NCBI RefSeq assembly: GCF_017876435.1
Contig: NZ_JAGIOA010000001.1
Coordinates: 62,001-126,000 of the forward strand
DNA: 64,000 nt
Direction: 5' to 3'
Origin: Microbacterium phyllosphaerae
GTDB lineage: Bacteria; Actinomycetota; Actinomycetes; Actinomycetales; Microbacteriaceae
Position 1 is the first letter of the stretch. Each line of letters opens with the position of its first letter. Below, in pieces: positions 1 to 64,000 of the stretch. The notes below the pieces were generated by a model. That model ran no database searches, was not told the origin of the DNA, and saw only the letters and a program-made list of their open reading frames with translations. Position numbers and translations under genes: made by a program.

Positions 1-1059
1 CTCGTCGGGCTTCCAGGTGAAGTGGATGCCGACGGCATCCGTGTCGTGCGACGAGCTCAGCCACAGCTGATCGGCGGCGACCGTGCGGATCTCGTTCACG
101 AGCAGCAACGGGGCGATCTGACCTGCGAGCGTGCGCACGGCCTGGATCGCGGCGACCGCATCGGCACGCGGCACGAGGTACTCGCTCTGGATCTCGGCGC
201 CGGCCGACGGCGTGAACTCGAGCTTGAAGTGGGCGAGGCGCTCGAACCACGGCCCCGGCTCGCCGAGCTGCTCGGTGCAGGCGACGGGGTCGACGCCGAG
301 GATCGGATGCCGTTTGCTCGCCGCCGGCTCCGCACCGAGCCGCTCGAAGAGGTCGTCTCGCACGAGCTCGTGCGCCTCGGGGTGGCGCTGCTTGACCCAG
401 ATCTGGTCGGCGATGTCGGTGCGGGTCCAGGTCGAGAAGATGCTGACACTCGTCCCGATGCCCGTGACCTCGTCGAAGTCGGCGAGGATCGCATCCCATG
501 ACGGATGCTCGAACACGTGCTGCGCGACGTAGTAGGTCGGCTCGACGTCGAGAGTGACGTCGACCACCGCGCCGAGGGCGCCGAGGCTCACCACCGCACC
601 GTCGAAGTCCGCATCGCCTCGCGAGAGCGTCCGCGTCTCGCCGGCGGGGGTGATGATCGTGAGCGCACGCACCGCGGTCGCCAGCGATCCCGTCACGTCG
701 CCCGACCCGTGCGTCCCGGTGGCGACGGCTCCCGCGATCGAGATATGCGGCAGCGAGGCGAGATTCGCGAGAGCCAGCCCCTCCGCCCCGAGTCGCGGGG
801 CGATGTCGCCGTACCGCAGACCCCCCGAGACGCGCACCGCGTCGCGGGCGTCGTTGATCTCGAACACGACGGGGAGCCGGTCGAGGGCGATGAGCACCCC
901 GTCGGTGTCGGCGATGTCGTTGAAGCAGTGGCGCGAACCGAGGATGCGCACCGCACCGCCCTGAGCGAGCAGTGCCTTCAGCTCCTCGATCGAGGCCGGA
1001 TGCTCGACGGAGGTCGCGCTGTACGTGAGGTTGCCTGCCCAGTTGCGTTCGATGGTCAT
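1..1059 (-). CDS. FAD-dependent alditol/xylitol oxidase, 3' end outside window
   Basis: The reading frame is open to the window edge, giving 353 residues; the C-terminus lies to the left. It is a VAO-type flavoprotein of the alditol oxidase family, which oxidises C1 of polyols such as xylitol or sorbitol with O2. The N-terminal FAD domain shows GSRHCFND around residue 44, where family members bind FAD covalently through that His, and THGSG near residue 117. Known family members are about 420 residues, so roughly 65 are missing. The ATG at 1059 follows TAACAT by exactly six bases, so the mRNA is probably leaderless. It is divergent from a LacI gene, and a LacI operator candidate lies between them, suggesting co-regulation with the arabinoside genes. 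Family is sure; substrate is inferred. Confidence 0.85.
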   Translation of the reverse strand, partial: MTIERNWAGNLTYSATSVEHPASIEELKALLAQGGAVRILGSRHCFNDIADTDGVLIALDRLPVVFEINDARDAVRVSGGLRYGDIAPRLGAEGLALANLASLPHISIAGAVATGTHGSGDVTGSLATAVRALTIITPAGETRTLSRGDADFDGAVVSLGALGAVVDVTLDVEPTYYVAQHVFEHPSWDAILADFDEVTGIGTSVSIFSTWTRTDIADQIWVKQRHPEAHELVRDDLFERLGAEPAASKRHPILGVDPVACTEQLGEPGPWFERLAHFKLEFTPSAGAEIQSEYLVPRADAVAAIQAVRTLAGQIAPLLLVNEIRTVAADQLWLSSSHDTDAVGIHFTWKPDE

Positions 1060-1087
1060 GGCGCCATGTTAGTCAGCGCTCCCGCGC

Positions 1088-1101
1088 GTACAACGATGTA
1101 G
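1088..1101. promoter_or_regulatory. LacI operator candidate O1
   Basis: The core TACAACGATGTA differs at one base from the palindrome TACATCGATGTA found at 2246-2257 in front of the ABC importer. It sits in the divergent promoter region of the alditol oxidase and LacI genes. The shared core suggests that one LacI protein controls both sites, including its own gene. This is inferred from sequence match only. Confidence 0.6.
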
Positions 1102-1136
1102 TGACCGCTGCACGGTGTGATGGATAGGCTGACCGG

Positions 1137-2183
1137 ATGACAGCGACGATGCCGCCCCGCGCGACGATGAAAGACGTCGCCGCTCTGGCAGGCGTCTCGC
1201 CCAAGACCGTCTCGAACGTCGTCACCGGCACCGTCGCCGTGCGCGAGGAGACACGCGTCAGGGTCGAGGCGGCGATGGCGCAGCTCGACTTCGTGCCCAA
1301 CCTCAGTGCGCGTGGCCTCCGCAAGGGCCGCTCCGGGATCATCGCCGTGGCTCTTCCCGACCTCGCCACCGCGTTCTCGGCCGAGCTCATGCATCGCCTG
1401 GTCGATGCGGCTCACGAGCGAGGACTCGCCGTGCAGATCGAGGAGACCGCGACCGATCCCGATCGCGAGAAGGAGCTCGTCTCCCGTGCGCGAGCCCACC
1501 TCGTCGACGGCCTGATCCTCAACCCCATCCGTCTCGAAGACAGCGTGCTGAAGTATGCCGACCGCCTGCCGCCGCTCGTCGTGCTCGGCGAGGTCGAGCA
1601 GAACAGGGCCGACCACGTGCGCATCGACAGCCGTCGGGCAGCCGCCGATGTGACGCGGCACGTGCTCTCTCGCGGGGCGACTCGCATCGCGGTGATCGGC
1701 GCCGACGACGACCCGTCGGTCGCCACGGCGACAAGCCGTCTGCGCCTCGAGGGAGTGCACGACGCGCTTCGCGAGGCCGGCATCCCGCGCGACACCGCGC
1801 TCGAGATCAACCCGATGCCCTGGTCGATGACCGGTGGGGCGGATGGCGTCGAGACGCTGTTCCGACGGGGCGTGGCCTTCGACGCCATCGTCGCCTTCAC
1901 CGATTCGCTGGCGCTCGGCGCCCTGCACGCCCTGCACGACCACGGCGTGAGCGTGCCCGGCGACGTGATCGTGACGGGCTTCGACGACGTCGAGTTCTCG
2001 CGGTACACATCGCCGTCGCTCACGACGATCGCCTTCGACCGACGAGCCTTCGCCGATGCGGCGCTGGGCCTGCTCGAGTCGCGGATGGACGATCGCGGAG
2101 CCCCGCCCCGGGCGCTCACGCTCTCGCATCACCTGCTCGAGCGCGACAGCACGCAGGGCAGCCCGCGCGGCTACCGCCCCTGA
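1137..2183 (+). CDS. LacI-family repressor of the arabinoside locus
   Basis: 348 residues. A LacI-type helix-turn-helix begins at residue 11 (MKDVAALAGVSPKTVSNVV), followed by a hinge and a periplasmic-binding-protein-like sensor domain. The end of the sensor carries GFDDVEFSRYTSPSLTTI, a hallmark of the family. The ATG at 1137 is chosen because TAGGCT lies exactly six bases upstream (leaderless); the internal Met at 1167 would also give a normal HTH start. It lies upstream of, and in the same direction as, an ABC importer and a GH51 arabinofuranosidase. Two matching operators flank it, so it probably represses that operon, itself and the divergent oxidase. The likely inducer is arabinose or an arabino-oligosaccharide (inference). 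Confidence 0.9.
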   Translation: MTATMPPRATMKDVAALAGVSPKTVSNVVTGTVAVREETRVRVEAAMAQLDFVPNLSARGLRKGRSGIIAVALPDLATAFSAELMHRLVDAAHERGLAVQIEETATDPDREKELVSRARAHLVDGLILNPIRLEDSVLKYADRLPPLVVLGEVEQNRADHVRIDSRRAAADVTRHVLSRGATRIAVIGADDDPSVATATSRLRLEGVHDALREAGIPRDTALEINPMPWSMTGGADGVETLFRRGVAFDAIVAFTDSLALGALHALHDHGVSVPGDVIVTGFDDVEFSRYTSPSLTTIAFDRRAFADAALGLLESRMDDRGAPPRALTLSHHLLERDSTQGSPRGYRP

Positions 2184-2243
2184 CGCACGGCGCTGCCCGG
2201 CATCCGGCGACGACGCGTCGCCAGAGTCGCTCTTGCGCGCTCG

Positions 2244-2259
2244 ATTACATCGATGTAAT
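2244..2259. promoter_or_regulatory. LacI operator O2, perfect 16-bp palindrome
   Basis: ATTACATCGATGTAAT is a perfect palindrome with the central CG typical of LacI-family operators. It lies 40 bp before the start of the substrate-binding protein gene and matches O1 at 1088-1101. AT-rich palindromes are rare in DNA of this composition. Confidence 0.75.
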
Positions 2260-2299
2260 GATGTACCTCGATCCCGCCCGCAGTCACGAAGGAGTGACG

Positions 2300-3637
2300 A
2301 TGACGCCCCCGCTCGATATGTCCAGACGGCAGTTCCTGACTGCCGCCTCCGTCACGGCCGCCGCAGCTCTGCTCGCCGGCTGCGCCCCCGGAGCCGTCCC
2401 CGGCTCGAACACGACGACCCTGCAGTTCTGGCATCTGCTCTCGGGCGGCGACGGCGTGACCATGTCGCAGCTGCTCGACACCGCGAACTCGGCGCAGAGC
2501 GACTACCGCATCCGCCCCACCGTCCTCGCCTGGGGGACCCCGTATTACACGAAGCTCGCCATGGCGGGCGCAGGTGGCCGTGCCCCCGACGTCGCGATCA
2601 TGCACGCGACCCGCACCGTCGGCTGGGCCCCGGGCGGACTGCTCGACACGTGGGATCTCGACCGTCTGGCCGACCTCGGCGTCGACAGCACGAAGTTCCC
2701 GAAGCCCATCTGGGAGAAGGGCTTCGTCGGCGAGAACATGTACAGCATCGCGCTCGACGCGCATCCGTTCGTGGCCATGTTCAACACCGACATCTGCGAT
2801 GCGGCGGGCGTGCTCGACAGCGAAGGGCGACTGCAGGCGACCTCGTCTCCCGACGAGTTCCTCGACCAGCTGCGCACCATCGGCGGCAAGGCCGAGGGTC
2901 ACGCCCTCTCGTACGGCTACCTCGGCGACGGCGCCCAGATGTGGCGCCTCTTCTACACGTTCTACTCGCAGCACGGCGGCGCCATGGAGCTGCCCGCCGG
3001 CGGCAAGGCCGTGATCGACAAGGATGCCGCGGTCGAGTCGCTCTCGCTCATGCGCACCCTCCTCGACGGCGAGATCGCCCTCGCGCAGGCCGACTACGGC
3101 AGCGCGGTCGCCGAGTTCGCGACCGGCAAGAGCGGCATGTTCTTCACCGGCGTCTGGGAGCTGCGCACCATGCAGAGCGCGAAGATCCCGTTCGATGCGA
3201 CCATGATCCCCACCCTGTACGGAACCCCCGCGGTCTACGCCGACTCGCACTCGTTCGTGCTGCCGCACCAGACGAATGCCGACCCGAAGAAGCGCGATCT
3301 GACCTATCAGTTCGTGTCCGACATGCTGAAGGGCTCGTTCGGATGGGCCGAGGCCGGCCACATCCCCGCGTTCCTCCCCGTCACCGAATCCCCCGAGTAT
3401 GCCGACCTGATCCCGCAGGCGCACTACGCCGAGGCCGCACAGCACGTCGTCTACGACCCGACCGCGTGGTTCACCGGATCGGGCTCGAACTTCCAGGCCG
3501 AGTTCGGCGCCGCCGTGCAGGGAGTCCTGCTCTCGGGCGATGACCCCGCCGCCGCGATCGACCGCTTCGAGGCCCGAGTCAACACGCTGCTCCGCCAGCC
3601 GAACCCGGCCGACCCCGAGGGGACGTTCGCATCATGA
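2300..3637 (+). CDS. ABC importer solute-binding lipoprotein (arabino-oligosaccharide type)
   Basis: 445 residues. The N-terminus has a twin-arginine RRQFL (residues 9-13), a hydrophobic stretch and a lipobox LLAGC with Cys28, so it is probably Tat-exported and lipid-anchored. The rest is a family 1 extracellular solute-binding protein. The ATG at 2300 is preferred over an in-frame ATG at 2258 because AAGGAG lies five bases before it and the earlier start would overlap the operator palindrome. It overlaps the next permease gene by ATGA. With the two permeases and a downstream arabinofuranosidase it likely imports arabinose-containing oligosaccharides. No ATPase is encoded here; a shared MsmX-like ATPase would be needed. 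Confidence 0.88.
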   Translation: MTPPLDMSRRQFLTAASVTAAAALLAGCAPGAVPGSNTTTLQFWHLLSGGDGVTMSQLLDTANSAQSDYRIRPTVLAWGTPYYTKLAMAGAGGRAPDVAIMHATRTVGWAPGGLLDTWDLDRLADLGVDSTKFPKPIWEKGFVGENMYSIALDAHPFVAMFNTDICDAAGVLDSEGRLQATSSPDEFLDQLRTIGGKAEGHALSYGYLGDGAQMWRLFYTFYSQHGGAMELPAGGKAVIDKDAAVESLSLMRTLLDGEIALAQADYGSAVAEFATGKSGMFFTGVWELRTMQSAKIPFDATMIPTLYGTPAVYADSHSFVLPHQTNADPKKRDLTYQFVSDMLKGSFGWAEAGHIPAFLPVTESPEYADLIPQAHYAEAAQHVVYDPTAWFTGSGSNFQAEFGAAVQGVLLSGDDPAAAIDRFEARVNTLLRQPNPADPEGTFAS

Positions 3638-4584
3638 CCACGGCAACCGACTCCACCCGCACCATCGTCACCGGCTCCAAGGCCGCTCTGCCGATCCGGC
3701 GCGCAGGCTCCCGCAACCGCGAGCAGCTCATCAGCTGGGCGTTCCTGGCCCCGTTCCTCATCGCCTTCGCACTGTTCCTCGTCTGGCCGATCGTGCACGG
3801 CATCATCCTCAGCTTCACCGACCAATCCCTCACCGGCGCCGGCGGAGCATTCGTCGGCTTCGCGAACTACGCCGAAGCCCTCACCGATCCCGTCATGTGG
3901 CAGTCGATGGGCAACACGGTCTGGTTCACACTGCTGTCGACGGTTCCGCTCGTCGTGATCGCGCTGCTCATGGCGGCGCTCGTCGACCGCGGCATCCCCG
4001 GCCAGTGGCTGTGGCGTCTGTCGTTCTTCATGCCGTATCTGCTGGCCTCGACCGTGATCTCGCAGATCTGGGTCTGGATCTTCAACCCGCAGATCGGCGC
4101 AGCCAACAACATCCTCGAGGCGTTCGGCCTCGAGCCGCTGGCCTGGCTGCAGAACCCCGACACCAACATGCTGTCGATCGTGATCGCCACCGTCTGGTGG
4201 ACCGTCGGCTTCAACTTCCTGTTGTATCTGGCGGCGATGCAGAACATCCCGCCGCAGCAGTACGAAGCGGCGTCCCTCGACGGGGCGGGCCCGTGGCGGC
4301 AGTTCTGGTCGATCACGCTCCCGCAGCTCGGCCCCGCGACCGTGCTGATCCTGATCCTGCAGATCCTGGCCTCGCTCAAGCTCTTCGACCAGGCGTACCA
4401 GATGCTCGGCGGGGTCGCGAGCGACACCACCCGCTCGATCGTGCAGTACATCTACGAGGCAGGCTTCGTCAGCTACCGATTCGGCTACTCGGCCGCGATC
4501 TCCTACGTGTTCTTCGCTCTCATCGTCATCATCGGCGTCGCGCAGGCCTTGATCTCGCGCCGCCGGAAGGAGTCGCAGCTGTGA
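3634..4584 (+). CDS. ABC sugar permease, MalF type
   Basis: 316 residues. A binding-protein-dependent inner-membrane permease with about six membrane segments, the first near residues 30-55 (FLAPFLIAFALFLVWPIVHG). The cytoplasmic EAA loop that contacts the ATPase is seen as EAASLDGAGPWRQFWSITLP near residue 210. The start overlaps the stop of the binding protein gene (ATGA), so translation is coupled. It pairs with the MalG-type permease directly downstream. Confidence 0.92.
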   Translation: MTTATDSTRTIVTGSKAALPIRRAGSRNREQLISWAFLAPFLIAFALFLVWPIVHGIILSFTDQSLTGAGGAFVGFANYAEALTDPVMWQSMGNTVWFTLLSTVPLVVIALLMAALVDRGIPGQWLWRLSFFMPYLLASTVISQIWVWIFNPQIGAANNILEAFGLEPLAWLQNPDTNMLSIVIATVWWTVGFNFLLYLAAMQNIPPQQYEAASLDGAGPWRQFWSITLPQLGPATVLILILQILASLKLFDQAYQMLGGVASDTTRSIVQYIYEAGFVSYRFGYSAAISYVFFALIVIIGVAQALISRRRKESQL

Positions 4585-5489
4585 TGTCCACCGCCACTCT
4601 CACCGAGACCATCACCACCGCCAAGCCCGCGCGCGTCCGTCGCTCGCACCTGCCGGGTCAGAAGCCGTTCGGCGCGCTGCGCATCAGCGCTCTCGTCGTG
4701 CTGATCATCCTGGCCGTCGGCTGGTTGCTGCCGTTCCTGTGGGCGGTCGCGACCGCCTTCAAGACCGAGACGGATGCCGCCAGCGGCGACCCGTCGTGGA
4801 TCGGCGCCACCGGCCCGACGATCGAGGCGTTCACGGCGATCCTGTCGCAGGGCAACGTCTACACCTGGGCGTTCAACAGCCTGTGGACGTCGATCGCCGT
4901 CACCCTGATCACGCTGACGATCTCGGCGCTGGCCGCCTACGCGTTCTCGCGGCTCGACTTCACCGGCCGCAAGTGGCTGTTCGTGGTCATCATCGCCTCG
5001 ATCGTGGTGCCGCCGCAGGTGCTGATCATCCCGCTGTTCTACGAGATGCTCGCGTTTAACATGATCGACACCTACTGGGGTCTGATCCTGCCGCAGGTCG
5101 TCGCCCCGGCGATGGTGTTCATCCTGAAGCGGTTCTTCGACGCGATCCCGATCGAGCTCGAAGACGCCGCGCGCGTCGACGGCGCCAGTCGCCTCCGCAT
5201 CTTCTGGTCGATCGTGCTGCCGCTCTCGCGGCCGATCCTGGCATCCGTCGCGATCTTCGTGTTCATCGGCGCCTGGAACAACTTCCTCTGGCCGTTCCTC
5301 GTCATCAACGACACCACCCTGATGACGCTGCCGGTCGGGCTCCAGACCGTCATCAGCGCCTACGGCGTGCAGTACGCCCAGGTCATGGCTCAGGCCGTAC
5401 TCGCGGCACTGCCGCTGATCATCGTGTTCATCATCTTCCAGAAGCAGATCGTCAAGGGCGTCGCGACCAGCGGCTTCGGCGGTCAGTAG
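4584..5489 (+). CDS. ABC sugar permease, MalG type
   Basis: 301 residues from the ATG at 4584, which shares its A with the upstream stop. An in-frame GTG at 4581, eight bases after the GGAAGGAG at 4565-4572, is an equally plausible start. About six membrane segments are visible, with the EAA loop EDAARVDGASRLRIFWSIVL in the second half. It ends in the usual VKGVATSGFGG-type tail of MalG-like permeases. It forms the heteromeric channel with the preceding permease. Confidence 0.92.
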   Translation: MSTATLTETITTAKPARVRRSHLPGQKPFGALRISALVVLIILAVGWLLPFLWAVATAFKTETDAASGDPSWIGATGPTIEAFTAILSQGNVYTWAFNSLWTSIAVTLITLTISALAAYAFSRLDFTGRKWLFVVIIASIVVPPQVLIIPLFYEMLAFNMIDTYWGLILPQVVAPAMVFILKRFFDAIPIELEDAARVDGASRLRIFWSIVLPLSRPILASVAIFVFIGAWNNFLWPFLVINDTTLMTLPVGLQTVISAYGVQYAQVMAQAVLAALPLIIVFIIFQKQIVKGVATSGFGGQ

Positions 5490-5527
5490 TCCCCCACCCG
5501 GCTCGAGAGCCAGAACCTAGGAGAGCA

Positions 5528-7051
5528 ATGTCTCAGGCCCGCATCACCATCGACCGCGACTTCACCATCGCCGACGTCCCCCGGAGGCTCTTCGGGTCGT
5601 TCGTCGAGCACATGGGGCGCTGCGTGTACACCGGCATCTACGAACCGGGGCACCCGCAGGCCGACGAGCGCGGCTTTCGTCAGGACGTGCTCGCCCTGGT
5701 GAAGGAGATGGGCCCGACCGTGGTCCGCTACCCCGGAGGCAACTTCGTCTCGGGCTACCGCTGGGAAGACGGGGTCGGCCCGGTCGAAGACCGCCCCGTA
5801 CGCATCGACGGCGCCTGGCACACGATCGAGACCAACGCGTTCGGTCTGCACGAGTTCATGGACTGGGCGAAGGAGGCCGACGTCGAGGTCATGGAGGCCA
5901 TCAACCTCGGCACCCGCGGCGTCGAAGAGGCGCGGTCGCTCGTCGAGTACGCGAACCACCCCAGCGGCACCTACTGGTCGGATCTGCGTCGCAGGAACGG
6001 CGCCGAGAAGCCGTTCGACATCAAGCTGTGGTGCCTGGGCAACGAGCTCGACGGACCGTGGCAGATCGGCGGCAAGACCGCGACCGAGTACGGCCGCCTC
6101 GCCCAGGAGTCGGCCAAGGCGATGAAGCTCGTCGACCCCACGATCGAGCTCGTCGCGGTCGGTTCGTCGGCCCGGTCGATGCCGACGTTCGGCACGTGGG
6201 AGCACACCGTGCTCACCCACGCCTACGACGAGGTGGACTTCGTCTCGATGCACGCGTACTACCAGGAGCACGACGGCGACGCCGAGTCGTTCCTCGCGGA
6301 GTCGGTCGACATGGATGCCTTCATCGACGGCGTCATCGCGACGATCGACGCCGTGAAGGCCGCGGGCAAGCACACGAAGCAGGTCGACATCTCGTTCGAC
6401 GAGTGGAACGTGTGGGACCAGGTGAAGTTCAACGACGTCGAGTCGGTCGAGATCGCGAAGGCCGGGTGGAAGAAGCATCCGCGCCTGATCGAAGACACCT
6501 ACAACGTGACGGATGCCGTCGTCGTGGGCACGCTGCTCAACAGCCTGCTGCGTCACGGCGACCGAGTGAAGATCGCCAACCAGGCGCAGCTCGTGAACGT
6601 GATCGCCCCCATCCGCTCGGAGGAGAACGGGCCGGCCTGGCGTCAGACGAGCTTCTGGCCCTTCGAGCGCATGGCCCGTCTCGCGAAGGGCCGCATCCTC
6701 CGCCTCGCGGTCTCAGCCCCGCAGATCGAGACCAAGCGCTACGGCGGGGTCGACGCGGTCGATGCCGCGGCCACCTGGGATGAGGAGACGGGACGAGTCG
6801 TCGTCTTCGTCGCGAACCGCTCGCTCGACGAGGAGAGCGACCTGACGGTCGAGCTCCGCGGCCTCACCGGTCTGCGCGTCGTGAACGCCGAGACGCTGAC
6901 CATTCCCGAGGGCGGAGACCGCCACACCGCGAACCTCGAGACCACGCAGGATGCCGTGCACATGGTGCCGCTGGCGGGTGCAGAGGTCGTCGACGGCGCG
7001 GTGCGCGCGACGCTCCCGCCGCTGTCGTGGTCGGTGATCGAGCTGGCCTGA
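5528..7051 (+). CDS. abfA: Intracellular exo-alpha-L-arabinofuranosidase, GH51
   Basis: 507 residues, the usual length for GH51. It removes terminal alpha-L-arabinofuranosyl groups from imported arabino-oligosaccharides. The barrel shows YPGGNFVSGYRWEDGVGP near residue 70, the acid/base Glu in WCLGNELDGPW, and the nucleophile Glu in SFDEWNVW. The C-terminal beta domain ends in LPPLSWSVIEL, typical of the family. No signal peptide is present, so it acts in the cytoplasm after uptake by the ABC system upstream. GGAG lies just before the ATG. It is the last gene of the operon and is followed by a very strong hairpin. Confidence 0.95.
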   Translation: MSQARITIDRDFTIADVPRRLFGSFVEHMGRCVYTGIYEPGHPQADERGFRQDVLALVKEMGPTVVRYPGGNFVSGYRWEDGVGPVEDRPVRIDGAWHTIETNAFGLHEFMDWAKEADVEVMEAINLGTRGVEEARSLVEYANHPSGTYWSDLRRRNGAEKPFDIKLWCLGNELDGPWQIGGKTATEYGRLAQESAKAMKLVDPTIELVAVGSSARSMPTFGTWEHTVLTHAYDEVDFVSMHAYYQEHDGDAESFLAESVDMDAFIDGVIATIDAVKAAGKHTKQVDISFDEWNVWDQVKFNDVESVEIAKAGWKKHPRLIEDTYNVTDAVVVGTLLNSLLRHGDRVKIANQAQLVNVIAPIRSEENGPAWRQTSFWPFERMARLAKGRILRLAVSAPQIETKRYGGVDAVDAAATWDEETGRVVVFVANRSLDEESDLTVELRGLTGLRVVNAETLTIPEGGDRHTANLETTQDAVHMVPLAGAEVVDGAVRATLPPLSWSVIELA

Positions 7052-7056
7052 TCCCC

Positions 7057-7103
7057 GACGCAGAGATGCCCGGGTCCGTCGAGGACCCGGGCATCTCTGC
7101 GTC
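7057..7103. terminator. Bidirectional terminator, perfect 21-bp hairpin
   Basis: Arms 7057-7077 and 7083-7103 are perfect complements around the loop GTCGA. It sits between the convergent ends of the arabinofuranosidase gene and the propionate operon and can serve both strands. There is no long T run, as is common in high-GC actinobacteria. Confidence 0.85.
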
Positions 7104-7116
7104 GATGTGAGCCGTG

Positions 7117-8250
7117 TCAGCTCTCGATGTGCCGCTCGTCGACGCCGTCGTAGAACGACAGCGGACGGATCAGCGCGTTGGCGCCCGCCTGCTCGATCAC
7201 GTGCGCCGTCCACCCCGTCACCCGCGCCGCGACGAAGAGCGGCGTGAAGGTGAGGGTGTCGAAGCCGATCAGGTTGTAGGCCGGGCCCGACGGGTAGTCG
7301 AGGTTCGGGTAGATGCCCTTGCGCGCGACGAACTCTGACTCGAGGGCGTCGTAGAGCTCTGCCACCTCTGGCTTGTCGTAGTGCTCGACGAGTGTGTCGA
7401 GCGCGGCCTTCATGGTGGGCACGCGCGAGTCGCCGCTCTTGTAGACCCGGTGGCCGAAGCCCATGATCTTGCGCTTCTCTGCCAGCGCCTTATCGAGCCA
7501 CGGCACGACGTTCGAGGCCTCGCCGATCTCGTCGAAGATGTGCAGCACGGCCTCGTTGGCGCCGCCGTGCAGCGGGCCCTTGAGCGCGCCGATCGCTCCG
7601 ACCACGGCCGAGTACAGGTCGCTGAGGGTCGAGGTGATCACGCGGGCCGTGAAGGTCGAGGCGTTGAACGAGTGCTCCGCGTAGAGGATCATCGAGCGGT
7701 TGAACGCGTCGACGACGACCGGGTCAGGCTCCTCGCCGAACGTCATCCAGAGGAAGTTCGCCGAGTAGTCGAGGTCGTCGCGCGGCGCGATCGGCTCCTC
7801 GCCGCGGCGGCGACGCTGGCCGTAGGCGACGATCGCGGGAAGGGCGGCGAAGAGGCGGATGCTGCGCTCGAGGTTCTCTTCGGGGCTGCCCCCGGCATCG
7901 AGCACCGACCCGCCGGCGTTCGTGTCGGAGGCACCGATCAGGCTCACGGCCGTGCGCACCTCGTCCATCGGGTGCGCCTCGAGCGGGATCAGATCGATCG
8001 CCGTCTTGACGTTCTCGGTCAGCGCGCGGTGCTCGCGCTCGGTCGCACGGAGGGACGCGAGCTGCGCGGCATCCGGCAGCTCGCCGTGCCACAGCAGGTA
8101 CGCGACCGCCTCGAAGGGCTGCGTCGCCGCCAGCTCCTGCACGGGGTAGCCGCGGTAGAGCAGGCTGTTCGTCTCGGGGTTGACCTTCGAGATCGCCGTC
8201 GTGTCGACGACGACGCCCGCGAGGCCCTTCTTGATGTCCGGCTCGGTCAT
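7117..8250 (-). CDS. prpC: 2-methylcitrate synthase
   Basis: 377 residues of the citrate synthase fold. It joins propionyl-CoA and oxaloacetate to 2-methylcitrate, the first step of the methylcitrate cycle. Visible motifs are LLYRGYPVQELA near the N-terminus, ALKGPLHGGANEAV with the catalytic His, and GFGHRVYKSGDSRV with the second His. The ATG at 8250 is chosen because AAGGAG lies five bases upstream; a GTG at 8256 would start inside the ribosome site. It follows prpB by two bases. Gene order with prpD and prpB identifies it as the methylcitrate rather than the citrate enzyme. Confidence 0.93.
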   Translation of the reverse strand: MTEPDIKKGLAGVVVDTTAISKVNPETNSLLYRGYPVQELAATQPFEAVAYLLWHGELPDAAQLASLRATEREHRALTENVKTAIDLIPLEAHPMDEVRTAVSLIGASDTNAGGSVLDAGGSPEENLERSIRLFAALPAIVAYGQRRRRGEEPIAPRDDLDYSANFLWMTFGEEPDPVVVDAFNRSMILYAEHSFNASTFTARVITSTLSDLYSAVVGAIGALKGPLHGGANEAVLHIFDEIGEASNVVPWLDKALAEKRKIMGFGHRVYKSGDSRVPTMKAALDTLVEHYDKPEVAELYDALESEFVARKGIYPNLDYPSGPAYNLIGFDTLTFTPLFVAARVTGWTAHVIEQAGANALIRPLSFYDGVDERHIES

Positions 8251-8252
8251 GC

Positions 8253-9155
8253 TCACTCCTTCGTGACGGTGAAGCCTGCGACGCCCGAGTCGAACCGCGT
8301 GTAGGACTCGTAGTCGATCAGGTCGTAGAGATCGGCACGGTGCTGCATCTCACCGAGCTTCGAGGTGAGATGCCCCTCCTCGCTCAGGGTATCGAGCGCG
8401 CGGCCCGCCGCGCCCATCGCGATGCGCAACAGCGAGACGGGCCAGATCACCATGTTCACGCCGGCATCCCGCAGCTGGTCGACCGAGAACAGGTCGCTCT
8501 TGCCGAACTCGGTCATGTTGGCGAGGATCGGCACGTCGAGAGCATCCGCCATCGCCTCGAACTCGGCGAGAGTGCGCATCGCCTCGGGGAAGACGGCATC
8601 GGCTCCGGCATCCACCAGCGCCTTGGCGCGGTCGATCGCCGAGTCCAGCCCCTCCACCGCGCGGATGTCGGTGCGCGCCATGATGAGGAAGTTCGGGTCG
8701 CGTCGGGCGTCGGCGGCAGCACGGATGCGCCGGATCGCGGTGCGTTCGTCGACCACGCTCTTGCCGTCGAGGTGACCGCAGCGCTTCGGGTTGATCTGGT
8801 CTTCGATGTGCGTGCCGGCGAGGCCCGCGTCTTCGAGTTCCTGGATCGTGCGGGCGACGTTCAGCGGCTCGCCGAAGCCGGTGTCGGCGTCGACGATCGC
8901 GGGGATGTCGGTCATCCGCGCGATCTGCTTCGCGCGTCCGGCGACCTCGGTCAGCGTGGTGAGGCCGATGTCGGGCACGCCGAGGTCGGCAGACAGCACC
9001 GCGCCCGAGATGTAGACCCCGTCGAAGCCCTTCTGCTCGATCAGCCGGGCGCTCAGCGGATTGAACGCACCGGGGAACTGCAGCAGCTCGCCGCTCGCGA
9101 GCCGCTCGCGGAACAGACGGCGCTTCTCGGCCGGGGTGACGTGGGAGTACAGCAT
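8253..9155 (-). CDS. prpB: 2-methylisocitrate lyase
   Basis: 300 residues of the isocitrate lyase/PEP mutase superfamily. It splits 2-methylisocitrate into pyruvate and succinate. The Mg-binding DADTGFGEP and the catalytic Cys motif KRCGHLDGK are both present, the latter diagnostic of this lyase group. The start overlaps the prpD stop by one base (TGATG), so the genes are translationally coupled. Confidence 0.95.
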   Translation of the reverse strand: MLYSHVTPAEKRRLFRERLASGELLQFPGAFNPLSARLIEQKGFDGVYISGAVLSADLGVPDIGLTTLTEVAGRAKQIARMTDIPAIVDADTGFGEPLNVARTIQELEDAGLAGTHIEDQINPKRCGHLDGKSVVDERTAIRRIRAAADARRDPNFLIMARTDIRAVEGLDSAIDRAKALVDAGADAVFPEAMRTLAEFEAMADALDVPILANMTEFGKSDLFSVDQLRDAGVNMVIWPVSLLRIAMGAAGRALDTLSEEGHLTSKLGEMQHRADLYDLIDYESYTRFDSGVAGFTVTKE

Positions 9156-10681
9156 CAGAACAGCCCCTTCGGAGCGTCCGCGCCCTCGAGGACTCCCGGC
9201 TTCGCGATGATCGACAGCTCGCCGACCTCGGCGGCCGTGAGCTCGGGCAGACGCTGCACCAGCTCGAGGAAGCGCTCGATCTCGGCCGGCTCCAGCACGG
9301 GCTCAGCCAGCAGGCGGAACTTCGCGATGTAGTTGTCGCGCGCGAACGGACGGGCGCCGAGCGGATGCGCGTCCGCGACGGCGATCTCGTCGGTCACGGT
9401 CGTTCCGTCGGTGAGGCGGAACTCGACGCGACCTCCGAACGCCTTCACGTCGGGGTCCTCCGAGTGGTAGCGGCGCGTCCACTCGGCATCCTCGGCCGTG
9501 GTGATCTTGTGCCACAGCGCGACGGTGTCTGCGCGACCGGCCCGCTCGGGGGTGTAGGAGTCGACGTGGTGCCAGCCGCCGTCCTGCAGGGCGACAGCGA
9601 AGATGTACGGGATCGAGTGGTCGAGCGTCTCTCGCGATGCGGTGGGGTCGTACTTCTGCGGGTCGTTCGCACCCGAGCCGATCACGTAGTGCGTGTGGTG
9701 GCTGGTGTGCAGCACGATGGCCTCGATGTTGGCGGGATCGCGCAGCGCCGGGTTCTCGGTGCCCAGCTTGCGGGCGAGGTCGATCCACGCCTGCGCCTGG
9801 TACTCGGCCGAGTGCTCCTTCGTGTAGGAGTCGAGGATCGCGCGCTTCGCCTCGCCTGCGGCGGGCAGCGGCACCTCGTAAGCGGCATCCTTGCCGTCGA
9901 GCATCCAGGCGATCACGCCGTCTTCGCCCTCGTAGATCGGGGCGGGGCTCGTCTGTCCGCGCATCGCTCGGTCGACCGCCTCGACGGCGAGCTTGCCGGC
10001 GAAGGCCGGGGCGTGCGCCTTCCAGGTCGAGATCTCACCCTTGCGGCTCTGGCGGGTGGCGGTCGTGGTGTGCAGCCCCTGGCCGACGGCCTGATAGATC
10101 GTCTCGACGTCGAGGCCGAGCAGGGTGCCGATGCCGGCGGCGGCCGACGGGCCGAGGTGGGCGACGTGATCGATCTTGTGCTTGTGAAGGCAGATCGCGC
10201 GCACGAGGTCCATCTGGATCTCGTAGCCGGTGGCGATGCCTCGGAGCAGCGCGCGGCCGTCGGCCTGCACGTGCTGGGCGACCGCGAGGATCGGCGGGAT
10301 GTTGTCGCCCGGGTGCGAGTACTCGGCCGCGAGGAAGGTGTCGTGGTAGTCGAGCTCGCGCACGGCGACGCCGTTGGCCCACGCCGCCCATTCGGGGCTG
10401 GTGCGGTGGTCGAGAGCGGCGCCGAAGACCGTGGAGCCGATGCCGCCGGTCGAGACGGGGTGGCTGAACGCCTGCGCGCGGGCCGCGTTGATGGGGCCGC
10501 GGGTGAGGGATGCCGCGGCGACCGACGCGTTGTCGATGATGCGGTTGATGATCATGTCGACGACGTCCTGCTCGACCTCGACCGGGTCTGCGGCGACCTC
10601 GGCGATCTTCCAGGCGAGCTGGTCTTCTCGGGCGAGGTTCTCGTCGCTGCGGTGGACGCGGACGTGGTGGGTGACGGTCAT
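9155..10681 (-). CDS. prpD: 2-methylcitrate dehydratase, MmgE/PrpD family
   Basis: 508 residues, full length for the family. It dehydrates 2-methylcitrate towards 2-methyl-cis-aconitate in propionate catabolism. The protein has the all-helical PrpD N-terminal domain (conserved [10 protein letters not shown] and [16 protein letters not shown] stretches) and the C-terminal domain with [14 protein letters not shown]. The ATG overlaps the stop of the GntR gene (ATGA). No separate aconitase/AcnD gene is nearby, so the rehydration step must rely on an aconitase encoded elsewhere. Confidence 0.94.
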
Positions 10682-11346
10682 TTCACACCTTCGGGGTTGG
10701 CTGACAGGGAGTCGAGGATGCCGGCGAGCGCGTTGTGCAGGTGCACGTGCGTGGCGTGGGCGGCGAGATCGCCGTCTCGGGCGCCGAGCGCTGCGGCGAT
10801 CGTGCGGTGCTCGGCGGCGGAGGCGGCGAGGCGAGCGGGCTTGTCGCGGGCCATGCGGCGCACGCGCACGAGATGCGTGCGCACGGTACGCAGCGCCGAG
10901 GCGATGTAGTCGTTGTCGACGGCTCTGTCGAGAGCCGCGTCGAAGCGGGCGATGAGGGCGTAGTAGGCGTCGCGCCCTTCGACGGCGGCGAGATCGACGT
11001 GCGCGAACTCGTCGGCGAGCGCGGCGAAGAGCGCGGCGTCACCCCTCTGTGCGGCGAGACGCGCGGAGGTCTCCTCGAGCGCGCGGCGGATCTCGAAGAG
11101 GGCGCGGATGTCGTCGGCATCCAGGTCGGCGACCACCGTGACGCGCGGCGACTGCTGCACGACCAGGCCGTCGGCCGCCAGACGGCGGAGTGCCTCGCGC
11201 ATCGGCGTGCGGCTGATGCCGAGGCGGGCGGCCTGTTCGACCTCGCCGAGTACGGAACCGGCGGGGAGGACGCCTGATTGGATCTCGTCCAGCAGCGCCG
11301 CGTGCGCTCGGTCGCTCGCGGTGATGCGATCGGCGACGGAGCTCAT
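10678..11346 (-). CDS. GntR/FadR-subfamily regulator of the propionate operon
   Basis: 222 residues. An N-terminal winged helix ([21 protein letters not shown]) is followed by an FCD ligand-binding domain with metal-site His residues ([20 protein letters not shown]). It is the first gene of a tightly overlapping operon with prpD, prpB and prpC, so it most likely senses a methylcitrate-pathway intermediate. The ATG at 11346 is six bases after TACACT, implying a leaderless transcript. That -10 overlaps the palindrome GTGTATACAC, which fits autoregulation. Confidence 0.9.
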
Positions 11347-11353
11347 TTCCTCA

Positions 11354-11413
11354 GTGTATACACAAGAACGGTTCCATGGACTCTCGCGCCGCGATATCCG
11401 TCAACTCGTATAC
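11354..11413 (-). promoter_or_regulatory. prp operon promoter with two GTATAC operator candidates
   Basis: The palindrome GTGTATACAC (11354-11363) overlaps the -10 TACACT of the GntR gene. A second GTATAC core lies at 11408-11413, 54 bp upstream. Both fit the GT-N2-AC core favoured by GntR-family proteins. Binding by the encoded regulator is inferred from position. Confidence 0.6.
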
Positions 11414-11471
11414 ATAAACCATGGAGCGACTCGCACGCCCCGCTCACACCCCAGTCGCCGCCACTCTGCCA

Positions 11472-11894
11472 TGCGGGGCCGAAAGTGCATCCGAACATCG
11501 ACGCGAGGGTCCATGCGGCGTCGAAAACGCATCCGAAACGGCTCCCCGGGATGCTTTATTGACCCCGCACGAATGAGAGGCCGGTGCGGGGTCAAAGGCG
11601 CATCCAACTATCGGTGCGGGGTCAGTGCGGGGCCAAAAACGCATCCGAAACAGCGCCCCGGGATGCGTCATTGACCCCGCACGAATGAGAGGCCGGTGCG
11701 GGGTCAAAGGCGCATCCAACTATCGGTGCGGGGTCAGTGCGGGGCCAAAAACGCATCCGAAACGGCCCTCCGGGATGCGTTATTGACCCCACACGGATGA
11801 GAGGCCGGTGCGGGGTCAAAAACGCATCCGCGCACCAGTGCGGGGTCAAAAGCGCATCCGAAACAGCCCTCCGGGATGCGTTATTGACCGCGCA
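11472..11894. repeat. Repeat family A: 112-bp tandem array of a 21-bp motif
   Basis: A 112-bp unit recurs with exact spacing: the shared stretch GACCCCGCAC starts at 11561 and 11673, and a third copy at 11785; a fourth, shortened step ends at 11894. Each unit is built from a 21-bp motif beginning TGCGGGGTC and ending ACGCATCC, in both orientations. I count twelve motif copies: direct at 11472, 11514, 11585, 11626, 11697, 11738, 11809 and 11839, and inverted at 11549, 11661, 11773 and 11874. It fills the gap between the prp operon promoter and the 3' end of the DMT exporter gene. Function is unknown; no coding sequence is supported. Confidence 0.9.
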
Positions 11895-11930
11895 ATGAGA
11901 TCGACCCCGCGCGAGCGACGGGACGCCGAA

Positions 11931-12911
11931 CTAACGCGGCGGCAGCGCGACCGCATCCGGAATCGGCTCGACGAACTCGGCCGGGCGCGGCTCGCCGAGC
12001 TTCACGACGACCACGCCGACCAGCACGAGCGCGCCGCCGAGAGCCTGCAGCAGGTCCGGCAGCTGACCGAGCAGCAGCCAGCCGAAGAGCAGCGCGGCGA
12101 CGACCTCCGACAGTGCGACGAACGAGGCGAGGCGCGAGCCCAGCATCCGCGTCGAGGCGATGCCGAGCACATATGCGAGCGCCGTCGCGATCAGTCCGAT
12201 CGCGAGCACCGGAACGAACCACGGCACGGTGCCGAAGCGGTAGGTGATGTCGTCGGTCGTCCAGGCGAGGGGCAGGATGCCGATGAGCCCGGCGATCGTC
12301 AGAGCAACCGCCCCGAGCAGCAGCCCTCCTCCGGCCAGCGCGATCGGCGGCAGGCCGGTGTCAGCCTTGGCCGAGAGCAGGAAATACGTCGCCGCCCCCA
12401 CCATCGCGGCGAGCGCCCAGAGGATCCCGGCCACATTGACCTCGGCGCCGGTGATGATGTCGAGCATCAGCACGAGCCCGACGAACGCGATGGCGGCGCC
12501 GATCACACTGCGGCGACTCGGCCGTTCGCCCCGGCGGAGCCACAGCCAGAGGATGACGGCGATCGGCGCCGTGTACTCGATGAGCAGGGCCAGGCCGACG
12601 TCCATCACGGCGACGGCCTGGAAGTAGCAGAGCTGCGTGGCCGTCACGGCGAGCAGCCCGTAGGCGGCGACCATCCCGGCATTCTTCTTGAGCACGCCCC
12701 ACCTCCCCCGCAGCGACAGGATCGTGGGGACGAGCAACACAAGCGCGGCGACCCAGACTCTCGCGGTCACCGCGGCGCCGGGCGTCCACCCCGCATCGAT
12801 GAGGCCCCTGGCCCAGGCGCCCGACATCCCGAACGCGAAGGCCGCGCCGATCGCCAGCGGCAGACCGAAGCGCACGCCCGATGCCGTGATGTCATTTGCA
12901 ACCTTGCTCAT
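11931..12911 (-). CDS. DMT-superfamily exporter (EamA/RhaT type)
   Basis: 326 residues with about ten membrane helices arranged as two EamA repeats. The first repeat starts with FGLPLAIGAAFAFGMSGAWAR and the second contains GILWALAAMVGAATYFLLSA. Members export metabolites or amino acids; the substrate here cannot be told from sequence. The ATG at 12911 is the first that begins before the first helix; TAGCGT lies eight bases upstream. It is divergent from a CGNR-type gene with only 39 bp between, so both may share control. Confidence 0.88.
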   Translation of the reverse strand: MSKVANDITASGVRFGLPLAIGAAFAFGMSGAWARGLIDAGWTPGAAVTARVWVAALVLLVPTILSLRGRWGVLKKNAGMVAAYGLLAVTATQLCYFQAVAVMDVGLALLIEYTAPIAVILWLWLRRGERPSRRSVIGAAIAFVGLVLMLDIITGAEVNVAGILWALAAMVGAATYFLLSAKADTGLPPIALAGGGLLLGAVALTIAGLIGILPLAWTTDDITYRFGTVPWFVPVLAIGLIATALAYVLGIASTRMLGSRLASFVALSEVVAALLFGWLLLGQLPDLLQALGGALVLVGVVVVKLGEPRPAEFVEPIPDAVALPPR

Positions 12912-12950
12912 GACAGGTGACGCTACTCGCGCAGGATGTAAGGTGTCAAC

Positions 12951-13487
12951 ATGAACTTCACCGATGACACGGAAGAGGCTCTTCGCTCGGCCGTCTGGCT
13001 GGTGAACTCGGCGGAAGACCCCGAGACCCTCGAGACGCTCGCCGACTACGACGCCTTCCTCGCAGACTTCCCCTATTCGGGCCGACTCGACCGCGATGAG
13101 GCCGAGCTCGCGGCTCTGAGAGACCTGCGCCCACGTCTGCGCACCCTCCTGCTCGCACCCCGCGACGAGATGGCCGAGCACGTGAACGCCGCCCTCGCCG
13201 AGTCGTCGCTCGCGCCGAGGCTCGTACGCCACGAGGGCATGGACTGGCACCTGCACGCCGTCGCCGACGAACGCCCGCTCGCCGAACGGGTGCTGATCGA
13301 GACCGCCATGGCGCTGATCGACGTCATCCGCGCAGACGAAGGATCGCGCATCTCGATCTGCGCCGACGACACGTGTGAGGCTCTCGCACTCGACCTGTCG
13401 CGCAACCGCTCGAAGCGCTACTGCTCGACGACCTGCACCAACCGCAACGCCGTAGCCGCCTACCGCGCGCGGCGCGCGACCGCCTGA
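12951..13487 (+). CDS. CGNR zinc-finger / ABATE-domain protein
   Basis: 178 residues. The C-terminus has ICADDTCEALALD followed by RSKRYCSTTCTNRNAV, four cysteines that match the CGNR zinc finger, although the name-giving CGNR is CTNR here. The N-terminal two thirds match the ABATE-type domain that usually precedes this finger and is thought to bind a ligand. Such proteins are likely stress-linked transcription regulators. The ATG at 12951 follows TAAGGT by six bases, so it is probably leaderless. Its divergent partner, 39 bp away, is a DMT exporter, which may be its target. Confidence 0.85.
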   Translation: MNFTDDTEEALRSAVWLVNSAEDPETLETLADYDAFLADFPYSGRLDRDEAELAALRDLRPRLRTLLLAPRDEMAEHVNAALAESSLAPRLVRHEGMDWHLHAVADERPLAERVLIETAMALIDVIRADEGSRISICADDTCEALALDLSRNRSKRYCSTTCTNRNAVAAYRARRATA

Positions 13488-13586
13488 GCCCTGCGCCGTG
13501 GCCCACCCCGGGCCCGCCCGAGCCTGAACCGTCACGCCCTCGGCATCCTCGACCGCCCCGCCTGAGAACAGGCGAACGGCGCCGGG

Positions 13587-13640
13587 TCAGGAGGATTCCC
13601 GCGGGATGCTCCTGATCTCGGCGCACTCTCCTGATCTCGG
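13587..13640. repeat. Repeat family B: short TCCTGATCTCGGC repeats
   Basis: An inverted pair TCAGGAG (13587-13593) and CTCCTGA (13609-13615) is followed by a second TCCTGATCTCGGC. The block sits between the CGNR gene and the esterase-like gene, ending next to the TAGCCT -10 box. It is small and could be partly a terminator for the upstream gene. Confidence 0.5.
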
Positions 13641-13660
13641 CCGGGTAGCCTCGGTGACCG

Positions 13661-14644
13661 ATGAGCACCTTCCCCTCCCCCTACGACACCTGGTTCGCCG
13701 ATGCCGAGTTCGACGCGAGCTACGGGCACACGCTGAGCACGCTCCGCACGATCGCTCCGATCGCCGCACCCGAGGGTTTCGCCGACCGGTGGCAGGACTG
13801 GCGCGAGCAGGCCAAGGCGGTGGATGCCGCACCCGCCGTGCTGTCCACCGAGACCGCGCGCGGCCGACGCGTGTCGATCATCGAGCACGCAGGAGTCGAC
13901 GGCACGCGCCTGCGGGCCTGGCTCGTCGAACCCGTCACCGCCCCGGCGCGTGTCGGCGTCGTGCACGGTCACGGCTACGGAGGACGTGATGCGATCGATC
14001 TGGCCAGGGTGCCCGATGATGCGGCCGCGATCTTCCCCGTCGCCCGCGGGCTGCCCACTCTGAACGCGGGCGTCGGCGCCCCCGAACTCCAGGCCGAGCA
14101 CGTGCTCGCGGGAATCGACGACCCCGAGTGGTACGTGCTGGGCCTGTGCGCCCGCGACCTCTGGCTCGCGGCTGATGCGCTCACGGCCCTCGTCGGACCC
14201 CTGCCGCTCTACTACGTCGGCGAGAGCTTCGGCGGAGGCATCGGCGCCCTCGCCCTGCCGTGGGACGACCGGTACATCGGGGCGACCCTCATCGTGCCGA
14301 GCTTCGGCCAGTACGACGAGCGGCTCGCGGTGCACTGTGTCGGCAGCGGCGAGACCGTGCGCGACCATGTCGCCGCGCATCCGGAGGCCCGCGAGGTGCT
14401 GCGCTGGTTCGATGCGTCGACGGCCCTCGGCTTCGCCCGCGTTCCGGTGCGGGTCGAAGCGGCGCTGTGGGACCCGTACGTGCCACCCGCCGGACAGTTC
14501 GGCGTCGCGAACGGGGCACGGATGCTCGATCTCGCCGTCCTCCCGGCGGGCCATGCCGAGTATCCGGGGTCCGAAGAGGTGACAGCCGAGGCGATCAGGG
14601 GCGGCCGGGCCCACCTCGCTCGGGCGCTGAGCGCAGCATCCTGA
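13661..14644 (+). CDS. Alpha/beta hydrolase, acetylxylan-esterase (CE7/AXE1)-like
   Basis: 327 residues, the usual size for CE7 esterases. The nucleophile elbow is GESFGGG near residue 189, after a Rossmann-like GVVHGHGYGG. A C-terminal His in LPAGHAEYPG is the likely catalytic base and an Asp in ALWDPYVPPAG may complete the triad. No signal peptide is seen, so it would act on internalised acetylated sugars or another ester. It stands alone between repeat blocks, so its context gives no substrate. TAGCCT lies nine bases before the ATG. Confidence 0.78.
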   Translation: MSTFPSPYDTWFADAEFDASYGHTLSTLRTIAPIAAPEGFADRWQDWREQAKAVDAAPAVLSTETARGRRVSIIEHAGVDGTRLRAWLVEPVTAPARVGVVHGHGYGGRDAIDLARVPDDAAAIFPVARGLPTLNAGVGAPELQAEHVLAGIDDPEWYVLGLCARDLWLAADALTALVGPLPLYYVGESFGGGIGALALPWDDRYIGATLIVPSFGQYDERLAVHCVGSGETVRDHVAAHPEAREVLRWFDASTALGFARVPVRVEAALWDPYVPPAGQFGVANGARMLDLAVLPAGHAEYPGSEEVTAEAIRGGRAHLARALSAAS

Positions 14645-14651
14645 GCCGCTC

Positions 14652-14787
14652 CGGTCGCACTTCGTGCCGCCCGCGACCAAGGTTTCGCGCTCCGGTCGCA
14701 CTTCGTGCCGTCCATCCATGCTCGGGTCGCAATCCGGTCGCACTTTGTGCCGTCTGAACGACGTCGAAGCGGCACCAACTGCGACCC
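14652..14787. repeat. Repeat family C, copy 1 (three direct, one inverted)
   Basis: The 18-bp motif CGGTCGCACTTCGTGCCG occurs at 14652-14669 and 14693-14710, as CGGTCGCACTTTGTGCCG at 14735-14752, and inverted as CGGCACCAACTGCGACCC at 14770-14787. The same motif, in the same order of direct copies followed by inverted ones, occurs at 45.9-46.1 kb. The spacing of about 42 bp is also the same. It lies directly behind the esterase-like gene. Confidence 0.88.
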
Positions 14788-14854
14788 GAGCGTTCAGTCG
14801 CCCACCCAGACCACCACGACCACACCCGCGCCCGAAGCCCCGCGCATCCGAGCA

Positions 14855-14902
14855 CTGGACGCCACTTGTCATAACAGGTACACTCAACTTGTCATTACAG
14901 GT
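14855..14902 (+). promoter_or_regulatory. Promoter with two ACTTGT-N4-ACAGGT operators
   Basis: Operator 1 is ACTTGTCATAACAGGT (14864-14879) and operator 2 is ACTTGTCATTACAGGT (14887-14902), 23 bp apart. A -10 TACACT at 14879-14884 with CTGGAC 18 bp upstream places operator 1 in the promoter spacer and operator 2 at the transcription start, a repressor layout. The same motif recurs at 24194, 32811 and 51038 and defines a regulon in this window. Confidence 0.8.
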
Positions 14903-14937
14903 TGCGCAGCGCCGCAGCACCCGTACGAGGAGCACCG

Positions 14938-15528
14938 ATGCCCCAGTTCCACACGCCCCCGATCTCGCCGATGGCGATCGCGTTCGACGCCGAGAAGCTC
15001 ACGCTCTCGCCCGAGGGGCCCACCCTGACGCGGCGCATGTCCGACCTCGAGGGCCTGTTCCTCGACGCGGATGCCTGGGCCGCCGCATCCGCCGGCGACA
15101 ACCCCGTGGTCTACACCGTCGTCAGCTCGCCCGTGCCCGAGGTCGACCGCGAACTGCCCCAGTCGATCACGACGATCATGCCCGGCGACACCTCGGGTGA
15201 GCTGTGGATGACCAAGGGCCACCAGCACCCGAACCACCAGGGCGAGATCTACCTGGCGCTGAAGGGTCGCGGCGGGCTGCTCATGTTCGACGGCGAGCGC
15301 ACCGAATGGCTCGACATGCTCCCCGGCACCATCGGCTACATCCCGCCGGGGTGGGCGCACCGCTCGGTGAACACGGGTGACGAGCCCTACGCGTTCCTCG
15401 CGGTGTACCCGGGCGGCGCCGGCCACGACTACGGCTGGGTCCTCGAGCACGGGATGGGCTACCGGGCCTATCGCGCCTCCGAGGGCGTGGACCTGCGCCC
15501 CTATTCCGCGACCCCCTCCGCGGAATAG
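14938..15528 (+). CDS. Cupin-type glucose-6-phosphate isomerase-like sugar isomerase
   Basis: 196 residues. The metal-binding cupin motif GHQHPNHQGEIYLALKGRG and the second motif GTIGYIPPGWAHRSVN match cupin phosphoglucose isomerases, which interconvert aldose and ketose phosphates at a metal site. The ATG at 14938 has CGAGGAG six bases upstream. It is the first gene of a six-gene operon with a sugar kinase, two dehydrogenases and a PTE-like hydrolase. In that context the substrate is probably a different sugar or sugar phosphate from glucose 6-phosphate (inference). Two repressor operators lie in its promoter. Confidence 0.85.
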   Translation: MPQFHTPPISPMAIAFDAEKLTLSPEGPTLTRRMSDLEGLFLDADAWAAASAGDNPVVYTVVSSPVPEVDRELPQSITTIMPGDTSGELWMTKGHQHPNHQGEIYLALKGRGGLLMFDGERTEWLDMLPGTIGYIPPGWAHRSVNTGDEPYAFLAVYPGGAGHDYGWVLEHGMGYRAYRASEGVDLRPYSATPSAE

Positions 15529-15537
15529 GCTCCGGCC

Positions 15538-17040
15538 ATGCTGATCGCGCACGACCTGGGAACGACCGGCAACAAGGCGTCCCTGCACCATGACGACGGC
15601 CGCCTCGTCACCTCTGTCACCGTCCCCTATCCGGCGCACTTCGCCGCGGGCGGCATCGCCGAGCAGGATCCGGCCGATTGGTGGGATGCCGTCGTCGCGG
15701 CGACCCGGCAGCTGATCGCCCGCGCCGGCGTCGGGCCCGAGACCATCGGAGGCCTCGTCGTCAGCGGCCAGATGATGGGCACCGTGCTGCTCGACGGGCA
15801 TGGTGAACCGGTGCGCCCCGCGATCATCTGGGCCGACACCCGCTCGGGCGCGCAGACCCGGGCACTCGAAGAGCGCCTGGGCGCCGAGGACGCGTACCGC
15901 GTCCTCGGCCACCGCCTGAACCCCACCTACTCACTCGAGAAGATCATGTGGGTGCGCGACAACGAACCCGACGTGTGGGCGCGCGTGCGACACTTCTGCG
16001 TCGCAAAGGACTACATCGTCTACCGGCTCACCGGACGACTCGCCACCGAGCGCTCCGACGCGTCGGGCACGAACGCCTACGACCAGCTGCGCGGCACCTG
16101 GTCGGCAGACGTGCTCGCGGCCGCAGGACTCGACGCCGCACTCTTCCCGGAGATCCTCGAATCGACGACCGTCGCAGGATCCCTGACGACCGCGTCGGCG
16201 GATGCCCTGGGGCTCCCGGCATCCGTGCGCGTCGTGATGGGCGGCGGAGACGGACCGCTCGCCGCGGTGGGCTCGGGCATCGTCGCCCCCGAAGACGGCG
16301 CCTACGTGTGCTTGGGCACCTCGTCGTGGATCTCGTTCGCGAGCATCGCTCCGCTGCACGACCCGCAGATGCGCACCATGACCTTCGACAACGTCGTGCC
16401 GGGCTCCTTCGTCCCGACCGCGACCATGCAGGCCGGCGGCGCATCGGTGCAGTGGATCGCCGAGGCGCTCTCTCCCGACCCCGCGCACCCCGACACCGCA
16501 CGGCTGACGGCTGAGGCCGGAGGCGACCTCGACACCGAAGACCTGTACTTCCTGCCCTACCTGCTCGGCGAGCGCTCCCCGCTGTGGGACCCGCACGCCC
16601 GCGGGGCGTTCGTCGGACTCGGCCGCCACCACACCCGCGCGCACCTCACCCGCGCCGTGCTCGAGGGTGTGGCGTACAACCTGCTCACCTGCATCCAGGC
16701 GTTCCGGGAGTCGGGAGCCACGATCGACCGCATCGATGCGGTGGGCGGCGGCGCCCAGAGCGACGCCTGGCTCGGCATCCTCGCCGACGTCTGGGGTGTG
16801 TCGATCCGTCGCCGCACGATCGTCGAAGAGGCCAACAGCCTCGGCGCCGCGGTCACCGGCGCGGTCGGGCTCGGCCTGGCCGACTTCTCGGCAGCCAGGG
16901 CGCTGAGCGAGGTGACGGCGGAGTTCACGCCGGATGCCGGTCGGCACGCCGTGCACGCGCAGCGTCACAGTCGCTTCGTCGACGCCTACGCCGCGCTCGA
17001 GCCGTGGTTCGCCCAGGCCCCCGCCACCCGGGGCGACTGA
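15538..17040 (+). CDS. FGGY-family carbohydrate kinase (xylulokinase-like)
   Basis: 500 residues, normal FGGY length. The N-terminal phosphate loop HDLGTTGNKAS, the ADTRSGAQ substrate segment and the C-terminal GGGAQSDAW ATP-site motif are all present, so it should be active. FGGY kinases phosphorylate ketoses or polyols; the closest style is xylulokinase, but the substrate is not decided by sequence. TAGGCT lies exactly six bases before the ATG, so it may also have its own leaderless start within the operon. It overlaps the next gene by one base. Confidence 0.9.
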   Translation: MLIAHDLGTTGNKASLHHDDGRLVTSVTVPYPAHFAAGGIAEQDPADWWDAVVAATRQLIARAGVGPETIGGLVVSGQMMGTVLLDGHGEPVRPAIIWADTRSGAQTRALEERLGAEDAYRVLGHRLNPTYSLEKIMWVRDNEPDVWARVRHFCVAKDYIVYRLTGRLATERSDASGTNAYDQLRGTWSADVLAAAGLDAALFPEILESTTVAGSLTTASADALGLPASVRVVMGGGDGPLAAVGSGIVAPEDGAYVCLGTSSWISFASIAPLHDPQMRTMTFDNVVPGSFVPTATMQAGGASVQWIAEALSPDPAHPDTARLTAEAGGDLDTEDLYFLPYLLGERSPLWDPHARGAFVGLGRHHTRAHLTRAVLEGVAYNLLTCIQAFRESGATIDRIDAVGGGAQSDAWLGILADVWGVSIRRRTIVEEANSLGAAVTGAVGLGLADFSAARALSEVTAEFTPDAGRHAVHAQRHSRFVDAYAALEPWFAQAPATRGD

Positions 17041-17996
17041 TGGGAGTCATCCTCGCCACCAGCCGCTCGTTCTCGGACGGCGACCTCGACCTCGTGGGCC
17101 GGGCGCACGCCGCCGGCCACGAGATCGTCCGCGGGCCCGCACATCACGGACTCACCGAGCTCGCACCGCTGCTCGCCGCGGCCGAGGGGTGGATCGCGGG
17201 AACCGGCCCCGTCACCGACGAGCACCTCGCCGCCGCGCCGAACCTCCGAATCGTCGCCCGCTACGGGGTCGGCACCGAGGCGGTGGATCTCGATGCGGCG
17301 CTGCGACGCGGCATCCCGGTGACCAACACCCCCGGCGCGAATGCGGATGCCGTCGCCGACCACGCCGTCGGACTCATGCTCGCGGCCCTCCGCTTCATCC
17401 CCGACGGCGACCGCCGCGTGCGCGCCGGCGACTGGGCAATGCGCCGCGGGCGCGAGCTCGGGGCGGCGACGGTCGGCATCGTGGGCTTCGGCCGAATCGG
17501 CCAGGGCGTGGCCCGGCGACTCGGCGGCTTCGGCTCGCGCGTGATCGCCGCCGATCCGTTTCTGCCGGGGGACATCATCGCCGAGCGAGGAGCCGAGCCG
17601 GTCGACCTCGACGAGCTGTTCCGCACCGCCGACCTGATCACCCTGCACGCCCCCGGCGGCCAGACGCTCGTCGATGCGGCGCGGCTCGACGGCATCCGTC
17701 CGGGGATGATCCTGGTGAACACCGCCCGCCCCGACCTCGTCGACGAACGCGCGCTGGCGCGGGCCCTGCGCGACGGACGCCTCGGCGGGTACGCCGCCGA
17801 CACCCTGACCGGCGACACCGCGGCGAGCGCGAGCCCGCTGCTGGCGCCCGATCTCGCCGACCGCGTGACGGTCACCCCGCACCTCGGCGCGCAGACCACG
17901 CAGGCCGTCGACAACATGGGCGCGATGTCGCTCGACGACGTGCTGTCCGTTCTCGCGGGCACGACCCCCGCACACCCCGTCTCTCCCCGACCCTGA
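17040..17996 (+). CDS. D-isomer-specific 2-hydroxyacid dehydrogenase
   Basis: 318 residues. The NAD-binding GFGRIGQGVARRLGGFG and the catalytic set Arg in NTARPDLVDE, an acidic residue, and His in VTVTPHLGAQTT are present. Family members reduce 2-oxo acids or oxidise D-2-hydroxy acids; phosphoglycerate dehydrogenase is the nearest named type, but the ACT regulatory domain is absent. It starts on the last base of the kinase gene. The operon points to oxidation or reduction of a sugar acid (inference). Confidence 0.9.
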   Translation: MGVILATSRSFSDGDLDLVGRAHAAGHEIVRGPAHHGLTELAPLLAAAEGWIAGTGPVTDEHLAAAPNLRIVARYGVGTEAVDLDAALRRGIPVTNTPGANADAVADHAVGLMLAALRFIPDGDRRVRAGDWAMRRGRELGAATVGIVGFGRIGQGVARRLGGFGSRVIAADPFLPGDIIAERGAEPVDLDELFRTADLITLHAPGGQTLVDAARLDGIRPGMILVNTARPDLVDERALARALRDGRLGGYAADTLTGDTAASASPLLAPDLADRVTVTPHLGAQTTQAVDNMGAMSLDDVLSVLAGTTPAHPVSPRP

Positions 17997-18007
17997 AGGA
18001 CCAGACC

Positions 18008-18964
18008 ATGACCCTCACCGAGACCCCCTCGACTGCCGCGACTCCGGCGACCGGCGGCTACATGGGCTTCATCGGCGTGAGCACCGGCTCGTCGTCGATC
18101 ATGACGGTGTTCCCGAAGTGGGCCGACGTACTGGGTCTTCCGACCGCGAACCTCATCGGGCACGATCTGCCGATGGATGCCACCCCTGAGCAGTACGTGG
18201 CCATGGTCGAGCAGATCCGCGACGACCCCCACCACCGGGGTGCCCTCGTCACGACGCACAAGATGAACGTCTTCGCCGCAGCATCCGACCTCTTCGACGA
18301 GCTCGACCCGTTCGCGGTCTCGTGCTCCGAGATCTCGAGCATCTCGAAGCGCGGCGACCGCCTGATCGGCCGCGCCAAGGATCCGCTCACGGTCGATCTC
18401 GCGCTGAACGACTTCCTGCCCGCCGACCACTTCGCCCGCACGGGAGCCGAGGTGGTGATCCTCGGCGCCGGCGGCTCGGGCACGGCACTCAGCTGGGCAC
18501 TGGCGGAGCGAGCGGATGCTCCGGCGAAGATCACCGTGACCGCCCGCGACGACGAGAAGCTCGACCACCTGCGCGAGGTGCACCGCCAGCACGGCACTCC
18601 CGAGGGGCTGATCACCTACGTGCGCACCGACACGGTGCAGGATGCCGCGACGATCGTCGCAGCGGCACCCACGGGGTCGCTGATCGTGAACGCGACGGGA
18701 CTCGGCAAGGATCGCCCCGGCTCGCCGTTGCCTGACGATGTGGTGTTCCCCGAGGGCGCGTGGGTGTGGGAGTTCAACTACCGCGGCTCGCTGGAGTTCC
18801 TGCATCAGGCCCACGCCCAGGAGGCCGCGCGGGGCCTGCATGTGGTCGACGGCTGGCGCTACTTCATCCACGGCTGGTCGCAGGTCGTCGCCGACGTGTT
18901 CGAGATCGACCTCACCCCCGAGATCGTCGAGCGCCTCGCCGAGGCCGCAGAATCGGCGCGCTGA
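18008..18964 (+). CDS. Divergent shikimate-dehydrogenase-like oxidoreductase
   Basis: 318 residues with the two-domain shikimate dehydrogenase layout: a substrate domain with GVSTGSSSIMTVFPKW, then a Rossmann motif GAGGSGTALSWAL near residue 157. The catalytic Lys is kept in LVTTHKMNV and an Asp in GRAKDPLTVD, but the usual shikimate-binding HSxSPxxHN and NVTxPxK patterns are altered. It therefore probably oxidises a different cyclic or linear polyol. AAGGA lies before the ATG, and the stop overlaps the next start (TGATG). Confidence 0.8.
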   Translation: MTLTETPSTAATPATGGYMGFIGVSTGSSSIMTVFPKWADVLGLPTANLIGHDLPMDATPEQYVAMVEQIRDDPHHRGALVTTHKMNVFAAASDLFDELDPFAVSCSEISSISKRGDRLIGRAKDPLTVDLALNDFLPADHFARTGAEVVILGAGGSGTALSWALAERADAPAKITVTARDDEKLDHLREVHRQHGTPEGLITYVRTDTVQDAATIVAAAPTGSLIVNATGLGKDRPGSPLPDDVVFPEGAWVWEFNYRGSLEFLHQAHAQEAARGLHVVDGWRYFIHGWSQVVADVFEIDLTPEIVERLAEAAESAR

Positions 18965-19932
18965 TGCCCGTCGTCCGGACGGTGCTCGGCGACATCGATC
19001 CGACACAGCTCGGGTCGACGAACTATCACGAGCACCTCTTCCAGATCTCACCCCTGCTCCCGGGTGACGAACTCGACGACGAAGCTCTTTCAGGTCGAGA
19101 GGCCGCACTGCTGAAGGCCAGCGGCTTCGAGGCCATGATCGACGCCACGCCATTCGGGCTCGGCCGCGACCCCGAAGCGGTCGCCCGCATCAGCGCGGGC
19201 ACCGGGATGCACGTCGTCGCGACCACAGGCCGCCATCGCGAGGCCCACTACGGCGCCGATCACCCGCTGCAGGCGTGGAGCGGCGACCGCCTCGCGGCAC
19301 TGTTCATCGCCGAGGTGACGCGCGGGATGCCGGTCGACGATGCGCTCGTGTTCGAGGGACCGGACGTTCCGCGCGCCGCCTCCCCCGATGGCGCCCCTGT
19401 TCGGGCAGGCATGCTCAAGGCCGGAGTCGGCTACTGGAGCATCACCCCCTTCGAGCACACGACGCTGCTCGCGGTCGCCGAGGCTCATCGTGCGACCGGG
19501 GCGCCGGTGATGGTGCACCTGGAGTTCTGCACGGCGGCCCACGAGGTGCTCGATCTGCTCGAGGCGGCCGGCGTCGCATCCGATCGGGTGGTGCTCGCAC
19601 ATGCCGACCGCGACCCGGATGCCGGACTGCATGCGTCCCTCGCCGAACGCGGTGCCTACTTGGGATACGACGGCTTCGCCCGACCGCGCACCCGATCGGA
19701 TGCCGAGCTGCTCGCCCTCACCGAGAAGGTCGTGGCCTTCGGCGCCGCGGACCGCGTGCTGCTCGGCGGCGACGTCGCCCGCCGCACCCGCTACATCTCC
19801 TATGGCGGCATGCCCGGCCTCGCCTACCTCGGCGAGCGCTACCTGCCGCGCCTGCGCTCCGCCGTCGGCGACGACGCCGTGGAGCGGATGCTCGTCGCGA
19901 ACCCCGCACGCCTGCTCACCCTGTCGTCCTGA
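18964..19932 (+). CDS. Phosphotriesterase-family metal hydrolase, probable sugar-lactonase
   Basis: 322 residues of the amidohydrolase superfamily. The binuclear site is visible: HxH in NYHEHLF near residue 20, bridging Lys in GMLKAGVGYW, His in VMVHLEF and VLAHADRDPD, and Asp in LLGGDVARR. Several members next to sugar genes hydrolyse phosphorylated sugar lactones (established for the family), which would suit an operon with a kinase and dehydrogenases. Organophosphate hydrolysis is not implied. It starts within the stop of the preceding gene. Confidence 0.85.
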   Translation: MPVVRTVLGDIDPTQLGSTNYHEHLFQISPLLPGDELDDEALSGREAALLKASGFEAMIDATPFGLGRDPEAVARISAGTGMHVVATTGRHREAHYGADHPLQAWSGDRLAALFIAEVTRGMPVDDALVFEGPDVPRAASPDGAPVRAGMLKAGVGYWSITPFEHTTLLAVAEAHRATGAPVMVHLEFCTAAHEVLDLLEAAGVASDRVVLAHADRDPDAGLHASLAERGAYLGYDGFARPRTRSDAELLALTEKVVAFGAADRVLLGGDVARRTRYISYGGMPGLAYLGERYLPRLRSAVGDDAVERMLVANPARLLTLSS

Positions 19933-19972
19933 CGCCGCATCCCGCATCCCGCATCCACCCCGAGGAGTTCTC

Positions 19973-20269
19973 ATGGCCGAGCCGACCATCCTTCACGCCG
20001 TGTTCACCGCACGCCCCGCGAAGGGCGACGAGGTGGCCGCACTGCTGAGCGATTTCGCCGAGGTCGTACGGGCCGAAGAGGGCAACGTCGTGTTCGATGC
20101 GACGCGCCTCGTCGATGACCCCGACCGCTTCTTCGTCTACGAGGTCTATCGCGACGAAGCGGCATTCCAGGCGCACATCGCAGCTCCGGCCGGCGTGCCC
20201 TTCAACGAGGCACTGCAGCAGCTGATCGTCGAGCCGTCGTCGATCCTGACCTTCCTCCGCCGCGTCTGA
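19973..20269 (+). CDS. ABM-fold (antibiotic biosynthesis monooxygenase-like) small protein
   Basis: 98 residues of the dimeric ferredoxin-like ABM fold, with the typical RFFVYEVYRDEAAFQAHIAA segment. Such proteins act as cofactor-free monooxygenases or as mutarotase-like partners of sugar pathways (compare the similar fold of rhamnose mutarotase). GAGGAG lies five bases before the ATG. Being last in the sugar operon, a mutarotase or accessory isomerase role is as likely as oxygenation. Confidence 0.82.
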   Translation: MAEPTILHAVFTARPAKGDEVAALLSDFAEVVRAEEGNVVFDATRLVDDPDRFFVYEVYRDEAAFQAHIAAPAGVPFNEALQQLIVEPSSILTFLRRV

Positions 20270-20422
20270 CCCACGCCGCCAGCTCACCACTCCGGCATCC
20301 GCGCCGTCTTTCACACCTGCATGCCCAGAAGACAGGTGCATGCCGATTCCGCGCGTCTCGGCCTGCATCCGTGATCTGAGCATGCATCTGTGCACAGCTC
20401 CCGCACGCCGCCACCGGGCACG

Positions 20423-20458
20423 CGAGAAGCCCCCCGCCCGAAGGCGAGGGGCTTCTCG
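20423..20458. terminator. Terminator of the ribose-type ABC operon
   Basis: Arms CGAGAAGCCCC (20423-20433) and GGGGCTTCTCG (20448-20458) pair perfectly. It lies between convergent operons. The rest of the gap, 20270-20422, holds only several GCATGC-containing words (CACCTGCATGC, AGGTGCATGC) and no gene. Confidence 0.75.
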
Positions 20459-20471
20459 TCAGATCAGCGGG

Positions 20472-21470
20472 TCACTGGTAGAGAACCGCGGCGATCTTCT
20501 CGTCCTCGATGTTCGTGCTGTCGTACCAGTACGAACCGGTGTCGTAGAACTCGTCGACGTCGTCGCCGTTGGCGGCGTCGTACGCCGCCTGGACGACCTG
20601 CTCGCCGATGCCGATCGGGTCCTGCGTGATGGCGCCGGCCATCGTGCCGTCCTTGATCGCGTTGATCTGCGCGGCTCCCGAGTCGAAGCCGACGATCGTG
20701 ATCTTGCCCTTCTCGAGACCGAGCTCGTTCACGGCGTTCACGACGCCGATGGCCGAGCCCTCGTTGGTTCCGTAGATGCCCTTGAGGTCGGGGTGGGCGG
20801 CGATCAGCGTCTTCGCGATGTCGGCCGACTTCAGGTGGTCGCCGTCACCGTACTGGATGTCGACGATCTTGATGTCGGGGAAGTCCGCCTCCATCTTCTC
20901 GACGAAGCCGTCACGACGCTCGACGCCGGTCGAGTTGATGTTCGAGTGACCGACGATGGCGACCTCGCCCTTGCCGCCGATCAGCTCGGCCATGTGCTCT
21001 GCCGCGAGCGCGCCGGCGACCTTGCTGTCGGTCGCCGAGAGGCTCAGGCCCACGTCGCCGTCGCAGGGGGCGTCGAAGTAGACGACGGGGATGTCCTTGG
21101 CCTTGGCCTGCTCGAGCGGGGCGACGCACGCCTCGGGGTCGAGGGCGGCGTAGGCGATGGCATCCGGGTTCTTGTCGATCGCGGTGGTCAGCATCTCGAG
21201 CTGCTGGGCGATCTCGGTCTCGGCCGCGGGGCCCTCGAACGTGATCTTCACGCCGAGCTCCTCGGCCTTCTGCTCCGCGCCCTTCTTGACGGCCTGCCAG
21301 AACTGGTGCTGGAAGCCCTTCGAGACGAGCGCGATGTACATCTCGCCGTCGCCACTGCCTCCGTCGCCGCTGCCTTCTTCGATGACGTCACCGCCGCCTG
21401 CGCAGCCCGCGAAGACGAGGGCGGATGCGGCCACGAGTGCCGCGAATGCGGTCTTCTTGCCGAATTTCAT
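20472..21470 (-). CDS. Ribose-type ABC substrate-binding lipoprotein
   Basis: 332 residues. A signal peptide with lipobox LVFAGC (Cys23) is followed by an acidic Gly/Ser linker and a class B sugar-binding domain of the RbsB/XylF type (Peripla_BP_4). The ATG at 21470 has TGGAG six bases upstream. It is the third gene of an rbsA-rbsC-rbsB-type operon. The family binds ribose, allose, xylose and related sugars; the ligand here should be the inducer sugar of the shared regulon, which is unknown. Confidence 0.9.
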   Translation of the reverse strand: MKFGKKTAFAALVAASALVFAGCAGGGDVIEEGSGDGGSGDGEMYIALVSKGFQHQFWQAVKKGAEQKAEELGVKITFEGPAAETEIAQQLEMLTTAIDKNPDAIAYAALDPEACVAPLEQAKAKDIPVVYFDAPCDGDVGLSLSATDSKVAGALAAEHMAELIGGKGEVAIVGHSNINSTGVERRDGFVEKMEADFPDIKIVDIQYGDGDHLKSADIAKTLIAAHPDLKGIYGTNEGSAIGVVNAVNELGLEKGKITIVGFDSGAAQINAIKDGTMAGAITQDPIGIGEQVVQAAYDAANGDDVDEFYDTGSYWYDSTNIEDEKIAAVLYQ

Positions 21471-21520
21471 GGAAACTCCATTGTTCTCTGTGTGGTGGTG
21501 GGGGGTGTAGATCTGTGGGA

Positions 21521-22555
21521 TCAGGTGCGCTGGCGGTTGCGCAGCGAGTCGAGGAACACGGCCAGCAGCACGACGATGCCGACGACGATGTTCTGCCATT
21601 CGGACTGGATCGACATGATGCGCAGGCCGTTGACGAGCACGCTCATGATCAGCGCACCGATCACGGTGCCGAGGATCGAGCCTCGTCCGCCGAGCAGCGA
21701 GGTTCCGCCGATGATGACTGCGGCGATCGCCTGCAGCTCGTAGCCGGTGCCGATCTGCGGCTGAGCCGAGTCGAGTCGGGCGGCGATGACGATGCCCGCG
21801 ATGCCGGTGAAGGCGCCGGCGAACATGTAGATGAGGATCGTCCAGCGCCGGGTGTTCACACCCGAGAGGCGCGTGGCCTCCTCGTTCGAGCCGATCGCGA
21901 AGGTGTAGCGGCCGAGAAGCGTCTTCGACAGCACCAGCCAGGCGATGATCGCGGCCACGGCGGTGATCAGCACGGCGTTCGGGATGCCGGGGATGATCAC
22001 GCCGAGCGCGATCTTCTTGAAGTCGGGGGCCGACGTCGAGAAGTAGATCGGCGAGACGTTCGAGATGACGAGGGCGAGGCCTCCGGCGATCATCATCATC
22101 GCGAGGGTCGCGATGAACGGGGGCAGTCGGAGGAACGTGATGTTGATGCCGTTCACGAGCCCCATCAGGACGCCCGTGAGCACACCGCCGATCACGCCGA
22201 CCCAGACCGGGAGTCCCATGTTCGTCACGAACACACCCGTCATCACGGCGCAGAGCGCCATGCCGGTGCCGATCGACAGGTCGATGCCGCCGGTGATGAT
22301 GACGAAGGTCGTGCCGAGGGCCAGGATGCCGATGACCGCGGTCGACAGCAGCACCGTGGCGATGTTGCTGAAGGTGAAGAAGGCGGGGCTGGCGATCGAG
22401 AAGAAGACCACGAGCACGATCAGCGTGCCGAAGGCGAGCGACTGCTGGAGCTGGCGCCGGAGGAACCCGCCGATGTCGCGCTTGTCGGTGTTCTCATCGA
22501 CCGCTGTCTGGATGATCGTCGTCGTCGACGATCCCTGCTGCTGCGGGGTGCTCAT
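21521..22555 (-). CDS. Ribose-type ABC permease
   Basis: 344 residues with eight to ten membrane helices of the RbsC/branched-chain permease family. The family mark GGIDLSIGTGMALCAV and the IAAVIIGGTSLLGGRGS motif near the C-terminus are clear. It overlaps the ATPase gene by one base. It carries the sugar delivered by the downstream-encoded lipoprotein. Confidence 0.94.
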   Translation of the reverse strand: MSTPQQQGSSTTTIIQTAVDENTDKRDIGGFLRRQLQQSLAFGTLIVLVVFFSIASPAFFTFSNIATVLLSTAVIGILALGTTFVIITGGIDLSIGTGMALCAVMTGVFVTNMGLPVWVGVIGGVLTGVLMGLVNGINITFLRLPPFIATLAMMMIAGGLALVISNVSPIYFSTSAPDFKKIALGVIIPGIPNAVLITAVAAIIAWLVLSKTLLGRYTFAIGSNEEATRLSGVNTRRWTILIYMFAGAFTGIAGIVIAARLDSAQPQIGTGYELQAIAAVIIGGTSLLGGRGSILGTVIGALIMSVLVNGLRIMSIQSEWQNIVVGIVVLLAVFLDSLRNRQRT

Positions 22556-24057
22556 CAGTCTTCCTCCCCGTGGGCTGCGAGTTGCATGATCTTCTCCTGG
22601 CTGGCTTCTTCGTTGCGGAGCGTCCCGGTGATGCGACCGTTCGCGAAGACCGCGATGCGGTTCGCGACGCGGAGGATCTCCGGGAGCTCCGATGAGATGA
22701 CGATGATGGATTTGCCCTGATCAGCGAGCTGCTGCATCAGGCGGTAGATCTCCTCTTTCGCGCCGACGTCGATGCCTCGGGTCGGTTCGTCGAAGATGAG
22801 GATGTCGCAGTCGCGCATCAGCCACCGGGCGATGACGACCTTCTGCTGGTTCCCTCCGGAGAGGAGCTTCACGATCTGGTTCACGGAGGGCGTCTTCACC
22901 CTCAGCTGCTGCACGTACTCCTTGGTGCGGTTCTTCGCCTTGTTGTCGCCCATCCAGCCGATGCCGTTGGCGTACGAGCCGAGCGACGCGAGCACGGTGT
23001 TGAACGTGACGTCCTGCTCGAGCATGAGACCCAGCAGCTTGCGGTCCTCCGAGAGGTAGCCGAGGCCGTGCTTCACGGCATCCGCCGGCTGTCCGATGCG
23101 CACCTGCTGTCCGCTGATCGCGATCGAGCCTCCGTCGCGATGATCCGCCCCGATGACCGCTCGAGCGGTCTCGGTGCGCCCCGCGCCCATGAGTCCGGCG
23201 AAGCCGAGGATCTCGCCCCGGTGCAGCTGGAACGACACGTCTTTCAGGAGGGTCTTGGTCGAGAGCCCCTGCACGTCGAGCACGATCGGGTCGTTGATGT
23301 GATCGCGGGCTTCGGGGCGGGTGCCCTCGTCGATCACTCGTCCGACCATCATCTCGATGATCTTCGGGACGCTGACCTCCGACTTGTCCAGTGATCCGAT
23401 GTATGTGCCGTCTCGGAGCACCGTGACCCGGTCGGCGAGGCGTCGCAGCTCGTCCATGCGGTGCGAGATGTAGACGATGCCGGTGCCGGATGCCCGCAGC
23501 TGCTCGATGAGCACGAACAGGGTCTCGGTCTCGGAGTCGGTGAGCGCCGACGTCGGCTCGTCCATGATGAGCACCTTGGCGTTGAACGACAGCGCCTTCG
23601 CGATCTCGACCATCTGCTGCTCGGCCACGGTGAGCTCGCCGACGAGCTGGCGCGGATTCAACCGGATGCCGAGGCGCTGCAGCAGCTCGGCGGTCTGCTT
23701 GTTCAGCTTGCCCTCCGAGAGGAACGGGCCGGTCGTGGGCTCACGCCCCACGAAGATGTTCTGCGCGACGGTGAGGTCGGGCATCAGGTTGAGCTCCTGG
23801 TGGATGATCGTGATTCCGAGCTGCTGCGCCTGCAGCGGGCTGGTGAGTTCGACCTCCGCGCCCTCGAACGTGATCGTTCCCTCGTCCTTGGTGTAGATCC
23901 CGGACAGGATCTTCATCAGAGTGGACTTGCCCGCGCCGTTCTCGCCCACGAGCACGAGCACCTCACCGGCCCGCACCTCGAGGTGCACGTCCTTGAGAGC
24001 CTGCACACCGGGGAATCCCTTGCTGATCCCCTCGACTCTGAGAATGGGGTCACTCAT
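22555..24057 (-). CDS. Ribose-type ABC ATPase with two nucleotide-binding domains
   Basis: 500 residues, two ABC domains in tandem as in RbsA. The first domain has Walker A GENGAGKST near residue 38 and Walker B VLIMDEPTSALT; the second has signature LSGGNQQKV and Walker B ILIFDEPTRGID. The second Walker A is degenerate (GLMGAGRTE), normal for this family. It is first in the operon. A regulon operator lies at 24194-24209, 137 bp upstream of its start. Confidence 0.95.
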   Translation of the reverse strand: MSDPILRVEGISKGFPGVQALKDVHLEVRAGEVLVLVGENGAGKSTLMKILSGIYTKDEGTITFEGAEVELTSPLQAQQLGITIIHQELNLMPDLTVAQNIFVGREPTTGPFLSEGKLNKQTAELLQRLGIRLNPRQLVGELTVAEQQMVEIAKALSFNAKVLIMDEPTSALTDSETETLFVLIEQLRASGTGIVYISHRMDELRRLADRVTVLRDGTYIGSLDKSEVSVPKIIEMMVGRVIDEGTRPEARDHINDPIVLDVQGLSTKTLLKDVSFQLHRGEILGFAGLMGAGRTETARAVIGADHRDGGSIAISGQQVRIGQPADAVKHGLGYLSEDRKLLGLMLEQDVTFNTVLASLGSYANGIGWMGDNKAKNRTKEYVQQLRVKTPSVNQIVKLLSGGNQQKVVIARWLMRDCDILIFDEPTRGIDVGAKEEIYRLMQQLADQGKSIIVISSELPEILRVANRIAVFANGRITGTLRNEEASQEKIMQLAAHGEED

Positions 24058-24193
24058 GTGCTCACCTGCTTCCTTGAAGGTCGTTATCCGCTGAGTCCGG
24101 TCGGGTCCGGAAACATCGGATCAATTCTGCAACCTGCGCCCCGCCCTGCGCAAGTTGTATCTAAATGTAACTAAGACTCTCCGGGAAGGGAAG

Positions 24194-24209
24194 ACCTGTA
24201 ATAACAAGT
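24194..24209 (-). promoter_or_regulatory. Regulon operator upstream of the ribose-type ABC operon
   Basis: ACCTGTAATAACAAGT, on the minus strand ACTTGTTATTACAGGT, matches the operators at 14864, 14887 and 51038. The gap 24058-24255 also contains an AT-rich stretch at about 24155-24175 with an imperfect inverted repeat that may hold the promoter. Confidence 0.75.
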
Positions 24210-24255
24210 TGGCCACAGGTTGCCCGCCGGTCGGTCGTCGCCGGTCGTCGTCGTG

Positions 24256-25125
24256 TCAGTGCAGCCGGATGGAGTCGACGGCGACGAGCTTGTCGCGGAT
24301 GTACGCGTTCGCGTGCGCTCCGAGCTCGGCGTTGTCGGTCCAGAGGTTGCGCCAGATGCCGAGCATCCGACTGAGGTCGGGGGCCACCACTGCCGACGAG
24401 AACGACTCGAACACGATCGGACCGTCGTAGCCGATGCGACCCAGCGCCTTGAAGAAGTTGTCGAAGTCGACGGTTCCCGTGCCGAGATACCCGCGGTGAC
24501 TCTCGCCGATGTGCACGTATCGGAGGGCCGGTGCGGCGTCGAGGACCGGCGCGAACATATCCGACTCCTCGATGTTCATGTGGTACGTGTCGAGGTGGAT
24601 GCCGACGTTCGGCCGATCGACCTGTGCGAGGTAGGCGAGCGCCTGCCGCGCCGTGTTCAGCACGTTCGTCTCGTAGCGGTTGACGACCTCGAGCGAGACC
24701 GACACTCCGCGTTCGGCGGCGTGGTCGGCGACGCGAGCGATCGTGCGACGACTGCTCTCGAGCCCTTCGGGCGTCACCGGATCCATGTACTTCTGCATCG
24801 CGCTGTAGATCACGCCGCAGAAGTGCTGTCCGCCGAGATCGGCGAGCACATCGACCGCCTTGAGCAGCAGCGCTTCGCCGGCGGCGACGACCGCCGGGTC
24901 CGAGCTCGTGACGTCGGTCGCGCCCGACAGGCCGAGCGAGGCGCTGACCGCGAGGTCGTGCTCTTCGAGGGCATCCTTCGCCGCGGCGACGTCGAACGAG
25001 AAGGGATCCATCAGGGGGAACTCGATCAGGTCGAATCCCGCCGCCTTCGTCTTCTCGACCGACAGGCGGATGCCGTCGGCATCGAAGCGTCCGGTCCAGA
25101 CGAGCCCGTGGCATCCGATGTTCAT
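24256..25125 (-). CDS. Ketose 3-epimerase (D-tagatose/D-psicose 3-epimerase family)
   Basis: 289 residues, TIM barrel. The Mn-site residues of ketose 3-epimerases are visible: Glu in SLEVVNRYET, Asp and His in HLDTYHMNIEE, His/Glu in HIGESHRGYLG, and the final Glu in IVFESFSS. HLDTYHMNIEE is nearly identical to the hallmark of psicose/tagatose epimerases. It swaps the C3 configuration of a free ketose. The ATG at 25125 is chosen over an upstream start because family members begin here. It is divergent from a LacI gene, with two operators between, and lies just upstream of the ABC importer, which may supply its substrate. Confidence 0.88.
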   Translation of the reverse strand: MNIGCHGLVWTGRFDADGIRLSVEKTKAAGFDLIEFPLMDPFSFDVAAAKDALEEHDLAVSASLGLSGATDVTSSDPAVVAAGEALLLKAVDVLADLGGQHFCGVIYSAMQKYMDPVTPEGLESSRRTIARVADHAAERGVSVSLEVVNRYETNVLNTARQALAYLAQVDRPNVGIHLDTYHMNIEESDMFAPVLDAAPALRYVHIGESHRGYLGTGTVDFDNFFKALGRIGYDGPIVFESFSSAVVAPDLSRMLGIWRNLWTDNAELGAHANAYIRDKLVAVDSIRLH

Positions 25126-25168
25126 GAGACCTCTCGGAGACGGGTGTGGGGCACCATCGCCTCTGCGG

Positions 25169-25251
25169 GTTGGCACGTTCCAACTCCGCGTTCAGGTCAC
25201 GGTACGCGGGGCGTGGATGCCGTGTCAAGAACTTTCTTGGAACGTGCCAAC
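25169..25251. promoter_or_regulatory. Pair of LacI operators in the epimerase/LacI divergent promoter
   Basis: GTTGGCACGTTCCAAC (25169-25184) and its near reverse complement CTTGGAACGTGCCAAC (25236-25251) are LacI-style sites with central CG, 67 bp apart. Being face to face in a divergent promoter, they suit repression by looping of both the epimerase and the lacI gene. Confidence 0.8.
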
Positions 25252-25339
25252 CGCTCGGCTACTGTGGACACGTCGGTGCCGCGCCGGTGCGCAGAAGCCC
25301 CCGCGCAAGAGCGCACCGGCGAAGCCGACAAGGAGCTCC

Positions 25340-26341
25340 ATGCCCGCCAGCGTCAAAGATGTCGCAGCCCTCGCCGGGGTGTCGTCCTCGACCGTCTCGA
25401 ACTACCTGAACCACCCGCACGTGCTCGGCGAGGCCAGCTCCGCGAAGGTCAGAGACGCGATCGAGAAGCTCGGCTACGTGCCGAACGAGTCGGCGCGGCA
25501 ACTGCGGGCCGGATCGAGCAAGGCGCTCGCGCTGATCCTGCTCGACGCCTGGCTGCCGTACTTCCACGAGCTCTCCCGCGGCGTGGAAGACGTTGCCCGC
25601 GAGGGCGGATGGTCGCTCTTCTTCAGCAACAGCGCCCGCGATGCCGCCCTCGAACGCCGCAACATCGACATGTTCGAGGCGCACCGGGTGCAGGGCATCG
25701 TGATCTACCCCCTCGACGACGTCGTGCCCCGACTCGAGCAGCTCGCGGAGCGCGGCATCCGCTCCGTCGTCGTCGGTCCCATCCCCGACTCGTCGACCGT
25801 CGGGTCGGTGCGCTTCGACGATCGCGGCGGCGGGCGCCTCGCCGGCGAGCATCTGCTGTCGATCGGTCGTCGCCGCATCCTGTTCCTGGGGGCGCCGAGC
25901 GTCAGCCAGTCGAACGACCGGCTGCAGGGTCTGCGTGACGCGGCGGCGGGATCGGATGCCGCGGTCGACGTGTTCGACGTGCCGCACCTGACGACGGAGG
26001 ACGGCCTCGACATCGCCGAGCGGATCATCGCGCTGGCGTCCGCTGACCGCCCCGATGCGATCTTCGCCGCGAACGACATGGTGGCGATCGGGGTGCTCAC
26101 CCGACTGCTGCGCGAAGGGATCCGCGTGCCGGAGGAGATCGCGCTCGTCGGCTTCGACGACGTCGCGCAGGCTCACCAGACCGTCGTGCCGCTCACGAGC
26201 GTGCGGCAGCCCGGGTACGAGATCGGCCGCGCGGCGGGTGCGGCACTGATCCGCCAGCTCACCGATCCGAGCGCCGACCTTCCCGCGCCGACGCCGTTCG
26301 CCGCCGAGCTCGTCGTGCGCGAGTCGACCGTCGGCCGCTGA
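25340..26341 (+). CDS. LacI-family repressor paired with the ketose 3-epimerase
   Basis: 333 residues. The HTH is at the very N-terminus (VKDVAALAGVSSSTVSNYL, residues 5-23), followed by the sensor domain with EIALVGFDDVAQAHQTVVPLTSV. The ATG at 25340 has AAGGAG five bases upstream and gives the usual start. Two matching operators lie in its promoter, so autoregulation and control of the divergent epimerase are likely. The operators differ from those of the other LacI in this window, so the two do not cross-regulate by this evidence. Confidence 0.92.
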   Translation: MPASVKDVAALAGVSSSTVSNYLNHPHVLGEASSAKVRDAIEKLGYVPNESARQLRAGSSKALALILLDAWLPYFHELSRGVEDVAREGGWSLFFSNSARDAALERRNIDMFEAHRVQGIVIYPLDDVVPRLEQLAERGIRSVVVGPIPDSSTVGSVRFDDRGGGRLAGEHLLSIGRRRILFLGAPSVSQSNDRLQGLRDAAAGSDAAVDVFDVPHLTTEDGLDIAERIIALASADRPDAIFAANDMVAIGVLTRLLREGIRVPEEIALVGFDDVAQAHQTVVPLTSVRQPGYEIGRAAGAALIRQLTDPSADLPAPTPFAAELVVRESTVGR

Positions 26342-26356
26342 GTCCGGTCGCCCGAC

Positions 26357-27322
26357 TCAGGCGGGGATCAGCCCCTCCGCCGCGAGCTCATCCCACAGCG
26401 CACCGGGGATCTCGAGAGCCGCGTATTCGGCGTTCTGGGTCAGCTGCGTCGGTCGGCTGCCCCCGACGACGACCGAGCGCACGACGTCGGACTGCAGCGG
26501 GAACTGGATCGCGGCCGCGGGCAGCGGCACGTCGTGCTCGGCGCACACCCGTGCGATGCGCAGCAGCCGCTCCCACAGCTCGTCCGGCAACTGCCCGTAC
26601 TCGTACCGACCGTCACGACGCGGCGCATTCGACGCGAGCAGCCCCGAGTTGAAGACGGATGCCGCGACGATGCCCGTGCCGGTCTCCCGGCACGCCGGCA
26701 GCACGTCGGCCGCGGCCGGCTGTTCGAGCAGCGTGTAGCGCCCCGCGACCATGATCAGATCGAGGTCCGCGGATCGCACCGAGGCGGCGAGCGCGTCCGA
26801 CACCATCGACCCGATCCCGACCGCGGCGACCTGGCCATCGGATCGCAGCTGCTCCAGAGCCGGCAGGGCTTCGGCGAGCGCGAGATCGAGGTCGTGCCGT
26901 TCGGGGTCGTGCAGGTAGAGCAGATCGATGCGCTCGATGCCCAGGCGCTCGCGCGACTCGTCGAGGCTCGTGCGGATGCCGTCGGCCGAGAAGTCCCACA
27001 CACGCTGCAGGTCGTCGGGCACGTGGAAGTCGTTCGCGGTGTCGAGGCCGCCGTCATGCTCGGGGTTCGGCCGCAGCAGCCGCCCGACCTTGGTCGACAG
27101 CACGAACTCGTCGCGCGGCTTGGTCTGAAGGAACGCTCCGAGGCGGCGCTCCGAGAGCCCGAGCCCGTAGTGCGGAGCCGTGTCGAAGTAGCGGATGCCG
27201 CTGTCCCACGCAGCCTCCAGCACGGCCCACGACTCGTCGTCTGTGAGCGGGCGGAAGAGGTTGCCGACGTTCGCGGCCCCGTACCCGAGCGTCGGAACCG
27301 TCAGAGGTTCAGGCACCGACAT
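26357..27322 (-). CDS. Aldo/keto reductase, probable L-fucose 1-dehydrogenase
   Basis: 321 residues. It has the AKR tetrad features: Asp in [19 protein letters not shown] with Tyr, Lys in LSTKVGRLL, and a His in [25 protein letters not shown] and [17 protein letters not shown] are typical of D-threo-aldose/L-fucose 1-dehydrogenases. It would oxidise L-fucose to L-fuconolactone, step one of the pathway encoded around it. The start at 27322 overlaps the end of the dehydratase gene by 14 bp; an earlier ATG at 27352 is possible. Confidence 0.85.
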
Positions 27323-28604
27323 GCTGACCCGTCCATGTGTAGGCGGCGACACTCTCTGCCTTCATCTCCATGCCCGAGCCGGGTGCGGTGGGCGCCATGT
27401 ACGAGCCGCCCTGGATGTCGGTCGGAATCACGAAGTGCTCGTGCAGGTGGTCGACGAACTCGATCATCCGGCCCTCGCGCGTGCCGGTGACGGCGACGAA
27501 GTCGAACATCGACAGGTGCTGCACGGCCTCGCACAGACCGACACCACCGGCATGCGGGCACACCGCCACGCCGAACTTCGCGGCCAGCAGCAGGTTGGCG
27601 ATGTTCTCGTTGACACCCGCGACGCGCACGGCGTCGATCTGCATGACCGAGATGGCCTCAGCCTGAAGCAGCTGCTTGAAGATCACGCGGTTCTGGGCGT
27701 GCTCGCCGGTGGCGACGCGGATGGGCGCCACTCCCCTGGCGATCTCGGCGTGACCGAGCACGTCGTCGGGGCTCGTGGGCTCTTCGATCCAGGCGGGGTG
27801 GAACTCGGCGAGCGCGTTCACCCACTCGATCGCCTCCGACACCTCCCAGCGCTGGTTCGCGTCGATCGCGATGGGGAAGTCGGGTCCGCAGACCTCGCGC
27901 GCCTTGCGGAACCGACGGATGTCGTCGTCGAGGTCGGCGCCGACCTTGAGTTTGATCTGGGTGAAGCCGTCGGCCATCGCCTCGCGAGCGAGTCGTTCGA
28001 GCTTCTCGTCGGAGTATCCCAGCCAGCCGGGGCTCGTCGTGTATCCGGGATAACCCGTGGCGAGCAGCTCGCGCTCGCGCTCGAGTCGACCGGGCTCGGC
28101 CGCACGAAGGATCTCGAGGGCGTCCTCGGGCGTCAGAGCGTTGGTCAGGTAGCGGAAGTCGACCAGGTCGACGAGCTCCTCCGGCGTCATCCGAGCGAGC
28201 AGCTGCCAGAGCGGCAGACCGGCCCGCTTGGCCTTGATGTCCCACAGCGCGTTGATGACCGCGCCGATGGCCATGTGCATCACGCCCTTCTCCGGGCCGA
28301 GCCAGCGCAGCTGCGAGTCGCCGATGATGTCGCGGAAGGTCGTGCCCATGTCGTCGAGCAGCGGTTCGATCTCGCGGCCGACCAGGTGCCCGGCGAGCGC
28401 GTCGATCGCAGCCACCTGCACGTCGTTGCCACGACCGATCGTGAAGACGAAGGCGTGCCCGTCGATGCCGTCCTCGGCGTCGGTACGCACGATGACGTAC
28501 GCGGCCGAGTAGTCGGGGTCGGGGTTCATGGCATCCGACCCGTCGAGGCTCAGCGACGTGGGAAAGCGGATGTCGGTCGTGTCGAGGGCGACGATGCGGC
28601 TCAC
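27309..28604 (-). CDS. L-fuconate dehydratase, enolase superfamily
   Basis: 431 residues, near the 435-440 of known L-fuconate dehydratases. Catalytic features are the KxK motif in QIKLKVGAD, metal ligands in [19 protein letters not shown] and ATGEHAQNR, and the catalytic His in [19 protein letters not shown] plus [11 protein letters not shown] strongly indicates this specificity within the mandelate racemase subgroup. The start is the GTG at 28604, with GAGAGGAA just upstream; an ATG at 28661 would lie inside the promoter. It converts L-fuconate to 2-keto-3-deoxy-L-fuconate. Confidence 0.93.
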
Positions 28605-28646
28605 GGGGTTCCTCTCGGGCACGGGGTGGATTTCCGTGCAGATCTC

Positions 28647-28680
28647 TTGGAGTGTAAACATCCGATGTCTATACTGTCAA
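28647..28680. promoter_or_regulatory. Overlapping divergent promoters around one FadR-type operator
   Basis: Plus strand: TTGGAG (28647-28652), 17-bp spacer, TATACT (28670-28675). Minus strand: TTGACA (28680-28675), 18-bp spacer, TACACT (28656-28651). The palindrome ACATCCGATGT (28658-28668) sits in both spacers, so one bound repressor would block the dehydratase-AKR and hydrolase-SDR operons together. A nearly identical site lies at the regulator's own promoter (31405). Confidence 0.82.
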
Positions 28681-28739
28681 CGAGACGGGCCGCGAAGACG
28701 CGCCCCGACGACACGGAATCCTCACTGATCAGGAGAGAC

Positions 28740-29600
28740 ATGAAGTTCGCACGTCTAGGCACCCCCGGCGCCGAGATCCCCGTCCTCGTCGAGGGCGACA
28801 GCCACCTCGATCTTCGGGCAGTGACATCCGATGTGAACGGCGATTTCCTCGCCGGCGATTTCCGGGCCCGCGTCGAAGCCGCCCGCGCCGCCGGCGAGCT
28901 CCCGGTGCTCGAGGATGCCGCCGCGATGCGCATCGGAGCGCCGATCGCCCGCCCGAGCGCCGTCATCTGCATCGGCCAGAACTACGCGGCCCACGCCCGC
29001 GAGTCCGGCGCCGAACCGCCGACCGTGCCGATCATGTTCCTGAAGACGCCGAACACCGTCGTCGGTCCGAACGACGCGGTGACGATCCCCCGCGGCAGCG
29101 AGAAGACCGACTGGGAGGTCGAGCTCGGCATCGTGATCGGCGCCCGTGCCGCCTACCTCGATTCGCCCGACGACGCCGACGCGCACATCGCCGGCTACGT
29201 GGTCGCGAACGACGTCTCGGAGCGCGCCTTCCAGATGGAGGTCTCGGGCGGACAGTGGTCGAAGGGCAAGATCGCTCCCGGCTTCAACCCGACCGGCCCG
29301 TGGCTGGTCACCCCCGACGAGGTCGACGTCGACGACCTGCGGCTGCGCAGCTGGGTCAACGGCGAGCCCCGCCAGGACTCGAACACCGACGACATGATCT
29401 TCGACGTGCGCGTGATCGTGCACCACCTGTCGCAGTACGTCACGCTCGAGCCGGGCGATCTGATCCTCACCGGCACCCCGCAGGGCGTCGCGTTCGGCGG
29501 CAAGTTCCCGTACCTGACCGCGGGCGATGTGGTCGAGATCGAGATCGAAGGACTCGGGCATCAGCGCCAGGAGTTCGTGGCATGGGAGGCACAGAAGTGA
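28740..29600 (+). CDS. 2,4-diketo-3-deoxy-L-fuconate hydrolase, FAH family
   Basis: 286 residues of the fumarylacetoacetate hydrolase family. The metal site is formed by Glu residues in DWEVELGIVIG and an Asp in GYVVANDVSER; ICIGQNYAAHARE and LTGTPQGVAFG are conserved family marks. In the oxidative fucose pathway this enzyme cleaves 2,4-diketo-3-deoxy-L-fuconate to pyruvate and L-lactate. The ATG at 28740 has AGGAGA five bases upstream. It forms a two-gene operon with the following dehydrogenase, divergent from the dehydratase. Confidence 0.9.
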   Translation: MKFARLGTPGAEIPVLVEGDSHLDLRAVTSDVNGDFLAGDFRARVEAARAAGELPVLEDAAAMRIGAPIARPSAVICIGQNYAAHARESGAEPPTVPIMFLKTPNTVVGPNDAVTIPRGSEKTDWEVELGIVIGARAAYLDSPDDADAHIAGYVVANDVSERAFQMEVSGGQWSKGKIAPGFNPTGPWLVTPDEVDVDDLRLRSWVNGEPRQDSNTDDMIFDVRVIVHHLSQYVTLEPGDLILTGTPQGVAFGGKFPYLTAGDVVEIEIEGLGHQRQEFVAWEAQK

Positions 29601-30355
29601 GCGGCGCACTCGACGGACTCGTCGCGATCGTCACCGGCGGAGCATCCGGAATCGGGGCGGCCATCGCGGCCCGGCTGCACGCCGACGGCGCGCAGATCGC
29701 GGTGCTCGACCGCGACACCTCAGGAGCGGATGCGGCGTTCGCCGCGTTCACGGCCGATGTCTCCGACCGCGCATCGGTGGATGCCGCGGTGACCGCCGTC
29801 GCCGAGAAGTTCGGCCGCATCGACATCGTCGTGAACAACGCCGGCGTCGGCGCGCAGGGCGACATCAGCGCGAACGACGACGACGAGTGGGCCCGCGTGC
29901 TCTCGATCAACGTCACCGGCATCGCCCGCGTCACCTCCGCGGCGCTGCCGTGGCTGAAGAAGTCGCCGAGCGCGGCGGTCTGCAACACGGCATCCATCGC
30001 ATCGACGACCGGCCTGCCGCAGCGCGCCCTCTACAGCGCATCGAAGGGTGCAGTCTCGGCGCTCACTCGTGCCATGGCGGCCGACCATCTGCGCGAGGGC
30101 ATCCGCGTCAATGCCGTGAACCCCGGCACCGCCGACACCCCCTGGGTCGGGCGCCTGCTCGACTCGGCCGACGACCCCGCCGCCGAGCGCGCCGCCCTCG
30201 AGGCGCGTCAGCCGCACGGTCGCCTGGTCTCGCCCGACGAGGTCGCCGCGGCCGTCGCCTACCTGGTCAGCCCCGCCGCGGGGTCGACAACCGGCACGTT
30301 CATCGAGGTCGACGGCGGCATGGCGCAGCTGCGCCTCCGCCCTGTCGGCGGCTGA
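29597..30355 (+). CDS. Short-chain dehydrogenase, probable 2-keto-3-deoxy-L-fuconate dehydrogenase
   Basis: 252 residues. Classical SDR: cofactor motif TGGASGIG near residue 13, NNAGVG, and the catalytic Ser with YSASK. The GTG at 29597 shares bases with the stop of the hydrolase gene (GTGA) and has GGAGG seven bases upstream; an ATG at 29582 is less likely. In the pathway it oxidises the C4 hydroxyl of 2-keto-3-deoxy-L-fuconate, giving the substrate of the hydrolase upstream. Assignment rests on family plus context. Confidence 0.88.
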   Translation: MSGALDGLVAIVTGGASGIGAAIAARLHADGAQIAVLDRDTSGADAAFAAFTADVSDRASVDAAVTAVAEKFGRIDIVVNNAGVGAQGDISANDDDEWARVLSINVTGIARVTSAALPWLKKSPSAAVCNTASIASTTGLPQRALYSASKGAVSALTRAMAADHLREGIRVNAVNPGTADTPWVGRLLDSADDPAAERAALEARQPHGRLVSPDEVAAAVAYLVSPAAGSTTGTFIEVDGGMAQLRLRPVGG

Positions 30356-30405
30356 GCCCGACGCTCCTCCGACCGGCCGCGCGGCGCGCTCTCGGCAGCG
30401 AATCG

Positions 30406-31386
30406 CTACGAGCGCTCGCCGCGCAGCCACCCCAGGACGCCGCGCCGCGGCCGCTCCTCGCGAGCATCCGTGTGCGGCGGCCGTTCTCCGATCCGATAGA
30501 ACTCCTCGGCATTGCGCCACAGGATCGCGTCGAGGTCGTGCCCGCGGCGCTCCGCCCAGGCGATGACGGCATCCGCCCACCGGCTGCGCGCGGTCGGCTG
30601 ATACGTCGGCGATCCGTCCTCCGGAGCGTACTCGTACCCCTCTTCCGCGGGGCCGATGACCGATACCGGCCAGTCGCTCCCCCACATCAGCCGTTCGACC
30701 CCGAAGGCGTCGGCCGCAGCGTCGAGGAACGGCTCGAGCTGCTCGGCCGACCAGTCGCCGCCTGCTTCGCCCGGCAGCCCCGACAGCTTGCAGAAGACCT
30801 GAGGATGCCGGGCAAGATCGTCGAGATCGCGCACCCACTCCATCGACGGCGCGACCGGAGCATCCGCTGTGCCGACCTCGGGTTTGCCGAGGTGGTCGAG
30901 CACGATTCGCAGCTCGGGCACCGCCCCCGCGAGTCGAGCGATCTCGGGCAACTGTTCCGCTCGCACACAGGCGTCGAAGGTCCAGTCCCGGGCCGCGACC
31001 TCGCGCGCACCGGTCACGAAGGCGGCCGAGACCGCGAGTCCGTCCGGCTCTCCCTGCAGGTTGTGCCGCACGCCGACGACGAGGGGCTCGGCGGCGAGAC
31101 CCTCGAGGTGCGCGGTGGTGTCGGTGTCGCGGTCGAGCCTCGCGCCGGCCACGATGCCGACGACACCGACACGGTCGGCGAGAGAAGCGACCCAGCGCAC
31201 CTCGTCGAGGAAGTCGTCCTCGACCGTCTCGGCCTGCACGAACACGGCCTTCTCGGTCGTCGCACGCACGATGCGAGAGTTCTCGATCTCGGTCGTACCG
31301 AACAGCCAGGCGAGAGGACCCTCGAGCCAGGCGTAGTGCAGAAGCTCGGGATCCCAGAGGTGCAGGTGCGAATCGAGTACGCGCAT
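30406..31386 (-). CDS. L-fuconolactone hydrolase (COG3618 amidohydrolase)
   Basis: 326 residues, TIM-barrel amidohydrolase. The N-terminal metal motif is DSHLHLWDP, with His in RIVLDHLGKP and Asp in LMWGSDWPVS. LVVGVRHNLQGEP is the family's typical loop. These enzymes open sugar lactones such as L-fucono-1,4-lactone; it fits step two of the pathway. It is divergent from the FadR regulator, with an operator in between. CAGGAT lies six bases before the ATG. Confidence 0.9.
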   Translation of the reverse strand: MRVLDSHLHLWDPELLHYAWLEGPLAWLFGTTEIENSRIVRATTEKAVFVQAETVEDDFLDEVRWVASLADRVGVVGIVAGARLDRDTDTTAHLEGLAAEPLVVGVRHNLQGEPDGLAVSAAFVTGAREVAARDWTFDACVRAEQLPEIARLAGAVPELRIVLDHLGKPEVGTADAPVAPSMEWVRDLDDLARHPQVFCKLSGLPGEAGGDWSAEQLEPFLDAAADAFGVERLMWGSDWPVSVIGPAEEGYEYAPEDGSPTYQPTARSRWADAVIAWAERRGHDLDAILWRNAEEFYRIGERPPHTDAREERPRRGVLGWLRGERS

Positions 31387-31404
31387 ACCATCATCCTGCC
31401 GCAG

Positions 31405-31415
31405 ACATCCGATGA
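31405..31415. promoter_or_regulatory. FadR-type operator in the lactonase/regulator promoter
   Basis: ACATCCGATGA differs by one base from the palindrome ACATCCGATGT at 28658-28668. It lies between the divergent lactonase and FadR genes, next to the -10 TAGGAT of the regulator, which suggests autoregulation. Confidence 0.65.
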
Positions 31416-31432
31416 ATGGCTAGGATGACGCC

Positions 31433-32110
31433 ATGGCAGTGACTGACGAGGCGATCGAGAAGATCAAGGCGATGATCGTGTCGGGCGAGCTGGCTCCCGG
31501 CGATCGACTGCCTCCCGAGAAGGAACTGTCCGAGCGCCTCGGCCTGTCGCGCAACTCGATGCGCGAGGCCGTCAAGGCGCTCGAGGTCATCCGCGTGCTC
31601 GACGTGCGCCGAGGCGACGGCACCTACGTCACGAGCCTCGAACCGCACCTGCTGCTCGAGGCGATCTCGTTCGTCGTCGACATGCACGACGACGACTCGA
31701 TGCTCGAGATCTTCGCGGTGCGACGGATGCTCGAGTCTCAGGCCACCGGCCTCGCCGCGACGCTGGGCACCGACGACGCGATCGCCGAGCTCGAGCGCGA
31801 GGTCGAGTCGATCGACGCGACCGTCACCGTCGAGGAGCTCGTCGAGCACGACATCCGCTTCCACCGCGAGATCGTGGGCATGGCGGGCAACGCCTACCTC
31901 GCGAGCCTGATCGAGCATCTGAGCAGCCAGACCGTGCGCGCGAGGGTGTGGCGCGGGCTCACCGAGGGCGGCGCGGTCGAGCGCACGCTCTCGGAGCATC
32001 GGGCCATCGCCGACGCCATCGCCCGCCGCGATTCAGGTCTCGCGACGTCGCTCGCGACGGCGCACATCGCCGGGGTCGAGCGGTGGCTGCGTCAGGCGGC
32101 AACCGCCTGA
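31433..32110 (+). CDS. FadR-type GntR regulator of the L-fucose genes
   Basis: 225 residues: GntR winged helix (LSERLGLSRNSMREAVKALEVI) and an FCD sensor domain with metal-site residues in EHDIRFHREIVGMAGN and SEHRAIADAIARRD. The ATG is six bases after TAGGAT (leaderless). Sites ACATCCGATG(T/A) occur at its own promoter and at the divergent dehydratase/hydrolase promoter, so it most likely represses all fucose genes here and responds to a pathway acid such as fuconate (inference). Confidence 0.9.
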   Translation: MAVTDEAIEKIKAMIVSGELAPGDRLPPEKELSERLGLSRNSMREAVKALEVIRVLDVRRGDGTYVTSLEPHLLLEAISFVVDMHDDDSMLEIFAVRRMLESQATGLAATLGTDDAIAELEREVESIDATVTVEELVEHDIRFHREIVGMAGNAYLASLIEHLSSQTVRARVWRGLTEGGAVERTLSEHRAIADAIARRDSGLATSLATAHIAGVERWLRQAATA

Positions 32111-32129
32111 GTCCGGCCGAATCCCCGCC

Positions 32130-32792
32130 TCAGGCCCCGAGCCGCACCATCGCCGCGTCGAACTCCGCGGCCGAGCTGTCGCTGACCTCGTGGAAAAGCA
32201 TCTGCTCGATCACGTCGGGCGCGGCCGTGAAGTACGGCACTCCGGCGAGCCGCAGGCCCGTGATGTCGTCGGGCGATCGCAGGCTCGCGGCGAGCACGTT
32301 CGACCCGCTCCCTGCGCAGACCTCCTGCATCCGCGCGATCACGGCATCGCCGTCGATGCCGGCATCCCGCATCCGTCCGAGGTAGGGGGCGATGTACTGC
32401 GCACCGATCAAGGCGCACGCGAGCGCCTGCGCGACCGAGTACACGGCGGTGACGAGCACGGTCGCGCCGTCGGCCACCAGCGCGGATGCCGCGGCGAAGC
32501 CGTCACGTGTCGCCGGAACCTTCACGGCCACGCGGTCGCCGAGCGCGCGGATGCCCTCGGCGTTGCGGAGGAAGGATGCGGTGTCGCCGCCCCACGTCTG
32601 GAAGAAGATCTCGCGGGCACCCTCGTCTGACCAGCGGGCGTACAGGTCGGGGATCTCGGCGGCGGTGCGGCCGCCCCGCTCGAGGATCGTGGGGTTCGTC
32701 GTGACTCCGTGCACGACTCCCGCGGTCAGGAGGGACGAGACGCGGTCGACGTCCGCACTGTCGACGTAGAGACGGGGGGCCAGCGCGGTCAT
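32130..32792 (-). CDS. Transaldolase-family aldolase (fructose-6-phosphate aldolase-like)
   Basis: 220 residues, the short form of the transaldolase family typical of F6P aldolase rather than the 320-residue transaldolases. LYVDSADVDRV and GVTTNPTILERGG mark the N-terminus, and the Schiff-base Lys is in VAVKVPATRDG. Such enzymes split or form ketose phosphates with a dihydroxyacetone or glycolaldehyde unit. The ATG at 32792 has AAGGAG five bases upstream. It is divergent from ribokinase, with regulon operators between, so it belongs to the shared sugar regulon. Confidence 0.88.
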   Translation of the reverse strand: MTALAPRLYVDSADVDRVSSLLTAGVVHGVTTNPTILERGGRTAAEIPDLYARWSDEGAREIFFQTWGGDTASFLRNAEGIRALGDRVAVKVPATRDGFAAASALVADGATVLVTAVYSVAQALACALIGAQYIAPYLGRMRDAGIDGDAVIARMQEVCAGSGSNVLAASLRSPDDITGLRLAGVPYFTAAPDVIEQMLFHEVSDSSAAEFDAAMVRLGA

Positions 32793-32810
32793 CGGGTCTC
32801 CTTGTGCACA

Positions 32811-32853
32811 ACCTGTCGTTACAGGTTCGGATTCGGCTAATGTAATGACAGCC
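32811..32853. promoter_or_regulatory. Regulon operators in the aldolase/ribokinase divergent promoter
   Basis: ACCTGTCGTTACAGGT (32811-32826) matches the regulon motif, and a second core TGTAATGACA (32841-32850) is the reverse complement of the core of the 14887 site. The pair lies between divergent genes, 30 bp apart, and could control both. Confidence 0.75.
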
Positions 32854-32899
32854 GCGGAGGATGTCAAAGCACCCCGCATCGACGACGATCAGGAGTGCC

Positions 32900-33850
32900 A
32901 TGACAGCCGCCACCTCGCCCGATCGCACCGGCGTCGTCATCGTCGGCAGCGTGACCGCAGACGTGACGACCTTCTCGACCCGGCTCCCCGCCCGCGGCGA
33001 GACCATCCTCGGAGACGAGTTCACCCTCATGCTCGGCGGCAAGGGCGCGAACCAGGCCGTCGCCGCCGGGCGGTCCGGAGCACGCACGAGCTTCGTCGGA
33101 TGCGTCGGAGACGACCTCTTCCACGACCTCGTCGTCGACGGGCTGAGCGAGGCCGGTGTCGATCTCACCCACCTGCGCACGGTGCCCGGGCCGACCGGCA
33201 TCGCGCACATCCGGGTCGACGCCTCGGCCCAGAACGACATCGTCATGGTTCCCCTCGCGAACGCCGCGCTCAGCACCGAGCAGATCGACGCGGCGCTGGC
33301 CGCCCTCGCGCCGACCACGTCGGTGCTGCTCACCCAGCTGGAGACCCCCTCCGCTCTCACGGCGCACATCACAGCCCGGGGCCGTGAGCACGGCATGACC
33401 GTCATCCTCGACCCCGCCCCCGCGGCACCGCTCGCCGACGAGGTCTGGTCGAGCATCGACATCGTCACCCCGAACGAGACCGAGGCCTCGGTGCTGAGCG
33501 GCATCGAAGTGACGGATGCCGCGTCCGCCGCGCTCGCCGGACGCTGGTTCCTCGACCGCGGGGTCGGCGCGGCCGTGATCACGCTCGCCGGTCAGGGGTC
33601 GTGCGTCGTGACGGCAGACGGAGCATCCGTCGTCCCTCCGTTCCCCGTCGAGGCCGTCGACACGACCGCCGCCGGCGACGCCTACGCCGGCTACCTCGGC
33701 GCGGCGCTCGCGAACGGACGGTCGTTGACCGATGCCGTGCGCGTGGCGACCGCGGCCGGAGCCCTCGCCGTGACGAAGCAGGGCGCATCGCCGAGCCTGC
33801 CGCTTCGCGCCGAGGTCGAGGCCTTCCTGGCCGCCCGAGAAGCCCACTGA
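32900..33850 (+). CDS. rbsK: Ribokinase, PfkB family
   Basis: 316 residues. PfkB features are GGKGANQAVAAGRSG near the N-terminus and the ATP/anion-hole motif DTTAAGDAYAGYL, where the usual GAGD is AAGD. It phosphorylates ribose or a related sugar. The ATG at 32900 has AGGAG four bases upstream; an ATG at 32861 would begin in the promoter. It leads an operon with RbsD and a GntR regulator, and the RbsD partner favours a ribose-like pyranose substrate. Confidence 0.9.
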   Translation: MTAATSPDRTGVVIVGSVTADVTTFSTRLPARGETILGDEFTLMLGGKGANQAVAAGRSGARTSFVGCVGDDLFHDLVVDGLSEAGVDLTHLRTVPGPTGIAHIRVDASAQNDIVMVPLANAALSTEQIDAALAALAPTTSVLLTQLETPSALTAHITARGREHGMTVILDPAPAAPLADEVWSSIDIVTPNETEASVLSGIEVTDAASAALAGRWFLDRGVGAAVITLAGQGSCVVTADGASVVPPFPVEAVDTTAAGDAYAGYLGAALANGRSLTDAVRVATAAGALAVTKQGASPSLPLRAEVEAFLAAREAH

Positions 33851-33867
33851 CATCACCGAGGAGCACC

Positions 33868-34272
33868 ATGCGCAAGACAGCGACGACCATCAATCCGGCC
33901 CTCTCCCGGGTGATCAGCGAGACCGGGCACACCGATCTGCTGGTGGTCACCGACGCGGGGCTGCCGATTCCGCCGGGGTCCGAGCGCATCGACCTCGCCT
34001 ACCGCCCCGGTGCTCCCGCGTTCTTCGACGTGCTCGACACCGTGCTCGCCGAGCTCGTCGTCGAGGGTGCGACAGTGTCGGAGGAGGTCGCCGAGAAGAG
34101 TCCCGAGGTGCTGGCCGCGCTGCGCGAGCGCTTCGCCGATCAGGACTTCGAGATCGAGCTGATCCCCCACGTCGAGTTCAAGAAGCTCACGCATTCGGCG
34201 CGGGCGTTCGTGCGCTCGGGAGAGTTCACCCCCTACGCCAACGTGATCCTGCACGCGGGAGTGGCGTACTGA
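33868..34272 (+). CDS. rbsD: D-ribose pyranase
   Basis: 134 residues of the RbsD/FucU mutarotase family, which speed the pyranose-furanose change of ribose before phosphorylation. The catalytic His is in ISETGHTDLLVVTDAG near residue 20, and the C-terminal signature SGEFTPYANVILHAGV is intact. GAGGAG lies upstream of the ATG. It is in the same operon as ribokinase. Confidence 0.94.
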   Translation: MRKTATTINPALSRVISETGHTDLLVVTDAGLPIPPGSERIDLAYRPGAPAFFDVLDTVLAELVVEGATVSEEVAEKSPEVLAALRERFADQDFEIELIPHVEFKKLTHSARAFVRSGEFTPYANVILHAGVAY

Positions 34273-34273
34273 C

Positions 34274-35077
34274 ATGAACGACACGATCGACCGTCATTCC
34301 GCGGCGCCCATGTACGACCAGCTGCGCCAGCTGATCGTCGACGGCATCACCCGCGACGGCCTGCAGCCGGGCGACCCGCTGCCCGGCGAGCATCGCCTGT
34401 GCGAGCGCTACGGCATCTCGCGCACCGTGGTGCGTCAGGCACTGGCCCAGCTCGAGCACGAGGGACTCGTCGAGCGGGTGAAAGGCAAGGGAACGTTCGT
34501 CTCGCGTCCCCGCACGAGCGAGAGCCTCGTGCACACCCTGATCGGCCTCTACGACGATGTCGAACGCCGCGGCGGGCACGTGCACAGCGACGTGCTCCGT
34601 CATGAGCTGACCGTCGCCGACGACGAGATCGCATCGGCCCTCGAGGTCGAGGCCGGCGCCCCCGTGGTCGTGCTCGAACGCCTGCGTCACGTCGACGGCG
34701 AGCCCTGGTCGCTCTCCACGACCTGGATGCCGGATGCCGTCGGCACCGTCACGCTCGACGTCGACCTGTCCGAGGCGTCGCTCTACCGGGTGCTCGCCGA
34801 CCACGGCATCGTCGCGACCAGCGGCGTGCGCTCGGCCGAGGCGACCGTCGCGACGCACGAGCAGGCGCAGCACCTCGGCGTCAGCGCCGGCTCTGCCCTG
34901 CTGCGGTTGCGCAGCGTGAGCCGGGCGGCCGACGGCATCCCGATCGAGTACTTCGTCGCGCATCATCGCGGCGACCGCTCGCGCTTCGAGTTCCAGCTGC
35001 AGCAGGAGCAGTCGCAGGCGTCGCTGCTGCACGTCGACGGCGACGGCGGCACGTCGCGCGCCGGCACCGTCCGCTGA
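34274..35077 (+). CDS. GntR/HutC-type regulator with UTRA domain, likely master of the sugar regulon
   Basis: 267 residues: N-terminal GntR winged helix (YGISRTVVRQALAQLEHEGLV) and a C-terminal UTRA ligand domain (VVLERLRHVDGEPWSLSTTW). UTRA regulators typically bind sugar phosphates. It follows rbsD by one base and is the only UTRA-type protein seen in the window. The operator ACTTGT-N4-ACAGGT lies upstream of its operon and at three other promoters, so it is the best candidate to bind them; this is inferred. Confidence 0.9.
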   Translation: MNDTIDRHSAAPMYDQLRQLIVDGITRDGLQPGDPLPGEHRLCERYGISRTVVRQALAQLEHEGLVERVKGKGTFVSRPRTSESLVHTLIGLYDDVERRGGHVHSDVLRHELTVADDEIASALEVEAGAPVVVLERLRHVDGEPWSLSTTWMPDAVGTVTLDVDLSEASLYRVLADHGIVATSGVRSAEATVATHEQAQHLGVSAGSALLRLRSVSRAADGIPIEYFVAHHRGDRSRFEFQLQQEQSQASLLHVDGDGGTSRAGTVR

Positions 35078-35167
35078 GCCCTGTCCGCTGAGCACTGTCG
35101 GCTGGGGCCGCTAGCCTGGCAGCGGAGGACGCATCGCACCGGGCGATGCGAGCAGGGGGGCAGCACG

Positions 35168-36145
35168 ATGGTCGACGACGCGCACTCGAAGGATTCCGAT
35201 CCGGATGCGGTCATCCCGCCGCCACCCGCAGCCGACCGTGGTGACCTCGCGTCGTCCGTTCCCCTCGCTCCACCGCTGAGCGGAGCCCCGACACCTCCCG
35301 CGACGCAGCCGCCGGGATCCGGTGCGCTCTTCGGTCCGCCCGCACCTCCACTGCCGCCCTACGCCGCAGGCCTGCAGCCCGGCGCTCCGGCAGGGCCGCC
35401 GGCACCGCCCGCACCGCCGGCACCGCCGTACGCCGCCGCGCAGCAGCCGGGGCAGTACCCGACGCAGTATCCCGCCGGGCAGCCGCGCCAGTACCCGGGC
35501 CAGTACCCGGGCCAGTACCCGGCCGGGCAGCAGGCCCCGACGCCCTACGGCGCCGAGTATCCGTACCCCGCCGCGCCTCCGACCGCGCCCTCGCGCTCGG
35601 GACGGACCGTCGGCATCGTGATCGCCGCCGTCGCGGCGTTCGTGCTGATCGTCGTCGTCGGCATCGGGGTGGCGGTGAGCCTGCTGCTGGGCTCGAGCAG
35701 CGAGCCCGTCTCCGCGCCGATTCCCACCGTCACGGCCGACACGCCGACCGCTCCGTCCGAGGAGCCGAGCACCGACGACCCGCCGACCGACGACTCCGGC
35801 GACTCCGGTGATGCCGACGCATCCGGGATCGCCGACGTCCTCCAGGCGAAGATCGACGAGTACAAGCAGCTCCGAGACAGCGGAGCACTGTGGGAGAAGA
35901 TCCCCGACAGCGAATTCAACCGCACTGCGGTCTCGGCGTTCCTGTACTTCCTCGTCGACATGAAGTCCGCGACGCTCTGGGGCGTCGATGAGGCCCAGGC
36001 GCAGGAGTACCAGGAGCGGATGACGATGCTCGAAGAGCGTCTGCTCGCCGAGGAGCCCCTCGGCGACGACATCAAGATCACCCTCGAAGACAAGGTGTTC
36101 ACCTACGACGGAACGACGGGCGAGGGCGGCTACACCGCCAAGTAG
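35168..36145 (+). CDS. Proline-rich single-pass membrane protein of unknown function
   Basis: 325 residues. Residues 1-145 form a disordered Pro/Ala/Gln-rich cytoplasmic segment with repeats of QYPGQYP. A membrane helix follows at about 148-175 ([20 protein letters not shown]). Then comes an acidic Thr/Asp/Ser linker and a 100-residue extracellular domain containing [20 protein letters not shown] do not recognise the extracellular domain. A TAGCCT -10 box at 35112 implies a leader of about 45 bases. It stands alone behind the sugar regulon. Confidence 0.75.
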
Positions 36146-36165
36146 AGGAGCGTTACGCTCGAAGG

Positions 36166-37224
36166 ATGAGCGACTGGACCAGCACCGCGATCGCCCTGCT
36201 GGAAGCCGACGCGAACCGCAGCGCAGACACGCACCTGCACCTCTTCCCGTTGCCGCCCGAATGGGGCATCGATCTGTACCTGAAAGACGAGTCGGTGCAT
36301 CCCACCGGCTCGCTGAAGCACCGTCTGGCGCGCTCGCTGATCCTGTACGGGCTGGTCAACGGCCACATCACCGAGCACTCCACGCTCGTCGAGTCGTCGA
36401 GCGGGTCGACCGCCGTCTCCGAGGCGTATTTCGCGCGGATGCTGGGCCTGCCGTTCGTGACGGTCGTGCCGCGCTCGACGAGCCAGGAGAAGATCGACCT
36501 CATCGAGTTCTACGGCGGACGCTGCCACTTCGTCGATCGCGCGGAGGACATGTCGCCCGAGGCGCAGCGCCTGGCCTCCGAGTGCCACGGGCACTACCTC
36601 GACCAGTTCACCTACGCCGAGCGCGCGACCGACTGGCGGGGCAACAACAACATCGCCGAGAGCGTGTTCAGCCAGCTGTCGCAGGAGCGGCATCCGATCC
36701 CCCGCTGGATCGTGGTCGGCGCGGGCACAGGCGGCACGAGCGCCACCTTCGGCCGGTACGTGAAGTACCGCCGCCACGCGACCCAGATCGCGGTCGTCGA
36801 CCCCGAGGGCTCGGCCTTCTACGACGGATGGGCCGGCACCGTCGACCCGCCCGCCGGTCGACCGAGCCGCATCGAGGGCATCGGCCGACCGCGTGTCGAG
36901 GCCTCGTTCGTGCCGACGGTGATCGACGAGATGATCCGCGTACCGGACGCGGGCTCGATCGCCGCGATCCGGATGCTGCGCGAACGCACCCTGCACCTCG
37001 CCGGCGGCTCGACCGGCACCAACCTCTACGGCGCCTTCCAGCTCATCGCGCGCATGCGCGCGGCGGGCGAGAGCGGCAGCATCGTCACGCTCATCTGCGA
37101 CAGCGGCATCCGCTACGCCGGCACGTACTTCAACGACGAGTGGGTCGCGGAGCAGGGCTGGGACCTCGCCCCGCACCGCGCCCGCCTCGACCACCTCCTC
37201 GAGACGGGCGTCTGGGTCGACTGA
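36166..37224 (+). CDS. PLP-dependent cysteine synthase-family enzyme (Cds1-like)
   Basis: 352 residues, fold-type II PLP enzyme. The PLP Lys is in [13 protein letters not shown] near residue 45, the substrate loop is [11 protein letters not shown] and the phosphate loop is [12 protein letters not shown]. The length and the [19 protein letters not shown] block resemble mycobacterial Cds1, a cysteine desulfhydrase that yields H2S, pyruvate and ammonia. Cysteine synthesis is the alternative. TACGCT lies six bases before the ATG (leaderless). Confidence 0.83.
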
Positions 37225-37276
37225 CCGCGCGGATGTCTCCGACGCCGCCCGAGGTCACCGCCCCGAAGCACCGCCG

Positions 37277-37618
37277 TCACGCGGTGACGTAACCGCCCGA
37301 AGAGCTGTCGCCGCTGAGGCGATAGAGCGGGGCGATCCCCCTCCCGCCCGCACGGCTCCACACGCGTGCCGACCTCGTCCGCTCAGCATCCGCGTCTCCG
37401 TATTCGAGCACCAGCGCGGCCGGTATCCGACCTTCTGCGCACTCGACGACGACGAAGCTCGGGCGCCCGAGTCCACCTGATTCCAGGCGCCCCATGACCC
37501 GCGACGGGTCGGTGATGCGGGGCGGCGTCGAGAGCAGATCCGACTCGGTGATGTGCTGCACCGCGGGATCCGTGCCGAGTGCTGCGACCGGGAGCTGAAC
37601 CATCGAAGCGATCGTCAT
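37277..37618 (-). CDS. Small hypothetical protein
   Basis: 113 residues, no family recognised. It has no membrane segment or signal. A central hydrophobic strand pair (SFVVVECAEGRIPAALVLEY) suggests a small beta-rich soluble domain. It starts on the base after the stop codon of the upstream small gene, so the two are likely co-translated. Codon use is normal for the window, which supports it being real. Confidence 0.6.
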   Translation of the reverse strand: MTIASMVQLPVAALGTDPAVQHITESDLLSTPPRITDPSRVMGRLESGGLGRPSFVVVECAEGRIPAALVLEYGDADAERTRSARVWSRAGGRGIAPLYRLSGDSSSGGYVTA

Positions 37619-37906
37619 TCAGATCACGCTCACGGACGCGTCATGCGTCGTCGGCCGTTCCTGCAAGGCCGCAGCCCATGCCTTCGTATCAGCGAGGTCG
37701 TGCTCATCGAGATAGGCCCGGACGACGTCGTGGACGAGGCGGATCTGCGCTTCGGATCCCATCGCCGCCTGCATCATGTCGACCGCCGGCGCCGGCGCTC
37801 CGTCGATGCGCTCGAGCGCTTCGCGAACGATGCGCTCGCGCCCCTCGCGCCCCATCGAGCGATCCATCGGCAGTGATCGGCTATCTTTGGCGTGTTCGTG
37901 ACTCAT
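37619..37906 (-). CDS. Small hypothetical protein, first of a two-gene operon
   Basis: 95 residues, mostly helical and charged (REGRERIVREALERIDG); no family recognised. The ATG at 37906 has the strong ribosome site GAGGAGG five bases upstream. Its leader contains a 12-bp GC hairpin and, further up, the palindrome TTTTGAAT-G-ATTCAAAA. It is followed directly by a second small unknown gene. The strong control region suggests tight regulation of an unknown task. Confidence 0.65.
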   Translation of the reverse strand: MSHEHAKDSRSLPMDRSMGREGRERIVREALERIDGAPAPAVDMMQAAMGSEAQIRLVHDVVRAYLDEHDLADTKAWAAALQERPTTHDASVSVI

Positions 37907-37946
37907 GTGAGCCTCCTCAGTCAGGGGTGGTGGTGCTTCACGGACA

Positions 37947-37976
37947 GTGGTGCCGGGGCTGCAACCCCGGCACCAC
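37947..37976 (-). promoter_or_regulatory. Leader hairpin before the small two-gene operon
   Basis: Arms GTGGTGCCGGGG (37947-37958) and CCCCGGCACCAC (37965-37976) pair perfectly around CTGCAA. In the minus-strand transcript it would lie about 40 bases before the start codon. It may be an attenuator or mRNA stabiliser; it lacks a T run on either side. Confidence 0.55.
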
Positions 37977-37998
37977 GTTGTTCACCCAGCGTACCTTG

Positions 37999-38015
37999 TT
38001 TTGAATGATTCAAAA
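37999..38015. promoter_or_regulatory. Perfect 17-bp AT-rich palindrome
   Basis: TTTTGAATGATTCAAAA is a perfect palindrome around a central G, between the divergent small operon and the ACT protein gene. Its style (TTGAAT-N-ATTCAA) resembles MarR-, OhrR- or TetR-type operators. No regulator of that kind is adjacent, so it would be bound by a protein encoded elsewhere. Confidence 0.65.
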
Positions 38016-38061
38016 GAACCCCGGGTCGCGCCGACCTCCGAACGCGCCCTACGCTGGCCGC

Positions 38062-38574
38062 ATGACTACTCTCATCCTCACTGTCGCGGGTGCTGATCGC
38101 CCCGGTCTCGTCGCCGCCGTCGCCGATGTCGTCGATGCCCACGGCGGCAACTGGGAGAACAGCTCGCTCGCAGAGCTCGCCGGGACCTTCGCCGGAGTGA
38201 TCGAGGTGTCGGTCTCCTCCGAGCACTCGGAGGGGCTGCAGGCCGCATTGCGCGAGCTCCAGGGCCAGGGGCTTCTGACGCTGGCCGTGCTCACGGGCGC
38301 TCCCGCGATCGACGCCGATGACCAGGTGCTCGAGATCAGCGTGCTCGGCAACGACCGCTCCGGCATCGTCAGGGAGGTGTCGAACGTGCTGAACGCGCAC
38401 GAGCTCAGCATCGAAGAGCTGGCGACCGAGACACGGGATGCCGCGATGGCCGGCGGCCGCCTGTTCGAGGCATCCGTGATCGCACGCGTTCCGGCATCCG
38501 TCGACCTCGACGCACTCCGTCGCGACCTCGAGCGCATCGCCACCGAGATCCAGGTCGACATCACCCTCGCCTGA
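38062..38574 (+). CDS. Tandem ACT-domain protein (GcvR-like)
   Basis: 170 residues made of two ACT domains: MTTLILTVAGADRPGLVAAV at the start, and EISVLGNDRSGIVREVSNVL from about residue 94. Such proteins resemble the glycine cleavage regulator GcvR and sense amino acids by ligand binding between ACT units. TACGCT lies six bases before the ATG at 38062 (leaderless), which decides against an upstream ATG at 38005. The target is unknown. Confidence 0.85.
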   Translation: MTTLILTVAGADRPGLVAAVADVVDAHGGNWENSSLAELAGTFAGVIEVSVSSEHSEGLQAALRELQGQGLLTLAVLTGAPAIDADDQVLEISVLGNDRSGIVREVSNVLNAHELSIEELATETRDAAMAGGRLFEASVIARVPASVDLDALRRDLERIATEIQVDITLA

Positions 38575-38585
38575 CCCGTCACCCC

Positions 38586-39029
38586 ATGACCGACGACATC
38601 AGCCTCTCGATCGCGGACCACCTCACGCCGGGCGACCTCCAGCGCATCGAGGCGCTTCTTCCGCAGCTCTCGCGGACCGCCGGATTCGACTCGGAGCGGA
38701 TGCTCGCGCTGATCGATTCGCCGAATGCAGACCTCTTCCTCGCGCGGGAATCGGGTCGGATCCTGGGAATGGCGACGCTCACCACCGCTCCTCTCGTGAG
38801 CGGTTGGCACGCCACCATCGAAGACGTCGTCGTCGTCGAGGATGCCCGCGGGCGAGGAATCGCACGACTGCTGCTCGAGGCCATCATCGACGAGACCGGG
38901 CGGCGGGGCATCCCGACACTCGACCTGACGTCGCGTCCGTCGCGGGAATCGGCGCTGCGCCTCTACGAGTCGGTCGGGTTCGTGCGCCGCGACACGAATG
39001 TCCTGCGCTTCGCTCCGCGATCGGACTGA
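38586..39029 (+). CDS. GNAT-family N-acetyltransferase
   Basis: 147 residues of the GNAT fold. The acetyl-CoA loop is seen as VVEDARGRGIARLLLEAII, and the C-terminal motif as SALRLYESVGFVRR. The acceptor is unknown. It lies 11 bp behind the ACT gene and is likely co-transcribed. A 53-bp tandem repeat array follows its end. Confidence 0.85.
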   Translation: MTDDISLSIADHLTPGDLQRIEALLPQLSRTAGFDSERMLALIDSPNADLFLARESGRILGMATLTTAPLVSGWHATIEDVVVVEDARGRGIARLLLEAIIDETGRRGIPTLDLTSRPSRESALRLYESVGFVRRDTNVLRFAPRSD

Positions 39030-39113
39030 CAGCCGTCCCGATCGGCGGACCACGCCCGTGTACCGCGCCCGATCAGCGGACCTCGCCCCGATCACCAGAC
39101 GGATCGGCGGGAT

Positions 39114-39312
39114 CGGTCCGCGTATCGGGTCAAGGTCCGCAGATCGGGACCAGTCCCACCGCAGTTCGGTCCGCAGATCGGGTCAGGGTCCGCAGACCGG
39201 GACCAGTCTCACCACAGTTCGGTCCGCAGATCGGGTCAGGGTCCGCAGATCCGGACCAGTCCCACCGCAGATCGGTCCGCGTAACGGGTCAGGGTCCGCA
39301 GATCCGGACCAG
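39114..39312. repeat. Repeat family D: 53-bp tandem repeat, 3.8 copies
   Basis: Units start at 39114, 39167, 39220 and 39273, each exactly 53 bp apart and beginning CGGTCCGC, with inner GGTCAGGGTCCGCAGA and GGACCAGTCCCACCGCAG. GGTCC and GGACC words inside each unit give it inverted-repeat potential. Looser CGGAC/GATCGGCGG words extend it back to about 39035. It fills the gap between the convergent GNAT and FadR genes. Confidence 0.9.
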
Positions 39313-39319
39313 CATCGAC

Positions 39320-40033
39320 TCACTCAGCCGTCGGCGCAGCCACAGGCGCCGGCGCATCCGTGTCGGTGTACCGCCGCACCCAGTACTCGGTCTGGGCGAC
39401 ATGAGCGGATGCTGCAGCCGAGGCCGCGACCGGATCCGCCGCCGCGAGTCCGCGGAGGATCGCGCGGTGACCGGCATCCGAATGGAGTTTGAGTTCGGCG
39501 GCATCGCCGGCATCCGGGATCCGATAGGCGCGCGACCGCGAGCGCAGTACGTCGATGAGGCTCGTGAGGGCGTCGTTGCCCGCGACCTCCGAGATCGTCA
39601 TGTGGAAGGCGTGGTCGAGCCGCGAATGATCCTCGAAGTCGTCGCTGGCCTCGATCTCGTCAAGAACGCCACTGAGCTCCTCGATCGTCGCCGCGTCGAT
39701 ACGCGCTGCGGCGAGGGCGGCCGCGTGCGGTTCGAGCACGCGACGCAGCTCGGTGAGTTCGAGCACCCCCGCCATGGGCAGCAGCCCGACCGTGAGCGAC
39801 AGGCTGCCGATCAGGTCGGCGGCGCGCAGTTCGCTGACATAGCTGCCCGAGCCGTGCCTCGTGTCGAGAACGCCGAGCGCGGCCAGCATGCGGATGGCCT
39901 CTCGCAGCGACCCGCGTGAGACGCCGAGCGTCTCGCACAGCTCGCCCTCGCTCGGCAGACGATCACCGGGGCGCAGGGCACCGTCGGCGATCAGCGTGCG
40001 CAGCCCGTGAAGAGCCGTGTCCAATGCGCTCAT
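39320..40033 (-). CDS. FadR-type GntR regulator
   Basis: 237 residues: GntR winged helix (LCETLGVSRGSLREAIRMLAAL) and an FCD domain with metal-site residues in RLDHAFHMTISEVAGND and HRAILRGLAAADP. The ATG at 40033 is chosen because AGGAGG lies six bases upstream; the ATG at 40039 would abut it. It is divergent from a class V aminotransferase and an ABC importer, with two matching FCD-type operators between. It probably controls those genes and itself. Confidence 0.9.
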   Translation of the reverse strand: MSALDTALHGLRTLIADGALRPGDRLPSEGELCETLGVSRGSLREAIRMLAALGVLDTRHGSGSYVSELRAADLIGSLSLTVGLLPMAGVLELTELRRVLEPHAAALAAARIDAATIEELSGVLDEIEASDDFEDHSRLDHAFHMTISEVAGNDALTSLIDVLRSRSRAYRIPDAGDAAELKLHSDAGHRAILRGLAAADPVAASAAASAHVAQTEYWVRRYTDTDAPAPVAAPTAE

Positions 40034-40097
40034 GGTCATCCTCCTGACACCGCCCGATCCCCCTGCGAGTCTGTCGGATGCAGGGCCCTCATCAAAT

Positions 40098-40171
40098 TCG
40101 TATGACAACTATGTTTCATCCTCACCTTTTCGTAGCCATTTCGGAAGCCGTGTGGCAAAGTTGTGCAACAA
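40098..40171. promoter_or_regulatory. Two FCD-type GntR operators in the divergent promoter
   Basis: TCGTATGACAA (40098-40108, TTGTCATACGA on the other strand) and TTGTGCAACAA (40161-40171) both fit the published FadR-type pattern TNGTNNNACNA. They lie 63 bp apart between the FadR gene and the aminotransferase gene, one near each start. Confidence 0.65.
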
Positions 40172-40198
40172 CTCCCCCTGACGCACCGACGAGGACCG

Positions 40199-41437
40199 AT
40201 GCCCGCACCAGCCTTCCCCGCACCGCTCACGCTGAACTCCGGCATGCGAGCCCGTGATGCGTGGCCCCTCGACCCCGACGTGATCCACCTGAACCACGGG
40301 TCCTTCGGGGCGGTGCCCACCGCCGTCGTCGAACAGCAGGATGCTCTGCGCCGCCGCGCCGACCTCAGCCCCGTCGAGTGGTTCCCCCGCATCGCCGAGC
40401 GGGTGCAGCAGGCCCGCGAGCGCACCGCTCCGTTCGTGGGCGCCTACGCCGAAGACAGCGTCTTCGTGCCCAACGCCTCGGCTGCAGCCACCGTGGTCTA
40501 CAACTCGCTGCGGCTCGAGCGCGGCGACGAGATCCTCGTCACCGACCAGGGATACGGCGCGATCACGATGGGCGCGCAGCGCCTGGCGCGCCGCTTCGGA
40601 GCATCCGTCCGCGCCGTCGAGCTGCCGTTGCTGGCCTCCGACGACGAGGTCGTGCAGCGCTTCGCCGATGCACTCACCTCCAGCACGCGCCTCATCGTGG
40701 TCGACCAGATCACCTCTCCGACGGCCCGGATGCTGCCCACCCGCCGCATCGCCGAGCTCGCCGCCGAGCGCGGCATCCGCACGCTCGTCGACGGCGCACA
40801 TGCCCCAGGTCTCGTGCCGGATGCTGCCGCGGTCGCCGGCGGCGACTGGTGGTTCGGCAACCTGCACAAGTGGCCCTGCGCCCCTCGCGGCTCGGCGCTG
40901 CTCGTCACGAACGCGCCCGACCGCGACGACCTCTGGCCGCTGATCGACTCGTGGGCCGCGAACGAGCCGTACCCCGAGCGTTTCGACACCCAGGGCACGA
41001 TCGACGCGACCACCTATCTCGCCACCCCCGCCTCGATCGAGTTCATCGAAGCCGAGTTCGGCTGGCACAACGCCCGACTGGCGATGGCGCAGATGGCGGA
41101 TGCCGGTGCCGAGATCATCGCCGAGGGCCTGCGCCCCTACGGCGACGAGGACCCGCTCACCCCTCTCCCCTCACCCGTGCCCTCGATGCGGCTCGTGCGC
41201 CTGCCGCTCGGACTCGGCTCCACCCGCGAAGAGGCCGACGCCCTGCGCATGGACCTGCTCGACGAGACCGGCGTCGAGACCGCGTTCACGAGCTTCCGCG
41301 GCATCGGCTACTTCCGTCTGTCGGCGCACCTCTACACCGAGGCGTCCGACTTCGAGACCTTCGTCGAGCGCTGCATCCCGCAGATCCTGCGCCGAGCCGG
41401 CATCCGCACGAGTGCCGACTCCCTCATCGTTCCCTGA
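40199..41437 (+). CDS. Class V PLP aminotransferase (isopenicillin-N-epimerase-like)
   Basis: 412 residues, fold-type I. HLNHGSFGAVP near residue 31, the PLP-binding Asp/His in LVDGAHAPG, and the Schiff-base Lys in FGNLHKWPCAPRG are clear. The NHGSFG and HKWPCAPRG marks are those of the isopenicillin N epimerase/CsdA-like group, whose members epimerise, desulfurise or lyse amino acid derivatives. It is followed by an ABC importer of carbohydrate type, so it may process the amino group of the imported compound (inference). Confidence 0.85.
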   Translation: MPAPAFPAPLTLNSGMRARDAWPLDPDVIHLNHGSFGAVPTAVVEQQDALRRRADLSPVEWFPRIAERVQQARERTAPFVGAYAEDSVFVPNASAAATVVYNSLRLERGDEILVTDQGYGAITMGAQRLARRFGASVRAVELPLLASDDEVVQRFADALTSSTRLIVVDQITSPTARMLPTRRIAELAAERGIRTLVDGAHAPGLVPDAAAVAGGDWWFGNLHKWPCAPRGSALLVTNAPDRDDLWPLIDSWAANEPYPERFDTQGTIDATTYLATPASIEFIEAEFGWHNARLAMAQMADAGAEIIAEGLRPYGDEDPLTPLPSPVPSMRLVRLPLGLGSTREEADALRMDLLDETGVETAFTSFRGIGYFRLSAHLYTEASDFETFVERCIPQILRRAGIRTSADSLIVP

Positions 41438-41495
41438 CCCGACCCACCACAACCCACCACCACCCGACACACCACCACCAACTGAGAGGCACCTC

Positions 41496-42809
41496 GTGAA
41501 GAAGAACAGAATCTTGACGACCGCCGCGGGAATCGGCACCGTCGCCGCCCTCGCGCTCACCGGCTGTTCCGCAGGCGGCGGCGAATCCGCCGACGGCACC
41601 GTCACCCTGCAGATGGTCGAGAGCCTGACCAACCCTGCGCGCACCGACCTGATCCGCGGACTGCTCGACGAGTTCGAGGCCGACAACCCCAAGATCAAGG
41701 TCAACCTCGTCTCGCCGCCCACCGAGCAGGCCGACGCGAAGATCCAGCAGATGCTGCAGTCCGGCAAGGGCGTCGACGTCCTCGAGGTCCGCGACATCAC
41801 GGTCGGTCCGTTCGCGAACAACGGCTGGCTGCACGACATCTCGGGCGACCTCGAGAAGTGGGACGGCTGGGATGCCCTGACCGACAACGCGCAGTCCGCA
41901 TCCGTGGCCGCCGACGGCAAGAGCTACTTCGTGCCCTACGGCTTCTACGGCCTGTCGCTCTTCTACCGCACCGACCTGGTGAAGGATGCCGGCTTCGACG
42001 GCCCGCCGCACAGCTGGAAGGACCTGCTCGAGCAGGCCAGCGCCATCCAGGATCCGTCGAACAACATCTACGGCTACGCGTTCCGCGGCGGCCAGAACGC
42101 GAACAGCAACGTCGTCGCGGCGATCGAGGCGTACACGATCGACGACCTCGACGTCGACGACGCCTTCCTGATGGAGGACGGCTCGACGATCTTCGCGGCC
42201 CCCGAGGCGCAGGATGCCGTCGACGACTACTTCGACCTCTTCAAGGAGGCATCCCCGCCCTCGGCCGTGTCGTGGGGCTACCCCGAGATGGTCGCCGGCT
42301 TCACCAACGGCACCACGGCGTTCCTGCTGCAGGACCCCGAGGTCATCGCGACGGTGCAGGACTCGTCGCTCACCGAGGACCAGTGGGACACCGCCCCGCT
42401 GCTCGTCGGCCCGTCGGGCAAGGCCGCGCAGCCTCTGGCCGTCGCCGGCTGGGGCGTCGCGGAGAACAGCGAGCACCAGGATGCCGCGGTCAAGCTCGTC
42501 GAGTTCCTCTCGTCGGCCGAGCCCGCAACCGAGTTCGCACAGGCCAACAGCCTCGTGCCGATCATCTCGGATGCCGCGGACGACGAGTTCTACTCGACCG
42601 GCCCGTGGACCAGCTACGTCACCATGACCGAGGACCCCGAGACGTACGTCAACGTGCGTCAGCCGCGTGGCGTCAGCTGGTGGACCGAGTGGATCCAGAA
42701 GTCCGACCAGGACGTGCAGAACGTGCTCCTGGGCAACATGAGCACCTCCGAGCTGCTCGAGTCGTGGGACACCTTCTGGACCGAGAAGTACGCTGCGGAA
42801 AAGGGCTGA
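41496..42809 (+). CDS. ABC importer solute-binding lipoprotein, substrate unknown
   Basis: 437 residues. The GTG at 41496 follows GAGAGG; the signal peptide ends in lipobox LALTGC (Cys23). The body is a family 1 extracellular binding protein with repeated short acidic segments. It leads an ABC cassette with two permeases; the ATPase is not encoded here. The neighbouring class V aminotransferase suggests an amino-group-bearing ligand, but the fold alone would say sugar. Confidence 0.88.
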   Translation: MKKNRILTTAAGIGTVAALALTGCSAGGGESADGTVTLQMVESLTNPARTDLIRGLLDEFEADNPKIKVNLVSPPTEQADAKIQQMLQSGKGVDVLEVRDITVGPFANNGWLHDISGDLEKWDGWDALTDNAQSASVAADGKSYFVPYGFYGLSLFYRTDLVKDAGFDGPPHSWKDLLEQASAIQDPSNNIYGYAFRGGQNANSNVVAAIEAYTIDDLDVDDAFLMEDGSTIFAAPEAQDAVDDYFDLFKEASPPSAVSWGYPEMVAGFTNGTTAFLLQDPEVIATVQDSSLTEDQWDTAPLLVGPSGKAAQPLAVAGWGVAENSEHQDAAVKLVEFLSSAEPATEFAQANSLVPIISDAADDEFYSTGPWTSYVTMTEDPETYVNVRQPRGVSWWTEWIQKSDQDVQNVLLGNMSTSELLESWDTFWTEKYAAEKG

Positions 42810-42812
42810 TCC

Positions 42813-43763
42813 GTGACCCGGACCACTCTCGAAGGGGGCTCCGTCGGCACCGCCGGCGGGGCCTCCCCGGCATCCCGCCGGCGCCGCCCCTTCCGTGGCC
42901 GCCATGCGCTGACGCTGCTGGCCTTCATGGCCCCGGCGATCGTGTTCGTGTGCTGGTTCACCTACTGGCCCATGCTGCAGGGTGCACGCATGGCCTTCCA
43001 CGACTGGAACCTCTGGGACCTCACGTCGACCCCCTGGGTGGGCTTCGACAACTTCGTCACCGTCTTCCAGGACCCGGCCTTCCCCACCGTCGCGTGGAAC
43101 TCGGTGCTGTGGGTCGTCGGCTCGCTCGTGCCGCAGCTCGTGATCGGCTTCCTGATCGCGCTCGCACTGCGCAAGCGATTCCGCTTCCGCGGTCTCTACC
43201 AGGCGCTCGTGTTCTTCCCCTGGGCCGTCTCCGGCTTCCTGATCGGCATGCTGTTCCGCTGGATGTTCAACGCCGAGTTCGGCGTCGTGAACGACCTGCT
43301 CATGAAGGCGGGGGTGATCGACGCCCCGCTGCCCTGGCTGGCCGACCCGAAGCTCGCGATGTTCGCGGTCATCGTGGCCAACATCTGGTACGGAGTGACG
43401 TTCTTCGCGATCATGATCCTCGCCGCGCTCCAGTCGGTGCCTGACGAGATGCTCGAGGCTGCGAGCCTCGACGGCGCGGGCAAGGTGCGCCAGCTGTTCT
43501 CGATCATCATCCCGTACATCTCGATGACGCTGCTGCTGACGATCCTGCTGCGCATCATCTGGATCTTCAACTTCCCCGACATCATCTACGCGATGACGAA
43601 CGGCGGACCGGCGAACCAGACGCACATCATCACGACGTGGATGATCAACTACACCCAGCAGGGCAACTACGGCATCGCGAGCGCGATCGGACTCATCGTC
43701 GTCGCGTTCCTGTTCGTGTTCTGCGCGTTCTACCTGATGGCGATGCGGAGGGTCCAGCGATGA
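42813..43763 (+). CDS. ABC permease, MalF type
   Basis: 316 residues from a GTG three bases after the binding protein stop. About six membrane helices, the first near residues 30-55 (LTLLAFMAPAIVFVCWF). The EAA loop EAASLDGAGKVRQLFSIII is intact. The cytoplasmic N-terminus is rich in Arg and Gly. It pairs with the following permease. Confidence 0.92.
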   Translation: MTRTTLEGGSVGTAGGASPASRRRRPFRGRHALTLLAFMAPAIVFVCWFTYWPMLQGARMAFHDWNLWDLTSTPWVGFDNFVTVFQDPAFPTVAWNSVLWVVGSLVPQLVIGFLIALALRKRFRFRGLYQALVFFPWAVSGFLIGMLFRWMFNAEFGVVNDLLMKAGVIDAPLPWLADPKLAMFAVIVANIWYGVTFFAIMILAALQSVPDEMLEAASLDGAGKVRQLFSIIIPYISMTLLLTILLRIIWIFNFPDIIYAMTNGGPANQTHIITTWMINYTQQGNYGIASAIGLIVVAFLFVFCAFYLMAMRRVQR

Positions 43764-44665
43764 CCATCACCGGAACCACGGTCACCGAGACCCGGCGTCT
43801 CACCGTCCCCGACCTCGCGAAGGCCCCTCGACCGAAGCGCAAGGTCTCGGTCGGCGGCGTCGTGCGCGTCGTCGGGCTCGGCCTCTGGCTCATCATCACG
43901 CTGTTCCCGCTGTACTGGATCGCGCTGACGTCGTTCAAGTCGCCGGGGACGATCAACTCGTTCCCGATCGAGTACTGGCCCTCAGAGCCCTCGTTCGACA
44001 ACTACGTGAGCCTGTTCCAGCAGAGCTCGTTCGGGGTCTTCCTCGGCAACTCGGCTCTCGTGGCGACGATCGCGGGTGCGGTGGCGACGCTGATCGCGCT
44101 GCTGAGCGCCTACGTGATCGCCCGCTTCGAGTTCCGCGGCAAGGGCACGGTGCTGGTCGCCTTCCTGCTGACGCAGATGATCCCCGCGTTCATCGCGCTC
44201 GGACCGCTGTACTCGATGATGACCGACCTCGGCCTGGTCGACACGAAACCCGGCCTGATCCTCGTGTACATCGCGGTCTGCATCCCTTTCTCCACCGTCA
44301 TGCTCCGCGGGTTCTTCGAGAACGTCCCCGACGCACTCGAAGAGGCGGCGATGATCGACGGATGCTCGCGCTTCGGCGCCCTGTTCCGGGTGCTCGTCCC
44401 GGTGATGACCCCCGGCATCATCGCGGCATTCATCTTCAACTTCGTCAACTGCTGGAACGAGCTGTTCCTGTCGGTCGTGCTGATGAACACGGATGAGAAC
44501 CGCACGGTGCCGTCGGCCCTGAACGGCTTCATCTCCACCTTCAACATCGACTGGGGTTCGATGAGCGCCGCCGCCGTGCTCACGATCCTGCCGACCATGG
44601 CGATGTTCGCTCTCGCGAGCCGCTGGATCGTGCAGGGTCTCACCGCCGGAGCGGTCAAGGAATAG
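43760..44665 (+). CDS. ABC permease, MalG type
   Basis: 301 residues. The ATG overlaps the stop of the first permease (ATGA). Six membrane helices are visible, with the EAA loop EEAAMIDGCSRFGALFRVLV. The C-terminus ends in RWIVQGLTAGAVKE, the usual tail of such permeases. It is the last gene of the operon, directly followed by an inverted repeat and a strong terminator. Confidence 0.92.
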   Translation: MTITGTTVTETRRLTVPDLAKAPRPKRKVSVGGVVRVVGLGLWLIITLFPLYWIALTSFKSPGTINSFPIEYWPSEPSFDNYVSLFQQSSFGVFLGNSALVATIAGAVATLIALLSAYVIARFEFRGKGTVLVAFLLTQMIPAFIALGPLYSMMTDLGLVDTKPGLILVYIAVCIPFSTVMLRGFFENVPDALEEAAMIDGCSRFGALFRVLVPVMTPGIIAAFIFNFVNCWNELFLSVVLMNTDENRTVPSALNGFISTFNIDWGSMSAAAVLTILPTMAMFALASRWIVQGLTAGAVKE

Positions 44666-44728
44666 GTTTCGAATCGCGCACTTTGCAGAAATCTCCCCCG
44701 AGAAACGACCAAGTGCGCGATTCGAAAC
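44666..44728. repeat. Repeat family E, copy 1: 18-bp inverted repeat
   Basis: Arms GTTTCGAATCGCGCACTT (44666-44683) and AAGTGCGCGATTCGAAAC (44711-44728) are perfect complements, 27 bp apart. The block begins on the base after the permease stop codon. A related copy lies at 54002-54060, sharing ACCAAGTGCGCGATTCGAA and TTGCAG in the spacer. Confidence 0.88.
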
Positions 44729-44739
44729 CGGATGCGAAC

Positions 44740-44783
44740 CACGACGAAGGCCGCCGTTCATCCGAACGGCGGCCTTCGTCGTG
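44740..44783. terminator. Bidirectional terminator, perfect 19-bp hairpin
   Basis: Arms 44740-44758 and 44765-44783 are perfect complements around CATCCG. It separates the ABC operon from the convergent aldo/keto reductase gene. Confidence 0.85.
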
Positions 44784-44793
44784 CGTGCGCCTG

Positions 44794-45807
44794 TCAGACC
44801 ATGCGGGCCTTCGGCGACATCGAGTACGTGGCCTCGGCGTCGCGGTTGACCGTGTCGCCCAGTGCGGTGTCGATCGCGGCGAGAGTGTCGGCGTCGAGCG
44901 TCACACCCGAGGCCTTGACCGTGTCGGCGAGCTGCTCGGGGCGCGAGGCGCCGACGAGGGCTGCGGCGACGTTCGGGTTCTGCAGCACCCACGCGATCGC
45001 GAGCTGCGGCATCGACAGTCCCGCCTCCTCCGCGATCGGCTTGAGGCGCTGCACCGCGGTGAGGATGTCGTCCTTCAGGAAGCTCTTGATGAAGTCCGCT
45101 CCGCTGTGCGGGTCGGTCGCGCGCGAGCCGTCCGGCACTGGCTGACCGGGCAGGTACTTGCCCGAGAGCACGCCCTGCGCCATCGGCGACCAGACGATCT
45201 GCGAGATGCCGAGGTCCTGCGACGTCGGCACGACCTTGCCCTCGATCACGCGGTGCAGCATCGAGTACTGGGGCTGGTTCGAGATGAGCTGCACGCCGAG
45301 CTCCTTGGCGAGCGCGTGGCCGTCCTGCAGCTGCTCGGCCGTCCACTCGGAGACTCCGATGTAGAGAGCCTTGCCCTGGCGGACGACGTCGGCGAAGGCC
45401 TGGAACGTCTCTTCCAGCGGGGTCTCGTAGTCGAAGCGGTGGGCCTGGTAGAGGTCGACGTACTCGGTGCCGAGGCGCTTCAGCGAGCCGTTGATCGACT
45501 CGAGGATGTGCTTGCGGCTCAGCCCGGTGTCGTTCGGGCCCTTCGGACCGGTCGGGAAATAGACCTTCGTGAAGATCTCGAGGCTCTCGCGGCGCTGACC
45601 TTCGAGCGCCGTGCCGAGCACGACCTCAGCCGCGGTGTTCGCGTAGGTGTCGGCCGTGTCGAACGTGGTGATGCCGGCGTCGAGCGCCGCGTGGACGGTC
45701 TTGACGGCGGCGTCGTCGCCGACCTGTGAAGCGTGGGTGACCCAGTTGCCGTAGGTGATCTCAGAGACCTTGAGACCGCTGTTGCCGAGATAGCGATAGT
45801 TGACCAT
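44794..45807 (-). CDS. Aldo/keto reductase, Kv-beta-like
   Basis: 337 residues. AKR features: NSGLKVSEITYGNW at the start, catalytic Asp/Tyr in FDTADTYANTAAE, Lys in IFTKVYFP, and His in LYQAHRFDYETP. The latter two and SNQPQYSMLHR place it with the Kv-beta/YghZ-like group, which reduces aldehydes such as methylglyoxal. The ATG is six bases after TAGCGT (leaderless). The physiological substrate is unknown. Confidence 0.88.
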   Translation of the reverse strand: MVNYRYLGNSGLKVSEITYGNWVTHASQVGDDAAVKTVHAALDAGITTFDTADTYANTAAEVVLGTALEGQRRESLEIFTKVYFPTGPKGPNDTGLSRKHILESINGSLKRLGTEYVDLYQAHRFDYETPLEETFQAFADVVRQGKALYIGVSEWTAEQLQDGHALAKELGVQLISNQPQYSMLHRVIEGKVVPTSQDLGISQIVWSPMAQGVLSGKYLPGQPVPDGSRATDPHSGADFIKSFLKDDILTAVQRLKPIAEEAGLSMPQLAIAWVLQNPNVAAALVGASRPEQLADTVKASGVTLDADTLAAIDTALGDTVNRDAEATYSMSPKARMV

Positions 45808-45885
45808 GTCACAACGCTACCGGCCGGCGCAGGGGTCGGGCCCGGATCCCGTGACCGGTCTCAGACCAGCATCCGTCCGCTCCTG

Positions 45886-46143
45886 TCGCAGTTGGAGCCG
45901 CCCAGCGCGAGCATCCGACCGTTCCCGTCGCAGGTCGCGCCGCCCGGCGCGAGCAGCGCCCGCTCCTGTCGCAGTTAGAGGCGCCCAGCGCGAGCATCCG
46001 TCCGCTCCCGTCGCAGTTCGAGCCGCCCAGCGCGAGCATCCGTCCGCTCCCGTCGCAGTTCGTGCCGCCCGGCGCGCGCACGAGCGGCACAAACTGCGAC
46101 CGGAACCCCACGACCTCGCACCGAAGCGGCACCAACTGCGACC
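45886..46143. repeat. Repeat family C, copy 2: ~42-bp tandem, five direct and two inverted
   Basis: TCGCAG motifs start at 45886, 45928, 45969, 46011 and 46053, periods 42, 41, 42 and 42, each unit carrying GAGCCGCCCAGCGCGAGCATCC-like sequence. Two inverted copies follow, GCGGCACAAACTGCGACC (46084-46101) and GCGGCACCAACTGCGACC (about 46126-46143). The motif equals that of the array at 14652-14787. It fills the gap behind the DUF4407 gene; no gene is seen in 45808-46195. Confidence 0.88.
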
Positions 46144-46195
46144 GAAGCACCGAAGCACCGGTCCAGGCACCGAAGCGGCACCGGACCCGGCGGTC

Positions 46196-47827
46196 TCAGA
46201 CGCGGGGCTCGACCAGCTGCTCCTGCTCCGCGAGCGTCTGCGCCTGGGCACGCTTCTCGGCGAGCTCGCGCTCCTCGGCCTGCGCGCGCTCCTGCGCGGC
46301 CTGCTCGGCCTCCTTGCGCTCGGCACGGGTCTGCGGCTCGCTCGGCCCGGCTTCGGCTTGGATGCCCTGCGACTGCTCGTTCACGATCGCCGCGCGGTCG
46401 CGGAAGCCTTCGGCGGTGACCTTGTCGAGGGCGACCTGCTTGCGGATCGCGGCCGCCTTCTCGTAGAGCGACGGGTCGCCGTACGACGTGAGCACCTTCA
46501 CGAGCACCGGCAGCAGCTCGATCATGAAGAACAGGGCGGCGATCAGGATGTGCGCCCACAGGATCGTGGGCTCCTTCTCGCTGAGCCTGTTCAGTCCGCT
46601 GATCTGGCTGAGCAGTCCGATCGCGCCCGCGTTGCCGGATGCCACCGACTCGGCGCGTGCGTTGTAGGCGGCGAGCGCGGTGTCGTAGCTGTCGCGCGCG
46701 GCGGGCAGCTGCGACTTGGCCTCTTCGCGGTTCTGCGCCTCGGAGGTGCTGGTGTTCTCCTTCGCGGCGGTGCCGGCCGCGGCGAGCTCCTCATTGGCGG
46801 TGCGCAGCTGTGCGGCGAGCCCGTCGTACGTCTGCTGCGCCTCGGCGAGCTGCGCCTTGGCGGCATCCGAGCTCGCGCCTTCGCCGTTCACGCCGGTGCA
46901 GCCGGGAACCGTGCCCGCGCCCTCACCCGTGAGCTCGCACTGGTACAGGATCCGCGCCTGGTCGATGACGGCCTGCTGATCGGTCATCTTGGCGGTGAGG
47001 TCGTCGACCGTGGTCTGCGCGGCGGACTCGCTCGCCGACGACGAGTCGGTGCCGGCGACGACACCCGTGGCCGCCTGGTTCTCGAGCTCGGCGACGCGGT
47101 CGGATGCCGCATCCAGCGCCTTCTTCTCGGGGCCGGTCTCGAGGGCATCCTGGTCGGCCTGCGCCTGCGTGATGTTGGTCGAGGCGACCTCGCGCGAGAT
47201 ATCGTTCTGGAAGATCTGCAGCACGAGCGGCTCGGCCACGACGAATCCGATGATCGCGGCCATGACGACTCGAGGGATCGCGAGACCGATGAGCTTCCAC
47301 ACGTTCCGCGTCGACGACATGGTCGAGGTGAGGAACCGGTCGAGGTTGAAGATGATCAGCGCCCACACGATCGCGAGCGGCACCGCCAGCCAGATCACGG
47401 CCTGGGCACCCGTGGTCAGGGCGAACAGCATGGAGATCGCCGAGACCAGCGCGGTGCCGGCGAGCACGAAGAACATCTGCACGAATCGAGGGGTCTCGCC
47501 GGGCACCCGGTCGAGGATCTCGCCATCCGCTCCACCGAGGATGGCGAGCGTGCGCAGACGCGAGCCGGGCACGCGTGGCTTGCGCTCACGCGGCTGACGG
47601 CGGGGCTTCGGCTCACGCACCGGACGGGCGGATGCCGCGGCATCCGTCTCCTGCTCCGGCTCGGCCGCGGGCGCAGGGTCGGCCTGCTGCGGCGCCTGCA
47701 GATCGGCGCCGGTGGGCTCGTACGCACGCAGGAAGTCGAGGTCGTCCGTGTCAGCGTTCGGGTCGCTGTCGAGGATGATCCGACCCTGCGAGTCGAACCG
47801 TCCCGGGCGGTGAGCGGAATAGGGCAT
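46196..47827 (-). CDS. DUF4407-domain membrane protein
   Basis: 543 residues. After a polar N-terminus and a basic patch (EPKPRRQPRERKPR) come membrane helices in the DUF4407 block starting LAILGGADGEILDRVP and containing IIFNLDRFLTSTM. A long coiled-coil-like Ala/Gln/Glu-rich middle contains two Cys (YQCELTGEGAGTVPGC) and is probably outside the membrane. A last helix and a charged C-terminal coiled coil follow. The function of the family is unknown. TAGATT lies six bases before the ATG (leaderless). Confidence 0.85.
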   Translation of the reverse strand: MPYSAHRPGRFDSQGRIILDSDPNADTDDLDFLRAYEPTGADLQAPQQADPAPAAEPEQETDAAASARPVREPKPRRQPRERKPRVPGSRLRTLAILGGADGEILDRVPGETPRFVQMFFVLAGTALVSAISMLFALTTGAQAVIWLAVPLAIVWALIIFNLDRFLTSTMSSTRNVWKLIGLAIPRVVMAAIIGFVVAEPLVLQIFQNDISREVASTNITQAQADQDALETGPEKKALDAASDRVAELENQAATGVVAGTDSSSASESAAQTTVDDLTAKMTDQQAVIDQARILYQCELTGEGAGTVPGCTGVNGEGASSDAAKAQLAEAQQTYDGLAAQLRTANEELAAAGTAAKENTSTSEAQNREEAKSQLPAARDSYDTALAAYNARAESVASGNAGAIGLLSQISGLNRLSEKEPTILWAHILIAALFFMIELLPVLVKVLTSYGDPSLYEKAAAIRKQVALDKVTAEGFRDRAAIVNEQSQGIQAEAGPSEPQTRAERKEAEQAAQERAQAEERELAEKRAQAQTLAEQEQLVEPRV

Positions 47828-47895
47828 CCCGACAATCTACGAAAGGTCGCCTGTGGAAAACGTGCACGAACCCTGTGTCTCCGCCCCTGCGACGA

Positions 47896-48483
47896 TCAGA
47901 GGAGTCGATGAGGCAGCATGCGACCGAGCGCCTCGTCGCTCGCGGCGAGCGCGTCGTCGAGCGAGAAGTGCCCCGCCGCACACAGTGTTCCGAGCCCGTG
48001 TACGAGACCCCAGACCCCGGTGACGCCGCTCTCGCTGTCGAGGCCTGCGGCCACGGATGCGGTCGACAGCAGCTCTTCGAGCTCGGCGATCAGCGGGGCC
48101 ATGATCTCGCTGGGCTCCCCGGGGATGCACACGGTCGGGTCGTAGATCACGTCGAATCCGTGAGGGTGCTCGACCGCGAAGCGGATGTACGCGGCACCGC
48201 CCTCGATCGCGGCGGATCGCGGATCGGGGGCCTCTTCGATCGCCGCGCGCACCGCGACGACGAGGTCGGCCATGCTCCGCTCGGCGAGCACCTTGAGCAG
48301 CCCCCGACGGTCGGAGAAGTGATGGTACGGGGCGTTGTGGCTCACATCTGCTGCGCGAGCGACCTCGCGCAGGCTGATCTCCTGGGCCGGCTTGTCGACG
48401 AGCAGCTGCATCGCGGCAGCCTCGAGGGCGTGGGCGAGGTCGCCGTGGTGATAGCCGGATCGGGAACTTGACACAAGCAACAT
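47896..48483 (-). CDS. TetR-family repressor of the adjacent quinone reductase gene
   Basis: 195 residues. N-terminal HTH with GYHHGDLAHALEAAAMQLL and ISLREVARAADVSHNAPYHHF; the C-terminal half matches the WHG-type TetR ligand domain. It is divergent from a flavodoxin-fold reductase, with two operator-like palindromes between. It probably responds to an electrophile or quinone (inference). A GTG nine bases downstream of the ATG is an alternative start. Confidence 0.88.
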   Translation of the reverse strand: MLLVSSSRSGYHHGDLAHALEAAAMQLLVDKPAQEISLREVARAADVSHNAPYHHFSDRRGLLKVLAERSMADLVVAVRAAIEEAPDPRSAAIEGGAAYIRFAVEHPHGFDVIYDPTVCIPGEPSEIMAPLIAELEELLSTASVAAGLDSESGVTGVWGLVHGLGTLCAAGHFSLDDALAASDEALGRMLPHRLL

Positions 48484-48494
48484 TGTTGCCTATC

Positions 48495-48527
48495 TTGACA
48501 GTGTCCACCACTGCTTGACACTGTCAA
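48495..48527. promoter_or_regulatory. Two TetR operator candidates, 20 bp apart
   Basis: TTGACACTGTCAA (48515-48527) is a perfect palindrome around C. TTGACAGTGTCCA (48495-48507) matches it in 12 of 13 positions of its symmetric form. The centre spacing of 20 bp, two helical turns, favours two dimers on one face. TTGACA also reads as a -35 box, so binding would block transcription. Confidence 0.75.
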
Positions 48528-48540
48528 CATAGGAGCTCGC

Positions 48541-49182
48541 ATGTCCACCGCACTGATCATCGACGGCCACCCCGACGCCCGGTCCCTCACCGCCGAGCTC
48601 GCCCGGCGCTATGCCGCGGCACACGGAGATGCGCGCATCATCGCGCTCCGCGACCTCGAGTTCGACCCGTCCCTGCGGTTCGGCTACCGCGAGCGCATGC
48701 AGCTCGAGCCCGACCTCATCGACGCCAAGCGCGCGCTCGCAGAGGCCGCGACCGTCGTCGTGTTCACCCCGCTGTGGTGGGGATCCGTTCCCGCCCTGCT
48801 CAAGGGCTTCTTCGACCGCGCCCTGCTTCCGCAGCAGGAGTACCGCTACACGAAGCTCGGGCTGCCCGAGGGGCTGCTGCCCGCGCGAAACGGTCGGCTG
48901 TTCCTGCTCGCGGATACCCCGTGGTTCCTCACACCCTTCACGGGTCTGCCCGCGCAGACGCACGTCGCCCGTGGCACGCTGCGGTTCTGCGGCGTCCGCT
49001 CGGTGCGCACGACAAGGATGCTGGGCGTCAAGGACGCGAGCCCCGAGCGCATCACCTCATGGCTCGAGCGCGCCGAGTCGCTCGGCCGCCGAGACGGCCT
49101 CCGCGATCGCGCGAACGGCGCGGGCGGGGCTCAGGCCATCGCGGCCGACGCCGCTTCGTCCTCGGTCGTCGCGACGAGCTGA
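48541..49182 (+). CDS. NAD(P)H-dependent quinone reductase, flavodoxin fold
   Basis: 213 residues of the KefF/MdaB/NQO1-type family. The N-terminal [20 protein letters not shown] forms the FMN site, and [21 protein letters not shown] is the family's second hallmark. It reduces quinones or other electrophiles by two electrons. AGGAG lies six bases upstream of the ATG. The TetR gene divergent from it is the likely regulator. Its last 52 bp overlap the end of the convergent rlmN gene. Confidence 0.9.
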
Positions 49183-50420
49183 CCGCAGGCACCGTCGATC
49201 TCCTTGCCGCGGGTGTCGCGCAGGGTGGTCGGGATGCCGGCGTCGTTGAGCCGGCGCACGAACTCGTTCTGCGCCTCGCGCGTCGACGAGGTCCAGATCG
49301 AGCCGGGGGTCGGGTTCAGCGGGATCGGGTTGACGTGCACCCAGCCGCGACCGCGCTCGTTGAGCTTGTCGGCGAGCAGGTCGGCACGCCAGGCGTGATC
49401 GTTCATGTCCTTGATCAGCGCGTACTCGATAGAGACGCGACGGCCCGTCTTCTCGTAGTAGTACCGAGCGGCGTCGAGGGCCTCATCGACCTTCCAGCGC
49501 GAGTTCACGGGGATGAGCTCATCGCGCAGGTGATCGTCGGGTGCATGCAGCGACAGAGCGAAGGTCACCGGGATGCCCTCGTCGGCGAGCTTCTTGATCG
49601 CCGGCACGAGTCCGACCGTCGACACCGTGATGCCGCGAGCGCTCATGCCCAGGCCGTCGGGCTGAGGTGCGACCATCGAGCGCACGGCATCCATCACGCG
49701 CTTGTAGTTGGCCAGCGGCTCACCCATGCCCATGAAGACGATGTTCGAGACCCGCTCCATCGAGTGGTCGTCGGACTTCTTGCCGCCGAGGCCGCCCTCG
49801 GCGATCAGCCGGTTGGCGCGGACGATCTGCTCGATGATCTCGGCGGTCGACATGTTGCGCGTGAGACCCGCCTGACCGGTGGCGCAGAAGGGGCAGTTCA
49901 TGCCGCATCCGGCCTGCGACGAGACGCACAGCGTGATGCGACCGGGGTAGCGCATGAGCACCGACTCGACCAGGGCGCCGTCGTGCAGGCGCCACAGGAA
50001 CTTGATCGTGTCTCCGCGGTCGGTCTCGAGGCGGCGCACCTCGGTCAGCAGCGGCGGCAGCATGCCGGCGACGAGCTGCTCGCGGGTGTCGGCCGGGAGG
50101 TCGGTCATCTCGGCGGCATCCGACGTGTAGTGGCGGAAGTAGTGGGTCGAGAGCTGCTTCGCGCGGAATCCGGGGAGGCCCAGCTCCTTGACCTTCTCGA
50201 CACGCTCAGCCGGAGTGAGGTCGGCGAGGTGCACCGGCGGCTTGCCGCGCTTGGGGCTCGCGAACTGCAGCAGCGGCCGCCCCTCGGCATCCTTCTGCTG
50301 GGTCCAGCCTTCGGTCGCGGGGCGCACCTGCGGAGCCTTGGTGGAACGGACGGCTCCCGAACGGGACGACGCGGGTGCCGTGGCGGGGCGCGTCTCGCGC
50401 GTGCGGGGAGTCTCGGTCAT
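49131..50420 (-). CDS. rlmN: Dual-specificity 23S rRNA A2503 / tRNA A37 methyltransferase
   Basis: 429 residues, radical SAM enzyme. The [4Fe-4S] motif is CGMNCPFC (CX3CX2C), the methylated Cys region is near GACGQL at the C-terminus, and [13 protein letters not shown] binds SAM. It places a C2 methyl on A2503 in the ribosome and on tRNA A37. The first 60 residues are a variable, Thr/Arg/Ala-rich extension. The ATG at 50420 is six bases after TACCCT and has no room for a normal ribosome site, so the transcript is probably leaderless. Confidence 0.96.
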
Positions 50421-50490
50421 ACCTCCAGGGTACGCGGTGCCGGGTGGGAAGGCCCTGGGGCGGGGGCACACGCGTCCCTAGACTGAGCGA

Positions 50491-51045
50491 ATGGACCTCT
50501 TCATCGCCGTCGGCAGCGTCATCGTGGTCATCGGCCTGGGTGCGGTGATCGTCGCCGCGGCGTTGAGGTCGATGCGCCCCAAGGCTCCGGAGGCCCAGGC
50601 CTACACACCCTCGCCGACGATGGCGCGGTCCGTCGCCTCCACCTCCACGTCGACCGCGTCGGCCTCGCAGCTCACGCCCGCGGCGATCGCCGAGATCGAC
50701 CGCCTGGTCGCCGCAGACAAGAAGATCCACGCCATCAAGCTCTACCGCGAGAACACGGGGGTCGGACTGAAAGAGGCGAAGGACCGGATCGATCACTGGT
50801 CGGTCAGCACCACGGCTCCTCATCTCGCGGCCGTCTCGAACGCCTCGGCCGCGTACTCGTCGATCACCGCCACGCCGTCGTCGGTGCGTGGCGCGCTCCC
50901 GGCATCCGTCGCGACAGAGGTCGACCGGCTCGTCGCGGCCGATCAGAAGATCCACGCGATCAAGCTCGTCCGCGAGCACACGGGCCTCGGGCTCAAGGAG
51001 TCGAAGGACGTCGTCGAGGCCTGGCCGCACCCGCGTCACTTGTAA
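50491..51045 (+). CDS. Membrane-anchored protein with two L7/L12 C-terminal-like repeats
   Basis: 184 residues. An N-terminal helix ([20 protein letters not shown]) is followed by a Ser/Thr/Ala linker and two copies of a motif like the ribosomal L7/L12 C-terminal domain: [20 protein letters not shown] near residue 76 and [20 protein letters not shown] near 153. In L7/L12 this helix pair binds translation factors. Here the tethering is unusual and the partner unknown. TAGACT lies six bases before the ATG (leaderless). Confidence 0.85.
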
Positions 51046-51053
51046 TTACAGGT
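51038..51053 (+). promoter_or_regulatory. Regulon operator before the KDPG-type aldolase
   Basis: ACTTGTAATTACAGGT matches the regulon motif and straddles the stop of the preceding gene. TTGTAA inside it (51040-51045) can serve as a -35 box, with GAGAAT (51064-51069) as the -10 after an 18-bp spacer. Confidence 0.75.
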
Positions 51054-51100
51054 TGCGGTCGGGGAGAATGGGGACGAACCCCCACTCGAAGGAGCCCTCG

Positions 51101-51739
51101 ATGCCCGACCGTCTCTCCCGCGCCCGCGCCACCGGCGTGCTCGCTGTGCTGCGCGCACCGTCGCCCGAGCTCGCTCTCGAGGCCTCCGAGGCGATCATCC
51201 GCGGAGGAGTGACCGGCATCGAGGTGACCTTCTCGACCCCCGATGCCCCCGCGGTGATCCGCGAGCTCGTCGCCCGCCACGGCGATGCCGCCTACATCGG
51301 CGCCGGCACGGTCACGACCATCGAGCAGGCCTCCCTCGCCACGGATGCCGGTGCGGAGTTCCTCGTGAGCCCCGGGACGCTCCCCACGCTGACCCGCGCG
51401 ATGCTCGACACCGGACGCGTCGTGATGACCGGCGCCATGACCCCGACCGAGGTCATGGGCGCACTCGAGCTCGGCGTCGACGTGGTCAAGATCTTCCCCG
51501 CCTCCCTCGGCGGCCCCTCGTACCTCGGCGCGCTGCGCGGGCCGTTCCCGGATGCGCCGCTGATGCCGACCGGTGGAGTCAGCCCCGACAACCTCGCCGA
51601 CTGGTTCCGCGCCGGAGCCGTCGCGGTGGGTGCGGGCGGCGACCTCGCCAACGGCGCTTCGCTCAAGGCATCCGACTGGGCCGACATCGAACAGCGTTCG
51701 GCCCGCTTCGCCGCAGCTCTCGCAGCGACCCGCGCCTGA
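51101..51739 (+). CDS. KDPG/KHG-type aldolase
   Basis: 212 residues of the Eda family, class I aldolase. The Schiff-base Lys is in VDVVKIFPASLGG, the catalytic Glu in GVTGIEVTFSTPDA, and the phosphate-binding MPTGGVSPDN is intact. It splits 2-keto-3-deoxy-6-phospho sugar acids (or 4-hydroxy-2-oxoglutarate) into pyruvate and an aldehyde. GAAGGAG lies upstream of the ATG. A regulon operator overlaps its promoter, placing it in the distributed sugar pathway, where a phosphorylated keto-deoxy acid would be the natural substrate. Confidence 0.9.
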   Translation: MPDRLSRARATGVLAVLRAPSPELALEASEAIIRGGVTGIEVTFSTPDAPAVIRELVARHGDAAYIGAGTVTTIEQASLATDAGAEFLVSPGTLPTLTRAMLDTGRVVMTGAMTPTEVMGALELGVDVVKIFPASLGGPSYLGALRGPFPDAPLMPTGGVSPDNLADWFRAGAVAVGAGGDLANGASLKASDWADIEQRSARFAAALAATRA

Positions 51740-51749
51740 GGAGTCCTCC

Positions 51750-52337
51750 ATGTCCGACAGCACTCGTGATCTCTTCGACGCCGCCGCCGCAGGCGACGCG
51801 GATGCCGTGCGCACCGCTCTCGACGTCGGGGCCACTGTCGAGGCACGCGGCGAGGGCGGGATGACGGCTCTCGTCGCCGCCACCAAGCAGAACCACATCG
51901 AGGCCGCCCGCGTCTTGATCGAGGCCGGAGCCGACGTGAACGCCAAGGACGACATCCAGGACTCGGCGTATCTCTACGCCGGCGCCCGCGGCCACGACGA
52001 GATCCTGCGGCTGACCCTCGACAACGGCGCCGACCTCGCGAGCACGAATCGCTTCGGCGGCACCGCACTGATCCCGGCATCCGAGCGCGGGCTGCTCTCG
52101 ACCATCGGCATCCTGCTCGAGGCGGGTGTCGACCCGAACCACATCAACAACCTGAACTGGACGGCCCTGCACGAGGCCATCGTGCTCGGCGACGGATCCG
52201 ACACGTACGTCGAGGTCGTGCGCGCACTGATCGCCGGCGGCGCAGACATCACGATCCGCGACGGTGACGGCGTGCTCCCCCGCGACCTCGCCGCGGCTCG
52301 CGGCTACGACGACATCGTCGCCCTGCTCGAACGCTGA
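51750..52337 (+). CDS. Ankyrin-repeat protein
   Basis: 195 residues, almost entirely ankyrin repeats of about 33 residues (GMTALVAATKQNHIEAARVLIEAGADVN; NWTALHEAIVL; GVLPRDLAAARGYDDIVALL), five to six in number. Such proteins mediate protein contacts; no enzyme domain or signal is present. It follows the aldolase gene by 10 bp and is likely in the same operon, which is an odd combination. Confidence 0.88.
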   Translation: MSDSTRDLFDAAAAGDADAVRTALDVGATVEARGEGGMTALVAATKQNHIEAARVLIEAGADVNAKDDIQDSAYLYAGARGHDEILRLTLDNGADLASTNRFGGTALIPASERGLLSTIGILLEAGVDPNHINNLNWTALHEAIVLGDGSDTYVEVVRALIAGGADITIRDGDGVLPRDLAAARGYDDIVALLER

Positions 52338-52344
52338 TGACCCG

Positions 52345-53094
52345 GTGATCGACCTCGCACCCCTCGCCTGGGTGGCGCTCGGACTCGCGGCCGTCACGAT
52401 CGGCATCTCGAAGACCGCGCTCCCCGGTGGCAGCATCCTGGCCATCGCGCTCTTCGCGACCGTACTGCCCGCGCGCACGTCGACCGCGGCGATGCTCCTG
52501 CTGCTCATCGTCGGCGACGTGTTCGCGCTGATCACCTACCGCCGTCACGCGCACTGGCCGACTCTGCTGCGTCTCGCGCCCGCAGTCATCGCCGGGCTCG
52601 TCGCCGGGTTCGCGTTCCTCGCGCTCGCGGGCGACGGGATCGTGCGGCGGGCGATCGGCGTGATCCTGCTCGCGATGATCGCCGTCACCCTGTGGCGCCG
52701 ATGGCGGCAGAACAGGGCGGATGCCGTGGCGCCCGCCCCCGGCGGCCTGGTGCTCTCGGGGGTCTACGGCACCCTCGGCGGCTTCACGACCATGGTCGCG
52801 AACGCCGGCGGACCCGTCATGTCGATGTACTTCCTCGCGACCCGCACACCCGTGCAGGTGTTCCTCGGCACCTCGGCCTGGTTCTTCGCGATCATCAACC
52901 TCGTGAAGATCCCGTTCCTCGCGGGTCTCGGCCTGTTCGAGGGACACGTGCTGCTGATGGATGCCGTGCTCGCGCCGCTCGTCGTGATCGGCGCCCTCGC
53001 GGGCATCCGTCTCGCGAAGCGCATGAACCAGGTGCTGTTCGACCGCATCGTGATCGTGCTGACGATCGCCGGGGCGCTCTACCTGCTGTTCTGA
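52345..53094 (+). CDS. TauE/SafE-family membrane transporter
   Basis: 249 residues from the GTG at 52345, seven bases behind the ankyrin gene. Seven to eight helices, with the repeat-type motif GISKTALPGGSILAIA at the start and GGFTTMVANAGGPVMSMYFL in the middle, typical of the family. Members export or import organosulfur compounds or small carboxylates. In this operon an organic acid from the aldolase pathway is conceivable. Confidence 0.87.
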   Translation: MIDLAPLAWVALGLAAVTIGISKTALPGGSILAIALFATVLPARTSTAAMLLLLIVGDVFALITYRRHAHWPTLLRLAPAVIAGLVAGFAFLALAGDGIVRRAIGVILLAMIAVTLWRRWRQNRADAVAPAPGGLVLSGVYGTLGGFTTMVANAGGPVMSMYFLATRTPVQVFLGTSAWFFAIINLVKIPFLAGLGLFEGHVLLMDAVLAPLVVIGALAGIRLAKRMNQVLFDRIVIVLTIAGALYLLF

Positions 53095-53121
53095 CCGGGC
53101 GCCGCGCTCAGCGCGGCCCGG
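53095..53121. terminator. Terminator hairpin behind the TauE gene
   Basis: GCCGCGC (53101-53107) pairs with GCGCGGC (53111-53117) around TCA, extended by CCGG/CCGG outside a small bulge. It lies between the convergent TauE and SDR genes. Confidence 0.65.
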
Positions 53122-53153
53122 CTCAGCCCGACCCGGCCCCGCCTGACCCTGGC

Positions 53154-53987
53154 TCAGTCGAGGAAGATGTCGGGGAACAGCCGGTCGTCGGGTGTGCCCG
53201 GCACCGCAGCATAGCCCGAGAAGTCGGTCACGCCGTCGGCTTCGAGCACATCCTCGACGATCAGCGTCTGGCCGGTGTACTCCGCCGCAGGCTTAAGCAG
53301 CACGGCATAGGCGGCGTCGGCATAGATGTCGGGCGTGCGGCTCGCGGCCATGACCCTGTCGCCGCCGAGCAGGTTCTGCACCGCGGCGGTGGCGATGGTC
53401 GTGCGGGGCCACAGCGTGTTGGCCGCGATGCCGTCGCGGGCGAACTCCGCCGCGAGGCCGAGCGTGACCATCGTCATGCCGAACTTCGCGAGCGTGTACC
53501 CGGTGTGGGCGCCGAGCCACTTCGGCGTCGGGTTCAGCGGCGGCGACAGCGACAGGATGTGCGGGTTCTCGGCGTCCTTGAGGATCGGCACGGCGGCGCG
53601 CGACAGCATGAACGTTCCGCGCACGTTCACGTCCTGCATCAGGTCGTACTTCTTGGCGCCGAGGTCGAGCGAGCGCGAGAGGTCGATGACGCTGGCGTTG
53701 TTGATGACGATGTCGATGCCGCCGAACTCGCCCTGCGTCTTGAGCACGGCCTCGGTGATGTCGTCGTCATCGCGCACGTCGCCGACGATCGGCAGTGCCT
53801 GGCCACCCGCGGCGCGGATCTGCTCGGCCGCCGTGTGCACCGTGCCCTCGAGCTTGGGGTGCGGGGTGTCGGTCTTGGCGAGCATCGCGATGTTCGCGCC
53901 GTCAGCCGCGGCGCGCAAGGCGATCGCGAGCCCGATGCCGCGGCTGCCGCCGGACATGAGGATGGTCTTGCCTGCCAGTGTGCTCAT
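53154..53987 (-). CDS. SDR-family oxidoreductase, HSDL2-like
   Basis: 277 residues. Cofactor motif SGGSRGIG near residue 13, INNASVI, and an active site in HTGYTLAKFGMT. The LAKTDTPHPKLEGTVHTAAE segment is characteristic of the hydroxysteroid-dehydrogenase-like-2 group of SDRs, which are linked to fatty acid or steroid metabolism. AAGGTGG lies upstream of the ATG. It is downstream of another SDR gene on the same strand, separated by repeat E2. Confidence 0.88.
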   Translation of the reverse strand: MSTLAGKTILMSGGSRGIGLAIALRAAADGANIAMLAKTDTPHPKLEGTVHTAAEQIRAAGGQALPIVGDVRDDDDITEAVLKTQGEFGGIDIVINNASVIDLSRSLDLGAKKYDLMQDVNVRGTFMLSRAAVPILKDAENPHILSLSPPLNPTPKWLGAHTGYTLAKFGMTMVTLGLAAEFARDGIAANTLWPRTTIATAAVQNLLGGDRVMAASRTPDIYADAAYAVLLKPAAEYTGQTLIVEDVLEADGVTDFSGYAAVPGTPDDRLFPDIFLD

Positions 53988-54001
53988 CAGCCACCTTCTC
54001 G

Positions 54002-54060
54002 TTCGAATCGCGTGAATTGCAGTTTTGCGGGCTCGAATCTCACCAAGTGCGCGATTCGAA
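54002..54060. repeat. Repeat family E, copy 2
   Basis: Arms TTCGAATCGCG (54002-54012) and CGCGATTCGAA (54050-54060) pair perfectly, with TTGCAG and ACCAAGTG in the spacer as at 44666-44728. It lies between two SDR genes on the same strand, immediately upstream of one and behind the other. Confidence 0.8.
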
Positions 54061-54073
54061 TGCCCGGGGAGGT

Positions 54074-54835
54074 CTACTTCGGCGCCATCCGGATGGCGCC
54101 GTCGAGGCGGATCGTCTCGCCGTTGAGGTAGCCGTTCTCGACGATCTGCTGCACGAGGGCGGCGTACTCGTCGGGGCGGCCGAGCCGCGAGGGGAACGGC
54201 ACCTGCTGGCCGAGCGAGTCCTGCGCGGCCTGCGGCAGCCCCATCAGCATCGGGGTCTCCATGATGCCCGGGGCGATGGTGCAGACGCGGATGCCGTAGC
54301 GGGCGAGCTCACGAGCCACCGGCAGCGTCATGGCGTGGACCCCGCCCTTCGAGGCGGAGTAGGCGGGCTGGCCGATCTGACCGTCGAAGGCGGCGACGCT
54401 CGCGGTGTTCACGATGACGCCGCGGTCGCCGTCATCCGTCGCGTCGTTCTTCGCGATCACGGCGGATGCCTGCGAGAGCACGTTGAACGTGCCGACGAGG
54501 TTGATGCGCACGATGCGCTCGAAGTCGGCGAGCACCGCCGGGTTGCCGTCGCGGTCGAGGACCTTGGCCGGAGGCGCGATTCCGGCGCAGTTGACGACGA
54601 CGCGCAGCGGGGCGGCGGCCTGAGCGGCGGCGACGGCTGCGGCCGCGTCATCCGCGCTGGTGACATCTCCGGCGGCGAACACTCCGCCGAGCTCGTCGGC
54701 GATCTCCGCTCCGGCTGACGACGGGAGGTCGAGGATGGTCACGACGGCACCGGCCGCGGCCAGTCGGCGTGCGGTGGCGAGGCCCAGACCGGACGCACCG
54801 CCGGTGATGAGAGCACTCGAGCCCTGGATCTGCAT
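54074..54835 (-). CDS. SDR dehydrogenase, 3-hydroxyacyl-CoA dehydrogenase type-2-like
   Basis: 253 residues. Motifs: ITGGASGLG near residue 10, NCAGIAPP, and YSASKGG. The NCAGIAPPAKVLDRDG loop and APGIMETPMLMGLP resemble the HSD17B10/type-2 hydroxyacyl-CoA dehydrogenase group. It likely oxidises 3-hydroxyacyl-CoA or a similar secondary alcohol. GGAG lies before the ATG. The upstream gap 54836-55048 carries only a terminator hairpin. Confidence 0.88.
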   Translation of the reverse strand: MQIQGSSALITGGASGLGLATARRLAAAGAVVTILDLPSSAGAEIADELGGVFAAGDVTSADDAAAAVAAAQAAAPLRVVVNCAGIAPPAKVLDRDGNPAVLADFERIVRINLVGTFNVLSQASAVIAKNDATDDGDRGVIVNTASVAAFDGQIGQPAYSASKGGVHAMTLPVARELARYGIRVCTIAPGIMETPMLMGLPQAAQDSLGQQVPFPSRLGRPDEYAALVQQIVENGYLNGETIRLDGAIRMAPK

Positions 54836-54994
54836 GCGGTTCTCCTTCGAAACGTGTGCGACTCGGTGTCAGTTTACCTGATCCCGAGTATCAGCTGATC
54901 GCGCGGCCGAGCCGCCGCCGACCAGCCGTCGATCCGAGCCTACGACACCCCCGCTGACGCGCACCGGGGCGAAGGAGCACCCCGGTCACACACA

Positions 54995-55035
54995 CGACGA
55001 AGGGAGAGGACCCCCACAGTCCTCCCCCTCCGTCG
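54995..55035 (-). terminator. Terminator hairpin of the roadblock gene
   Basis: Arms 54995-55011 and 55019-55035 pair over 17 positions. Two of them are G-U pairs only when read on the minus strand, so it fits termination of the minus-strand transcript that ends at 55049. Confidence 0.65.
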
Positions 55036-55048
55036 CGGCTCTGTGCGC

Positions 55049-55705
55049 TCAGACCTCGATCTGAGCGGCGATCCCCTTCAGCTTGTGACGCGCGAGGGCG
55101 AGGTTCGCCGCCGCCCGGTTCAGCACGAGGTAGATGAACAGGCCGTTCGCGCTCGTCGTGTTCAGCACGTTGATGAGGTGGTACTGCGAGCTCAGCGTGA
55201 TGAGGATGTCGTCGATCTCGTCGGTTACCCCGAGATCGCGCATCGTGGCGAGCTTCGCGCGCACGACGTTCGAGTTGCCGGCCGCGGCGATGCCGAGGTC
55301 GAACGACGGGTTGCCGCCCTGGGCGAGCGCCATACCGCTGCCGTAGTCGACGATCGCGGCGCCGGTCGCGCCCTCGATGGCCAGCAACTGCTGCAGGGCG
55401 TCGTCAAGTGAACTCATGTCGTACTGCTCCTCTAGGGTCTTGCGTGATTCACCGACCGGTTCGTCGGCGCGATCGTCGGGTGATCCGTCGACCGTGGCCT
55501 CCGTGCCGCCTTCGGCCCAGATCCATTGCACGAACTGGTCGAGGTCATGCTCGGAGGGCTCCTGCGATGAGATCGCCGGCGCCTTGGGCAGACCGACCGA
55601 GAGTCCCGGCGCCGCATCCGAACCGTCGGTCGCGGCGTCCGGCGATGCGGCGTCGGCATCGCTGCCGTGCCTTCGCCACCACTGCGACCGGGACGAAACG
55701 CGCAC
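55049..55705 (-). CDS. Roadblock/LC7-domain protein with N-terminal extension
   Basis: 218 residues from the GTG at 55705. The C-terminal 120 residues (from MSSLDDALQQLLAIEGATGA) form a roadblock/LC7 domain, usually a partner of small GTPases in bacteria. The first 95 residues are low-complexity Ala/Asp/Ser plus a Trp-containing stretch (FVQWIWAEGG). An internal ATG at 55417 has GAGGAG nine bases upstream, so the short form alone may be made, or both. No GTPase gene is adjacent. Confidence 0.75.
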   Translation of the reverse strand: MRVSSRSQWWRRHGSDADAASPDAATDGSDAAPGLSVGLPKAPAISSQEPSEHDLDQFVQWIWAEGGTEATVDGSPDDRADEPVGESRKTLEEQYDMSSLDDALQQLLAIEGATGAAIVDYGSGMALAQGGNPSFDLGIAAAGNSNVVRAKLATMRDLGVTDEIDDILITLSSQYHLINVLNTTSANGLFIYLVLNRAAANLALARHKLKGIAAQIEV

Positions 55706-55840
55706 GAAGACCTCTGTGTGTCGATGGATGGGTGAAGAGGCCGCCGACGGCGGCCCGAACCGACACTAACCGCGGGCGAGCCCCCGGAACCGGGAGAATA
55801 TGTGCATACCGATATACGCTCTGACCGGGGGAACCGACGT

Positions 55841-56566
55841 ATGAGCATTCCGGATGTATCGATCGAGATTCCGGCACGCGTGCGCGCACTCGCGGGCGCC
55901 GCGGCGCTGAGCCCGGTCTGGCTGAACGGCATCGGCGGACTCACGTTCCACACCGACGACGGCCGCTACATCAAGTGGGGTCCGCACGACGCCGAGGCGA
56001 ACATGCGCGACGAGGCCGAGCGCATGCGCTGGGCGCGGCAATGGATCGTCGTGCCCGAGGTTCTCGCACAGGGGCAGGATGCCGATCACGAGTGGCTCGT
56101 CACGGCGGCGCTGCCCGGCCGCAGTGCGGTGGACGCGAGGTGGCGCGACGATCCGCGCACGGCGGTCCGAGGAGTCGGGGAGGCCCTGCGGGCGCTGCAC
56201 GATGCGCTGCCGGTCGACGAGTGTCCCTGGTCGTGGAGTCCCGAGTGGAGGATCGCCAACGCCGCCGAGCGTGGTGTCGCCGTGCCCGGCGACCTGCGCA
56301 CGCCCCCGCCCGTCGACAGGCTCGTCGTCTGCCACGGCGACGCCTGCATGCCGAACACCCTGCTCGACGACGACGGTCGTCCGCTCGCGCACGTCGACCT
56401 GGCCGCTCTCGGCACGGCCGACCGCTGGGCCGACATCGCGGTCGCCTCGATGAGCACGACGTGGAACTTCGGTCCCGGGTGGGAGGACGCGCTCATCGAG
56501 GCGTACGGGGTGGCACCCGACCGGGAGCGGCTCGAGTACTACCGCCGGCTCTGGAACGAGACCTGA
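55841..56566 (+). CDS. Aminoglycoside phosphotransferase APH(3')-like kinase
   Basis: 241 residues. The catalytic loop VVCHGDACMPNTLLDDDG followed by HVDLAALGTADRWADIA closely follows the APH(3') pattern (HGDAC-PN, then D-x-LG-ADR-x-DIA), with catalytic Asp in HGD and Mg-binding Asn and Asp kept. It is shorter than the usual 260-270 because the N-lobe is reduced. It may modify an aminoglycoside or another small alcohol. The ATG at 55841 is preferred over 55802; there is no clear ribosome site. Confidence 0.8.
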   Translation: MSIPDVSIEIPARVRALAGAAALSPVWLNGIGGLTFHTDDGRYIKWGPHDAEANMRDEAERMRWARQWIVVPEVLAQGQDADHEWLVTAALPGRSAVDARWRDDPRTAVRGVGEALRALHDALPVDECPWSWSPEWRIANAAERGVAVPGDLRTPPPVDRLVVCHGDACMPNTLLDDDGRPLAHVDLAALGTADRWADIAVASMSTTWNFGPGWEDALIEAYGVAPDRERLEYYRRLWNET

Positions 56567-56569
56567 GTC

Positions 56570-57865
56570 TCACTCCCCAGACGCTGAGGGCGCATCCGCA
56601 TCCTCGTGCAGCACCATCCGGATCTCCGCGATCCGTCGCCTATCCACAGCGGTCACGCGAATCGTCGCACCGGGCACCTCGACCGAGTCGCCGACCACCG
56701 CGAGGCGTCCGAGCATCTCGGTCACGAATCCGGCGACCGTGTCGGAGGCTCCGCGGGGCAGCTCGATGCCGGTGATCTCGGCGAAGTCCTGCAGGTTGAG
56801 GCGACCGTCGAGTGCGCCGCCGGCATCCGGCATCCGCTCTTCGGTGTCGTACTCGTCGAAGATCTCGCCGACGACCTCCTCCACGAGGTCTTCGAGGGTG
56901 ACGATGCCGTCGGTTCCGCCGTACTCGTCGACGACCACGGCGATCTGGTGGCCGGCTGCGCGCATACGGGTCAGCGTCGGCAGCACACCGGCCGTCGAGG
57001 GCACGTACTCGACGGGGCGCATGAGGCCCTGCACCGAGCGCGTCGCATCCTCGGCCGCCGCCTCGAACAGGTCGCGCACGTGCACGAAGCCGACGATGTC
57101 GTCGAGCGAGGCGTCGATCACGGGGTACCGCGAGAACGGCAGCTCCCGCACCTGGGTGATGGCATCCACGAGCGTCGATGCCCCGTCGAGCGCGACCACC
57201 TCGGGGCGCGGCCGCATGACCTCGCTGACCTGACGTCCGCGCAGTGACAGCACGTCGTCGAGGATCCGCCGCTCGTCGTCGGGCAGGCTCTGGTGCGTCG
57301 CGACGATGTCGCGCAGCTCCTCGTCGCTGAGCTCGTCGGCCGTCTTGTGAGGGTCTCCGCCGAGCAGACGCACGAGCGCGTTGGTCGAGATCGAGAGCAG
57401 CCAGATCACCGGACGCATGACCGTGGCGAAGCCGTCGAGCACCGGCGCGACCGCGTACGCGAACTGCGCGTTGCGCTGGATCGCGAGACGCTTGGGCACG
57501 AGCTCGCCGAGCACGAGTGACAGATACGCGATCACCAGCGTCAGCAGCACGGTCGCGAGAGTCATGGCGAGCGGCGCCGCGACGCCGAGGTTCTCGAGCA
57601 GCGGCGCCACCGACGGGGCGATGGATGTCGCGCCGTAGGCGGCCGAGGCGAAGCCGGCGACGGTGACACCGATCTGCACGGCGGAGAGGAACGTGTTGGG
57701 GTTGCGGGCCAGGCCGGCGACCTTCTCGCCGCGCTTGCCTCGGGCGGCGATCGCGTTGAGCTGGCTCTCGCGCAGCGTGACCAGGGCCATCTCGGTCGCG
57801 GCGAACACTCCACCGACGAGCACGAAGACGAACACCAGGGCGATGTTCAGTGCGAGGTCGCCCAT
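56570..57865 (-). CDS. CNNM/CorC-type membrane protein with CBS pair
   Basis: 431 residues. Domains in order: DUF21/CNNM membrane part (four helices, residues 1-170, starting ALNIALVFVFVLVGGVFAATEMAL), a CBS pair (about 200-320, MRPRPEVVALDGAS and VVVDEYGGTDGIVTLEDLVEE), and the C-terminal CorC/HlyC domain (LDGRLNLQDFAEITG). Such proteins act in Mg2+/Co2+ export or homeostasis, not haemolysis. GAGGTG lies upstream of the ATG. Confidence 0.92.
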   Translation of the reverse strand: MGDLALNIALVFVFVLVGGVFAATEMALVTLRESQLNAIAARGKRGEKVAGLARNPNTFLSAVQIGVTVAGFASAAYGATSIAPSVAPLLENLGVAAPLAMTLATVLLTLVIAYLSLVLGELVPKRLAIQRNAQFAYAVAPVLDGFATVMRPVIWLLSISTNALVRLLGGDPHKTADELSDEELRDIVATHQSLPDDERRILDDVLSLRGRQVSEVMRPRPEVVALDGASTLVDAITQVRELPFSRYPVIDASLDDIVGFVHVRDLFEAAAEDATRSVQGLMRPVEYVPSTAGVLPTLTRMRAAGHQIAVVVDEYGGTDGIVTLEDLVEEVVGEIFDEYDTEERMPDAGGALDGRLNLQDFAEITGIELPRGASDTVAGFVTEMLGRLAVVGDSVEVPGATIRVTAVDRRRIAEIRMVLHEDADAPSASGE

Positions 57866-57891
57866 CAGCGGGTCACCTCACGAGGTGCGGG

Positions 57892-57915
57892 GGCGCCCGA
57901 GGTCATTCGGGCGCC
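57892..57915. terminator. Terminator hairpin behind the TerC gene
   Basis: GGCGCCCGA (57892-57900) pairs with TCGGGCGCC (57907-57915) around GGTCAT. It lies between the TerC stop and the CorC-type start on the same strand. A small CACCTC/GAGGTG hairpin at about 57873-57887 follows. Confidence 0.65.
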
Positions 57916-57959
57916 GGGTCTGTCAGGGTCTGCGGACGCGTCGGATCGGCGCGAGGTGT

Positions 57960-58997
57960 TCACGAGTGTTCCTTTTCGGTGTCGGTGGTGAGCGGAGCAG
58001 AGGGGGAGGAGGAGTTGTCGAGTGCGTCGCGCTTGTCGTCGCGGCGCGTCTTCATGAGGCTCGCGACGGTGGCGACGGCGATCGTCGCGCCGATGAACAC
58101 GAGCGAGAACCAGATCGGGATCTCGGGAGCCCACAGCATCGGCTCGCCGCCGTTGATGAACGGCAGCTCGTTGACGTGCATCGCGTGCAGCACGAGCTTG
58201 ACGCCGATGAAGGCGAGGATGACCGCGAGGCCCTGCGCGAGGTACACGAGGCGCTGCAGCAGACCGCCGATGAGGAAGTACAGCTGGCGCAGACCCATGA
58301 GGGCGAACGCGTTGGCAGTGAAGACGATGTACGCCTCTTCGGTCAGACCGTAGATCGCGGGGATCGAGTCGACGGCGAAGATGAGGTCGACGAAGCCGAT
58401 CGCGATGATCACGAGGAACATCGGGGTGAAGAAGCGCTTGCCGTCGCGCTGCACGGTCAGGCGGTCGCCGTTGTACTCGTCGCTCACCGGCAGGATGCGG
58501 CGCACGAAGCGCATGAAGCGGCCGTTCGCCGGGTTGTGATCACCCTGCGCGAAGGCCTGACGGTACGCGAGGAACAGCAGCAGGGCGCCGAAGAGGTAGA
58601 AGATCCAGGAGAAGTTCTCGATCAGTGTGGCGCCGAGGGCGATGAACCCACCGCGCATGATCAGCGCGATCACGATGCCGATCATCAGCACCTTCTGCTG
58701 ATAGATGCGCGGCACGGCGAACCCGGTCATCACGATCAGGAAGACGAAGAGGTTGTCGATCGACAGCGCCTTCTCGGTGAGGTATCCGGCGAAGTACTCG
58801 CCGCCGTACGTCCACCCCGAGACGGTGCCGATGCCGACGCCGAACAGCAGCGCGAGGCCGATGTAGAAGGCCGACCAGCGGGCGGACTCGCCGATGGTGG
58901 GCTCATGCGGCTTCCGCACGTGCGCGAAGAACTCGTACACGAAGAAGGCGATCGTGACGGCGATCGTGATGATCCACACGAGAGGCGTGATGTTCAA
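57960..58997 (-). CDS. TerC-family metal exporter (Alx/MeeF type)
   Basis: 345 residues from a TTG at 58997, with GGAG six bases upstream. Upstream ATGs would put the start inside a structured leader. About nine helices are visible; acidic membrane residues in EKALSIDNLFVFLIVMTGF and GFVDLIFAVDSIPAI are the family's metal-binding marks. TerC proteins export Mn2+, often protecting secreted enzymes. The yybP-ykoY element in front supports a manganese role. Confidence 0.9.
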   Translation of the reverse strand: MNITPLVWIITIAVTIAFFVYEFFAHVRKPHEPTIGESARWSAFYIGLALLFGVGIGTVSGWTYGGEYFAGYLTEKALSIDNLFVFLIVMTGFAVPRIYQQKVLMIGIVIALIMRGGFIALGATLIENFSWIFYLFGALLLFLAYRQAFAQGDHNPANGRFMRFVRRILPVSDEYNGDRLTVQRDGKRFFTPMFLVIIAIGFVDLIFAVDSIPAIYGLTEEAYIVFTANAFALMGLRQLYFLIGGLLQRLVYLAQGLAVILAFIGVKLVLHAMHVNELPFINGGEPMLWAPEIPIWFSLVFIGATIAVATVASLMKTRRDDKRDALDNSSSPSAPLTTDTEKEHS

Positions 58998-59131
58998 GGA
59001 GGTCTCCAAAAGACGTAGGCGTGACGATGTCGACGCCAAGGTCTTCTCCATCTTCGAGAACGAAGACCGGGGACCCGGGATGCAGGGACATCCGTAATGA
59101 CGAGCCGCCCGTGGTGGAGTACTCCCCTTGG
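58998..59131 (-). ncRNA. yybP-ykoY manganese riboswitch
   Basis: On the minus strand the leader shows AAGGGGAGTAC, then CTCGTCATTACGG, a GC-rich stem with CCCGGG, and ends GGAGACCTCC just before the TTG start. These are the conserved blocks of the yybP-ykoY family. The ribosome site GGAG lies inside the terminal GGAGACCTCC, so Mn2+ binding probably controls translation of the TerC gene. Extent is approximate. Confidence 0.88.
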
Positions 59132-59256
59132 GTTCATTCGATGCTAGCGAATACATCGGCATTCCAGCTATGAGAAAGCTGAGTATGCGCTGATGGTGTG
59201 GGCACCCGCCGTGGGAGGCACCCGCCGTGTGATGACGGTGGGATGCCGCTCGCGGC

Positions 59257-60054
59257 TCAGGCGGTCGGGCCGAGGATGAAGTTCCACGCCCCCGTCAGCA
59301 CCGCTGTGGCGATCGCGACGACCGGGATGACTGCGGCGAGAGCGACGAGCAGGGTGTCTCGTCGATCCCAGACCGACTCCCTGGCCCACGACCTCGGTCC
59401 GTTGCCGCCGAACCCGCGGGCCTCCATGGCGGTCGCCAACGATGACCCGCGACGGATCGCGAGCACGAACAGCGCGAACGCCATGCCGAAGGCCCGACGC
59501 ACGCGCCCCTCGTCGGCGACGCCGCGCGCCCGCCGCGCGAGAGCGAGGGCCCGCCAGTCCTCGACGAGCAGTCCGAGCATCCGCATCCCGGCCAGCGCGC
59601 CGACGACGAATCTCGCCGGCAGCTTGATCCGCTGAGCGAGGTCGTCGGCGAGATCCGTCGGATCGACGGTGATGAAGAGCACCACCGCGGGAAGGCCGAT
59701 CGCGAGCACGCGCACCGCGGTCGCCGCAGCCAGCGCGAGCGATCCGTCGCTGACGCGCATCACGAACCACTCGACATGGATCGTGCCGCTGGTGGCGCCG
59801 TAGAGCGCGATGGTCACGGCGCTCAGCGGCGCGGCGATCCACAGCACGGCCGTGCGGGTCCAGAACTCCTTCGCGCGGAGGCCAGCGAGAAGCAGCAGCG
59901 GGATCTCGAGCAGCAGCGCGACGGATGCCGAGACGACATCGATCGTCAGCACGAGGGGCAGCGCGATGAGCAGCGCCGCGGCGAGTTTGGCCAGGGCGGA
60001 GCGCGGCGCGATCGGTCCCGGTCGGTCGACGCGGGCGGTGAGCGGATCGATCAT
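59257..60054 (-). CDS. ykoC: ECF transporter T component, YkoC-like
   Basis: 265 residues of the EcfT/CbiQ family. Five or so helices; the coupling motifs ALARRARGVAD and ATAMEARGFGG (ArgGly-type) that contact the ATPases are present. It starts on the last base of the ATPase gene. With the S component and dual ATPase upstream it forms a complete group-I-like ECF importer, and the TPP riboswitch assigns it to thiamine or its HMP precursor. Confidence 0.9.
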   Translation of the reverse strand: MIDPLTARVDRPGPIAPRSALAKLAAALLIALPLVLTIDVVSASVALLLEIPLLLLAGLRAKEFWTRTAVLWIAAPLSAVTIALYGATSGTIHVEWFVMRVSDGSLALAAATAVRVLAIGLPAVVLFITVDPTDLADDLAQRIKLPARFVVGALAGMRMLGLLVEDWRALALARRARGVADEGRVRRAFGMAFALFVLAIRRGSSLATAMEARGFGGNGPRSWARESVWDRRDTLLVALAAVIPVVAIATAVLTGAWNFILGPTA

Positions 60055-61511
60055 CAGCGCACCTCGATCCGTCGAGCGTGCAGGGCGTCGAGCACGGCCT
60101 CGTCATGGCTGATCGCGACGACCGCGGTGCCCTCGTCGCGCAGACGGGCGATGAGGCCGACGAGCTCGGCCCAGGTCGTCGCATCCTGTCCGAACGTGGG
60201 CTCGTCGAGCACCAGCATCCTGGGCCGGGTGGCGAGTGCCGCGGCCACCGTGAGCCGCCTCTTCTCTCCGCCCGAGAGTGTGTACGGATTCGCACCGGCC
60301 AGGGCGGTGAGCCGCAGCCGTTCGAGGAGGTCGTCGACCCGCACGGCGATCTCGGGCTCGGGGAGCTTCAGAGCTCGGGGGCCGACCGACAGCTCGTCGC
60401 GCACGGTCTTCGCGAGCAGCTGATGCTCGGGCGTCTGCATCACGGTGGCGATGCGGGTGAGCAGCGCACGCGACGACCAGCGGAAGGGGTCGGACTTCTC
60501 CCCCGCGGCGAGCGCCGGCAGTGCCGAGACGCGACCGTTCTCGGCGGGGATGAGGCCGGCGAGAGTGAGACCCAGCGTCGACTTGCCCGCACCGTTGGCG
60601 CCGGTCACACCGAGTGCCTCGCCGGCGCGCACGTCGAGATCGAAGGGTCCGGCCACGGCGAGTCCGCGGCGTCGCGACACCGTGAGCCCGCGCGCTCCGA
60701 GCAGGGGTTCCCCCGGTGGGCGCGACGGCGCGGGCGGAGTGGCCGGCGGATGCCCCGGAACCCACACTCCGGATGCCGCGAGCTCGGCGCCGCGGGCACC
60801 GAGCACCTCGTCCGGGCTGCCGTCGGCGAGGACGACCGTCCCCCCAGGATCGGCGCCGAGCACGATCACTCGGGTGACCAGCGGCAGCCAGACGTCGATG
60901 CGATGCTCGATCACGACGAGGGTCGCACCACTGACATCCAGCGCCGCGGCGACGGCATCCCGCACATCCTGCACGCCCTGCGGGTCGAGGTTGGCGGTCG
61001 GCTCGTCGAGCAGGATCGCACCCGGCCGCATCGCGAGCACACCGGCGAGCGCGAGACGCTGCTTCTGGCCGCCTGACAGCGCCGCGGTCGAGCGATCGAG
61101 CGCGGCGTCGAGCTCGACGGCATCCAGAGCCTGCCGCACCCGCTGCCAGATCTCGTCGCGAGGGACTCCGAGGTTCTCGCATCCGAACGCGACGTCGTCG
61201 CCCACCCTCGCGAGGATCGTCTGGGTGTCGGGGTCCTGCAGCACCATGCCGACGCGACCGCGGGCCTCGGTCGGCGGCTTCCCGTCGACCAGCAGCGCAC
61301 CCTGCGTCTCGCCCTCGTCTGCGCCGCCGAGCACGCCACCGAAACCCTGCAGCAGAGTGGACTTGCCCGAGCCCGAGGCGCCGAGCAGCAGCACCCGCTC
61401 CCCCGGTTCGATGCGCAGCTCGACGTCGCGCACCGCCCAGCGGACGCGCGTCGCGTACCGCCACCCCCAGCCGCGGGCTTCGAGGGTGGCGGGCGTCGTG
61501 AGCGCGCTCAC
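60054..61511 (-). CDS. ykoD: ECF transporter ATPase with two ABC domains, YkoD-like
   Basis: 485 residues, two fused ATPase domains. Domain 1: Walker A LGASGSGKST, signature LSGGQKQRLALA, Walker B ILLDEPTANLD. Domain 2: Walker A TGANGAGKST, signature LSGGEKRRLTVA, Walker B LVLDEPTFGQD. Both sites appear active. The GTG at 61511 overlaps the stop of the S component gene (GTGA). It powers uptake by YkoE. Confidence 0.93.
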   Translation of the reverse strand: MSALTTPATLEARGWGWRYATRVRWAVRDVELRIEPGERVLLLGASGSGKSTLLQGFGGVLGGADEGETQGALLVDGKPPTEARGRVGMVLQDPDTQTILARVGDDVAFGCENLGVPRDEIWQRVRQALDAVELDAALDRSTAALSGGQKQRLALAGVLAMRPGAILLDEPTANLDPQGVQDVRDAVAAALDVSGATLVVIEHRIDVWLPLVTRVIVLGADPGGTVVLADGSPDEVLGARGAELAASGVWVPGHPPATPPAPSRPPGEPLLGARGLTVSRRRGLAVAGPFDLDVRAGEALGVTGANGAGKSTLGLTLAGLIPAENGRVSALPALAAGEKSDPFRWSSRALLTRIATVMQTPEHQLLAKTVRDELSVGPRALKLPEPEIAVRVDDLLERLRLTALAGANPYTLSGGEKRRLTVAAALATRPRMLVLDEPTFGQDATTWAELVGLIARLRDEGTAVVAISHDEAVLDALHARRIEVR

Positions 61512-62167
61512 ACCCGTGCGGTGACCTCGCGGCCGGCGGCGAACCGGCTCAGGGCTCCCGTCGCCGCGAGTCCTCGGGCGATCAGCCAGGCACCGAGTCC
61601 CGCGATCACGGCACCCGAGATGGTGGTCGAGACGATGTAGACCGTGGTGAAGAGCGTGTCGGCGCCCACGTACCAGAGGATGCGGTCGTTGATGCCGCAG
61701 GCGAGGCCCGCTCCCGCTCCCGCCAGCATCACGACCGGCAGACGCCAGACGCCGTAGAGGAAGATCAGGAAGATCAGCTCGGCACCGAGACCCTGCACGA
61801 GACCCGAGACGATCGTCAGCGGTCCCCATGCGTTGCCGACGAGAGCCGAGATGATGGCGGCGACCAGCTCGGTGTAGAGCGCAGCGCCGGGCTTGCGGAT
61901 GATGAGACCGCCGAGCACGCCGGCGATCAGCCAGGGCCCCGCGAGCAGCCCCTGCACGCCGGGGAGGAGCGGGGTGAGGATGCTGCTCGGCACCTCGTAA
62001 CCGACGTTCCAGAGCAGGAAGACCAGCGCGCAGGCGACCGCGATGACGCTGGCGACGACGATGTCGACCACCCTCCAGCGCCAGAGCTCGGGACGACCGA
62101 GGCCCTTCGATGCGGAGGCGGTGGCGTACGGCGATTCCGTGGTGGATCCGGACGTGGATGTACTCAT
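61508..62167 (-). CDS. ykoE: ECF transporter S component for thiamine/HMP, YkoE-like
   Basis: 219 residues, six membrane helices (WRVVDIVVASVIAVACALVF at the start), matching the YkoE family that binds thiamine or its hydroxymethylpyrimidine precursor. It is the first gene of the operon and lies directly behind a TPP riboswitch. GGAGG eight bases before the ATG overlaps the 3' end of the aptamer. Confidence 0.93.
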   Translation of the reverse strand: MSTSTSGSTTESPYATASASKGLGRPELWRWRVVDIVVASVIAVACALVFLLWNVGYEVPSSILTPLLPGVQGLLAGPWLIAGVLGGLIIRKPGAALYTELVAAIISALVGNAWGPLTIVSGLVQGLGAELIFLIFLYGVWRLPVVMLAGAGAGLACGINDRILWYVGADTLFTTVYIVSTTISGAVIAGLGAWLIARGLAATGALSRFAAGREVTARV

Positions 62168-62175
62168 CAGTGACT

Positions 62176-62262
62176 CCTCCCTGCGCTGGCATGACCCAGA
62201 TCAGGTTCGACGGTCGAAGCGCGATTCGCTCCCTCTCAGCCCGGCTCGCCGGACTCCCGTGG
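62176..62262 (-). ncRNA. TPP riboswitch (THI element)
   Basis: Minus-strand blocks CTGAGAGGGA, GAACCTGATCTGG and GTCATGCCAGCGCAGGGA are the conserved thiamine pyrophosphate aptamer parts. The final AGGGAGGAG merges with the ribosome site of ykoE, so TPP binding should block translation of the ykoEDC operon. Confidence 0.95.
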
Positions 62263-62352
62263 TTGTGCTGTCGATCTTACCCAGTGCCGACACTCGCGTC
62301 TGCTCCTGTTGCAGCGCCGCGGATCTGAGCGCGAGTTCGGTACCGTGAGGAG

Positions 62353-64000
62353 GTGACCGCTCCTGACTCCGCCGAGGCCACTGCTTCCGATGCGCCCGCC
62401 GACGCATCGTCCGACGGCAGCGACACGGAGGCGACGACGGCGGTGGACCGCAGCGAAGCCGTCGACGCAGAGGCGACGGCACCCGTCGCAGACGACGCCG
62501 ACGCCGACGCGGAGCCGACGGACCCGGCCCCGGACACTGATGCCGCCGATGACGACGCAACTGTCGACGCGCACTCGACGGCGCCCGTCGCAGACGGTTA
62601 CGCCGTCGACGCGGATGCCGTCGAGGATCTCGACGACGCCCCCGATGTGCAGTGGGCGGAGGGCGCCAGCGGAGGGACCCCTCTGACGTGGGTCGACCCC
62701 GCGACCGTCGCGCAGCGGACGACGGATGGGTCGCTCGACGATGACGCCGACGCCGACGCCGGAAGTGCACTTCTGCAGGGCGCGCGACTGCGCCCGGCGA
62801 TCGCGCGCCCCGGTCTTCTCGTTCCCTTGGGCGTGCTCGTCGGACTCGTCGCCGCCTACGCGGGGACGACTCTGCTCTGGCCGCTGCACGAGGTGCCGCC
62901 GACGGTCCAGGCGGTCGAGCTCGCACCGACGGCCGCCCCTGCGGCCACTGTCACCTGGCCCACGCAGGGAAGCGCGGCAGTCGGCGTCGGTGGACTCTCG
63001 ACCAGCTCGTCGTCTCTCGATGCTGCGGCGATCGCGAGCGTCACGAAGGTGGTCTCGAGCCTGATGGTGCTCGATCAGATGCCGCTGGCCGTGGGCGAGC
63101 AAGGTCCGGAGTTCCGGTTCACGTGGTCCGACAGCATGGAGTACTGGGAGTACCGTCGCTCGGATCAGTCGGCGCTCGACGTGCCCGTGGACGGCACCCT
63201 CACCGAGTTCCAGCTCCTCCAGGGCACGCTCCTGGGCTCCGCGAACAACTACATCGACCGTCTTGCGCGCGAGGTTTGGGGATCGGAGTCGGCCTTCACG
63301 TCGGCTGCCGCCACCTGGCTGCGCGATCGCGGACTCGACGGGATCACGATCATCACGCCCTCCGGGTTCGACGACCGCAACAGAGCCACTCCCGAGTCGC
63401 TCGTCGCTCTCGCCGAGCTGGCGATGCAGAATCCGGTGTTCGCGGGAATCGTCGGCACGCCGTCGGTCGACCTCCCCGGCGCCGGAACCGTGAAGAACAC
63501 GAACGGGATGCTGGCGGATGCCGGTGTCGTCGGCGTCAAGACCGGCACGCTCGGCGACAGCTGGAACCTGCTGACGGCCAAGGACATCACCATCGACGAC
63601 ACGACGGTGCACCTGTACGCCGCCGTGCTCGGACAGGCCGATGACGAGCAGCGGCTCGCCCAGACCCGATCGCTGTTCTCGCAGGTGGAGGCCGTGCTGC
63701 AGGCGCAGGCTCCCGCCGTCGCGAAGGGCACGGTCGTCGGCGAGGTCACCACACTGTGGGGCACGACGACGGACGTCGTGACGGATGCCGATGCCGACGT
63801 CGTGCTGTGGAACGGCGCGACCGCGCAGACGACGTCGACCTTCCACCTCGGAGACAGTCGCGAGTCGGGCGACGAGATCGGGACGGTGACGAGCACCGGC
63901 CCGCTGAACACCGTGACGACGTCGGTATCGCTGGCGGATGACGTCGAGGCGCCGAGTCCGTGGTGGCGCCTGACCCATCCTTTCGAGCTCCTCGGCATCA
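62353..64000 (+). CDS. Membrane-anchored D-alanyl-D-alanine carboxypeptidase (S11), 3' end outside
   Basis: 549 codons are visible; the frame is open at the window end. Residues 1-150 are an acidic Asp/Ala/Thr-rich cytoplasmic segment, then a membrane helix at about 155-176 (LLVPLGVLVGLVAAYAGTTL). The extracellular domain has all three penicillin-binding motifs: SVTK near 229 (nucleophile Ser), SAN near 296, and KTG near 396. It trims terminal D-Ala from peptidoglycan stem peptides. The start is a GTG six bases after TACCGT (leaderless); the GAGGAG just before it is too close to act as a normal ribosome site. Confidence 0.85.
   Translation, partial: MTAPDSAEATASDAPADASSDGSDTEATTAVDRSEAVDAEATAPVADDADADAEPTDPAPDTDAADDDATVDAHSTAPVADGYAVDADAVEDLDDAPDVQWAEGASGGTPLTWVDPATVAQRTTDGSLDDDADADAGSALLQGARLRPAIARPGLLVPLGVLVGLVAAYAGTTLLWPLHEVPPTVQAVELAPTAAPAATVTWPTQGSAAVGVGGLSTSSSSLDAAAIASVTKVVSSLMVLDQMPLAVGEQGPEFRFTWSDSMEYWEYRRSDQSALDVPVDGTLTEFQLLQGTLLGSANNYIDRLAREVWGSESAFTSAAATWLRDRGLDGITIITPSGFDDRNRATPESLVALAELAMQNPVFAGIVGTPSVDLPGAGTVKNTNGMLADAGVVGVKTGTLGDSWNLLTAKDITIDDTTVHLYAAVLGQADDEQRLAQTRSLFSQVEAVLQAQAPAVAKGTVVGEVTTLWGTTTDVVTDADADVVLWNGATAQTTSTFHLGDSRESGDEIGTVTSTGPLNTVTTSVSLADDVEAPSPWWRLTHPFELLGI

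Follow-up and report, generated by a model that had tools for sequence, protein, structure and literature searches.

The window analysed here, 64,000 nucleotides of a Microbacterium phyllosphaerae contig, holds a six-gene operon, an ABC importer operon, a pair of divergent units and a KDPG-type aldolase gene, which share an inverted repeat in their promoter regions:

14864-14879 and 14887-14902, no strand assigned: operators O1 and O2, starts 23 bp apart, upstream of the six-gene operon
14938..15528, plus strand: cupin phosphosugar isomerase, GPI family PF06560, gene 1 of the operon (glucose-6-phosphate isomerase 4LUK, E 4e-41)
15538..17040, plus strand: FGGY sugar kinase, xylulokinase-like (TIGR01312, 397.1 bits, cut-off 380.25)
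17040..17996, plus strand: D-isomer 2-hydroxyacid dehydrogenase, phosphoglycerate-dehydrogenase-like
18008..18964, plus strand: shikimate-dehydrogenase-like oxidoreductase (SDHL)
18964..19932, plus strand: phosphotriesterase-family protein (PTE), putative phospho-lactonase
19973..20269, plus strand: ABM-family small protein, weakly LsrG-like, gene 6
20472..21470, minus strand: ribose/allose/rhamnose-type substrate-binding protein (searched as 20472-21482)
21521..22555, minus strand: ABC permease, a conserved partner
22555..24057, minus strand: ABC ATPase of RbsA type, with which the importer operon begins
24194..24209, minus strand: operator O3 in the importer operon promoter, 136 bp from site to start
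32130..32792, minus strand: fructose-6-phosphate aldolase/TalC-like transaldolase (FSA)
32811..32826, no strand assigned: operator O4, flanked by the divergent genes for FSA and RBK
32841..32850, no strand assigned: second operator core, TGTAATGACA
32900..33850, plus strand: ribokinase-family kinase, RbsK-like (RBK; 293.3 bits, under the cut-off of 299.65)
33868..34272, plus strand: RbsD D-ribose pyranase (PRK11797, 153.1 bits, cut-off 93)
34274..35077, plus strand: GntR/HutC-type regulator carrying a UTRA domain and proposed as the repressor, inside its own target operon
51038..51053, plus strand: operator O5, overlapping the stop codon with which the preceding frame ends (51045) and lying before the KDPG-type aldolase gene
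51101..51739, plus strand: KDPG/KHG-type aldolase (TIGR01182, 187.9 bits, cut-off 156.05; searched from 51104)

These gene contents (six-gene operon, importer, transaldolase-family aldolase, ribokinase-RbsD and KDPG-type aldolase) are as the initial annotation had described them. A scan of the window recovered five inverted repeats of the form ACYTGT-N4-ACARGT at 14864 (ACTTGTCATAACAGGT), 14887 (ACTTGTCATTACAGGT), 24194 (ACCTGTAATAACAAGT, read on the minus strand as ACTTGTTATTACAGGT), 32811 (ACCTGTCGTTACAGGT) and 51038 (ACTTGTAATTACAGGT), precisely where sites of the ACTTGT-N4-ACAGGT type had been claimed, together with the extra core at 32841. The exact palindromic form is found five times in the 3.73 Mb genome, every time within the window, and a reversed control pattern is found nowhere in it. 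At up to two mismatches, the window contained 11 strand-matches against 0.96 expected and a maximum of four in 100 shuffles. A matrix made from the five sites scored them at 24.6-30.6, or 22.3-29.2 when each was scored by the matrix of the other four, and gave a next-best score elsewhere in the window of 11.1; because matrix and patterns were derived from the window, part of the conservation seen at -5 to -3 follows from their construction. The one-strand form used by the initial annotation has, at one mismatch, two further places in the genome, 1283147 and 3051964, the former inside a frame named by eye as xylose isomerase and the latter outside both frames picked there.

Scanning the genome and its relatives for the motif, as the initial annotation had proposed, revealed enrichment at sugar genes, the opposite of one outcome that it had named as refuting. 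A site above background was present upstream of the cupin gene in 30 of 32 loci, before the ABC ATPase gene in 28 of 40 and before the KDPG gene in 10 of 11 Microbacterium genomes (the best site of G220 is below background, 8.4 versus 11.1). The importer site was absent or weak in the other 12 loci, 11 of them outside Microbacterium and one in M. suaedae (L096, which has ACTTGTAATTACAACT upstream of its cupin gene), and the RBK promoter site was absent or weak in 5 of 10 loci. Among 11 relatives' loci, an operator of relaxed pattern preceded the cupin gene in seven; the O4 16-mer was identical in 7 of 11 scanned, and the core at 32841 was kept, as TAATGTAATGACAG, in the window and in all seven of these. 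Paired sites were spaced 22-23 bp apart in seven of eight pairs in loci L058-L137. Operators in relatives' loci were found by a pattern fixing TGT and ACA, so that the conservation of these bases there is built in. One genome, G164, has the cluster and lacks an exact-pattern site. Chance as the origin of the sites is excluded by the shuffle and genome controls, and that they are coincidental or structural and share no regulator has a negligible probability given these controls, the promoter conservation and the co-occurrence with GntR described below.

The protein encoded at 34274 combines an N-terminal winged helix (PF00392, 70 bits, cut-off 27) with a C-terminal UTRA domain (PF07702, 119.6 bits, cut-off 23.8). 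Of the Microbacterium genomes sampled, 11 encode a GntR ortholog at 77% identity or more, and every one of these has the operator, versus 6 of the 48 others; these six have one site each, in G228 (77% complete) on the SDHL contig. Four of the 37 sites in the 11 GntR-ortholog genomes were located elsewhere. Two sites, in G227 and G237, precede a gene named by eye as an aldo/keto reductase, which may be an additional target in these species, and two more outlying sites lie on G200 C3 and G239 C27. Of 11 close-ortholog loci, 10 included the GntR gene in the stretch retrieved, and in 8 no more than about 200 bp separated it from the first gene of the operon. In NagR, bases are contacted by Arg38, Arg48 and Gly69, and the operator is GTGGTCTAGACCAC (PMC4333415). 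R50 and G71 of the GntR protein match Arg48 and Gly69 by spacing, so that two of the three base-contact residues of NagR would be kept. His occupies the Arg38 position in each of the 11 orthologs at 77% identity or more, and Leu takes its place in three operator-bearing loci (L045, L046 and L104); since the operator also has C instead of G at -7, the residue match is suggestive only. Cluster linkage (10 of 11) and co-occurrence with the operator, together with the suggestive match at two NagR residues, support the GntR/UTRA gene as the candidate regulator, as first proposed, and we infer that the protein represses the regulon.

A LacI-family regulator gene also lies in the window (~25340-26341, beside an epimerase gene), and LacI operators are likewise palindromes. 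Of 41 importer loci, 19 also had a LacI gene at 60% identity or above, all 19 with a site in the ABC promoter, and in other genera some clusters have more distant LacI genes (31-44%) nearby. However, nine of the 41 loci have the site and no LacI gene of that identity in the fetched stretch, and the LacI gene's own promoter has no site in 19 loci, and on these two grounds we rejected it as the regulator. In 8 of 11 related loci, in contrast, it is the GntR gene that adjoins the operon, and the inverted TGT-N4-ACA spacing agrees with the HutC-type NagR site (PMC4333415). That the LacI protein owns the operator is very improbable.

In relatives, most operator-linked genes form one cluster. The KDPG aldolase, which here is linked to the remaining genes only via its operator, lies within the operon in 10 of 11 relatives' loci, and this supports the view of the initial annotation that the scattered genes form one distributed regulon. 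A conserved cluster would have become split in Microbacterium, and the moved aldolase would have kept its operator. Several phyla contain a core set of FGGY kinase, cupin isomerase, SDHL, 2-hydroxyacid dehydrogenase, KDPG-type aldolase and a putative lactonase of PTE- or UlaG-like type. A UlaG-like MBL replaces PTE in 13 of 62 loci, and this mutual exclusion largely tracks phylum; 11 loci have neither (four shorter than 7 kb, six long ones lacking both, and L099, whose PTE matches were missed by the frame step). The L-fucose-type operon (named by eye) inside the 14855-51739 span carries no operator of this type, and we rejected it as a member because sites preceded 0 of 24 AKR, 0 of 19 FucD and 0 of 6 FadR promoters. 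A FucI-like isomerase, encoded next to the cluster by some genera, was considered as a missing upstream enzyme; its gene was found in all 12 genomes searched, but the link is weak since it is also in 14 of 47 other sampled genomes and absent from the incomplete, SDHL-bearing G228.

The individual proteins constrain the chemistry to different degrees. The cupin keeps an H-x-H, E, H motif (alignment judged by eye), which we take to be the metal-ligand motif. The FGGY kinase passes TIGR01312 and is under the cut-off of a second xylulokinase model (PRK15027, 255 of 912), and its xylulokinase-like activity is putative. SDHL has the shikimate/quinate dehydrogenase fold, with invariant K85 and D125 at what are presumably the positions of the AroE catalytic pair, but its identity as AroE was rejected (TIGR00507, 37.0 bits versus a cut-off of 200.2); two other loci of G000 match this model better, at 150 and 127 bits, also under cut-off. 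The closest solved chain to PTE is 3PNZ, presumably Lmo2620. The substrate-binding protein falls short of the RbsB model (94.7 of 337 bits), and its nearest solved chains are moderate relatives, not decisive for substrate. The KDPG-type aldolase keeps the sequence context of a Lys that we take to be the Schiff-base Lys.

We consider it fairly likely, from sequence, that these genes form a single catabolic regulon in which a GntR/HutC-type protein acts at five operators in four promoter regions on a phosphorylated oxidative sugar route. Sequence comparison supports the operators, membership in the regulon, linkage to GntR, conservation of the gene set and absence of Edd, and we infer the repression, effector, substrate and reaction order. 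Without effector, the GntR protein (34274-35077) would bind ACYTGT-N4-ACARGT at the five sites and repress the six-gene operon, the importer, the divergent FSA and ribokinase-RbsD-GntR units, the latter including its own gene, and the KDPG-type aldolase. Its effector is, by family analogy, probably a phosphorylated sugar. The importer would bring in a ribose- or allose-like sugar, which the FGGY kinase may convert to a ketose phosphate and the cupin to an aldose phosphate; SDHL could then oxidise this to a phospho-lactone, PTE (elsewhere the UlaG-like enzyme) open it to an aldonate phosphate, and the 2-hydroxyacid dehydrogenase yield a 2-keto acid, which the KDPG-type aldolase would cleave to a C3 keto acid and triose phosphate with no dehydratase. 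Ribokinase-RbsD and the TalC-like enzyme may handle a ribose branch. This reaction order is tentative and less likely than not, and the steps given to SDHL and the 2-hydroxyacid dehydrogenase are guesses.

KDPG-type aldolases normally take 2-keto-3-deoxy acids, and no precedent was retrieved for cleavage of a 3-hydroxy-2-keto acid by such an enzyme. It is possible, if on the unlikely side, that the GntR assignment is right and the route Entner-Doudoroff-like, a dehydratase from elsewhere supplying 2-keto-3-deoxy acid phosphate to an ordinary KDPG aldolase and the 2-hydroxyacid dehydrogenase acting on another intermediate. The aldolase score above the Eda cut-off (187.9 versus 156.05 bits) and its Lys context fit this, as do matches to the Edd model in 12 of 12 genomes (195-261 bits, below cut-off and taken for IlvD-type enzymes), a dihydroxyacid/phosphogluconate-dehydratase gene in a neighbouring unit in Marinovum, and the recurrence of FucD, a sugar-acid dehydratase, in 11 of 62 loci within the L-fucose-type group. 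However, no Edd exceeded the TIGR01196 cut-off in the 12 genomes (2 of 14 control genomes passed it), the FucD genes lacked the operator in 19 loci, and no other dehydratase was recognised by eye among the 45 largest neighbour families.

Alternatively, the core could handle phosphorylated diketones as in AI-2 (Lsr) metabolism, SDHL oxidising a ketose phosphate at a ring alcohol and ABM isomerising the diketone like LsrG. There are LsrK-, LsrG- and LsrB/A-like matches, 5-ketofructose reductase has the SDHL fold, and the operon includes ABM in 14 of the 27 Microbacterium loci from L058 to L084. Yet the Lsr models are far under their cut-offs (LsrK 172 of 528, LsrG 32 of 135, LsrB 73 of 384, LsrA 435 of 586), ABM is absent beside PTE in 13 of the 27 loci (two incomplete or rearranged) and not seen beside it in most other genera, and the lactonase slot is left with no role. 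We regard this reading as improbable. Membership in the Lsr and Entner-Doudoroff systems was rejected on Lsr and Edd models below cut-off.

The module is not confined to one strain, as a scan of species genomes confirmed at least 580 stretches encoding an SDHL relative. Of 7,994 database proteins scored, 7,919 match SDHL at E up to 1e-30, and among the 120 matches listed any name given refers to shikimate dehydrogenase or to the family of that enzyme; if the proposed function is true, many of these proteins are misannotated and belong to one sugar pathway. The boldest form of the proposal, which is rather unlikely, is a widespread, undescribed and dehydratase-free pathway in which the KDPG-type aldolase yields hydroxypyruvate and triose phosphate, SDHL is an aldose-phosphate dehydrogenase, PTE and UlaG-like proteins are interchangeable phospho-lactonases and, in Actinobacteria, a dedicated GntR/UTRA repressor is present. 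The initial annotation knew of no described pathway with this set; consistent with this, titles and abstract starts of open-licence PMC papers held no description of it, and as far as found the pathway is widespread and so far uncharacterised among those papers. The operator set offers a direct handle on the substrate, and the case suggests that an operator retained on a gene that has departed from its cluster can reveal a scattered regulon.

Compared with known systems, Gluconobacter 5-ketofructose reductase (7COK/7COL) shares the SDHL fold at 19% identity and serves a different process. Lmo2620-type phospho-furanose lactonases (3PNZ) are the nearest solved relatives of PTE, which is nevertheless under the cut-off of their model (NF045706, 116 of 630 bits), and UlaG (2WYL) is a solved relative of the MBL by a weak match (E 2.4e-7) that is not the best one. 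The Lsr AI-2 system likewise combines an FGGY kinase, an ABM protein and a ribose-type ABC importer, but its LsrK, LsrG, LsrB and LsrA models all stay below cut-off here. The Entner-Doudoroff pathway (Zwf, Pgl, Edd, Eda) resembles the proposed route in putative phospho-lactone hydrolysis and a KDPG-type aldolase; it differs in Edd, in the families of the isomerase, dehydrogenase and lactonase, and in the extra 2-hydroxyacid dehydrogenase and FGGY kinase found here. The rbs operon (RbsDACBK) similarly places RbsD, a ribokinase-like kinase and an RbsA-type importer under one proposed regulator, which there is the LacI-type RbsR and here GntR/UTRA, with the importer in a separate unit and an additional oxidative core. 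Relative to NagR/DasR-type GntR/HutC regulons (dre sites), the operator here has T at -5 and C instead of G at -7, the Arg38 position is His and the targets are not amino-sugar genes, whereas the GntR and UTRA regulator, the inverted spacing, G-4 and T-3 are alike, and a sugar-phosphate effector is plausible.

The palindrome ACYTGT-N4-ACARGT has five matches in the M. phyllosphaerae genome (one contig of 3.73 Mb, of which the window is 62001-126000), and all five fall within the window, while a reversed control pattern has none in the whole genome. The sites lie exactly at the positions given in the initial annotation. With a matrix built from themselves the five sites score 24.6-30.6, against at most 11.1 for the rest of the window, and leave-one-out scoring, with each site's matrix built from the remaining four, gives 22.3-29.2. 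They stand before the following units:

O1 (14864) and O2 (14887), a pair: upstream of genes for a cupin-GPI, FGGY kinase, 2-hydroxyacid dehydrogenase (HADH), shikimate-dehydrogenase-like oxidoreductase (SDHL), phosphotriesterase-family protein (PTE) and small ABM-family protein
O3 (24194): upstream of a ribose-type importer (ATPase, permease, binding protein)
O4 (32811) with a further core at 32841: between the FSA/TalC-like aldolase gene and the ribokinase, RbsD and GntR/UTRA genes (the last at 34274-35077)
O5 (51038): upstream of a KDPG-type aldolase gene, overlapping the end of the preceding frame

The identical O4 16-mer was found in 7 of 11 relatives' loci scanned, and each of these seven also retains TAATGTAATGACAG, the stretch that includes the second core.

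The motif scan of the genome and its relatives, proposed as a check on the regulon, showed that the operator co-occurs with the GntR gene. Of 59 sampled Microbacterium genomes, 11 encode an ortholog of GntR at the threshold of ≥77% identity and all 11 carry the operator (5, 4, 4, 3, 3, 4, 1, 2, 4, 3 and 4 sites; 37 in total), versus a single site each in 6 of the 48 genomes lacking such an ortholog (hypergeometric value 4.4e-8, for genomes that are related to one another). Most sites (33/37) are near SDHL, GntR or KDPG genes, with four elsewhere. SDHL orthologs of ≥79% identity occur in 12/59 genomes, namely the same 11 and G228 (77% complete), whose single operator site sits on the SDHL contig; a genome with a 59% GntR ortholog (G164) has no site by the ACYTGT-N4-ACARGT pattern. 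The KDPG gene lies away from the operon in the 11 Microbacterium genomes compared, and the best site upstream of it scores 8.4-31.1, above the 11.1 background in 10/11.

An SDHL match was present in 40 of 199 family genomes searched. Of the 25 genomes whose match was strong (≥45% identity), 20 contributed one stretch each of at most 20 kb, the genome of the window itself and four more being set aside. Eleven of these are close orthologs (SDHL 60-68% identity), and in all of them cupin, FGGY, HADH, SDHL and PTE genes are grouped, with the KDPG aldolase gene between HADH and SDHL in 10/11. The stretch includes GntR in 10/11, and in 8/11 no more than ~200 bp separates it from the cupin gene; a high-identity importer (10/11), ribokinase (9/11) and FSA (6/11) are also found, and in 7/11 cupin is preceded by a match to a relaxed operator pattern. 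The remaining nine stretches carry a more divergent form of SDHL together with parts of the core. A species-genome scan gave at least 591 pattern stretches, at least 580 of them confirmed, and the best 80 of these were mapped; the nearest 27 of the 80 carry Microbacterium names, and the nearest named match among those listed is Microbacterium sp. Leaf159 (94%). In Microbacterium sp. 8M, a span of ~13 kb has sites upstream of both operon and importer and in the gap that separates FSA from ribokinase, and the KDPG aldolase gene is inside the operon, after PTE. The predicted pathway is conserved and widespread.

Promoters in loci L058-L137 were scored against background with a matrix from the window sites, so that near relatives are not independent in these counts. 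A site above background lies upstream of cupin in 30/32 loci, the ATPase gene in 28/40, FSA in 4/6, ribokinase in 5/10, the binding-protein gene in 4/42, FGGY in 19/50 (those where the operon starts at FGGY) and the epimerase gene in 7/33, this gene being divergent from the ATPase gene in some loci. None was found upstream of permease (0/41), HADH (0/50), PTE (0/57), the upstream hydrolase gene (0/11) or LacI (0/19), nor of the L-fucose-type group genes AKR (0/24), FucD (0/19) and FadR (0/6). In 13 of 16 further actinobacterial loci a TGT-N4-ACA palindrome precedes a cupin, GntR, FGGY, binding-protein or HADH gene, and seven show the TCCTGT...ACAGG(A/C) form (in Actinomadura, Saccharopolyspora, Plantactinospora and a Nocardioidaceae MAG), against a background of 0.021 per 320 bp. 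Both a single shared regulon, as first proposed, and the GntR/UTRA protein as its predicted regulator are well supported by comparison.

Several neighbouring features were also observed:

24153-24171, minus: second conserved element TACATTTAGATACAACT, between O3 and the importer start
24256-25125, minus: D-psicose-3-epimerase-like gene (166.8 bits vs cut-off 300)
25340-26341, plus: LacI-family regulator gene, divergent from the epimerase-like gene
26357-32110: aldo/keto reductase, sugar-acid dehydratase, FAH-type hydrolase (28740-29600) and amidohydrolase genes, named by eye, and a FadR-type GntR gene (31433)
36166-37224: gene resembling the L-cysteine desulfhydrase Cds1 (585.9 bits vs cut-off 600)
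FucI-like isomerase (~546 aa) in other stretches: L136:11790-13442; L085:12992-14632; L104:16008-17645; and, in the M. phyllosphaerae genome, G000:C1:210802-212430

TACATTTAGATACAACT is possibly another factor's site; the pattern TACATTNRGNTACAACT occurs once each in 42/248 loci, and among the importer promoters compared it or a close variant is also present in loci without O3 above background (L086, L087, L091, L097). The epimerase-like/LacI pair is conserved beside the importer. We read the 26357-32110 group, whose genes are named by eye and match NCBIfam models below cut-off, as non-phosphorylative L-fucose-type catabolism; it is without the operator despite its position inside the 37-kb span. 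The FucI-like isomerase is near the SDHL cluster in 8/62 loci, including an Anaerolineae MAG, and was found in 12/12 Microbacterium genomes searched for it. An operator-type site, ACCTGTCATCACAGGT, lies upstream of a gene identified by eye as an aldo/keto reductase, far from the cluster in G227 (L211:2471) and G237 (L212:2470), making this gene a candidate extra regulon member.

In the NagR structure paper (PMC4333415), Arg48 contacts G-4, Arg38 G-5 and Gly69 G-7. Mapped by spacing, Arg50 and Gly71 of the window GntR match Arg48 and Gly69, and the position of Arg38 is taken by His40; all five operators in the window carry G-4, T-5 and C-7. His40 is conserved in 11/11 GntR orthologs of ≥77% identity, three more distant proteins adjoining the same operator have Leu at this place, and others vary. 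The residue fit to the NagR-type contacts is suggestive only. What is new here is the set of genes and not the type of control.
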